Origin: a virus | Length of the DNA stretch: 29,109 bases | Strand: one strand, 5' to 3' | Virus record (IMG/VR): IMGVR_UViG_3300035181_002213 | Location: 1 to 29,109 of that record | Shown: positions 1-29,109 of the stretch, piece by piece | Layout of the letters: each line of letters begins with the position of its first letter | Position numbering within the stretch: position 1 is the first letter of the stretch | Notes under the pieces: model-generated | Told to the model about the DNA's origin: nothing | The model's database searches: none | Seen by the model: only the letters and a program-made list of their open reading frames with translations | Made by a program: the position numbers and the translations under genes

Positions 1-535
1 CTCTTACCTCTTTGTGAACTCTGATGTAATCTAACATTGCGGACAATTGTTCTTTTGTCTTAGGTCGCTTGCCATTTGCAAATTCTCGAACTCGTGTGCA
101 GAATCGGCAATTCATTCGACATTGATTAGTCGTGATACACAGCACCCTGTCGGGGTACCTATGTACAAGTCCCGCGACAGGCATTTGTTTCTCTTCTCCC
201 AACTCATCTTCGCCTAAATCGTTTATTGATAACTCTTCTGTCGTCGGTACTGATTGAATGCGAATGGGGTCTTTTGGGTTAGTTGGGTCACACAAAGACA
301 AGTAATAAGGAGTGATAGCAATATGCAACAGCGATTCTTGCAGACGCAGTTTTTCTAGCTCTTCGGGTGCAAAGTTCAGCAACTCCGAGAGTTGTTCGAG
401 TGTTCTAATTGAGCGCGCTGTTTGCCACTTTGGGTCGTACCAATCGTGGTCGTCAATATTAGGAAAGTAGTGTTCTCTCCACCCTATGGTCTTAGCAGGT
501 GGAGGCTCCTGTGGTGATGCGGTTTTTGAGTCCAT
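1..535 (-). CDS. kamA: Lysine 2,3-aminomutase-like radical SAM protein (N-terminal 178 residues, cut by window edge)
   Basis: Translating the minus strand from the ATG at 535 gives an open frame to the left edge of the window. It contains the hallmarks of the KamA/EpmB family: an ITPYYLSLCDPTNPKDPIR stretch, a VAGLVHRYPDRVL stretch, and the radical SAM cluster motif C-x3-C-x2-C as CRMNCRFCTR. Known members use S-adenosylmethionine, a 4Fe-4S cluster and PLP to convert L-lysine to beta-lysine, either in lysine breakdown, osmolyte synthesis, or EF-P modification. The PLP lysine would lie in the missing C-terminal part, so activity cannot be judged. A possible ribosome site AAAGGA lies 11 bases before the ATG. 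A TTCGCTATTATT element in the same orientation lies at 672-684. The family call is firm; its purpose in a phage is unknown. Confidence 0.88.
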   Translation of the reverse strand, partial: MDSKTASPQEPPPAKTIGWREHYFPNIDDHDWYDPKWQTARSIRTLEQLSELLNFAPEELEKLRLQESLLHIAITPYYLSLCDPTNPKDPIRIQSVPTTEELSINDLGEDELGEEKQMPVAGLVHRYPDRVLCITTNQCRMNCRFCTRVREFANGKRPKTKEQLSAMLDYIRVHKEVR

Positions 536-649
536 TGTGGTGGTTTTCCTTTCTTAGTTCAACTTATATTCTCGTGTCGATGAAAAAACGCACTAGCAAA
601 ACAGTAATAAGAAACAATGTTATTTTAGCGTGTTATTTTTCGTTGTTTG

Positions 650-1258
650 CTACTGTGCAAACTCCTTCGCCAATAATAGCGAATCGACGAGGATTGGAAA
701 ATCTGCTCTATTTCTAAGCGTGTAAGCAGGATGGACTGTTGGAATCAAATCTACAAAAATGTTGTCTATTTGCAGAAAGTGGTGACTTTTTCTAGCACAA
801 AAGTCTTTGCACCTTTCAACACTGAAGAGTTCACCTGGCATCACAGTCCGCCAAGCCGAGGCTCCAAGAACTACAACGACCTTTGGCTGAATAATCGAGA
901 CGACGGATTCAAAAAAGTGTTTGCAAGCGTCTATCGCTTCTTGTGGAGGCGTAGCATTTCCTGTGGTATAGCATAGAACTGAATTGTGGATGTAGAGTTG
1001 CCTCCTGTCCAACCCCGCTGTCTTGATAGCTTCGTCGAGACGCTTGCCCGACAGCCCAACAAATGGGCGTCGTAGTTTAATTTCGTTGGACCCAGGATTT
1101 TGTCCCAGTAATAGGATTCGGGAATTCACAGAGCCTTCACCAAATACTTTTGGGACTGGGTATTCTGTATTTTTGCATAGAGAACAATTTTCACATAGGT
1201 AGCATTCTCGACGTAGTTGTGCTAGTTGTTCTTTCTTGCTAGTTGTGGTTTCTGTCAA
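650..1258 (-). CDS. Family 4-type uracil-DNA glycosylase (4Fe-4S)
   Basis: The 202-residue product matches family 4 uracil-DNA glycosylases, which remove uracil from DNA. Visible motifs are the N-terminal C-x2-C-x2-C cluster (C22, C25, C28), the first active-site loop as GQNPG (about 52-56; family members usually have GEAPG or similar), PFVGLSGKRLDEA, an NSVLCY stretch with C96, C112, and the second loop TVHPAYTL (about 174-181). C25, C28, C96 and C112 fit the four cluster ligands. The frame is open from GTG 1270, but TTG 1258 sits five bases after a GGAGG site, so I chose TTG. It is transcribed toward the aminomutase gene and away from the polymerase N-half. With dUTPase at 17828 it suggests a phage that keeps uracil out of its DNA. 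Confidence 0.85.
   Translation of the reverse strand: MTETTTSKKEQLAQLRRECYLCENCSLCKNTEYPVPKVFGEGSVNSRILLLGQNPGSNEIKLRRPFVGLSGKRLDEAIKTAGLDRRQLYIHNSVLCYTTGNATPPQEAIDACKHFFESVVSIIQPKVVVVLGASAWRTVMPGELFSVERCKDFCARKSHHFLQIDNIFVDLIPTVHPAYTLRNRADFPILVDSLLLAKEFAQ
672..684 (-). promoter_or_regulatory. TTCGCTATTATT element (candidate extended -10 promoter for kamA)
   Basis: On the minus strand this reads ATTCGCTATTATT followed by GGCGAAGGAG. It lies inside the 3' end of the glycosylase gene, about 140 bases before the aminomutase start at 535, and points toward that gene. It is one of the repeated promoter-like elements of the window. Confidence 0.4.
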
Positions 1259-1270
1259 AAGTTCCTCCAC

Positions 1271-1284
1271 TTTTCGCTATTATA
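1271..1284 (+). promoter_or_regulatory. TTTTCGCTATTATA element (candidate promoter for polymerase N-half)
   Basis: TTTTCGC followed by a -10-like TATTAT (1278-1283) and then TCTGGAG, pointing toward the polymerase gene at 1418. No good -35 box is visible at normal spacing. The same string recurs at 4075 (+), 14415 (+) and 9510 (-), always aimed at the next gene, which supports a phage-specific extended -10 promoter. Confidence 0.5.
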
Positions 1285-1310
1285 TCTGGAGAAGTAAAAA
1301 CTTCCCCACG

Positions 1311-1322
1311 CATAATAGCGAA
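1311..1322 (-). promoter_or_regulatory. TTCGCTATTATG element (candidate promoter for uracil-DNA glycosylase)
   Basis: Minus-strand TTCGCTATTATG sits at the edge of the heptamer array and points toward the glycosylase start at 1258, about 50 bases away. It is followed by GCGTGGGGAAG, matching the purine-rich stretch seen after other copies. It faces the opposite way to the element at 1271-1284, giving a divergent pair. Confidence 0.4.
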
Positions 1323-1376
1323 TAGCGAATAGCGAATAGCGAATAGCGAATAGCGAATAGCGAATAGCGAATAGCG
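1314..1376. repeat. Nine perfect tandem copies of the 7-mer AATAGCG
   Basis: Nine uninterrupted copies of AATAGCG (minus strand: CGCTATT), then AACAGAGG. Read on the minus strand, the array is a chain of TTCGCTATT cores running into TTCGCTATTATG, so the repeat unit is the core of the promoter-like element. It lies in the expected leader of the polymerase N-half mRNA and just upstream of the glycosylase element. Frames through it encode low-complexity LFAIRYS repeats and are not real genes. Confidence 0.97.
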
Positions 1377-1417
1377 AACAGAGGATTGCACAAGATAACA
1401 GATTATGAGGACCTGCC

Positions 1418-3004
1418 ATGAATGAAACACTCTCACCTCGAATACTGACTACGCTCAAGAAAATAGACCCTTCGGTGTTTTGGGAGCGTTTCCCAATTCA
1501 GGAAACCTCCTCTGCGCCTTATGGGGTAGTCATGCTCGCGGGGCATCCAGTTATTCGTTTTCCCAAGAACATCGTTGACATGGACGATTTTCTTATCGCG
1601 TGGGCTGGGTCTAGCTACTTGCTTGATTTGCCCTGTGACGACGAGCTTGACAGCATTATTGAAAAAGCAATGAATGAACCTATGTCGTTCGATATCGAAA
1701 CCACTTCGTTGTCTCCATATCGTCCAGGCGTGAGAGTTATATCGTTTTCGATTTCGTTCAAGGACGCTTCTTATTCCGTTCCCATTGCAGAACCTTTTGT
1801 GGATGCTGATACAGCTAAAAAGTATGAAGAATTTATGCTGACCCTCGTCACTAAAGCGAAATATTTAGTGGCATTCAATGGCAAATTCGACTTCACGTAT
1901 TTAGCCCAGCGATATCCAGACCGAGTTAAGTATGAAGAGATACAGTTCAAGTTTGACCCGATGATAGCCGCGCACGTCTTGAGCGGAGCAGGGTTGCAAG
2001 AGTATAATCTAGGTTTTTTGACAAGACATTATTTACCCGAAACTAGGGCTGATTGGAAGGGCGGTCCTGCTGCTTACTTAGCTGAAAACTACTCACGGAC
2101 TAGTGATAGAACGTTTGACAAAGTACCCATTCATATTCTACTCCCTTATGGCAGGAGAGACGCTTATTACACCTTCCTACTGTTTGAAAACCTCTTGCCC
2201 AAGTTAGAATCAGAAAATCTTACTGAAATCTATCACACTGTCCATCACCGTATTAACTACCTGTGCCATCGTATGAATTATGATGGTCTGTGGCTGAATA
2301 GGTTCTTTATTGACTATCTGGACCAGCTCTATCTCAACTCTCTAGATAGTATGTCGAAAAAAACCGAAGAGCAGTTCAGAAGCATAATGAAGTCACGGGT
2401 CAACATTCTCACTCAGCAGGAAAAACAGTTGACTGAAAAGGACTGTGAAGCTTTGCAATCTTTTGCAGACAACCTCAACATCAATAGCTCACAGCAAATG
2501 GCAGAGGCACTGTATACCGTGTTGGGTCTTCCTGTGTTGGAGAGAACTGCTGAAACCAATATGCCGAAAACAAATGCCTCATTTCTCCTGAAGCTTGCTG
2601 CGTTTGATCCCCCGCTGTTCTCGTCTTTCATTACATATAAAAAGTGGACCAAGTATCATGGCTATTTGAAAAACTACTTGAAACTTGCCTGTCAAGAGGG
2701 GGGACAGCCAGACTCGCAAAGGAGGCTAGTATGTCACTCAGAGTTTAATCCAACGGGTACTAGAACAGGGCGAATGGCATCACAAAATCCCAACGCACAG
2801 AATATTAGTGTGGGTTCTGGTCTTAAGGGCTGTTTTACTACTCCTGATTTAGCGCTATTAACTGATGAGTTGTATCGTGAACTGCAGGATGCGGGAATGC
2901 TTACGCATATTGCATCCTACGACGAAGTCACAATAAGAAAACTAGACGAAGAGGAATATGTCGAAGAGCTAGACGAACTAGAAGGAGGCGTAGAAGATGT
3001 TTAA
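1418..3004 (+). CDS. polA: Family A DNA polymerase, N-terminal half: 3'-5' exonuclease and thumb (split gene)
   Basis: The 528-residue product carries an intact proofreading domain: Exo I FDIETT (D92, E94), Exo II FNGKFDF (N154, D158), Exo III YGRRDAY (Y244, D248). A thumb-like helical region follows. Then comes the family A motif that reads TRTGRMASQNPNAQNIS (about 448-464), and LKGCFTTPD, matching the residues just before motif A in full-length enzymes. The frame then leaves the family and ends in an acidic tail (about 510-528, rich in D and E). Motifs A, B and C are missing here and are found at 15971-17395. The ATG follows GAGGA. No intein signature is seen at the junction. The end overlaps the next gene by 8 bases. 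It should work only together with the C-half. Confidence 0.9.
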   Translation: MNETLSPRILTTLKKIDPSVFWERFPIQETSSAPYGVVMLAGHPVIRFPKNIVDMDDFLIAWAGSSYLLDLPCDDELDSIIEKAMNEPMSFDIETTSLSPYRPGVRVISFSISFKDASYSVPIAEPFVDADTAKKYEEFMLTLVTKAKYLVAFNGKFDFTYLAQRYPDRVKYEEIQFKFDPMIAAHVLSGAGLQEYNLGFLTRHYLPETRADWKGGPAAYLAENYSRTSDRTFDKVPIHILLPYGRRDAYYTFLLFENLLPKLESENLTEIYHTVHHRINYLCHRMNYDGLWLNRFFIDYLDQLYLNSLDSMSKKTEEQFRSIMKSRVNILTQQEKQLTEKDCEALQSFADNLNINSSQQMAEALYTVLGLPVLERTAETNMPKTNASFLLKLAAFDPPLFSSFITYKKWTKYHGYLKNYLKLACQEGGQPDSQRRLVCHSEFNPTGTRTGRMASQNPNAQNISVGSGLKGCFTTPDLALLTDELYRELQDAGMLTHIASYDEVTIRKLDEEEYVEELDELEGGVEDV

Positions 3005-3527
3005 GAAACTTTGGAAAACTCTTTTATACGGGACTAGTAATTCTGTTAATCGCACAAGTTGTCAAGAAGCAACATCAGCACCTCTACCTGGGGTTAATTT
3101 GCCTAGTAAGGAAGTGATGGACCAAGCACTGGAAGAGACGTTGGCACGTATGCAAATTATGAATAACCTTGGTCAAAAACATTTTCTAGTCGTTGACATT
3201 GACTCTGAAAGTGAGAGTACCTCGGCGCTCCGAGATACCTCGCCAGCCACAGGAGACTATTACGTTCTTCTTGTGACAAAAGTTGAGAACGGTTTTATTG
3301 TTTTTGACCTTGTTAAAATTCCTATAAATGCAAACACAGATACAGATACAGATACAGATACAGAAACTACAAACGATACGCTAACCAGTAGTCTAACTCG
3401 AAGTGTTATAGAAGCACAGCGACAAAAAGCAACAAAAGCGCGCATCGAAAAAGATTTGAAGCGGATTAAAGGCAAAAAAAGCAAAGAAAACTCCAATAAA
3501 CGGAAGAGTAAAAATGGAAGAGCGTAA
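2997..3527 (+). CDS. Hypothetical protein with Thr-Asp repeat and basic C-terminus
   Basis: The 176-residue product is not recognised. Its ATG overlaps the end of the polymerase N-half and follows a strong GAAGGAGG site, so it is translationally coupled to it. The middle (about 60-110) looks like a small folded domain (HFLVVDIDSESES, DYYVLLVTKVENGFIVFDLVKI). It is followed by an acidic-polar run of T-D repeats made by a 6-base DNA repeat, and then a strongly basic, probably helical tail (about 140-176) rich in K and R. The basic tail could bind nucleic acid or an acidic partner, but that is only inference. Confidence 0.75.
   Translation: MFKKLWKTLLYGTSNSVNRTSCQEATSAPLPGVNLPSKEVMDQALEETLARMQIMNNLGQKHFLVVDIDSESESTSALRDTSPATGDYYVLLVTKVENGFIVFDLVKIPINANTDTDTDTDTETTNDTLTSSLTRSVIEAQRQKATKARIEKDLKRIKGKKSKENSNKRKSKNGRA
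3336..3365 (+). repeat. ACAGAT hexamer microsatellite (about five units)
   Basis: Four perfect ACAGAT units and a fifth ending in ACAGAA, inside the gene at 2997-3527. It encodes alternating Thr and Asp, so changes in copy number keep the frame. Confidence 0.95.
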
Positions 3528-3759
3528 GTACTGGATAACCGAAGAGCGGGATGGCAAATCTACTGGCTTTTTTGTTTGTGACATTCCTAGTTATGAGGAC
3601 GGTACGAAAGCCAACAAATTTTTGATGACTTACGCTGTTACTCATTTCTTAGAGGTTGCCAAACCAGGAGATAAGCTTACAATCGAACTTGTAGGTTCGG
3701 AGTCTGTAGGGGATAACCAAGGTGATACAGCAAGTTTTTACGAGAAAACTAAGAGATAA
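3514..3759 (+). CDS. Hypothetical small protein
   Basis: The 81-residue product begins at an ATG 14 bases inside the previous gene, after a GGAAGAG site. It has a mixed beta/alpha pattern (KYWITEERDGKSTGFFVCDI, then TYAVTHFLEVAKPGDKLTIELVG) and no known motif. Its 3' end looks rearranged: a 25-base segment coding for GDKLTIEL at 3668-3692 is repeated at 3753-3777, where it is in another frame and supplies the stop codon. Read in the original frame, the second copy would give DKLTIEIVDLGAFND. It sits in the operon led by the polymerase N-half. Confidence 0.7.
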   Translation: MEERKYWITEERDGKSTGFFVCDIPSYEDGTKANKFLMTYAVTHFLEVAKPGDKLTIELVGSESVGDNQGDTASFYEKTKR

Positions 3760-3777
3760 ACTTACAATCGAAATTGT
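3668..3777 (+). repeat. 25-base direct repeat at the 3' end of the 3514 gene
   Basis: GAGATAAGCTTACAATCGAA at 3668 and GAGATAAACTTACAATCGAA at 3753 begin two 25-base copies with two mismatches, 85 bases apart. The second spans the stop codon. This looks like a local duplication that gave the gene a new C-terminus. Confidence 0.85.
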
Positions 3778-3794
3778 CGATTTGGGGGCTTTCA

Positions 3795-4028
3795 ATGATT
3801 GAGCCTGTTCGTCCAACACGAAAAGAACTGCTTGACCATATCAGGAAAGAGTTAGACGAGAGTGTTAAGGATTTGCATTATAGTCTTTTATCGCGGGAAC
3901 AGGAATCGTATCTCACTCGATTAGACAGACTGAATGCGCTGTTGATATTGGTTGGTGATTGTCTTATTTGTCAAGGAGATTGTCCCGACGGAATTCCGCT
4001 CGACCTATTTCCCGACAAGCATATATAG
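3795..4028 (+). CDS. Hypothetical small helical protein
   Basis: The 77-residue product is predicted mostly helical (RPTRKELLDHIRKELDESVK, then SREQESYLTRLDRLNALLIL) and ends with a short Cys pair, CLICQGDC. No family was recognised. The frame opens at TTG 3774, but ATG 3795 follows a GGGGG stretch and is the better start. It ends the operon led by the polymerase N-half; the next gene has its own promoter-like element at 4075. Confidence 0.65.
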   Translation: MIEPVRPTRKELLDHIRKELDESVKDLHYSLLSREQESYLTRLDRLNALLILVGDCLICQGDCPDGIPLDLFPDKHI

Positions 4029-4074
4029 GCATGAACTCTAGGATACTCAAAAATAGAACTCATTGTGATTCGTA

Positions 4075-4089
4075 TTTTCGCTATTATAA
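4075..4089 (+). promoter_or_regulatory. TTTTCGCTATTATAA element (candidate promoter for SSB)
   Basis: TTTTCGC, TATTAT (4082-4087), then AACTGGAA. It lies about 100 bases before the SSB start at 4186 in the same orientation and is nearly identical to the copies at 1271 and 14415. A TTGTGA at 4063 is too close (13 bases) to act as a normal -35 box. Confidence 0.5.
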
Positions 4090-4185
4090 CTGGAACATAT
4101 AATTGCCCCAAAGAGCCGCAGGACCGCGAAGAAGCTCTGAATTGGTCAGAGTAGGTCAGCTCAAATGGGCACAGGAGGTCATACA

Positions 4186-5100
4186 ATGGTTACAAAAACC
4201 CAAGCAAAGGCAGAGAAACCCGAACAGAAGACTGTTTCAGTAACGTCAGGGATGACAAATCTCGACAAGATTAAGCAGCTTAAACAGAAGTTATCACAGG
4301 GTACGAGGGGCAATAATGACGAGAAGTCTGACAGACTTCCATTCTTCAAGTCTGGCGGGAAAGTAGGTACGTCTTTCTGTATTCGTTTTCTTCCGCTGCC
4401 CTTTATGTCCACCCCGATTCTGTACGTCAAAGAACATCACAATCTGTTTCCTGACCAGCCTTACCGAAATGCTGTGTGCCCCAAGAGCACAGGTGACGGT
4501 GAATGTCCTATTTGCGAGTATACGTACACCAAGTGGAAGGAGTTAAAAGAAAAGAACGACGAAGCGGGGATGAAAGCCTTAGTTACTCTTATGGCTAAGG
4601 ATAAAGTTTACGCAGTCATTTATAATCGCTCAACTAACAGAGTTGAGAAGATTAGTATGTCAGCCACGCTTGCCAATCAAATTTTCACTGAATGGGATCC
4701 AGATTCAGGAGAAGACATCACTGATCCCTACAAGGGAAATGATTATACACTGAAGCTCTCTCCGTCCCAAAAAAGCTCAGGCTTCACCTATTCTGCTAGC
4801 AAAGTAACAATGCCAGATGGAAAAGGTGGCAGTCTTCCTTATCCAACCCCAATTATTACTGATGCGAAAGGCAAGCCTGACAAGGAAGCTATTCAAGCCA
4901 TCCTAGACGAGGTGGCTGCCCATGAGCAAGAAATCAGGTGGCTTATCACCCCGCTTCCTTACGACGATTTAGCAAAACTTCTCAAGCACGAAGCGGATAC
5001 TGGTGAAGCTAGTGAAGATACGAGTGATGCAACTAGCGAAGATTTTTCTGCCGCCGAAGACGAGGATGTGGAAGCCGCCCTTGCCGCAGTTAGGAAATAA
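4186..5100 (+). CDS. T4 gp32-like single-stranded DNA-binding protein
   Basis: The 304-residue product resembles T4 gene 32 protein, which coats single-stranded DNA at replication forks and recombination sites. It has a basic, lysine-rich N-terminus, the FLPLPF start of the core, and a zinc-binding set matching gp32 in order and spacing: H85, C98, C107, C110 (H-x12-C-x8-C-x2-C). The C-terminus is acidic (about 275-300), as in gp32, where the tail contacts polymerase and helicase-loading proteins. The frame opens at ATG 4165, but ATG 4186 follows an AGGAGG site. It is a short unit with its own upstream element and a terminator right after it, suggesting strong separate expression. Confidence 0.88.
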   Translation: MVTKTQAKAEKPEQKTVSVTSGMTNLDKIKQLKQKLSQGTRGNNDEKSDRLPFFKSGGKVGTSFCIRFLPLPFMSTPILYVKEHHNLFPDQPYRNAVCPKSTGDGECPICEYTYTKWKELKEKNDEAGMKALVTLMAKDKVYAVIYNRSTNRVEKISMSATLANQIFTEWDPDSGEDITDPYKGNDYTLKLSPSQKSSGFTYSASKVTMPDGKGGSLPYPTPIITDAKGKPDKEAIQAILDEVAAHEQEIRWLITPLPYDDLAKLLKHEADTGEASEDTSDATSEDFSAAEDEDVEAALAAVRK

Positions 5101-5131
5101 ATAACTAGCTAGGAAACGTCGTTCGGATATT

Positions 5132-5168
5132 GGGCGAGGGTTTGGATGACTCTCGCCCACATTTTTTT
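5132..5168 (+). terminator. Rho-independent terminator after SSB
   Basis: Stem GGGCGAG (5132-5138) pairs with CTCGCCC (5152-5158) around a 13-base loop, followed by ACA and seven T (5162-5168). It lies between SSB and the resolvase start at 5187. Confidence 0.85.
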
Positions 5169-5186
5169 ACTAGTCTTGGAGATACG

Positions 5187-5726
5187 ATGACGTATTACTT
5201 AGGATGTGATCCTGGTCTGAACGGCGCAATATGTGTGTTATCCCCCGAATCTGGCATGGCACGATTTTGGGATATTCCCACTGTGACAATTGTAAAATCA
5301 GTAAAAAAGAGGCGTAGAATCGTTGATATTGCAGAGCTTTGGAAAATAATTTGTAGCATTAAGACAACTTATGGAACCGACATTAAAACCGTAACATTGG
5401 AAAATGTTCATGCTATGCCGCATGAAGGAGTTACTTCTGCATTTTCATTTGGTAGAACTTTCGGAATTATCGAGGCTTTGTTAATTGCCGCTAGTCTTGA
5501 ACCGAAAAAAGTTGAAGCCGCTGTGTGGAAACGGAAGTTCGGTCTGCTGATGCCCAAAGAGACAGCAAAAGCAACCAAAAAAGCGACATCGATAGCAAAG
5601 TTTGTTGAGTTATCTGGCTGTCCTTCTGATGTTTTGATTCCAAAAGGGCATAGAGTCCCGTCAGATGGATATGCTGACAGTGCTCTCATTGCCATATACG
5701 GTTTCCTCTCAGAAAAGAATATATAG
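5187..5726 (+). CDS. RuvC-like Holliday junction resolvase
   Basis: The 179-residue product has the RNase H fold signature of RuvC-type resolvases: a first strand YLGCDPGLNGAI with D8, a second acidic position in VTLENVHAMP (E72), and a C-terminal DGYADSALIA with D160 and D164. The HAMPHEGVTSAFSFGRTFG stretch is typical of the phage and bacterial branch. These enzymes cut four-way DNA junctions, and in phages also branched packaging substrates. The frame extends upstream through the terminator, but ATG 5187 follows TTGGAG and is clearly the start. It comes just after the SSB terminator, so it depends on read-through or an unseen promoter. Confidence 0.85.
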   Translation: MTYYLGCDPGLNGAICVLSPESGMARFWDIPTVTIVKSVKKRRRIVDIAELWKIICSIKTTYGTDIKTVTLENVHAMPHEGVTSAFSFGRTFGIIEALLIAASLEPKKVEAAVWKRKFGLLMPKETAKATKKATSIAKFVELSGCPSDVLIPKGHRVPSDGYADSALIAIYGFLSEKNI

Positions 5727-5778
5727 ACAGGTGCTATTAAACGTGGACAAATAAATTACTTTTTTCCAGGAGTATTCG

Positions 5779-7356
5779 ATGCCTAGACCTCGTAAGTTTC
5801 CTAAATTAGAGTTATCGTATTTCGACAGTCTCAACTGGAGCGACACGTATTCAGCGTTAGTTGCTCTAGGTACGCAGTTTATTTTCAAGATTACTTCTCC
5901 AGAGATTTCTACTGCTACTTTGTTTTTTTATCTAGATGTCTATACTCCAATGGAGCAGTCACCAGAGCGAGTCCAAAATACTACTTCGTTGCGATTGTCT
6001 GGTCATGGGCTTATAGTAGCGCAGGACCAAGAAGGACTTGATTATTGGGCGAAACTATTGCGAGCTGCAATCGGTGCAAGAACAAAGCCTACTTATCATG
6101 CCGACCAAGAGTCCGCAGCTAGCGGCAAAAAGGCTCTTGATGTTATGTGGTCGTATGAGAGAACGAGGGAAGAAGAAGAAGCAGGAGATACAGAAAAGAG
6201 CTTTGTTCGAGCAGTGTCAGTTAAATCTCTTCCAGAGTTTCTTAAGCAGTTTAAGGCGGAGGCAATTAAAGAGGTTAAAAATACCAAAATACGGTATTTG
6301 GTAGAGCGTTCGCCAGAAGCAATAGTAATGATGATTCCAATTTCGGATTTAACAAAAGCTTTCAAAAAGTTTGAAAACTGGTTTAAGATAATGTCAACAG
6401 CAAGTAAAGAAACGCATAGGTTTGATTGGGAAAGGGAAACTGAAGATGAAGACGAGGATTTAGAAAACCTGAAAGGGCCTAGTGACGAAGATTTGGCTGC
6501 CATAGAACAAGAGGAAGAGAATGGTAAGACTCCTCGCGGAAAGCAATCTGGCGGGGCAGTAGAAATGTCACACGCAAAATACAGAGGGCGATTGATGAAA
6601 GAAACATTTTGGCCAGGTTTTAGTGGAGGGTGGGTCTGGTTTACTAATATAAATTATAGACCAGAATTTGATAGGGCTATTGATGACGTACTTCATCGGT
6701 TTATACCTCCTTCAGATTACGATATCGATCCCGTAGACATGGTTATTACGTTTTATTCTAAGAAAGCTTTTAACCTTTTCATAGCAAAGGCAGAAGACTT
6801 GGGCATTGAAGGTTACAACGCAGCGACGTATGACGAAGATTTTGATGAATTTGAAATAGAAAATCAAGGTCTAAAGGAATCGTATCCTATCAGTGGCTAT
6901 GACATTAGGGGCGAGGGTATCAAAAACCTGAACGAAGACCCGATGAGTTTTGGCGCGAGTGTTTTCGAGGACGACGGTGAAGGTGCCGGTACCATTACTA
7001 ACCATGACCTCACAGTCTGGTCAAAAAAAGATGCCGAGACGTTATTGTCATATTCTGATGGCGCTAAGTCAGCTATTGAAAATATAGCTAGAGCGATACT
7101 TGGTGGTATAGAAGATGGAGAAAATGAGCCCCAAACAGTAACTCTTGACTGGTTCAAGCTGTCATCACGAGACAGCAACGAGGACGCTAGAGCGTATGTT
7201 AAGCAGGCTATTGAAGAACTAGAACAATATAGGGAGTGGCTTGAAGAGAATCCTGATATTAAAGGTGCTGGCTCAGAAGACGAGATTCAGAACCTTATTG
7301 CCAAACTAAACGCAACCAGGGCAAGAAAGCTTCTAGTGGAAGACCCGCTAAAGTAA
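5779..7356 (+). CDS. Large acidic hypothetical protein
   Basis: The 525-residue product was not recognised. Start ATG 5779 follows CCAGGAG. The N-terminal 110 residues and a segment near 275-350 (FSGGWVWFTNINYRPEFDRA, then MVITFYSKKAFNLFIAKAED) look like folded alpha/beta domains. Between them is a charged stretch rich in E and D (about 215-255). The C-terminus (about 470-525) is helical and charged. There are no visible transmembrane segments, Cys clusters or nucleotide-binding motifs. It follows the resolvase and ends at a shared terminator with the convergent helicase. Position suggests a DNA-metabolism or host-takeover role, but nothing in the sequence proves one. Confidence 0.75.
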   Translation: MPRPRKFPKLELSYFDSLNWSDTYSALVALGTQFIFKITSPEISTATLFFYLDVYTPMEQSPERVQNTTSLRLSGHGLIVAQDQEGLDYWAKLLRAAIGARTKPTYHADQESAASGKKALDVMWSYERTREEEEAGDTEKSFVRAVSVKSLPEFLKQFKAEAIKEVKNTKIRYLVERSPEAIVMMIPISDLTKAFKKFENWFKIMSTASKETHRFDWERETEDEDEDLENLKGPSDEDLAAIEQEEENGKTPRGKQSGGAVEMSHAKYRGRLMKETFWPGFSGGWVWFTNINYRPEFDRAIDDVLHRFIPPSDYDIDPVDMVITFYSKKAFNLFIAKAEDLGIEGYNAATYDEDFDEFEIENQGLKESYPISGYDIRGEGIKNLNEDPMSFGASVFEDDGEGAGTITNHDLTVWSKKDAETLLSYSDGAKSAIENIARAILGGIEDGENEPQTVTLDWFKLSSRDSNEDARAYVKQAIEELEQYREWLEENPDIKGAGSEDEIQNLIAKLNATRARKLLVEDPLK

Positions 7357-7385
7357 CTTTTTTGGCTATAAAATAAGCTCGCGGC

Positions 7386-7416
7386 GAAAAGGCAACTAGT
7401 TTTTGTTGCCTTTTTC
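7386..7416. terminator. Bidirectional terminator between convergent genes
   Basis: GAAAAGGCAAC (7386-7396) pairs with GTTGCCTTTTTC (7405-7416) around an 8-base loop. The arms carry A and T runs, so the hairpin ends transcription from both sides. It overlaps the stop codon of the helicase gene on the minus strand. Confidence 0.88.
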
Positions 7417-8841
7417 TGTTTCTATGGCGGGGACTAAAAACGCCAACAAATCTTTCCAGTGTTTTCGTTCGTAGTTGTAATTTTTATACATCGCCTTTCT
7501 TGCTACGACCTGTTGCATATACCAAGCATCCTGGATATCGATAATTATTGCCACCTTTTTCTCTGGGTGAGTTCTGACGGCTCTTCCAATGGTCTGCGTG
7601 ACTTTGATGATTGATTTGCCTCCATCACCAAAAATCACGACATTCAGTAAAGTTAAATCAACACCTTCAGCACCAACAGTACCACATATCACGATTGGCT
7701 CTTTTTCTTTTTGGTTTTTGTACAACATTGAGTAAGCATTATTTCGGCTATCTATTTCAGAATCTCCAGTAAGAAAATGTATGTTTTCAACTATTTTTTC
7801 AGTATCATTTACAGCTTTCAAGTTGTCAACGTGCTCTGTCCAGGCGACCGCGATATACGTGTTCAGACCTTTTCTTCTGCATAGTTCAGCGACCTTCAAA
7901 ATGAAGCGGTTTCTGTTTTCGTTTTTAATAATCTCGTACCTATGCTGATTTACGGGGTCACGCGATTGCAGAGCGTCAATAACGTGACTAGCATTCTTTT
8001 TGTTATCTCCTTTGTATAGCACCTCGTATACGAGTGGGTACATTACGAACGGCTTCACTCGTTCATCTTTGCTGCCTTCGTATACTAGTCCACCAAAATT
8101 AGCTATAAGTCTTGCATGTTTTACGTCTTGCCAGTCTTCTGCACCAGGTGTAGCTGACAAGCCAGCTCGATACAATGCTGGGCATCTGCCGAGTATGGAA
8201 TACAGCTTCTTTGTGCAATGATGCACTTCGTCAGCAATCAAAGCCTTGACTGTTTTTAAGAACACTCTTACTGGGGGCTTATAAAGTGCTAACGCTTGAT
8301 TGGTCATCACCACTATATCCCCTCGCAAGTCTCTATCATAACCGCCATATTTTGTAATACTATATTTCTTACCTAAGTATTTTGAGAACTCGGTGTAGAC
8401 TTGGTGTAATAAGTCTCTTGAAGGTACAATGACGAGAACTGGTTTTGGAAACTTGTCTGCCAATGCTATTTCAATCAGCGTTTTTCCTGATGCTGTTGGG
8501 CTTTGTATGATTCCAAAACCCTTTTTCAATATGGCATTTGCGGCGTCTAATTGATAGTCTCTCAGTTTTAATTTCTGTCCCTCTTCAGGGGGGATTTCTG
8601 GCAACGGTTGCACGGGATTGTCAAAAACCACATTGTCTATTTTGGTATTGAGATAATCAATGAGCCCTAACTTGAAACCAGTCATGCTGCATAGACGTTC
8701 GAGATGAAAGTTTTTGAATGTTATTACTTCAAAGGTCAACGCCTTGTTTATTTGCTCTTTGAGCAGGGGATCAACTGTAGATGCAGTCCAGCCATTGAGT
8801 GAAACTTTTACATGTCGCGTAGCGCTGTTAGAGTCTGTCAT
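7396..8841 (-). CDS. UvsW-like SF2 DNA helicase
   Basis: The 481-residue product is a superfamily 2 helicase of the UvsW/ERCC3-like type. Motifs in order: RDYQLDAA (Q-like, about 94-101), Walker A SPTASGKT (114-121), IVPSRDL (Ia), DEVHH (204-208), SAT (229-231), GAEGVDL (V), and QTIGRAVR (VI). T4 UvsW unwinds branched DNA and R-loops and moves replication from origin-dependent to recombination-dependent mode. The N-terminal 85 residues precede the helicase core, as in UvsW. Start ATG 8841 follows AGGA and overlaps the end of the preceding gene by 14 bases, indicating coupling. Confidence 0.88.
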   Translation of the reverse strand: MTDSNSATRHVKVSLNGWTASTVDPLLKEQINKALTFEVITFKNFHLERLCSMTGFKLGLIDYLNTKIDNVVFDNPVQPLPEIPPEEGQKLKLRDYQLDAANAILKKGFGIIQSPTASGKTLIEIALADKFPKPVLVIVPSRDLLHQVYTEFSKYLGKKYSITKYGGYDRDLRGDIVVMTNQALALYKPPVRVFLKTVKALIADEVHHCTKKLYSILGRCPALYRAGLSATPGAEDWQDVKHARLIANFGGLVYEGSKDERVKPFVMYPLVYEVLYKGDNKKNASHVIDALQSRDPVNQHRYEIIKNENRNRFILKVAELCRRKGLNTYIAVAWTEHVDNLKAVNDTEKIVENIHFLTGDSEIDSRNNAYSMLYKNQKEKEPIVICGTVGAEGVDLTLLNVVIFGDGGKSIIKVTQTIGRAVRTHPEKKVAIIIDIQDAWYMQQVVARKAMYKNYNYERKHWKDLLAFLVPAIETEKGNKN

Positions 8842-9478
8842 CTGCTGTCCTGTTGTTCTGTGACCATTCTAAATACGTTGAGAAGAGTTTGAATCCTTCT
8901 GGTGTACGAGGCAATACACCGCGTTTCATCAAAATTTTGATTTTCTTTCGCCGGTCTTCCACCTGCTCATTTAGTGCTTCTATTATTGCGTCATACTCAG
9001 GTAAATGCTCGATTGTTTCCGAATCAATAAGAAACAGAAAAGCTTCTAATGGCAATACCGAAGTAAACAAATCTCTTAGAATTTCTTCTTTAGTGTACTT
9101 ATTTCCAGCGTATTTAAGCACAGATGGACGAAGACTATCAAATACTGTTGGCGGCGAGGATGTATAAGTACCCTCACCGTATCTTCTTACGTAAACGGGG
9201 CTGAGAATAAGATTCAGCACGTGGTTCTTGTATGGTCTTGAAGACATAAAAGTAAACCCAGTCTTTTTGATGTTGTTTGTGAATCCGTCAAAGCAGACCT
9301 GTATGTATCTAAGTGGGTTAATTTGACCTTCGTTACAGAAAGTCATAATATTCCTTGCTGCTGTTACATTGCCTTTAGTGAAGAAACACTCTTTTCCGAA
9401 ACGAAGAATATACAATTCGGAGAAATACAGCAACAACGGACGCACATCGCTATTCTCAGTACGCCACTCAATAAACAT
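8828..9478 (-). CDS. Hypothetical protein coupled to UvsW-like helicase
   Basis: The 216-residue product is not recognised. The frame opens further upstream, but ATG 9478 follows GGAGGG with 9-base spacing and lies just after a TTTTCGCTATTATAA element, so it is the start. It is basic and mixed alpha/beta in its first half (NVTAARNIMTF, YVRRYGEGTY) and helical at the C-terminus (DAIIEALNEQVEDRRKKIKI). It runs into the helicase gene with a 14-base overlap, so a shared recombination or replication role is plausible but unproven. Confidence 0.72.
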   Translation of the reverse strand: MFIEWRTENSDVRPLLLYFSELYILRFGKECFFTKGNVTAARNIMTFCNEGQINPLRYIQVCFDGFTNNIKKTGFTFMSSRPYKNHVLNLILSPVYVRRYGEGTYTSSPPTVFDSLRPSVLKYAGNKYTKEEILRDLFTSVLPLEAFLFLIDSETIEHLPEYDAIIEALNEQVEDRRKKIKILMKRGVLPRTPEGFKLFSTYLEWSQNNRTADDRL

Positions 9479-9495
9479 AGTTTCTAGCCCTCCGC

Positions 9496-9510
9496 TTATA
9501 ATAGCGAAAA
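9496..9510 (-). promoter_or_regulatory. TTTTCGCTATTATAA element (candidate promoter for 8828-9478 and helicase)
   Basis: On the minus strand it reads TTTTCGCTATTATAAGCGGA and runs straight into the GGAGGG ribosome site for ATG 9478, so the transcript would have a very short leader. On the plus strand the same bases show TATAAT, which might also serve the divergent gene at 9536. Confidence 0.5.
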
Positions 9511-9535
9511 CGGTAGATAAAAACAGGAGAATACA

Positions 9536-9829
9536 ATGACGGAAATCACTAAAACAAAATCCTATTGCCGACCCCCAGGTTGCCGTTGTCCAATTATTGA
9601 GGTTGTTAGCGAAACGAAGACCAAAGAAGTAGTCGCAGTCCATATCAGAGAATCAGCGGCAGAGGGATTGTCTTTAGTGCTAGATTTTTGTAGCGCCGCT
9701 TTCAATACCAAAGAAGCGATAGCCGAGAAATTAGAAACGTTCATCAACAGTCTTAAGACTAATAAAGACGCTCTCGCTACAGACATCGCTGACCTAGTTA
9801 AAGAGAGTGAGGAGAGTAATGCTGAGTAA
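9536..9829 (+). CDS. Hypothetical small protein with Cys-rich N-terminus
   Basis: The 97-residue product starts at ATG 9536 after ACAGGAG. The N-terminus has a C-x4-C-x-C cluster (YCRPPGCRCPIIEVV) that could bind a metal. The middle is beta-like (KTKEVVAVHI) and the C-terminal half is helical. It overlaps the next gene by 11 bases. No family was recognised. Confidence 0.65.
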   Translation: MTEITKTKSYCRPPGCRCPIIEVVSETKTKEVVAVHIRESAAEGLSLVLDFCSAAFNTKEAIAEKLETFINSLKTNKDALATDIADLVKESEESNAE

Positions 9830-10118
9830 AGAATTTCTTCATGCCCTTACTAACAAAATCTCAATGTTTGTAGAAATTGTTGAAAAAGAACGCAAGGACA
9901 TAGCAGCAATATGCAAAGCTTCTCGTTCGGACATCGAGGCGTTTGACTTTAAGGTCGACTCGTACTCATCGTTCGTGCGAGAATTGGATTTTTTTACAGA
10001 GCAGGAATTGACGCAGGCAATTCAGGCTGGTCAAAAATTACTGTCTGTCCTTAATCGAGCGGAAAAGAGACTAGCAAAAGTCAGTAAGGTAAAATCAAAA
10101 CCTATAGGGAAAGCTTAA
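9819..10118 (+). CDS. Hypothetical helical protein
   Basis: The 99-residue product starts at ATG 9819 after GAGGAG; an in-frame GTG at 9807 is less likely. It is almost wholly helical, with a possible coiled coil, and ends in a basic tail (KRLAKVSKVKSKPIGKA). The overlap with the preceding gene implies coupled translation. Function is unknown. Confidence 0.65.
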   Translation: MLSKEFLHALTNKISMFVEIVEKERKDIAAICKASRSDIEAFDFKVDSYSSFVRELDFFTEQELTQAIQAGQKLLSVLNRAEKRLAKVSKVKSKPIGKA

Positions 10119-10140
10119 TATTTTAAGTCCAAAATATTAA
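10115..10140. repeat. AT-only inverted repeat after 9819-10118
   Basis: TTAATATTTT (10115-10124) and its exact reverse complement AAAATATTAA (10131-10140) flank AAGTCC. It overlaps the stop codon and starts a very AT-rich gap of about 125 bases. It could be a weak terminator or a protein-binding site; stem stability is low. Confidence 0.6.
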
Positions 10141-10211
10141 TATCTAATAAAAAACCATATTTGTTATAGCAATTTGATTCTGCTAAAAATCGAGTCAATT
10201 TCTGTTTCTCT

Positions 10212-10221
10212 GCGCTATAAT
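10212..10221 (+). promoter_or_regulatory. GCGCTATAAT element (candidate promoter for 10244 gene)
   Basis: GCGC followed by a consensus TATAAT (10216-10221), then GTAATTGAAAGGGAGG. It aligns with the CGCTATTAT elements elsewhere, with TATAAT in place of TATTAT, and helps fix the reading direction of the element. No clear -35 box. Confidence 0.45.
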
Positions 10222-10243
10222 GTAATTGAAAGGGAGGCTCGCT

Positions 10244-10660
10244 ATGAGCAATTCCTGCCCAGTGCTTTATTCGTTGCCAGTAATTGCCAAGACTTTGGGT
10301 GTGTCAATAGCAAAATTAGAACTAGTTAAGCGTCCCCCCCTTGCTTTTTCAAAATTGAATAAACGTAGACTCTACAGGGTGACGCTCACTCGCAGTATGA
10401 ATGGCGAAACTCGGTGTTTCAATACGTACTGGTATGGTGGTAAACCAGAGCTGCTCGAAATATTGAAAGGCTTATCATTCACTCACGCGCTGTATGATTG
10501 CGGTGAGGATTTTTATGTTGATTTTGGGCTAGACAAAACAAAACGGATTTCCAAAGCAATTCATAAATTGCTTGGTGCTGAAAATATGCGCTTGCGGGTA
10601 TTTTTAGGAGACGCCGATTACACCATGTTTACGAAGCATTGCGACCGGCAAAAGGCTTGA
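10244..10660 (+). CDS. Hypothetical protein
   Basis: The 138-residue product starts at ATG 10244 after GAAAGGGAGG; the upstream in-frame TTG 10226 overlaps that site and is rejected. It appears to be a soluble alpha/beta protein (RRLYRVTLTRSMNGETRCF, YWYGGKPELLEILKGL, DFYVDFGLDKTKRISKAIHK). No motif or family was recognised. It stands alone between two promoter-like elements. Confidence 0.68.
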   Translation: MSNSCPVLYSLPVIAKTLGVSIAKLELVKRPPLAFSKLNKRRLYRVTLTRSMNGETRCFNTYWYGGKPELLEILKGLSFTHALYDCGEDFYVDFGLDKTKRISKAIHKLLGAENMRLRVFLGDADYTMFTKHCDRQKA

Positions 10661-10673
10661 GTTTCGCTATTAG
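10661..10673 (+). promoter_or_regulatory. GTTTCGCTATTAG element (candidate promoter for 10706 gene)
   Basis: Begins at the stop codon of the preceding gene and precedes ATG 10706 by about 35 bases. This is the TATTAG variant, shared with the copy at 25856. Confidence 0.45.
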
Positions 10674-10705
10674 TAGTGCTTTCGTGGAATTGGAGGAGAT
10701 AAACT

Positions 10706-11068
10706 ATGACGACGGTACTTGTTATGCTAGGTTATTTGGCTATAGGTTATCTGCTAACTGCACTTCGGGCTTATTTTGGAAAGCTTGACTGTGCCTACGA
10801 CCCTGACAGTCCCGACAGCCCTGACAATGTTGGCCAGTCTTATTTTGAAGAGATTGACAGTGCCTACGACCTTGACACTGTTGGGGTATCTACTGAACTG
10901 CTAGAGGAGCTAGTAACGGGGCTTTTATTTTGGCCCTTTGAGCTTTTTGGTTATCTCTTTGATGTTTTATTTTCTGAATCAACACTGCTGTTTATCTGCA
11001 AGCCCTTAATTGCGGCTTCGCGGTTAGGGGCGGCTAGGAGGGACAAGCTGGGCAGAGATAGTAGGTAA
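10706..11068 (+). CDS. Small membrane protein with an internal duplication
   Basis: The 120-residue product starts at ATG 10706 after TTGGAGGAG. A hydrophobic segment at about 4-20 (VLVMLGYLAIGYLLTAL) and another at about 70-97 (LVTGLLFWPFELFGYLFDVL) suggest two membrane passes. Between them lies an acidic region built from a 23-residue duplication: YFGKLDCAYDPD and YFEEIDSAYDLD, followed by NVGQS and TVGVS. The C-terminus is basic. No family was recognised. Confidence 0.65.
   Translation: MTTVLVMLGYLAIGYLLTALRAYFGKLDCAYDPDSPDSPDNVGQSYFEEIDSAYDLDTVGVSTELLEELVTGLLFWPFELFGYLFDVLFSESTLLFICKPLIAASRLGAARRDKLGRDSR
10771..10877 (+). repeat. In-frame tandem duplication, period 69 bases
   Basis: TTATTTTGGAAAGCTTGACT at 10771 and TTATTTTGAAGAGATTGACA at 10840 begin two similar copies of about 38 bases; both continue into GTGCCTACGACC. 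It encodes the duplicated acidic loop of the membrane protein. Confidence 0.85.
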
Positions 11069-11104
11069 CTGGGACTGTTTATGCTAATGTCGTTGTGTCA
11101 AACC

Positions 11105-11150
11105 AGGCTGAAGAAAGGCAGCCTTCCATTCCCACTGTGACTTAAGTGGG
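11105..11150 (+). other. Two adjacent hairpins upstream of the 11170 gene
   Basis: AGGCTG (11105-11110) pairs with CAGCCT (11119-11124), and CCCACT (11131-11136) pairs with AGTGGG (11145-11150). Neither is followed by a good T-run. They fill most of the 100-base gap between 11068 and 11170 and may be leader structure. Confidence 0.45.
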
Positions 11151-11169
11151 GTTTGGTAAACTCGGAGCC

Positions 11170-11526
11170 ATGCGAATACAATCTCCATTTATGCCAGAAT
11201 CTATGTTTGAAACCTATGAGCCAACTTTGACCGACCGTTTTTTCAACTGGCTTACAGAAAAGCTCATCGTCCTCACTGGCGGTAAGCAATGGAACCACAA
11301 TATACAACCTCGACCTCTGGTTAAGGTAGATAAGAATGGTGTACAGGTGGTGAAATGGTGTGTTGACCATGATTGCCCCGTGCCGGTAACGGCAGACGGT
11401 TTACATTGCGCTTGGTGTGGGTCTAAATCTCTGTTGCCTATTAGTCCCACTGGGCAACCAAAAGGAGTCTTAAATCCAAAGGAAAAGAAAGAGGGTGACT
11501 CATCTCTTTTGGGTGAGCGTTCTTAG
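11170..11526 (+). CDS. Small protein with a candidate zinc ribbon
   Basis: The 118-residue product starts at ATG 11170 after CTCGGAG; an in-frame GTG at 11146 lies in a hairpin and has no ribosome site. Four cysteines form a ribbon-like set, C64-x4-C69 and C80-x2-C83 (CVDHDC and CAWCGS), probably binding zinc. The N-terminus is helical and the C-terminus is polar and charged. It ends 30 bases before a strong terminator. No specific family was recognised. Confidence 0.65.
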   Translation: MRIQSPFMPESMFETYEPTLTDRFFNWLTEKLIVLTGGKQWNHNIQPRPLVKVDKNGVQVVKWCVDHDCPVPVTADGLHCAWCGSKSLLPISPTGQPKGVLNPKEKKEGDSSLLGERS

Positions 11527-11555
11527 TTCTGTGCTATATTAATTATTCTGACAAG

Positions 11556-11590
11556 GAAAAGCTGAGGGCTAATTCTCAGCTTTTCTTTTT
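11556..11590 (+). terminator. Rho-independent terminator
   Basis: An 11-bp perfect stem, GAAAAGCTGAG (11556-11566) with CTCAGCTTTTC (11575-11585), an 8-base loop and five T. It ends the unit containing the 11170 gene. Confidence 0.92.
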
Positions 11591-11625
11591 GTTGGCAGAG
11601 AATATACACTTTAGAGGCTGCTGTT

Positions 11626-11654
11626 TTGCGATTTACTGCGCATTTACTTATAGC
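11626..11654 (+). promoter_or_regulatory. Candidate sigma70-type promoter for 11678 gene
   Basis: TTGCGA (11626-11631), a 17-base spacer and TATAGC (11649-11654), right after a terminator and about 25 bases before the start codon. Unlike the CGCTATTAT elements, it has a recognisable -35 box. Confidence 0.35.
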
Positions 11655-11677
11655 ACCCTCAACTGGAGGAGAATTCC

Positions 11678-12574
11678 ATGAAGTTAATACTTCTGAATCC
11701 TAATGCACCACCCGTTCTTACGTTTTCTGATCCAGATATGTATGGCAGAAATCAAGAAGTTATCAAAACTCCAAGCAATACACTAGCAAATCCTCCTAGT
11801 GGCGTAGGGGCGATAAAAGCCTCAATAAGCGCTGGCGGGACAATTACAGCAGGACTACACTCTTATGTTATGACGTTTGTTACAGATGCTAGCACCTCTC
11901 CCATGAAAGAATCTGCCCCAATTGCGCTATCAAACATTGTTGTGACGACCTCCGCAAACGGTAAGGTTAATCTTGCTAACCTTCCTATTTATGCTGGAGA
12001 AGGAACTATTGTTGGTAGAAATATCTATCGTACTTTAGCAGGAAATGTTCCTCCATATCATAGACTGACGAACGCTAGTACCCTTACTATTGCTAATAAC
12101 ACAGATACAACGTATTCAGATACTGCCTCTGATGCTACTATTAGTTCATATCCAGTTGCTCCAACCACTGACTCTACTGGACTTGGACTTGCATCAGCGC
12201 AACCTATAGCCATTAATGATAGACAGTACGAGCTTATGATTGACTCACCCCTAGCCTACTGTATCACTCTTGTTGCGGACCTGTATGACGATAGGATGGA
12301 TACGTTTAATGCTGTTTCGGTCTCAAACGGTACGTATACGCTGTTTGCATTCAAGCGTCCGAGGAAAACTATTTCCATCTATACGTCTGCCGCTATTTTG
12401 GTTGCGCCGCAGAATCCTGCAGTCAACCCTGCGGTACAAACCATTTCTATTCCAGCCTCTACAACGTCGCCATTTGTTTTGGATGTAACGATGTTGCCTT
12501 GGAATACAGCTTTCCTTGCTTTGTGGATAGCTGGTAATGGGGCTAATTCAACAGTAAGCCTAACTGCTGTTTAA
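11678..12574 (+). CDS. Virion/tail-like beta-rich protein
   Basis: The 298-residue product starts at ATG 11678 after ACTGGAGGAG. Residues about 46-155 match a fibronectin-like domain common in phage tail and baseplate proteins: TITAGLHSYVMTFVTDAST, a beta stretch, VGRNIYRTLAG, and TTYSDTASDATI. The rest is small-residue, Thr/Ser/Ala-rich and beta-like, with few charges. No signal peptide or membrane segment is evident. It is expected to be a structural or adhesion component, though it sits among replication and unknown genes. It has its own promoter-like site and terminator-isolated start. Virion role is inference from the domain. Confidence 0.6.
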   Translation: MKLILLNPNAPPVLTFSDPDMYGRNQEVIKTPSNTLANPPSGVGAIKASISAGGTITAGLHSYVMTFVTDASTSPMKESAPIALSNIVVTTSANGKVNLANLPIYAGEGTIVGRNIYRTLAGNVPPYHRLTNASTLTIANNTDTTYSDTASDATISSYPVAPTTDSTGLGLASAQPIAINDRQYELMIDSPLAYCITLVADLYDDRMDTFNAVSVSNGTYTLFAFKRPRKTISIYTSAAILVAPQNPAVNPAVQTISIPASTTSPFVLDVTMLPWNTAFLALWIAGNGANSTVSLTAV

Positions 12575-12602
12575 TATACCACTTCATTAAAGGAGTCATA
12601 AA

Positions 12603-13961
12603 ATGTCACGAAGACACGAATTTATAGAAACTGCCACCTCCGCTAACGGTATTGATTTTATTAGTTGCGACCTTTTAACCTTCGGTGATTATGGTGGAGC
12701 AGGTTCTGTTGGTCTTGCTAACATTAACTATCTTAGAGACAAGTTTAAGCCCCATATTGAAGAAGGTGGATTCAAAGTCGAAGACGAAGATGTCGCAGAT
12801 AGCACAGAATTGTTTATTGCCAATGGTGTGTACCATTCACAGCAAGCTTGGCTTCGAGACACAGAAGAAAATCGAGAGCTACTATCATCGCTTAAAAAGT
12901 ATCCCGCTTTTGATGACCAATATATATCAGACGTGGAATCAGAATGGGAGGAGGAAGCTTGGGAATCGTGGGTCAAACGCGAACTTCTAGACTTTGCTGA
13001 GGACGAGATAGTCGACGACCCAGAGACGGGTGAAGAAATAACGCTCGGTGAACTTCTTGAAAGGGCCGGAGATAAAGAAGAGCAAGACAAGATTCTTTAT
13101 TATGCTTACAAAGACGCAATGAACGAAACAGATACATATCCTGAGCCTGAGTATTCCGACGTATCCATTGACACAGCTAAAATCAAGGATTCATTTCTCA
13201 AGTTTCTTAAAAAGGCGTTGGTAGGACCGTTTATACCTAGCAACCAGCAGGAGCTACCGTTAGAAGACAGCAAAAAGCTAATTGAATCGAACAGACAGTG
13301 GGTGTATGACGCGAGTATTAAAAATTATAGACGCACACCCGAATCAGACGGGAGACGGGTGTACGACGCTTGTATTAAAAATTATAGACGTGAAGGTCAC
13401 ACTGAAGATTGCCCGAAAGAATATATGCGTGACCGGCTACGTCGCAAGAATGACAAAACTAGCGAATCCGATTCAATAAAAGAAAGCAGAGAATCCGAGG
13501 AGACTACGTATTACATAGCGGCACAACGAGGGATAGAAGACACTTTTGCTGTGTTTGTCAATGGTAAAGATGTGCCAGTGACTTTTGAGGATTTGGGGAC
13601 GATTAAAGCAAAATCACTTAAGGACGCGGCTAAAAAGTGGGTGCGAAAAGTATTCTCAAACCGTACAGAAAAGCCATTTACTAAAGTAGTAAAAGAAACG
13701 CCAAATTATATCGTGGTAAAGATAGAGGAAGCATCTTCAATAACGGAGAGCAGAAGGACAGCGGCAGACGTGAGTGTCGAAAATCAAGGTTCGGTTATCG
13801 TGTTACAACCACTCACTAAAAAAGCTAAGATGTGGATAGACGAAAACGTGTCCTCTGAGCCGTGGCAATGGGTAGGAAATGGCCTGGTGATTGATTGGCG
13901 CATGGCAGAGGAGTTGGTAGATGCTATGCGAGAGGAAGGGCTTATTCTTCACATGAACTAA
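12603..13961 (+). CDS. Conserved phage-type hypothetical protein, highly acidic, with internal duplication
   Basis: The 452-residue product starts at ATG 12603 after AAAGGAG. The first 150 residues carry the pattern of a family I recall from phage genomes: a GGAGSVGLANINYL stretch, then LKKYPAFDDQYISDVESEWE and AWESWVKREL. No function is known. A 19-residue segment is duplicated in tandem (RQWVYDASIKNYRR and RRVYDACIKNYRR). The C-terminal third is a separate mixed alpha/beta region (TYYIAAQRGIEDTFAVFVNG, then FTKVVKETPNYIVVKIEE, and a final helix). It is followed closely by 13988 and probably shares its transcript. Confidence 0.7.
   Translation: MSRRHEFIETATSANGIDFISCDLLTFGDYGGAGSVGLANINYLRDKFKPHIEEGGFKVEDEDVADSTELFIANGVYHSQQAWLRDTEENRELLSSLKKYPAFDDQYISDVESEWEEEAWESWVKRELLDFAEDEIVDDPETGEEITLGELLERAGDKEEQDKILYYAYKDAMNETDTYPEPEYSDVSIDTAKIKDSFLKFLKKALVGPFIPSNQQELPLEDSKKLIESNRQWVYDASIKNYRRTPESDGRRVYDACIKNYRREGHTEDCPKEYMRDRLRRKNDKTSESDSIKESRESEETTYYIAAQRGIEDTFAVFVNGKDVPVTFEDLGTIKAKSLKDAAKKWVRKVFSNRTEKPFTKVVKETPNYIVVKIEEASSITESRRTAADVSVENQGSVIVLQPLTKKAKMWIDENVSSEPWQWVGNGLVIDWRMAEELVDAMREEGLILHMN
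13300..13390 (+). repeat. In-frame tandem duplication, period 57 bases
   Basis: Two 34-base copies at 13300-13333 and 13357-13390, with three mismatches, sharing GTATTAAAAATTATAGACG. It encodes the doubled VYDAxIKNYRR segment. Confidence 0.9.
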
Positions 13962-13987
13962 TGATATCGTGCTGAATAGGAGGATTT

Positions 13988-14380
13988 ATGTCCAAGATTA
14001 CACGTGAGTTTCAAGACCCCTTTCTTCTAGGTTATTTGGATGCTATTCTTTTTGCCGAAACAGATGAAAAGGGAAATTCCCTAGATAGTAACTTTACAAT
14101 TTCAGATTTTTCTTCCAAATCGATAATCCAAGCCCAGGATGTTTGTGACCAATTTGAGACAGAGGCGGGAGATTTGTTGTCTGAAGTTGCAACTTACTAT
14201 CGTGCAGGTATGCTATTTTGGCTCAACAGGAATGGACATGGTTCTGGATTTTGGGATGAGCCGTCAATAGATAAACACACGGGTAAAATATTATCGGACC
14301 TCTCCCACGAGTTTGGGGAATGCGATGTCTATGTGGACGACCAAGGACAGATAGTAGTAATTGACCCATATTTTAATTGA
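13988..14380 (+). CDS. Conserved phage hypothetical protein with RNGHGxGFWD motif
   Basis: The 130-residue product starts at ATG 13988 after TAGGAGG. It has the signature AGMLFWLNRNGHGSGFWDEP (about 73-92), which recurs in small phage proteins of unknown function, together with the preceding YLDAILFAETDE segment and a final GECDVYVDDQGQIVV. It is compact and soluble with no membrane segment. The first part matches the usual pattern of an acidic N-terminal helix followed by the GHG core. Assignment to this family rests on motif memory, not a search. Confidence 0.72.
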   Translation: MSKITREFQDPFLLGYLDAILFAETDEKGNSLDSNFTISDFSSKSIIQAQDVCDQFETEAGDLLSEVATYYRAGMLFWLNRNGHGSGFWDEPSIDKHTGKILSDLSHEFGECDVYVDDQGQIVVIDPYFN

Positions 14381-14414
14381 ACTGAAAACAACAGGAAGAT
14401 TTGAGGTTGCACAC

Positions 14415-14428
14415 TTTCGCTATTATAA
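14415..14428 (+). promoter_or_regulatory. TTTCGCTATTATAA element (candidate promoter for the 14531 operon)
   Basis: TTTCGC, TATTAT (14421-14426), then AATTGATATGGAA. It precedes a terminator-like hairpin at 14478-14512 and the GTG at 14531, so the transcript would carry that hairpin in its leader. Confidence 0.5.
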
Positions 14429-14477
14429 TTGATATGGAATTTCTTGGTGTGACTTTCATACTATTCGCATATTTTTT

Positions 14478-14512
14478 GTCGTGTGCTTTTTAGCATACGA
14501 CTTCGCTTTTTT
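14478..14512 (+). terminator. Terminator or leader attenuator before 14531
   Basis: GTCGTGTGC (14478-14486) pairs with GCATACGAC (14493-14501), one G-U pair, six-base loop, then TTCGC and six T (14507-14512). It lies between a promoter-like element and the ribosome site of the next gene, so it may act as an attenuator for the nuclease and polymerase C-half operon. Confidence 0.7.
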
Positions 14513-14530
14513 CAGCCTAGGGGGAGTAGC

Positions 14531-14917
14531 GTGACTGCCTTACTTGGACTTCTTATCGTGCTAGTGTTTGGTTTAGCGTCTTTTGGCTTTGCGTTGTTTG
14601 TGTTAGAATCTCCTTATACCGAACCTATCGTGCATTGGTTTGAGCAAAGAAAGAACCAGAATTGGTTTTATCGTATTTGTTCTAAAGGTCTTTCCTGTCC
14701 TCTATGCTCTGGTTTTTGGGGAGGAGTACTTTCGTGGTTTTGTCTAAAAAATACACTCTTCGGAAGTCATCCCACAATCCTAGATACTTTTGTCTTAGGC
14801 TGTCTAGGGGGAGCCACCTCTCTATGTTTGTATTATCTACGAGAGATAGCTTTTAAGTGGCTAGGGGGAGAACAGGGAAAAGAGCAGGAAGACGAAGACA
14901 GCAAGGAAAGAGGATAA
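14531..14917 (+). CDS. DUF1360-like membrane protein
   Basis: The 128-residue product starts at GTG 14531 after TAGGGGGAG; the longer TTG start at 14483 lies inside the leader hairpin. It has a hydrophobic N-terminus (about 3-25), the CPLCSGFWGG motif (about 56-65) typical of DUF1360 and similar small phage and Bacillus membrane proteins, a hydrophobic stretch at about 85-103, and a charged, acidic tail. The motif Cys pair may bind metal or form a disulfide. It opens the operon that continues into the nuclease. Function of the family is not known to me. Confidence 0.65.
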   Translation: MTALLGLLIVLVFGLASFGFALFVLESPYTEPIVHWFEQRKNQNWFYRICSKGLSCPLCSGFWGGVLSWFCLKNTLFGSHPTILDTFVLGCLGGATSLCLYYLREIAFKWLGGEQGKEQEDEDSKERG

Positions 14918-14919
14918 CA

Positions 14920-16074
14920 ATGTCAACGATGACAGAAGCAAAACGCAATGCAATAAGTTCATTTAGCTATTCTCGGATTACCACCTTCTTCGCTTGTGCA
15001 AGACATTTCGCCATAGCCTACATCCACAAAATTCCGATGGGCAAAACCAAAGCCATGGAAATGGGCACACAATTACACGAATTTTACGACAAGCTCAACA
15101 AGATAGACATAGCAAACGATGGGACAGCAGTAGCTCTTTCTCAACATCCAGAAGGCAAAGCAATCGTCACGGCTTTTAAGAAGCAATACCCTGCAGAGTA
15201 TATGAAGTTTCATAATGTTTGGCGTCCCTACCGTAGAGCGTTGCCGAGAGGACCCTTAGAATATTCAGAGCATCAAGATAGGATGTTAATAGATATACCA
15301 AATTCTCCTGTGTCTAATACAACGTTAATGGGTATTATGGATTACACTAATCTCAACGCACGAGGAAAAGCTATCATTGTAGATTTCAAGAGTGGTTCAA
15401 GTCAAGACAGTCCGAGTTATCGAGATCAAGCTGCGCTTTATGCTCTCATCACGCTGTATGTTTACCCACAAGTGCAAGAAGTGAAGACCGTTATTTTTGA
15501 CATATCCTCCACTCAACGAGGAGCTTTAGACACTGGTACGTTTTACTTTCTTCGGGAGCGGGATTATGAACCTCTGCGGCTTGCCACACAGAAAATGATA
15601 GGAACGATAGTTGAAGCGGTAGTCAACGACAAGTTTCCCGCCACCCCGTGCAATAAATGCAGCTATTGTCCAGATACTACTTGCAAGTTCAATAAGAACT
15701 GGAAGATAAAGGGGCAGCCTTTAGCAGAAGTATCAGCACTCCCCCCGCAGGAAGAAAACTCTAATAGTCCTACAGTGGAAACGAAACAGGAATCTTCTCT
15801 GTTCATGCCTTCAAAAAACGCTATTATAGGTGGCGGAGAACCAGAACCGGAATCAGTCTCTATGTCTTCTGTGTTTGGCTCATTTGAGTTAGGAGAGAAG
15901 GAAAAAGCAGCCCTAATCGCCATACGAGAACATCTTGCTAGTATGCCAAGTAAATTGGAGAAAAAGGAAAATGCCGAATCCGAGTCCAGTAAAGACACAC
16001 AAACCCAAAGCAAAGCAACTATCAAAACAATCAAAATTCCAATCGCCAAAACTGAAGGTAGAAGTAAAAAATGA
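14920..16074 (+). CDS. Cas4/RecB-like PD-(D/E)XK nuclease with Fe-S cluster
   Basis: The 384-residue product has the RecB/Cas4 nuclease core: SFSYSRITTFFACARHF with C26, GTQLHEF with H53, MGIMDYTN with D141, VDFKSG with D155 and K157, and YRDQAALYAL with Q170 and Y174. Cysteines C244, C247, C250 and C255 with C26 can form the 4Fe-4S cluster of AddB/Cas4-type enzymes. Such proteins degrade or resect DNA ends. ATG 14920 follows AAAGAGGA. The last 100 residues are polar low-complexity and the final 104 bases overlap the polymerase C-half in another frame. No cas1, cas2 or CRISPR array is near, so a phage recombination role is more likely. Confidence 0.85.
   Translation: MSTMTEAKRNAISSFSYSRITTFFACARHFAIAYIHKIPMGKTKAMEMGTQLHEFYDKLNKIDIANDGTAVALSQHPEGKAIVTAFKKQYPAEYMKFHNVWRPYRRALPRGPLEYSEHQDRMLIDIPNSPVSNTTLMGIMDYTNLNARGKAIIVDFKSGSSQDSPSYRDQAALYALITLYVYPQVQEVKTVIFDISSTQRGALDTGTFYFLRERDYEPLRLATQKMIGTIVEAVVNDKFPATPCNKCSYCPDTTCKFNKNWKIKGQPLAEVSALPPQEENSNSPTVETKQESSLFMPSKNAIIGGGEPEPESVSMSSVFGSFELGEKEKAALIAIREHLASMPSKLEKKENAESESSKDTQTQSKATIKTIKIPIAKTEGRSKK
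15816..15830 (+). promoter_or_regulatory. AAAACGCTATTATAGG element inside the nuclease gene
   Basis: AAACGCTATTATA then GGTGGCGGAG, about 140 bases before the polymerase C-half. It matches the recurring element except at the T-rich start. It could be an internal promoter for the C-half, but it lies in coding sequence and may be chance. Confidence 0.25.
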
Positions 16075-17395
16075 TGACTGTGTATTGACTAGGGAACAGG
16101 CATTTACTCTTCTGCTGCCTGTCGAGTCCGCGCAGTGTGCTTTTTTTCTTAATAGATACAGAACTGACAAGGCATTTGCGGAAAAATGGAACGCTAAAAT
16201 AGATGAGTACCGAAAAGATCCATTTGTGCTTGTAAGTGCTGACGCCTCTCAGGCGGAGGTACGTATTGCTTCGTCACTGTCCAATGAACGACATCTCATA
16301 GACAATCTGTATCGCAAACAGCTTGAGGCAGATTTACAGGGTCTGGATACTGACAAAGTGCCAGAGCTGGATTTACACATCAGAACAGCTGCCGCTATCG
16401 CTGGCATTCCATTTGACCAAGTTACCAAAGACCAAAGACGAGGCGCTAAACGTATTACTTTTGGAACGATGTACGGCGCTACTGAATTTCGTATTGCCGT
16501 AGAATCAAATATTTCAGTTGGCGAAGCCAAAAAGCTTCTCGACAAATTTTGGGCTGCTTATCCTGATTTGTGGAAATGGACAATAAAACTTGTAGCAGAA
16601 GGAGTAACTTATGGCTATGTAGAAACGCCAAATGGCCGTCGTAAAGCTTGTCCTACATTAAAAGGTAAAAAAGAATTTCTTGCGTGTTTTATTCATGGTA
16701 AAAGTCCTTGGCTGGCACTTAAAAATCAGTATAGCTACGGTGTTATAAAGCAGGTTATGCGAGAGATACGACAGATACGCAATTTTCCTGTACAGTCATT
16801 CACTTCTGATTATATTACAAATGGCGCGTATCTATTGACTGAAGAATGTAAGAAGCGTGGTATAGAAATGGTGTTTCATACTATCGTACATGATGCCCTT
16901 GTTGCGTCGGTACGATATTCGAGGCTCAAAGAATATCTAGTACTTATGAAGCGCATTATGGAGAAAGATGTAGTAGAACAGATGGGTATTATCTGTCCAA
17001 TGAAAATGGATCAGGAAGTGGGGTTTGGGTATCACTCCTTAATGAAGGTAAAATACCTACTTGACAACGAAGATTGGAATACACTACCGGCAAGAATGGT
17101 AGACCATGCGCGCAAAGTAAAAGCGGCAACGATTATCGGCCAGGTGGGCGAGAATTCGTTGTTCCTTTTCAAACCAGAGAACCAAAAACCGTATCTCCTT
17201 ACCTCGAAAGAAGTCAAGGAAACTGGAATCAGCAACGATTCTTTTCGTCAAATGTTTATTTCATACAGAAAACGATGGAACTTGTCACCAGAAGCATTAC
17301 AGGCTGCGTATGAGGAATTAATGCCGCTTGTCGAGACGGTGTATGAACGTCCCGATTTTGCGGAAGCTGTGAAAATGGGAGACGACCACAAATGA
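15971..17395 (+). CDS. polA: Family A DNA polymerase, C-terminal half: motifs A, B and C (split gene)
   Basis: The 474-residue product begins where the N-half (1418-3004) ends. It holds motif A LVSADASQAEVRI (D91, R98), motif B RRGAKRITFGTMYG (R156, K160, Y168, G169), NFPVQSF and TSDYI, and motif C TIVHDALVAS (H307, D308). The residue after D308 is Ala, where most family A enzymes have Glu (HDE). ATG 15971 follows GGAGAAAAAGG and overlaps the nuclease by 104 bases; that overlap gives a strongly basic N-terminal tail (about 8-33, rich in K). About 110 residues after the normal end of the palm are an extension I cannot place. It must assemble with the N-half to have exonuclease and thumb. Confidence 0.9.
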   Translation: MPNPSPVKTHKPKAKQLSKQSKFQSPKLKVEVKNDDCVLTREQAFTLLLPVESAQCAFFLNRYRTDKAFAEKWNAKIDEYRKDPFVLVSADASQAEVRIASSLSNERHLIDNLYRKQLEADLQGLDTDKVPELDLHIRTAAAIAGIPFDQVTKDQRRGAKRITFGTMYGATEFRIAVESNISVGEAKKLLDKFWAAYPDLWKWTIKLVAEGVTYGYVETPNGRRKACPTLKGKKEFLACFIHGKSPWLALKNQYSYGVIKQVMREIRQIRNFPVQSFTSDYITNGAYLLTEECKKRGIEMVFHTIVHDALVASVRYSRLKEYLVLMKRIMEKDVVEQMGIICPMKMDQEVGFGYHSLMKVKYLLDNEDWNTLPARMVDHARKVKAATIIGQVGENSLFLFKPENQKPYLLTSKEVKETGISNDSFRQMFISYRKRWNLSPEALQAAYEELMPLVETVYERPDFAEAVKMGDDHK

Positions 17396-17835
17396 CAGAC
17401 GACACTTTTGTCTTACTAGCACAGGATTTTTTTACTAACAGTCCGCACGCCCCAAAGTTCAAACCGCAGAATCCTGATGAACTTGCGTTACTAGAATTTC
17501 ATACTGAAGAGATGACAAGCTCTGGTATTGTACTTTTGCCAGTGACAACGTTAAAGCCTGGACAGATGAACATCTTACCAAAATGGAAAGTCGTCGCTGT
17601 AGGTGATAATGTTGAAAAAGAGACTGGGGTTAAAGCGGGAGACTTAATACTGATTTCTAGATACGCTGGAAGAATTGCTGTGCTTGACCGCGCTGATTTT
17701 CGCATTATTAACTATCGAGAAATACTAGGCAAAGTTACAATGGAGCCGATGAAAGATTTTCGTGGGTTAATTGAACGTTTAACCCGTGAAGCAGAAGAGA
17801 AACGCAGGCAAAGAACGGAGGCAATAAATGCTTAA
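17392..17835 (+). CDS. GroES-like co-chaperonin (copy A)
   Basis: The 147-residue product has the GroES beta-barrel pattern: a mobile-loop-like EEMTSSGIVLLP (about 39-50), PKWKVVAVGD (63-72), VKAGDLILISRYAG (80-93) and a final strand FRIINYREILGKV. GroES proteins cap GroEL and help fold client proteins; phage versions such as T4 gp31 and RB49 CocO replace host GroES for capsid folding. It is longer than usual (about 97), with a 30-residue N-terminal addition and a helical basic C-terminus (about 120-147). It overlaps the polymerase C-half by 4 bases and dUTPase by 8, so it is co-translated. No GroEL is in the window. Confidence 0.7.
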   Translation: MTDDTFVLLAQDFFTNSPHAPKFKPQNPDELALLEFHTEEMTSSGIVLLPVTTLKPGQMNILPKWKVVAVGDNVEKETGVKAGDLILISRYAGRIAVLDRADFRIINYREILGKVTMEPMKDFRGLIERLTREAEEKRRQRTEAINA

Positions 17836-18487
17836 GAAAACTAGCAAGTTACTAGAGAGATTGAGAAACCACCTAAATTTAGTGCCGCGAAACCATGACC
17901 TTGAATATGAAGTCAAAAGATCCATCGGAGTTTTTGCCAACCTAGATATCAGAGTCTTTGTTGCCCCTGCATTATGGCCAAAGTTTCCAGACGAATATTG
18001 GTCTGATTCTTCGCGTGATGCTTTGAATGCAGGCTATGACCTTCGTGCTTGCGCCATTAAAAAAGGGGCCATTAAAAACAGCGTCGATTTTGAACCCCCC
18101 GTGACTAAAGACGGAAGAGATGGCTGGCTTCTGCTACCGTATCAGATGTATTCCGTCAATACTGGTGTAGTGTTTGAAATTCCTGAAGGCTTTTATGGTG
18201 CCGTGTCCTTGCGGTCTAGTTTTTTTCAAAGCGGTATTGCTATGCCGTCCGAAGGCAAGATAGACGCGAGCTATCGAGGTCGTATTTGGGTTACTATCAG
18301 ATATATGCCTGACACGTTAGCAAGTGCAGACGCTAGTAACAGCTTTTTCTTAGAGCGCTACGACCGCTTCGCTCAACTCATTGTTCAACCATACCTTAAG
18401 CAGCATATTGTATGCGTGACTAGTCAAGACGACTTGACTGTAACTAATCGCGGCGATGGCGGTTTTGGAAGCACTGGGAGACAATAG
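17828..18487 (+). CDS. dut: dUTPase (trimeric type)
   Basis: The 219-residue product hydrolyses dUTP to dUMP and pyrophosphate, keeping uracil out of DNA. All five motifs are present: AGYDLRA (68-74), SLRSS (127-131), GKIDASYRGRIWV (143-155, Y149), RFAQLIVQP (180-188), and RGDGGFGSTG (208-217). Motif 2 has SLRSS rather than the common GRSS. The protein is longer than the usual 140-150 residues because of a 40-residue N-terminal basic extension and inserts near 55-65, 78-100 and 160-175. ATG 17828 follows GGAGG and overlaps the GroES-like gene. Confidence 0.93.
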   Translation: MLKKTSKLLERLRNHLNLVPRNHDLEYEVKRSIGVFANLDIRVFVAPALWPKFPDEYWSDSSRDALNAGYDLRACAIKKGAIKNSVDFEPPVTKDGRDGWLLLPYQMYSVNTGVVFEIPEGFYGAVSLRSSFFQSGIAMPSEGKIDASYRGRIWVTIRYMPDTLASADASNSFFLERYDRFAQLIVQPYLKQHIVCVTSQDDLTVTNRGDGGFGSTGRQ

Positions 18488-18489
18488 AA

Positions 18490-18744
18490 ATGCCAGAAAC
18501 AATTAAAAAACAGAGTTGGAAAACTTTGCCAGCAGAGGCGCTGAAAAATGCGGAAGCTTTTTGTGAAGCAATGAACAAACCTTGGCGGGGTTGGCAAGGC
18601 AAATGGCAAGTACATTCTGAATTCGTAGCTAAATGGCCCTATCACGGCGAGGGCGTCGCTCCAAATACGTTTATAGTGATACGACTACCAGACGGCAAGA
18701 ACGGGGCAACTACGCCAACATTTCAATTGGAGACTTTGAAGTGA
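18490..18744 (+). CDS. Hypothetical small protein
   Basis: The 84-residue product lies just after dUTPase (ATG 18490 after TGGGAGAC) and overlaps the next gene at ATGA-type junction GTGA. It is Trp-rich (WKTL, WRGWQGKWQVHSEFVAKWPY) with a short beta-like end. No family or motif was recognised. The tight operon placement supports a real gene. Confidence 0.62.
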   Translation: MPETIKKQSWKTLPAEALKNAEAFCEAMNKPWRGWQGKWQVHSEFVAKWPYHGEGVAPNTFIVIRLPDGKNGATTPTFQLETLK

Positions 18745-19121
18745 GAGTTATTATCGCCGGTTCGAGAGACATTACCGACTATGACCTCGTGAAGAAGGCT
18801 TACTTCGATTCGGGATTCATTGCTACTGAAATAGTGAGTGGTGGAGCAAGGGGTGTAGATATGTTGGGAGAACGGCTTGCCAAAGAATTAGGAATTCCTT
18901 GCAAACGCTTTCCCGCAGACTGGAATAAATACGGAAAATCGGCAGGATACAAACGAAACACAGAAATGGTGAAATATGGCGAAGCCCTGTTAGCGATAAC
19001 AAACGGCTCCAAGGGCACGCAACACATGATTGAGTTGTCACGTAAAAAGCTTCTTCCAACCTATGTTGTTATAACCGTCAGTAATAAAAATAAACTCGAA
19101 TGGAGAAAAGCAAAATGCTAG
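18741..19121 (+). CDS. YspA/DUF2493-type SLOG-family protein
   Basis: The 126-residue product starts at GTG 18741, which overlaps the previous stop (GTGA) and follows TTGGAGAC. It fits the YspA/cpYpsA-related SLOG family: VRVIIAGSRD, EIVSGGARGVDMLGERLAKE, RFPADWNKYGKSAGYKRNTEM and GSKGTQHMIELSRK. SLOG folds bind nucleotides or nucleotide-like ligands; the exact substrate of YspA-type proteins is not settled. It lies beside dUTPase, so a nucleotide link is reasonable. SLOG proteins also appear in conflict systems, but no effector partner is next to it. Confidence 0.85.
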   Translation: MRVIIAGSRDITDYDLVKKAYFDSGFIATEIVSGGARGVDMLGERLAKELGIPCKRFPADWNKYGKSAGYKRNTEMVKYGEALLAITNGSKGTQHMIELSRKKLLPTYVVITVSNKNKLEWRKAKC

Positions 19122-19702
19122 GCTTAAGTATGGAAACTCCAGTTTCACCTAGCGCCCCCCAGGCGCAGTGGACAAACACTTATCGCGCCGTCATCACACA
19201 GATGCTAAGCAAAGCCGATGAAATAGGCGATATGTTGTACAGCGCAACAAATCAGACAATGCCAAATATTATACAGGAGTTGCATAATCTGGTTCAATAT
19301 GGTAGACACTTTTCTTTTTATGCCTCGGTTAAATATGCGGCTATGCGAGGCGATGAAAGTTTGATAGAGACAGTGTTTCGTCATCCTCTTCTCAAGGTGG
19401 TATATATGTATCTTGCTACCGTAGACAGTGGTGATAGAATTTATCTTGATTGGACAATTGAGGCTATTGAACAGAAACCCAAATTTTTCAGCAGAAAGAG
19501 AACAGTGATATATCGAGTTAACTATAAACTTACGCACAGCAATCCTTATGACGGCTTTACGTCAGCCGTGTCAACGTCTGAACGTGGAGATATGATACCA
19601 GTACCAGCCTCTGTCACCGAAACAAAGCCAAAAAAAGCGCGCAAGAAGTTAAGCATCAAACAGGAATCAGCAGAAGAAATTCCTGACCTGGAGCAAAAAT
19701 GA
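19115..19702 (+). CDS. Hypothetical protein
   Basis: The 195-residue product starts at ATG 19115 after GGAGA; an earlier ATG at 19100 lacks a site. The first 100 residues are helical with some aromatic content (YRAVITQMLSKADEIGDMLY, then HNLVQYGRHFSFYASVKYAA); a beta-like region follows and the end is basic then acidic (KPKKARKKLSIK, ESAEEIPDLEQ). It overlaps its neighbours at both ends. No family recognised. Place in the dUTPase to helicase operon suggests a replication-linked role. Confidence 0.65.
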   Translation: MLGLSMETPVSPSAPQAQWTNTYRAVITQMLSKADEIGDMLYSATNQTMPNIIQELHNLVQYGRHFSFYASVKYAAMRGDESLIETVFRHPLLKVVYMYLATVDSGDRIYLDWTIEAIEQKPKFFSRKRTVIYRVNYKLTHSNPYDGFTSAVSTSERGDMIPVPASVTETKPKKARKKLSIKQESAEEIPDLEQK

Positions 19703-20274
19703 CCGTGCAAATAACTAGGCGGGAAGCAGAAGATATCATTCGTACTATTTGCGTCAAGATAGTAAAAACAGAAGGAGTAGGCACAGAGCACGCATTTATA
19801 GGTGTTCCAAAAGGTTGTATTTTATACGTCAAGCAGCTTTCTAACTATGTTGGTCTCGAAAAGACCGAGTGGGAACTACGACTCAGTCCTACAATCAATC
19901 CTAGCTCTGGCTGGGATGACGCCGAATTGATAGGCTCAGGACCGAACTTGCCAAAACTGTTATCGACACTCTTGCCAAAACACGAAACGCAAAAGAGCAC
20001 AAAAGAAGTCAGCGTCGAGGCAGAAGACGGTTCTTCCGTTGTTATTTCTATGTACCAACTAGCAAAGCTTTACTCGGCTATAGAAGCAGGACAACCTCCC
20101 AAAAAGCTTAGAGTGAAACATATTCCCGTAGGAACTACTCACGCTTTAGTAAAAAACGCTATTATTACCTTGGGAACGAATGGACTGGAATTGCGTATAC
20201 CTATTGATCGAGAAAATTATTCAGTGGTGCTGATAGAAGAATTGCTCAACTTAGGACAGGAGATGATGCCTTGA
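19699..20274 (+). CDS. Hypothetical protein
   Basis: The 191-residue product starts at ATG 19699, overlapping the preceding stop (ATGA). It has a beta-rich N-terminal half (HAFIGVPKGCILYVKQL, TEWELRLSPTI) and a second half that repeats a similar outline (KKLRVKHIPVGTTHALVKNA, then GLELRIPIDRENYSVVLIEELL). It may be two related domains, but identity is low. It overlaps the helicase start. Nothing in it names a function. Confidence 0.65.
   Translation: MTVQITRREAEDIIRTICVKIVKTEGVGTEHAFIGVPKGCILYVKQLSNYVGLEKTEWELRLSPTINPSSGWDDAELIGSGPNLPKLLSTLLPKHETQKSTKEVSVEAEDGSSVVISMYQLAKLYSAIEAGQPPKKLRVKHIPVGTTHALVKNAIITLGTNGLELRIPIDRENYSVVLIEELLNLGQEMMP
20151..20169 (+). promoter_or_regulatory. AAAAACGCTATTATTACC element upstream of helicase
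   Basis: AAAACGCTATTATT lies inside 19699-20274, about 100 bases before the helicase start. It resembles the recurring element but lies in coding sequence, so it may be chance. Confidence 0.2.
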
Positions 20275-21653
20275 ACTCTGCCTTTCGCTATGATACCTTT
20301 TTTCAGGTGAGAATACTAGCTGTCGCCATAGCACGCGAGGAAAATCTTCGCAATCTCTTAGGCATTATTCAGCCCGAATATTTTACCTCAGCCTTATTAG
20401 CTACTGCCTGGAAACTGCTAGCCAAGTATTATACAAATGAGGGGGTTAAAGTGTCCCCCGATACACTAGCAATGTTACTCAAAACATTGTTGGAAGTACG
20501 TACTAAAAAACCTTTGGGATTTACAGCGGAACAAGTCGACGAATTGAGAGAACAGCTAATCAATACAGATTTGTCAGATGCGGATATTGTAATGAAAGAG
20601 GTGCAGAACTTCTGTAAACAAGCAGCGTTTTTGTCTGTAATGTCTGCACAGGTTGACAAAGTGTTGCAGGGCGAATACGATGAATTGTATTTGAAAATGC
20701 AAGAATTGTTTTCTCAAGATTTCACTCAGGCTTATTTGGGGCTTGATTATTTCAAAGAGGTGTCAAAGAGATATTTAGATGGGCACTCTTCAGCAAGGCA
20801 GAACGTAATACCCACTGGGCTTGAACTGGATAGCCATTGGGGTGGCGGTCTCGGAGCAAAAGAACTAGGACTCGTACTAGCCCCAACTGGTCGAGGTAAA
20901 ACCGCTATGATGCTCAACATGGCGTATCATGCTCTAGCACAAGGACACCATGTCACGTACGTTTCGTGTGAATTGTCGGAAGAGGCACTTGGTAGCAGAA
21001 TGGATAAGTTACTGATGAGTATGGTAAGAAATATGGAACAGTTTTTGCCTGCTGATGTTGTTATGACAGTCAAGCAATTTGGTGCTAGCAGTAAGAGTCG
21101 ACTTATAATACGCGAATTTCCATCACGAGAGTTGACAGTTCCTAAACTTCAGTCGTATATCAAAACACTAGAAGCAACAAAGAAACACAAGACGGATATT
21201 CTTTTTGTCGACTACTTAGGTGACATGCGTCTCCCGACAGCAGAGAGAGAAGATCTGGCTTATCGACAGCTAGCTTCCGAATTAAGAGCGTTAGCTCACA
21301 AGCTCGAAATTCCAATATGGACGGCACACCAGATGAATAGAGGCTCGCACGGAAAGTCGCTGTTAGATTTGGGTGACGTATCAGATTCCTTCGCGGTGAC
21401 TTATGTTATGGACGTTGCTTTTACCATGTCCGCACATCCCATAGAGTTTGCGGCAGGTTATCAGCGTCTTACAATCGTCAAAAATCGCTTTGGCCCAACA
21501 GGAGAAACATTTCCAGTACGGTTCAATGGTCAGTCGCAGAGATTTTCAAAAGCTGATACTGTGGAGCTTAATGACGCCTTTAAGCGCAAGGCATTGGAAT
21601 TGAGCAAGACTATGCCTACTGAAGTTGGTCTAGCAGGAGGAATCCATGATTAA
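20271..21653 (+). CDS. DnaB-like replicative helicase
   Basis: The 460-residue product has an N-terminal helical domain (about 1-160) like DnaB and T4 gp41, then a RecA-type ATPase: Walker A APTGRGKT (204-211), SCELSEE with catalytic E234, Walker B DILFVDYLGDM (about 305-315), and AHQMNRG. DnaB-type hexamers unwind DNA at the fork and recruit primase. It starts at TTG 20271, overlapping the previous stop, after CAGGAG. The primase follows 124 bases downstream with a small ORF between. It ends with a basic tail after the ATPase. Confidence 0.88.
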   Translation: MNSAFRYDTFFQVRILAVAIAREENLRNLLGIIQPEYFTSALLATAWKLLAKYYTNEGVKVSPDTLAMLLKTLLEVRTKKPLGFTAEQVDELREQLINTDLSDADIVMKEVQNFCKQAAFLSVMSAQVDKVLQGEYDELYLKMQELFSQDFTQAYLGLDYFKEVSKRYLDGHSSARQNVIPTGLELDSHWGGGLGAKELGLVLAPTGRGKTAMMLNMAYHALAQGHHVTYVSCELSEEALGSRMDKLLMSMVRNMEQFLPADVVMTVKQFGASSKSRLIIREFPSRELTVPKLQSYIKTLEATKKHKTDILFVDYLGDMRLPTAEREDLAYRQLASELRALAHKLEIPIWTAHQMNRGSHGKSLLDLGDVSDSFAVTYVMDVAFTMSAHPIEFAAGYQRLTIVKNRFGPTGETFPVRFNGQSQRFSKADTVELNDAFKRKALELSKTMPTEVGLAGGIHD

Positions 21654-21777
21654 GGTTTTAGCTGTTGATGCAGAAACCCGTTCTACCATTTTAGCAAGAG
21701 ACGGCGAAGTTTGCGTAATGTGTGGAAGTTCAGATGTAGAAAACCATTTCTCTCGTCAAATATTGGAGAGTGCGTAA
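21646..21777 (+). CDS. 43-residue HNH-like zinc-knuckle protein
   Basis: A short ORF from ATG 21646 (overlapping the helicase end, after a strong GCAGGAGG site) to TAA 21777 (overlapping the primase ATG as TAATG). The protein includes ILARDGEVCVMCGSSDVENH, which resembles the start of HNH nucleases (R..gg.C..CG....HH), with C-x2-C and a later His. The rest of an HNH domain is missing, so it is either a remnant or a small metal-binding protein. The perfect coupling between helicase and primase favours a real, expressed gene. Confidence 0.65.
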   Translation: MIKVLAVDAETRSTILARDGEVCVMCGSSDVENHFSRQILESA

Positions 21778-22787
21778 TGTCCGAAGAGCGTTCGGTTGCT
21801 TTTGTACAAAACGCTTTGGACAAGCTATCTCCGTATATCATCAAGGCGGGGGAGAATGAAGTACGTGTATTTTGCCCCTTTGCTGGTTGTAATGACAGGG
21901 CAAAGCACGAAGTATCTAGAGATCCGCATCTTTATATTTCAACGACGACTGGCTATTGGCATTGTTTTCTTTGTGGCAGGGGAGGTAAAGACATCGCCAC
22001 ACTACTCACCGCGTATGGTATTGAATTGTCATATCTCGACAAACTGCAAGCTCTGTCCAAATTTTCTCCCCATGCAGAAGCAGTGATAGAAGTGGCGTCA
22101 GAGAAACAGAAAAACTTACTAGCTGAGTTTGAAGAGCAAGCATTTCCTGTACCAGAAGGCTCTGATGCTTTTTTGTATCTCACTAGACGGAGGCGGCTAC
22201 CAGTATCAGTAGTGGCAGAGGCGTGGCGATGCTGGAACCGATACCCATATTACGTTTTCTGGCATTGTAGAAATAAAGAAAACAGAGTGGTGTTCTACTC
22301 TGGGCGCAGCTTCCTCAAAAATTTTCTTGGACCTAAATATCGGCATTCTACAACACAGACACCCCTGCTGAAGCTTAATCTAGACAAAACTATGCCCAGT
22401 CCTGCGTCTGGTATGGGTAGAAATTTGGTATTCTTGGTAGAAGGAATTTTCGATGCGTTTGGCGCTCCTTGCACGGCTATTCCGCTGTTTGGTAAGACGT
22501 TGCCTAATAAGCATGTACGCGCTCTCGTAAAAATTATAAAAGAGGGTAACCTGGCACCAATATGTGCACTTGACGCAGATGCTGTAGACCAAAACTTTAA
22601 GCTGGCACAAACATTGAGTGATTATGGAGTTTCTGAAATTTATATATTCTCTTGGCAAAAGGGCATGAAAGATTTTGGAGAGCGGCTTATGGTAAACACT
22701 TCAGCCAGCGAATTAAAGGCATTTCTTCATCCGTTCAATCCGCACAGTCAGAAGATACTACAGACAGTTTTTGCTAGGCAAACGTGA
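21777..22787 (+). CDS. CHC2/Toprim DNA primase
   Basis: The 336-residue product is a DnaG-type primase that makes RNA primers for the replicative helicase. The N-terminal zinc region has C33, C38, H44 or nearby H, C63 and C66 (VFCPFAGC and WHCFLCGRGGKD). A central basic stretch (LYLTRRRRLP, VVFYSGRSF) precedes the Toprim-like core FLVEGIFDAF and ALDADAVDQNF, then KGMKDFGE. It is shorter than bacterial DnaG (about 580 residues) as in T4 gp61 and other phage primases, and lacks a helicase-binding tail. ATG 21777 overlaps the preceding stop, so it is coupled to the helicase. Confidence 0.85.
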   Translation: MSEERSVAFVQNALDKLSPYIIKAGENEVRVFCPFAGCNDRAKHEVSRDPHLYISTTTGYWHCFLCGRGGKDIATLLTAYGIELSYLDKLQALSKFSPHAEAVIEVASEKQKNLLAEFEEQAFPVPEGSDAFLYLTRRRRLPVSVVAEAWRCWNRYPYYVFWHCRNKENRVVFYSGRSFLKNFLGPKYRHSTTQTPLLKLNLDKTMPSPASGMGRNLVFLVEGIFDAFGAPCTAIPLFGKTLPNKHVRALVKIIKEGNLAPICALDADAVDQNFKLAQTLSDYGVSEIYIFSWQKGMKDFGERLMVNTSASELKAFLHPFNPHSQKILQTVFARQT

Positions 22788-22815
22788 ACTAGTAGAGTAG
22801 AAAGGAGCGTCGATT

Positions 22816-23319
22816 ATGTCACAGAAACTTAGTCCAGAAATTTGTCGAATCATAAATAAGTGGGACAAGTGGATTTCAGAAAAGGATATTAACACGCCAG
22901 AGTTACGAATGTTTCTTGCTTTATCGCTAGAAAAACAAAATACATATCTCAAAATAGAACGGAGCGTAGAAGAATCATTTGGTAGAATAGCTCTGTCAAG
23001 TGTTCGCAAAGCAGTGGGAATGTGTGCTCCATTATTTAGCCGAGTTAAGTTGCAACAGGATGTCTCGAACAGCATACCCATCACAGAGACGGCTTGGTTA
23101 TTGTCCCCAAATGACTCCACACATTCTGAAGTAGACTTGCTTGAAAATAGAGTGGCTCACGCGCTCGTTCATTTCTATGTTGAGACCTTATCTCAGTTTC
23201 TTTCTAGCGATAAAATTTTTGTTCCTACCTTGCCGCTTAAACTTACCGAGACGCCAGGGATTTTTTTGATGAGCATAGGCATAGGCATAGGAACAGAAGC
23301 AGACAACTCAGGAGTCTAA
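22816..23319 (+). CDS. Hypothetical protein with Gly-Ile C-terminal repeat
   Basis: The 167-residue product starts at ATG 22816 after AAAGGAG. It is helical in its first 75 residues (EICRIINKWDKWISEKDINT, RSVEESFGRIALSSVRKAVG) and mixed after that (AHALVHFYVETLSQFL). Near the C-terminus a small DNA repeat gives SIGIGIGTE. No family was recognised. It lies between primase and the DHH protein, and ends two bases before the next start region. Confidence 0.65.
   Translation: MSQKLSPEICRIINKWDKWISEKDINTPELRMFLALSLEKQNTYLKIERSVEESFGRIALSSVRKAVGMCAPLFSRVKLQQDVSNSIPITETAWLLSPNDSTHSEVDLLENRVAHALVHFYVETLSQFLSSDKIFVPTLPLKLTETPGIFLMSIGIGIGTEADNSGV
23275..23292 (+). repeat. ATAGGC hexamer repeat (three units)
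   Basis: ATAGGC, ATAGGC, ATAGGA near the end of the 22816 gene, encoding alternating Ile and Gly. Another short in-frame repeat of the kind seen at 3336. Confidence 0.85.
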
Positions 23320-23321
23320 AT

Positions 23322-24425
23322 ATGGTACTTACACGAGGACCTTCTATTTCAGATTATCTGCCGCTCAATAAAGCGCAGCGAGGGTCAAAAGTGGCCTGGC
23401 TTGTATTACATCACGACGATTTTGATGGTCTTTTATCGTCGTGTTTTTTCAATCTTAGGGGGATACCGGCAATAGATGCTGATCCTTCAAAGGTATTCTA
23501 TCATGCTATTCAGCACGGAAGACTTCTTGATTTATCAAAATTGGCAAAAGCCATTCAAAAAGTGGTACCGAAAGCCGAAAACGTAAAAGTTATTATGCTA
23601 GATTATGCCATCAATCCAGATAGCTCCAAATGGCTGCTAGATTTTGATAAAGTTTACCCGCCCATGTCTCTGTATATGGCGATAGACCACCACGTTTGGC
23701 CGGAACAGGAGCAAGTGCTACCCACTATTGCTATTTGCAATGAGCAGTATCTGTCTTGTACCAAGCTAGTTGCAGATACGTTCTGTGTCCCCTATTTAGA
23801 TGAGAATCTTGATGCTGTGGCAAACACCATTAAAGCCGCCGAGGTTATAGATTGCGGAGGTTCAAAATTTAATGAAGCTACACTCATAGACGTAGTGACT
23901 ACAATACCTGGCTGCCTCACTTTTTATAATGCTTTTGGTAAACTCAATACCGACACTGCTCGTAGGATAGTGTGCGAATATCTCACGGGCGCTCTAACGC
24001 GAGAAAGCAAAGCAACCTTAAAGAGGTTTATAGATTTTACCAAGCGAGCCCTTAATACTAGGGTAACTCCAGCTTTTGGAGTTACTGTGAATGGCAAAAG
24101 ATGCCAACACTATTTGTTTTCCCAAACTCGTCTCGACACTATTCAGTACTTTGTGTCGATACTAACCTGGCATCATCGCTACGAAGACGATTATAGCTTT
24201 TTCTATGTAGAAGACGGCAACAAGGATATGGACGGAATGACAACATATCGTGTATCTATGCGAACTAGAAACCAGAAGTTTCCTATTGCCGATTTCTGTC
24301 TGAAAGAATTTTCAGGAGGTGGAAGGGAAACTGGTGCTGGTGGCTTCAAAATTAAATCGGCTGATCTTGCTTTGACAATGGCAGAAGTACAAGCTAAATT
24401 GACCCGTTGGCTAGAAAAGCGATAG
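23322..24425 (+). CDS. DHH-family phosphoesterase
   Basis: The 367-residue product has the DHH signatures: LHHDDFDGLLSS (H31, D33, D35), MLDYA with D94, and AIDHHVWP (D122, H123, H124). It ends with a DHHA1-like FSGGGRETGAGGF (about 334-346). Related proteins include NrnA, which degrades short oligonucleotides, and RecJ, a 5'-3' exonuclease. The DHHA1 motif has Arg where NrnA and many relatives have His (GGGH). The protein is the size of NrnA, much shorter than RecJ. ATG 23322 follows AGGAG. Location near primase and helicase suggests nucleotide recycling or repair, but substrate is not shown by the sequence. Confidence 0.83.
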   Translation: MVLTRGPSISDYLPLNKAQRGSKVAWLVLHHDDFDGLLSSCFFNLRGIPAIDADPSKVFYHAIQHGRLLDLSKLAKAIQKVVPKAENVKVIMLDYAINPDSSKWLLDFDKVYPPMSLYMAIDHHVWPEQEQVLPTIAICNEQYLSCTKLVADTFCVPYLDENLDAVANTIKAAEVIDCGGSKFNEATLIDVVTTIPGCLTFYNAFGKLNTDTARRIVCEYLTGALTRESKATLKRFIDFTKRALNTRVTPAFGVTVNGKRCQHYLFSQTRLDTIQYFVSILTWHHRYEDDYSFFYVEDGNKDMDGMTTYRVSMRTRNQKFPIADFCLKEFSGGGRETGAGGFKIKSADLALTMAEVQAKLTRWLEKR

Positions 24426-24469
24426 CCAGTTCTAGGCAAAAGAGAATATAGAAACGAGGACTCTTAGTC

Positions 24470-25141
24470 ATGTGTAGAAATCTATCCATGCTACCAGAGA
24501 GCAGTCGTCGTTTTTTACTAAAAACTGCTTATGATTTGAACGCTTCGTTAGAGCGCATCACTCCTCGAAATACTCATCTGCGTCCCGTACTAGCTCTCTG
24601 TGCTGAGTACCTCCCTAACATTCCGCTGTCAGACTTTTGGTTTTGGAAGAGTCGGCCCAATGCTAAAACATATTTTGACTGCTTGGTTGCGTATTTAGCA
24701 GACCAGTTCCCAAAGGACAACAAATACGTTATGTTCAAATCTTTGCTTATTCCACTAGTCCTACAAAAAGACACGCCTACACTATTCGAGTTTATTGAAC
24801 GCGGAATACGAGAACAGTTCAAAATGAGAAGGGTAGGAGATTTGGGTGCACCCTGTCCCTGTGGAGATAGAGCCTGTGTCCAACCGATTCAAATCTTGGC
24901 CGTGGGAAACAAGGTCTATAACCTGTTAATGTCCTCCAATATGACTTCTGACAGGTTCAAAATATTTTGCCATGGTTATTGGTGCAATCAAGAGCCAGAT
25001 TCAATGCTTCCTCTCCAGTCTCCACACATCAGCATTAAACACGAAATTCTTCCTTTAATTGACCCTGGGTCGCTTGATTTTTCTGATATCGTAGCTAATG
25101 AAGCCTTTGAGAAGGCACTAGCCAAAGTAACAACAATCTAG
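24470..25141 (+). CDS. Hypothetical protein with Cys cluster
   Basis: The 223-residue product starts at ATG 24470 after ACGAGGAC. The first 120 residues are helical and aromatic (FLLKTAYDLNASLERI, DFWFWKSRPNAKTYFDC). A cysteine set C129-x-C131-x4-C136 (CPCGDRAC), with later C residues in FCHGYWCNQ, could bind zinc. No family was recognised. It ends 12 bases before the convergent DUF1003-like gene; I see no terminator between them. Confidence 0.65.
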   Translation: MCRNLSMLPESSRRFLLKTAYDLNASLERITPRNTHLRPVLALCAEYLPNIPLSDFWFWKSRPNAKTYFDCLVAYLADQFPKDNKYVMFKSLLIPLVLQKDTPTLFEFIERGIREQFKMRRVGDLGAPCPCGDRACVQPIQILAVGNKVYNLLMSSNMTSDRFKIFCHGYWCNQEPDSMLPLQSPHISIKHEILPLIDPGSLDFSDIVANEAFEKALAKVTTI

Positions 25142-25153
25142 TTACAAAGTGGT

Positions 25154-25810
25154 TTATTTTTTCTTGACTGGGCCTTCCTCGTCGCTAGTTTCTTCAGATA
25201 CTGTGTTGAGTAGAAGAGTTACAAAATCGAGTAGCTTATATTGCGTTTTTGCCAACTCATCTATTTTATGTGTCAATGCTAGTTGTCTTTCTTTTATCAG
25301 TCCTAGCTGACTTTGGTTTTGCCACGTCATCTGAAGGATGCTTTTAATTCTCTCTTTGTCTAGCGCATCCTCTTTCTTTTGATATATCAGTATTATTTGA
25401 GTCAAAATGGCTCCAGCAAAACTGATAATGAAAGTCAGGAGTTTATGAGGGAATGGGTCAAATTCAAGAATAGCTGGATGCGTACCAAAAGTATTTTGGA
25501 AAAACAGAGCGGTAGCGTTAAGATTCAGTATTATCCATAGAAAAACAAAAACAATGAAAAAACCAACTGCTTTATACCGGTATTTTGTCATCAGTTCGCT
25601 AAGCCCGTATGAGATGCTCCCCAATATGCCTCTTGCCTCAACTGGTTTCAATTCCTCAATAATTTCGGTAGGCGTAATGACTCGTGCGTTGACTGCTCGC
25701 TCTTCTTCAGTCGTCAAATCTTCATCTTTTATAGCCTCATCGGCAATTATAGGCAGTGGCTGTGGGGTTATCTTGTCTCTTTTTCGTAATGGTATTAGAC
25801 GAAATGACAT
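25154..25810 (-). CDS. DUF1003-like membrane protein
   Basis: The 218-residue product starts at ATG 25810 after ATAGGAGC. It has a charged N-terminus (about 1-60), two transmembrane helices (about 81-99 and 122-144), a FDPFPHKLL motif (117-125) and a helical C-terminus (YQKKEDALDKERIK). This layout and the FDP-F/Y-P motif fit DUF1003, a family of bacterial inner-membrane proteins of unknown function. It would sit in the host membrane, perhaps to alter the envelope or block superinfection; this is speculation. It is a lone minus-strand gene between two plus operons. Confidence 0.62.
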   Translation of the reverse strand: MSFRLIPLRKRDKITPQPLPIIADEAIKDEDLTTEEERAVNARVITPTEIIEELKPVEARGILGSISYGLSELMTKYRYKAVGFFIVFVFLWIILNLNATALFFQNTFGTHPAILEFDPFPHKLLTFIISFAGAILTQIILIYQKKEDALDKERIKSILQMTWQNQSQLGLIKERQLALTHKIDELAKTQYKLLDFVTLLLNTVSEETSDEEGPVKKK

Positions 25811-25855
25811 TAGCTGCTCCTATGCTTTAGGTATATTCTTTGTGTCTATACAATG

Positions 25856-25868
25856 TTTTCGCTATTAG
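25856..25868 (+). promoter_or_regulatory. TTTTCGCTATTAG element (candidate promoter for second GroES operon)
   Basis: TTTTCGC followed by TATTAG (25863-25868), then TAAAAGGAGGG, so the ribosome site follows at once and the leader would be very short. A TTGTGT lies 17 bases before TATTAG and could act as a -35 box here. Confidence 0.5.
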
Positions 25869-25886
25869 TAAAAGGAGGGTAATGCA

Positions 25887-26261
25887 ATGATAATCGAGCC
25901 GAAAAATGAAGGTGTCGTCGTAAAATATCTTGGTGACTATGCTCTCGAAGGCTTGGCACAGCGAGTAGCTACATCTGGATTGTTGCTGCCTGAGCCAGGA
26001 TTTGTGCTTGGCGACCCCGTACGTGAAAGAGACCAGCAAGACGACGCCTGGCCAGTGCTTATCGGAGAGATAAAAGCGCTCGGTCCAGGAAAGAGGCTTG
26101 AAAATGGTACTAGAATAAAACCAGAAGGTTTGGAAATCGGAGCAAAAGTGCTGTTCCAAGTAAACCATACATACATTGCGTATTCTGATCCCGATACCAA
26201 TGAAATTTTATACCTAATTGGCATGGGAAACATTATTGCTTTAATTGAGCCAGAATCTTGA
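25887..26261 (+). CDS. GroES-like co-chaperonin (copy B)
   Basis: The 124-residue product shows the GroES pattern: ATSGLLLPEP (about 28-37, mobile loop end), LIGEIKALGPGKRLENG (58-74), GLEIGAKVLF (81-90) and ILYLIGMGNIIALIE (107-121). These match GroES residues for the loop, the base barrel and the final strand. An insert of 20 residues follows the loop (about 38-57). It is clearly different from copy A in sequence and length. ATG 25887 follows AAAGGAGGG. It leads a three-gene unit ending at the terminator at 27110. No GroEL is present in the window. Confidence 0.8.
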   Translation: MIIEPKNEGVVVKYLGDYALEGLAQRVATSGLLLPEPGFVLGDPVRERDQQDDAWPVLIGEIKALGPGKRLENGTRIKPEGLEIGAKVLFQVNHTYIAYSDPDTNEILYLIGMGNIIALIEPES

Positions 26262-26285
26262 GAATATATGTTAGAGGTGACGTGT

Positions 26286-26738
26286 ATGCGTAATTTTAGC
26301 GTTTCTGAAATGTTCTCCCTACTTCGCGAAACAAAAGCTTTAGGGCAGAAAACCTTTGAGCCTCGTGAAATAGTCGATTTAACTGTCCACGGTCCAAATA
26401 TTTGGGCAGTCCTAGACGAAGGCTCATCTGTTCTAATCGTAGAGGACAGCAAAGCTACTGACGCGCTTTATGCACTTGCAGAACAACTGTCCTCATTCTT
26501 CAGCGCCAGTGGGGAATCTCAGGGGTCAAATTTGACGATTTTGGAAGGTACAGTATCTCCTTGGAGTCGTGCATTGACGTATGGAGAGGTGGCAAATCTT
26601 CTTGATGCCGCTTCTGCTGAGTATAGTTTTTCAGATATTCTTTGGGAGAGTTTTGTAAACTCTTTGCCAGAAGGGGTTGGCGTGGCGGCTGCGGACCACG
26701 GATTTCTGTTAGTAGAAACAGCTAAACAGAGGAGTTAA
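26286..26738 (+). CDS. Hypothetical protein
   Basis: The 150-residue product starts at ATG 26286 after TAGAGGTGACGTGT; the earlier ATG at 26268 has no ribosome site. It looks soluble and alpha/beta, with a strand-rich centre (IVDLTVHGPNIWAVLDEGSS, SSVLIVEDSKATDAL) and helical ends. No motif was recognised. It sits directly after the second GroES-like gene and before 26743, in one operon. Confidence 0.65.
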   Translation: MRNFSVSEMFSLLRETKALGQKTFEPREIVDLTVHGPNIWAVLDEGSSVLIVEDSKATDALYALAEQLSSFFSASGESQGSNLTILEGTVSPWSRALTYGEVANLLDAASAEYSFSDILWESFVNSLPEGVGVAAADHGFLLVETAKQRS

Positions 26739-26742
26739 AAAA

Positions 26743-27048
26743 ATGAGTCTACATAGTATAGCAATTCGGAGGATGGCACAGGCTACGTATGAGGAGTCTG
26801 GTAAGCCTGAGATAGAAAATATCGTTAAGTCCACCACTAAAGCCATAACCGCGATATATCATCAATACGGTGTTGACGCGGCTAAAGAGTGGGCTGAGGC
26901 TTTTCAGGGAGTGTTTGACGCAGAAGCTGATTTAATCAAAGACGTGCTACTTGAGGTAGTAGACACACTTGAGGAACAGTCCTCATCACAGGAAGGCACC
27001 GAGCCAGAAGAAGTCATAGGTTCTGTGGGGCAGAGCGCTAAGCCCTAA
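26743..27048 (+). CDS. Hypothetical helical protein
   Basis: The 101-residue product starts at ATG 26743 after AGAGGAG. It is mostly helical (IENIVKSTTKAITAIYHQYG, DAAKEWAEAFQGVFDAE) with an acidic, low-complexity tail (EEQSSSQEGTEPEEVIG). The stop overlaps the convergent gene by 11 bases, and the terminator for this unit lies beyond it. Function unknown. Confidence 0.65.
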   Translation: MSLHSIAIRRMAQATYEESGKPEIENIVKSTTKAITAIYHQYGVDAAKEWAEAFQGVFDAEADLIKDVLLEVVDTLEEQSSSQEGTEPEEVIGSVGQSAKP

Positions 27049-27568
27049 TCATCAATAATTTTTTGCCTGTCGCTAAAGAGTTTCGGGATACTAATGAACC
27101 TAAATCACGACCTCCCACAACTAAATGTGGGAGGTTTTTTCGTGTCTCTTCATCAGTCAACTTAAAACCATAGTCATAGTAACCTTGTATAACATGCGGC
27201 GACACACTAGCGACATCGACCTCAAGCACCAGCTTGGTAAGTCCCTTTTTAGCGCTCAAATCGTCAAACAATTTTAATAGTTTTGGTAGAGAGCCTTTTG
27301 GTGTGTGCGGAATTTTTGCTACAGATATGAGATATGAGTATCCTTCTATCCACGTGCCGAAAGCAGCAATGATAATTGCAAAAGGCAGATTTTCTGTCTC
27401 TTCGCTAGATACCATAATAATTTCGGCATCGTTGTCTAGGTAGTTATGCACTAGACCCTTTGCGATGTCTGTTATTGCAGAGTCAATGCCCCATGCGATT
27501 TTATAGACCTTTGCCGCGTCAATGACTTCGCCAGGTGTTCTTACTATTGTCCAGTGAAAGTCACTCAT
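27038..27568 (-). CDS. GNAT-like acetyltransferase (tentative)
   Basis: The 176-residue product has the general pattern of a GNAT domain: EIIMVSSEETENLPFAIIIA, GYSYLISVAKIPHTPKGSLP near the acetyl-CoA loop, LTKLVLEVDVAS, and IQGYYDYGFKLTDE near the C-terminal strand. The usual R/Q-x-x-G-x-G/A loop is only loosely matched (HTPKGSLPKL). Its start ATG 27568 overlaps the previous stop as CCATGA. The hairpin at 27110-27140 lies in its C-terminal part and is read as NLPHLVVGGRD. The family call is uncertain and the substrate cannot be guessed. Confidence 0.42.
   Translation of the reverse strand: MSDFHWTIVRTPGEVIDAAKVYKIAWGIDSAITDIAKGLVHNYLDNDAEIIMVSSEETENLPFAIIIAAFGTWIEGYSYLISVAKIPHTPKGSLPKLLKLFDDLSAKKGLTKLVLEVDVASVSPHVIQGYYDYGFKLTDEETRKNLPHLVVGGRDLGSLVSRNSLATGKKLLMIRA
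27110..27140 (+). terminator. Rho-independent terminator for the 25887-27048 unit, inside a convergent gene
   Basis: CCTCCCACA (27111-27119) pairs with TGTGGGAGG (27126-27134), extended by A27110-T27135, with a six-base loop and six T (27135-27140) on the plus strand. It lies wholly in the coding sequence of the minus-strand gene 27038-27568. On the minus strand no T-run follows, so it should act only on plus transcripts. Confidence 0.92.
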
Positions 27569-27879
27569 GGCAGTAGAATTCCAGCGCCGTCAAGAACTTT
27601 TAGGCTGTTGAGATTGTTTTCAAGTCTCTGTTTAAGCGCGGCTAAAGCTTCTTTTGGTGTTGCTAGTTTTTTAGCTGGTTGATGGTCTGGACCTAGCATT
27701 TCGGACTGTATTTCCATCATTGGCAAGTCACCAAAAAAGTCGTCATTAGCAAGAATGGTTAGCTTTTGTATATCACTCAACATAGCCATTCGCATCTGAA
27801 TTAGCAACTGTTTCTTGTCCTCTGCTTGCTGAAGGTTCTTAACAGCTTGTTCTGTTCTAGGGTCTGTTGTCGTTGGCAT
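27565..27879 (-). CDS. Hypothetical helical protein
   Basis: The 104-residue product starts at ATG 27879 after AAAGGAG. It looks largely helical (EQAVKNLQQAEDKKQLLIQM, LQQAEDKKQLLIQMRMAML) with a central less helical section and a final helix (KEALAALKQRLENNLNSLK). It overlaps the start of the GNAT-like gene by four bases. No family was recognised. Confidence 0.65.
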   Translation of the reverse strand: MPTTTDPRTEQAVKNLQQAEDKKQLLIQMRMAMLSDIQKLTILANDDFFGDLPMMEIQSEMLGPDHQPAKKLATPKEALAALKQRLENNLNSLKVLDGAGILLP

Positions 27880-27897
27880 TGAGTTTCTCCTTTGTGT

Positions 27898-28563
27898 TCA
27901 GATACGAGGAATTGTATTTAATGCTTGTGATATTTCTGCTTCCGAAAGTCTAAGTTTTTTGACAGCTAGATGAGTTAATGCTGATAAAGGTTCTCTGCGC
28001 TTATCAAGTTGCTCGGTTTTCCATAGATGTAGTAGCTGTATTTGAGTCGAAGACAGCTTGCGTTTCCATAAAATGTGGTCAAGCGAGTCATGTAGTTTTT
28101 CGACCGCAGCGCCGCCATCTTCTTTGTCAAAACCTTCTGGCATTGGTACCATCGGTTCCACTTTTTTCTTCTGAATTCGTGCTAAATCAACGCAGAATGT
28201 GCGTAATCGAGGGCTTATGTATCGTACCGCGTCCATGTGGGTCTTTTTGTGGAGACGTGCACGCTGCCGCCTTTTGAATTCTCTAAATGCGTTCATTGCT
28301 CGTATTTGTAGCGCTTGGTCTAAATCCTCAGCCGAACCTCCTACTGTCCTAGCACTCATAGAAAGATACTTGTACGACATCTTTTTTATTTGCACTGCCA
28401 TAATGTTTAGTAGTGCTTGTTCTGTAAGTTGTGCAATAGGAATGGGTGGTTCAATCTTTTTTGCCGTGCGTCGTTTACTAGCCGTGACAGCAGTAACTTT
28501 TGCTAATGCTTGCCGAGTACTCTTTTTTGCTAGTCGTGTTTTTTTCTTCCACGCGATTTTCAA
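27898..28563 (-). CDS. Sigma-70-like protein (tentative)
   Basis: The 221-residue product starts at TTG 28563 after GGAGG. The N-terminal 40 residues are highly basic. The middle resembles sigma region 2: IKKMSYKYLSMSARTVGGSA, then EDLDQALQIRAMNAFREF (79-96) and MDAVRYISPRLRTFCVDLAR (110-129), matching the DDL-Q-x6-A/L pattern and the helix that melts the -10 box. A later LSSTQIQLLHLWKTEQ section could be region 4. If right, it may direct host RNA polymerase to the phage's CGCTATTAT promoters. Similarity is partial; it might instead be an unrelated helical DNA-binding protein. Confidence 0.42.
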   Translation of the reverse strand: MKIAWKKKTRLAKKSTRQALAKVTAVTASKRRTAKKIEPPIPIAQLTEQALLNIMAVQIKKMSYKYLSMSARTVGGSAEDLDQALQIRAMNAFREFKRRQRARLHKKTHMDAVRYISPRLRTFCVDLARIQKKKVEPMVPMPEGFDKEDGGAAVEKLHDSLDHILWKRKLSSTQIQLLHLWKTEQLDKRREPLSALTHLAVKKLRLSEAEISQALNTIPRI

Positions 28564-28710
28564 TGTAAACCTCCATTCTGTAAAAGATTAACGTCATTTG
28601 ACAAAACTATTGATGCGCACTTGATTTTTAACAGGCAAGACAATTGGGAGAGGTCGAGTTATAGACTCCCCCTTAACCTTATTAGCGTTTTTTTGTTTTT
28701 CAACTCCAAA
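28564..28710. other. Intergenic gap between sigma-like gene and 28711 gene
   Basis: About 147 bases. It holds the GGAGG site for the TTG at 28563 and an imperfect GGGAG/CTCCC hairpin near 28648-28672 without a clean T-run. On the minus strand ACGCTAATAA near 28676-28686 is a degenerate relative of the promoter element. No gene was found here. Confidence 0.4.
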
Positions 28711-29109
28711 TCAGCTATAGAAATTCTGTGTGTCTACAGGCTCCGCAGGGTGCAATAATGTTGCCCTAATTGCGTCTGTTTTGTCAGGGGATTTAGCATA
28801 AATTTTTTGAACCTTTCTAAGTGCGTTCTTCAAATCAACAGCACCACATCCAATAAATTCAGCCATTATTTCTATTGCTTTTTCTGGAGTAAGGTTTGAA
28901 TAGTTTCCGATTTTTGGAGCGGCGACAGCAGGGGTGTTACCTTGGTCAATCGCCTTTCCCCACTCTGGTAGTTCAACTGTGTCATACTCAGGTTTCGTCT
29001 GTGTGTCCTCTATAGAATCAAAATAGTCAAGCGCCTCCGCAGGAAATGCACTGATATGCCACTCTGCGTTTGCATCAACCACTAACAACACTAGTTTGAT
29101 GCTTTTGCG
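28711..29109 (-). CDS. Hypothetical protein, cut by the right window edge
   Basis: An open frame runs from the right edge to the stop at 28711, at least 132 residues. A GTG at 29091 is possible but has no ribosome site, and the frame stays open to 29109, so the true start is probably outside. The visible part has an acidic middle (DYFDSIEDTQTKPEYDTVEL) and a helical end (EKAIEIMAEFIG, VDLKNALRKVQKIYA). No family was recognised. It precedes the sigma-like gene on the minus strand. Confidence 0.6.
   Translation of the reverse strand, partial: RKSIKLVLLVVDANAEWHISAFPAEALDYFDSIEDTQTKPEYDTVELPEWGKAIDQGNTPAVAAPKIGNYSNLTPEKAIEIMAEFIGCGAVDLKNALRKVQKIYAKSPDKTDAIRATLLHPAEPVDTQNFYS

Follow-up and report, generated by a model that had tools for sequence, protein, structure and literature searches.

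Lysine 2,3-aminomutases of bacteria and phages

The described enzyme closest to the one analyzed here is the lysine 2,3-aminomutase (KamA/AblA) of Clostridium subterminale SB4, represented by PDB entry 2A5H. The product of KamA is (S)-beta-lysine, whereas EpmB (YjeK), a member of the same superfamily, yields (R)-beta-lysine. An earlier note had recognized a lysine 2,3-aminomutase-like radical SAM gene next to a uracil-DNA glycosylase (UDG) gene at the start of a 29,109-base virus contig, which belongs to an uncultured large bacterial virus and is referred to below, at its full length, as the window. Our analysis bears out this identification through family models, catalytic residues, fold and the phage genes on the flanks. 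The window protein shares with 2A5H the fold, the CxxxCxxC motif, the PLP lysine, both lysine-binding aspartates, Arg134 and Gln258; it differs in the absence of the tail beyond residue 360, which in 2A5H bears the zinc site and contributes to dimerization, in the replacement of C268 by Thr, and in a short deletion after D293. Furthermore, it is phage-borne and is not accompanied by ablB.

Several phages encode proteins of the same family. In the Vibrio phages GR7B and GR11A, the gene is annotated as lysine 2,3-aminomutase, and in Pseudomonas putida phages of the vB_PpuM- series, as a hypothetical protein; all these carriers are in culture, are of the lytic type and have genomes of about 200 kb. 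Their KamA proteins have the catalytic residues and the short C-terminus of the window protein but are only 32-40% identical to it, belong to a separate branch, and have linked genes of the QueC-like, DUF5591 and GNAT-like types, none of which is found near the window copy. The most similar KamA proteins, 49-52% identical, come from the phage contigs L010/L011 (332 kb) and L012/L013/L016; they fall in the same clade and also have a short tail, but their genes follow virion-type genes and a GIY-YIG endonuclease gene, whereas the window copy lies beside the UDG gene. The closest cellular relatives, with 48-51% identity, are encoded by Dehalococcoidia and differ from the window protein in having a tail of 35-45 residues and in their operon context (see below). 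Phage KamA is not new as such, given that public records hold it, twice under the name of lysine 2,3-aminomutase; in the literature collection searched, no relevant paper on KamA in phages was retrieved.

The kamA-type gene and its product

The 5' part of the gene occupies positions 1-535 of the window (minus strand), with the ATG at 533-535 and a frame that stays open to base 1 (178 codons), where it is cut by the window edge. The sequence AAAGGA at 547-552 (minus strand), 11 bases ahead of the ATG, is a candidate ribosome-binding site by consensus. The upstream neighbor on the same strand is the UDG superfamily gene (650-1270, minus strand; PF03167, 2e-28), to which kamA is linked by position only; we claim no functional tie between the two. 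The remainder of kamA was recovered from the IMG/VR contig L002, which matches positions 1-8950 of the window in reverse orientation at 99.97% (3 mismatches in 8950 bases, none inside kamA) and reaches 5.7 kb past window base 1. The complete gene (L002:8416-9552, plus strand) encodes 378 amino acids and has a GC content of 0.44, the same as its phage neighbors.

Already the fragment matched all six NCBIfam models of the KamA family, with the best match to TIGR03820 (lysine 2,3-aminomutase; 2.8e-39). For the completed protein, TIGR03820 was again the best of all models (401.8 bits, 2.9e-120). This score misses the equivalog cut-off curated for the model (525.4 bits), as do those of the nearest phage (462-464 bits) and Dehalococcoidia (474 bits) relatives; the absence of the C-terminal tail lowers the score of the window protein. 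The match to the model of the KamA family of radical SAM proteins, TIGR00238 (310.4 bits), lies above its curated cut-off of 199.2. In a phmmer search against PDB, 2A5H was the only sequence relative, and its E-value of 5e-103 shows that the assignment to KamA is not due to chance.

Alignment with 2A5H showed that R112, R116, C125, C129, C132, R134, H230, Q258, D293, D330 and K337 are all kept. In the numbering of the window protein, the cluster consists of C139, C143 and C146, the C-x3-C-x2-C motif that had been spotted in the fragment (window 98-121, minus strand; invariant in 34 aligned relatives); R148, the counterpart of R134 in the alignment to 2A5H, is encoded at window 92-94 (minus strand); the PLP lysine is K347, and the lysine-binding residues are D307 (D293 in 2A5H) and D340 (D330). 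The roles of these residues in cluster binding, contacts with the carboxylate and the epsilon-amine, and the PLP aldimine are those that we take them to have in 2A5H. Thus, the loss of catalytic residues, named in the earlier note as evidence that would count against its reading, was not observed at any position checked.

The AlphaFold2 model of the completed protein, built with 34 relatives, has a pLDDT of 88 and a pTM of 0.88, and superimposes on 2A5H with Z 45.2, an rmsd of 1.8 A for 335 aligned residues and 48% identity. In a structure search with this model, the second-best entry after 2A5H reached only Z 17, and the matches listed for a viral structure library included distant radical SAM folds only, with no close KamA. 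The C-terminal tail is absent (after position 360, there are 8 residues, none of them Cys), compared to 35-110 residues in most cellular copies. A short C-terminus is common to almost all phage KamA copies, and the zinc-binding tail cysteines are not a strict criterion for KamA because many cellular members of the family also lack them. Together, the sequence comparisons and the structural model indicate that the protein is very probably an active KamA/AblA-type L-lysine 2,3-aminomutase that depends on PLP and on SAM with a [4Fe-4S] cluster.

Distribution of KamA among phages

A profile scan identified relatives of KamA at at least 54 loci in viral contigs of up to 429 kb, comprising about 40 non-identical sequences; two peptide patterns were scanned, so that these counts are lower bounds. 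The carriers include 11 cultured phages, nine of P. putida and two of Vibrio, along with large uncultured phage genomes. Hence, the view that such a gene is unexpected in a phage was overstated.

In a tree of 44 sequences, the window copy groups with those of L011 and L013 (94/86), and this trio joins the Dehalococcoidia KamA (100/99 support). Most of the other phage KamA proteins form another branch, the neighbors of which are copies from Planctomycetota and Desulfobacterales. A single clade of phage KamA was rejected (p-AU 2e-6); therefore, KamA was acquired by phages more than once (at least twice). That large phages unrelated to each other took up this gene independently suggests that they benefit from beta-lysine, and the existence of cultured carriers (GR7B and GR11A of Vibrio; Aura, Voja-6 and others of P. 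putida) makes the use of beta-lysine by phages directly testable. For the window phage, kamA is a well-founded yet unremarkable auxiliary metabolic gene, and this copy gives no direct hint of its function.

Possible uses of beta-lysine

As a whole, the observations are best explained by a stand-alone phage lysine 2,3-aminomutase that supplies beta-lysine to a host enzyme or to an unseen enzyme of the phage, a reading to which we assign a probability of roughly 0.7. Under this scenario, a large tailed phage would carry kamA as a stand-alone metabolic gene and convert L-lysine to beta-lysine during infection. SAM would be cleaved at the CxxxCxxC cluster to give the 5'-deoxyadenosyl radical; K347 would form the aldimine with lysine, while D307 and D340 would bind the epsilon-amine of the substrate; and the alpha-amino group would move to C3, yielding beta-lysine by the radical 1,2-amino migration expected from the family.

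Most phage KamA copies stand alone, without a common neighbor, yet a few contexts hint at a partner. In three Dehalococcoidia loci, KamA is followed by two D-Ala-D-Ala-ligase-like ATP-grasp genes and then by a GNAT gene (L062:4875-8688, L066:4911-8713 and L135:4914-8683; AblB is absent), an arrangement suggestive of a route leading to a beta-lysyl peptide or conjugate. In the phage contig L018, KamA lies directly behind an ATP-grasp gene of the Dala_Dala_lig family. Because KamA is paired with ATP-grasp proteins in both settings, we favor, tentatively, conjugation of the beta-lysine by an ATP-grasp-type ligase of the host or an unseen one of the phage as its next step. PF07478 was not detected in L002 and no ATP-grasp family was found among the window proteins, in a genome of which a large part is possibly missing.

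A broader alternative, which we consider unlikely, is that phages repeatedly took up KamA for an undescribed, virus-specific use of beta-lysine, with the window phage among these lineages. Examples would be beta-lysyl conjugation involving ATP-grasp and GNAT proteins or, in the lineage with QueC and DUF5591, a 7-deazaguanine base bearing lysine or beta-lysine. To our knowledge, no phage process that uses beta-lysine has been described.

Also unlikely is a contribution to osmolyte synthesis, in which a host AblB acetyltransferase would turn the beta-lysine into N-epsilon-acetyl-beta-lysine and thereby improve the salt-stress tolerance of the infected cell. KamA/AblA catalyzes the first step of the known acetyl-beta-lysine pathway, and AblB may be supplied by the host. 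Against it, the AblB model (TIGR03827) matched none of the 45 other KamA-carrying viral records (that of the window phage itself being incomplete), none of the window proteins, and nothing in the eight genomes of Dehalococcoidia/Chloroflexi in which the closest cellular KamA genes occur. In the searches of 45-46 KamA-carrying viral records for AblB and, as described below, for EpmA/GenX and EF-P, the positive controls were matched.

Hypermodification of phage DNA by placement of beta-lysine on 7-deazaguanine or another base appears improbable for the window phage; the earlier note had named DNA modification in general as a possible role. The idea is possible for a different phage lineage: in GR7B, GR11A and the contig L046, two QueC-like genes and a DUF5591 gene lie a few genes from KamA, and in the P. 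putida phage Voja-6, QueC-like genes are found near it. DUF5591 is the domain of archaeosine synthase ArcS, an enzyme that joins lysine to preQ0. However, this lineage is a separate KamA branch (99 support), and neither QueC nor DUF5591 was found in L002 or among the proteins of the window, itself a fragment; together, the two contigs give the 35 kb of phage sequence that could be inspected.

Apart from the window phage, a conserved cluster was observed in four phage contigs (L004:2983-11538, L005:2924-11441, L046:2599-10104 and L003:638-10957). It contains pairs of QueC-like genes, DUF5591 (not in L003), Fem/GNAT-like proteins, KamA, a GNAT gene, and a large protein whose match to ATP-grasp is very weak, and is a candidate system for modification with a lysine- or beta-lysine-bearing 7-deazaguanine. 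In a virion-gene region of yet another contig, a shortened KamA-like gene (278 aa) is directly followed by two QueC-like genes, the three together spanning L058:7980-10193; the D330 position of the KamA-like protein is empty in the alignment.

It is similarly improbable that the enzyme acts, instead of on lysine, on a different amino acid, like the glutamate and arginine 2,3-aminomutases, or on a modified nucleoside, like the phage M6 radical SAM isomerase. Immediately behind the D293 equivalent, in a loop on the substrate side, the window protein has lost four residues, a deletion that is absent from the other sequences (26 inspected) and suggests that an altered substrate is possible; the TIGR03820 score beneath the AblA cut-off points the same way. 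Nevertheless, both lysine-binding aspartates and the equivalent of K337 are kept, whereas in glutamate 2,3-aminomutase the two aspartate sites are occupied by Lys and Asn. The glutamate 2,3-aminomutase model TIGR04368 scored 366 bits, under its cut-off of 650, and the arginine 2,3-aminomutase model 324 bits. Among reference sequences sought for the residue comparison with glutamate 2,3-aminomutase, none scored above the model cut-off, and no family of a thymidine hypermodification pathway based on an M6-type isomerase was detected among the window proteins.

Modification of the host translation factor EF-P, which the earlier note had put forward, gained no support and ranks last in likelihood among the known uses of beta-lysine. 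An EpmB-like enzyme would provide beta-lysine for EF-P, allowing the phage to tune polyproline translation. EpmB belongs to the same superfamily and, like the window protein, ends soon after the PLP lysine, but the EpmB model TIGR03821 scored 199 bits, below its cut-off of 369.3 and far below the 402 bits of the AblA model; EpmB has E in place of D at position 330; and Salmonella EpmB, encoded next to efp, is only about 32% identical to the window protein. Neither EpmA/GenX (TIGR00462) nor the EF-P N-domain (PF08207) was found in any of the 46 KamA-carrying viral records (L002 and 45 others, possibly fragments), and no EF-P or EpmA was seen among the window proteins. We therefore regard this role as highly improbable.

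Phage setting of the gene

The window encodes pieces of a family A DNA polymerase, a DnaB-like helicase, a primase, a gp32-like single-strand binding protein, a RuvC-like resolvase, a dUTPase and a PD-(D/E)XK nuclease, and on the far side of kamA, L002 continues into a gene for an SbcC-like phage nuclease subunit (3e-50). Thus, with phage genes on both sides, kamA is not a piece of host sequence bordering a prophage. Although the contig end cuts the gene, the chance that bases 1-650 are host DNA next to a prophage, as the earlier note had considered, or the product of a chimeric assembly is negligible, given the identical junction in the separately named L002, the GC content that fits the neighbors, and the location of the nearest KamA relatives in phage contigs (profile scan).

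An exact-pattern search for phage sequence beyond L002 or beyond window base 29,109 yielded nothing new, and no tRNA genes that could serve as a clue to the host were found within the window. In L002, a gene for an RCC1-repeat protein adjoins kamA (L002:10319-11332, plus strand; GC 0.50 against 0.43-0.46 around it). Within the window, perfect tandem copies of the 7-base unit GAATAGC lie between the UDG and polymerase genes (approximately 1309-1379), two GroES-like (Cpn10) genes match PF00166 (17392-17835 and 25887-26261), and an ORF on the minus strand (27041-27568) resembles a GNAT acetyltransferase by eye, with no match in Pfam or NCBIfam and no confirmed relatives. The family A DNA polymerase is encoded in two genes about 13 kb apart, both on the plus strand. 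The first half (1418-3004) stops before catalytic motif A and has an acidic tail (LDEEEYVEELDELEGGVEDV), and the second (15935-17395) opens with a basic segment and contains motifs A-C; association of the two halves might be aided by these opposite charges.

Follow-up and report, generated by a model that had tools for sequence, protein, structure and literature searches.

Family B DNA polymerases divided between two genes are known from the T4-like gp43 of some Aeromonas phages and from the PolB of Methanothermobacter and of Nanoarchaeum, and the Nanoarchaeum halves are joined by a split intein. These cases resemble the locus described here in that a replicative polymerase is carried by two genes, although the polymerase family is different. 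Among family A enzymes (PolA), the OM43 phages MEP401 and MEP402 were reported in 2023 to carry the polymerase on two ORFs separated by a small ORF; the authors suggested an intron as the reason for this arrangement and observed that the polymerase is also split in most related genomes from metagenomes (PMC10580990). A phage PolA in two ORFs by motif A is thus already documented and has been read in print as a possible intron, and in the open-licence literature we found no further published reports of a split family A polymerase.

Break points are given here as positions in a profile HMM of length 487, which we built from approximately 75 viral PolA proteins, most of them whole. In MEP401, the N half ends in ...LFLSRYGE and the C half starts with MILNADAK, which places the break at 236/237. 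A scan of viral sequences with the MEP401 C half returned 80 loci, of which 75 were informative in that both parts were visible, and the polymerase was split in all 75; the N part ends at positions 234-239 and the C part starts at 235-239, with a few weakly aligned exceptions. The N stop and the first C start lie between -29 and 974 nt apart. In 28 of 76 junctions this distance is below 100 nt, 14 of these being overlaps, and such members therefore lack the space for a group I intron. In the cultured Alcaligenes phage vB_Af_QDWS535 (OK172329), which has the same break, the two CDS overlap by one base. Because the same break is found in 75/75 relatives of MEP401 and in the cultured QDWS535, a palm split into two ORFs persists in real phages. 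These junctions argue that the split in the MEP401 clade is a conserved two-protein state, against the intron suggested by the authors.

The locus under study lies in a stretch of viral DNA of 29,109 nucleotides (positions 1 to 29,109 of the IMG/VR record IMGVR_UViG_3300035181_002213), hereafter the window, and comprises two polymerase ORFs:

1418..3004, + strand: N half of a family A DNA polymerase (528 aa; Pfam, our HMM, Foldseek), with a 3'-5' exonuclease (approximately residues 73-264), the thumb, the TGR motif and the first palm strands.
15971..17395, + strand: C half of a family A DNA polymerase (474 aa; Pfam, our HMM, Foldseek), from the motif A strand onward, with the fingers (motif B), the palm (motif C) and a C-terminal extension of approximately 105 aa; TTG 15935 or TTG 16085 may be the start instead of ATG 15971.

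We consider it probable, at roughly 0.77, that a PolA gene has undergone fission at the beta-hairpin turn before motif A and that its two protein products form a non-covalent, Klenow-like, exonuclease-proficient polymerase. The halves are separated by 12,966 bases with approximately 17 predicted ORFs. A single polypeptide across the palm, which is usual for PolA but not essential, is absent here, and the palm is divided over the two ORFs.

The N half matches DNA_pol_A_exo1 (PF01612, 6e-13) and positions 10-139 of the DNA_pol_A profile (PF00476, 2.3e-18), and the C half matches positions 152-376 of the same profile (4.1e-38). In a sequence search of the PDB, the N half resembles the thumb and early palm of Taq and Klenow, and the C half resembles Klenow from a point just before motif A. 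In our HMM, the N half covers 8-235 and the C half 237-483 of 487, with no overlap; the predicted halves are exact complements and together cover the polymerase fold exactly one time. The residues agree with this division. The exonuclease residues that are invariant in a 40-sequence alignment (D92, N154, D158, D180, Y244 and D248) and the nearly invariant E94 and K156 are kept in the N half, which also carries the TGR arginine R452 and thus both the TGR/thumb part and the exonuclease active site; motifs A, B and C are absent from it. The C half carries motifs A (D91/E96), B (R156/K160/F164/Y168) and C (H307/D308), with the catalytic Asp, Lys and Tyr/Phe by which family A membership is judged, as well as N271 and Q275, and all of the residues that are invariant or nearly so in a second 40-sequence alignment, H136 included, are kept. 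The initial annotation had assigned the exonuclease, thumb and TGR part to the first ORF and motifs A, B and C to the second, with the break just before motif A, and Pfam, the HMM coordinates and the residue check bear out each of these assignments. It had also left open whether intact relatives exist: 79 of the 80 viral polymerases found by a window-led profile are continuous across the break site, and the remaining one is cut by a contig end.

The predicted break lies in the turn that links the RxxF strand to the motif A strand (235/237 in the window versus 236/237 in MEP401), which we take to be a surface turn in Klenow. The polymerase portion of the N half stops at ...LKGCFTTPD (residue ~477), and each half carries additional residues at the break:

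2852..3001, + strand: C-terminal tail of the N half (residues 479-528), without PolA similarity.
15971..16222, + strand: residues 1-84 of the C half, an N-terminal extension that precedes motif A.
16223..16258, + strand: motif A strand FVLVSADASQAE, where the polymerase fold resumes in the C half.

The tail of the N half comprises approximately 50 extra residues with a net charge of -14, the most acidic C-terminus among the 35 window proteins, and is modelled as helices at low confidence. In the extension of the C half, the first ~33 residues carry a net charge of +8 and overlap the upstream gene, and a confident helix is modelled at residues 67-82. The complementarity between the N tail (-14) and the start of the C half (+8) is suggestive only, the latter sequence overlapping another gene, and a docking role of the tails is a guess. 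A phmmer comparison with Taq suggested that the N-half tail was a decayed motif A, that is, a vestigial overlap; we rejected this candidate because the tail received no score from the family HMM.

The break at this site had initially been regarded as an arrangement different from those known, a view that does not survive comparison, given that the polymerases of the MEP401 type, QDWS535 and ct2os315 break within two or three positions of it and that of ICP2 approximately 14 upstream. Phages of the MEP401/MEP402 type (OP830906, OP830907), QDWS535 and ctOsX528 (MW202697) have their cut at, or very close to, the model position of the break in the window. As in the window, the MEP401 type has the exonuclease and the TGR motif on one protein and motifs A-C on the other; unlike in the window, its halves are adjacent or have a small ORF between them, and there are almost no tails. 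In ct2os315 (MW202796, a complete circular genome), the halves are 3.6 kb apart with seven CDS between them, which shows that the halves need not be adjacent. This genome shares the split and the non-adjacent halves with the window, but it is a member of the MEP401 clade, without long tails, and its separation, the largest other that we found, is 3.6 kb versus 13 kb in the window. The Vibrio phage ICP2 group (NC_015158, NC_024791, Saratov-12) also has PolA in two ORFs near motif A, whereas its break lies approximately 14 residues upstream (the N part ends in ...PNLQNISN and the C part begins with MSDIKRC); Saratov-12 and ICP2_2013_A_Haiti have adjacent ORFs, and the ICP2 reference has an HNH endonuclease gene between the pieces. 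Lactobacillus phage Semele (MG765279, Herelleviridae) likewise has a PolA divided into two ORFs close to the TGR motif, but its break is at 207/209 with a 972-bp ORF between the parts, an intron-type interruption and not a clean fission. The window stands apart by its separate lineage, the 13-kb separation (~17 ORFs) and the length of its tails (about 50 and 84 residues).

This stretch of PolA is a favoured site for mobile elements: inteins occur directly after the TGR motif in the viral PolA of two loci (L022 and L048), an HNH ORF is present in ICP2 and an intron-like interruption in Semele. Two further readings of the window locus involve such elements. In the first, the ORFs are exons that a split intron unites through RNA trans-splicing, or that an intron recently separated. 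The interruption of the Semele polymerase (207/209, 972 bp) and the annotation of the ICP2 polymerase as a two-piece join around the HNH gene lend it some weight, but a cmscan of the window returned no Rfam match at E<=1, the in-frame tails end in an ordinary start and stop context, and the 28/76 short or overlapping junctions among the MEP401 relatives are too short for a group I intron. At the end of the N half, the stop codon and the following ORF overlap as ATGTTTAA. The C half starts from a separate ATG, preceded by a good Shine-Dalgarno sequence (GGAG/AAGGA) and located within the end of the upstream nuclease gene. In the second, a split intein joins the halves after translation by protein trans-splicing, as has been proposed for the PolB of jumbo phage MIJ3 (PMC6892783). 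The inteins of L022 and L048 and the extra residues at the break on both halves would fit this proposal; against it, neither half has an intein/Hint match in Pfam, the extension of the C half lacks an HN-S/T/C splice junction before motif A, the sole Cys near the end of the N half (GCFTTP) aligns with the polymerase itself, and the tails (~50 and 84 aa), read by eye, contain no intein blocks. We regard both splicing readings as highly improbable for the window, and the fission of the gene into two separately translated proteins as the reading to be preferred.

The possibility of an assembly error had also been raised, and an artefact joining distant or different genomes is a further candidate explanation of the locus. 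A second IMG/VR contig (L001, 14,676 bp) is 99.97% identical to the window over positions 1-8950, with three SNPs that all fall outside the N half. Because L001 reproduces this part of the window, the region of the N half is not a one-off assembly product. The C half was not found in other IMG/VR contigs, and the link between the halves rests on one contig, which is what speaks for an artefact. However, the GC content is even along the window, the codon usage of both halves is the same as that of the neighbouring genes, and each gene ends or starts within its own gene context. A mis-join could not create the split because the missing part adjoins neither half. We consider an artefact to be extremely improbable. 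Searches of viral contigs with the C half, the N half and the TGRMA, RITFGT and DnaB Walker patterns returned only distant intact polymerases, cellular PolA and the same phage, and a search of GTDB genomes with the C half returned no close relative of the window phage. The window's own split is seen in one phage, for which no close relative was found.

Both halves lie within a replication cluster of SSB, RuvC, UvsW-like and DnaB helicases and primase, which includes the following genes:

650..1270, - strand: family-4-type uracil-DNA glycosylase (UDG; PF03167, 2e-28), adjoining the N half and divergently transcribed.
4165..5100, + strand: gp32-like single-strand DNA-binding protein (PF08804, 4.8e-8; phrog_1192).
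14857..16074, + strand: PD-(D/E)XK / Cas4-like exonuclease (PF12705, 3.3e-17; phrog_69), which overlaps the beginning of the C half with its 3' end.
20271..21653, + strand: DnaB-like replicative helicase (PF03796, 6.3e-23; phrog_19, 1.8e-74).

In 17 of the viral loci retrieved, a sample biased to polymerase loci, a UDG domain of the same type forms part of the PolA ORF, and stand-alone family-4 UDG genes are also present in phages. It is speculative that the UDG at 650-1270 is a third piece of an ancestral UDG-exo-pol protein.

The surrounding genes also bear on whether the halves are decaying remnants in a phage that relies on the enzyme of its host or on a second polymerase outside the sequenced part. 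The long branch of the window sequence (see below), the incompleteness of the genome and the fragmentation of this gene in other phages speak for decay. A second complete polymerase, to which the initial annotation had drawn attention, was looked for, and no second PolA match was found in the 29-kb record or in L001, the viral genome being incomplete. Against decay, the two reading frames are open throughout, neither half has lost an invariant catalytic residue, the codon usage matches that of the neighbours, a replication gene set is nearby, and an identical N half occurs in the separate assembly L001. We therefore regard decay as improbable and two functional genes as the preferred interpretation.

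AlphaFold models were built for each half separately with alignments of fetched relatives. The mean pLDDT is 79.0 for the N half and 76.8 for the C half, with cores mostly above 85; pLDDT is low at both ends of each half, over ~68 N-terminal and 33 C-terminal residues in the N half and over ~55 and ~85 residues, respectively, in the C half. The best PDB matches in Foldseek are E. coli Pol I (8oo6, E 1.3e-14) for the N half and the Taq Stoffel fragment (1jxe, E 4.7e-15) for the C half, and, across 269 columns, the C-half model lies about 2 A from several Bacillus Pol I entries. Judged by these models, each half looks foldable alone and Pol I-like. A confident model of each half by itself might suggest that the halves work apart, the N half as a free exonuclease and the C half as a free exonuclease-less polymerase core. 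However, the N half keeps the thumb, the TGR arginine and palm strands that are needless for an exonuclease alone, and the C half lacks the thumb and the first palm strands used by family A polymerases. Separate functions appear very improbable to us compared with a joint enzyme.

In an IQ-TREE phylogeny of 633 columns and 50 rows, the split enzymes of MEP401 and QDWS535 form one clade (100/100) that is sister to the intact HMO-2011-type enzymes (100/100), and the window sequence forms a separate branch outside both clades with 2.3 changes per site. Forcing the window into the split clade was rejected (AU p=0.003), with the caveat of the long branch, and was still rejected in a second tree to which ICP2 was added (AU p=0.007; ICP2 was read from the icp2_2013Haiti row only, because the C part of the icp2_ref row was in a wrong frame). 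The split of the window is probably independent of that of the MEP401 clade, a placement that long-branch effects keep from being certain. The long branch itself could reflect relaxed constraint. A plausible history would be that a mobile element inserted into the gene and was then lost, leaving two ORFs, which a rearrangement subsequently moved apart. We see about an even chance for the fuller proposition that PolA has been cut independently at least two times at the same beta-turn by motif A and that here, with unlinked genes, the tails serve as docking elements of an obligate two-subunit PolA.

Non-covalent assembly of the two proteins, which the initial annotation had proposed, is the best-supported mechanism for the window, with the assembly itself, the activity and the role of the tails being what we infer. 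According to this mechanism, a replicative family A DNA polymerase gene would have undergone fission at the beta-hairpin turn just before motif A. The N chain would supply the proofreading exonuclease and the thumb, along with the outer palm strands that bear the TGR arginine, and the C chain would supply motif A, the fingers and motif C, that is, the catalytic palm. Each chain would fold largely by itself, and the chains would come together with no peptide bond between them, so that the palm sheet and the base between thumb and palm are re-formed. The tails, acidic in the N half and basic and then helical in the C half, may help the halves to find or hold each other.

The window is an unusual and probably independent case of a natural split enzyme and not a new kind of enzyme. 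Together with the MEP401 clade, it suggests that the turn preceding motif A is a recurrent natural split site in a much-studied enzyme family, and a whole phage clade can maintain such a split stably with no intron involved. Annotation and surveys of PolA can miss or mis-count split enzymes because each half resembles a fragment. The pairs may also offer ready-made material for studying the assembly of a palm out of two chains, or serve as a basis for conditional (split) polymerases.

Directly upstream of the polymerase N half, which carries the exonuclease, thumb and TGR motif of this family A polymerase (PolA), the window contains two features:

650-1270, minus strand: family-4-like uracil-DNA glycosylase (UDG) gene, adjoining the N half
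1314-1378: perfect tandem repeat, 9.3 copies of the 7-bp unit AATAGCG, in the stretch separating the N half from the divergently oriented UDG gene

Among the viral loci fetched, a UDG domain matching the product of 650-1270 sits within the PolA ORF itself in 17. Two other viral PolA genes (L022:1058-4300 and L048:7598-11077) contain inteins, with a PF14890 score just below the cut-off, and the first additionally carries an HNH domain. In both, the intein is inserted directly after the TGR motif, approximately 25 residues ahead of the window's break site.

Elsewhere in the window, two GroES-like ORFs occur on the one phage contig, together with a further candidate:

17392-17835: GroES-like, matching phrog_3188 (co-chaperonin GroES)
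25887-26261: GroES-like as judged by eye only; a PHROG search returned no match
23322-24425: candidate DHH-family phosphoesterase, perhaps RecJ-like (PF01368, E 0.005, below cut-off)

The phage continues leftward beyond the window in the overlapping contig IMGVR_UViG_3300035661_003804 (L001:1-6261), where these genes are found:

SbcC/gp46-like ATPase
RCC1-repeat protein
radical-SAM lysine 2,3-aminomutase (PF12544), a metabolic gene not expected in a phage

The OM43 phage MEP401 has PolA in two ORFs cut at the window's position, with one small ORF between the halves:

L007:7276-7509: gp14, 77 aa, no match in PHROG

In other family members, the gap between the halves is similar in size to that of gp14 or is absent, and in ct2os315 (MW202796; L228:1924-7393), a phage of this clade, seven CDS, including a cytosine methyltransferase, lie between them. 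An intron has been suggested for the two-ORF polymerase of MEP401 (PMC10580990). However, the polymerase is split in all 75 informative MEP401-type contigs (75/75; L123-L202), and the ORFs frequently overlap at the split. The universal split and frequent overlap contradict the published suggestion.
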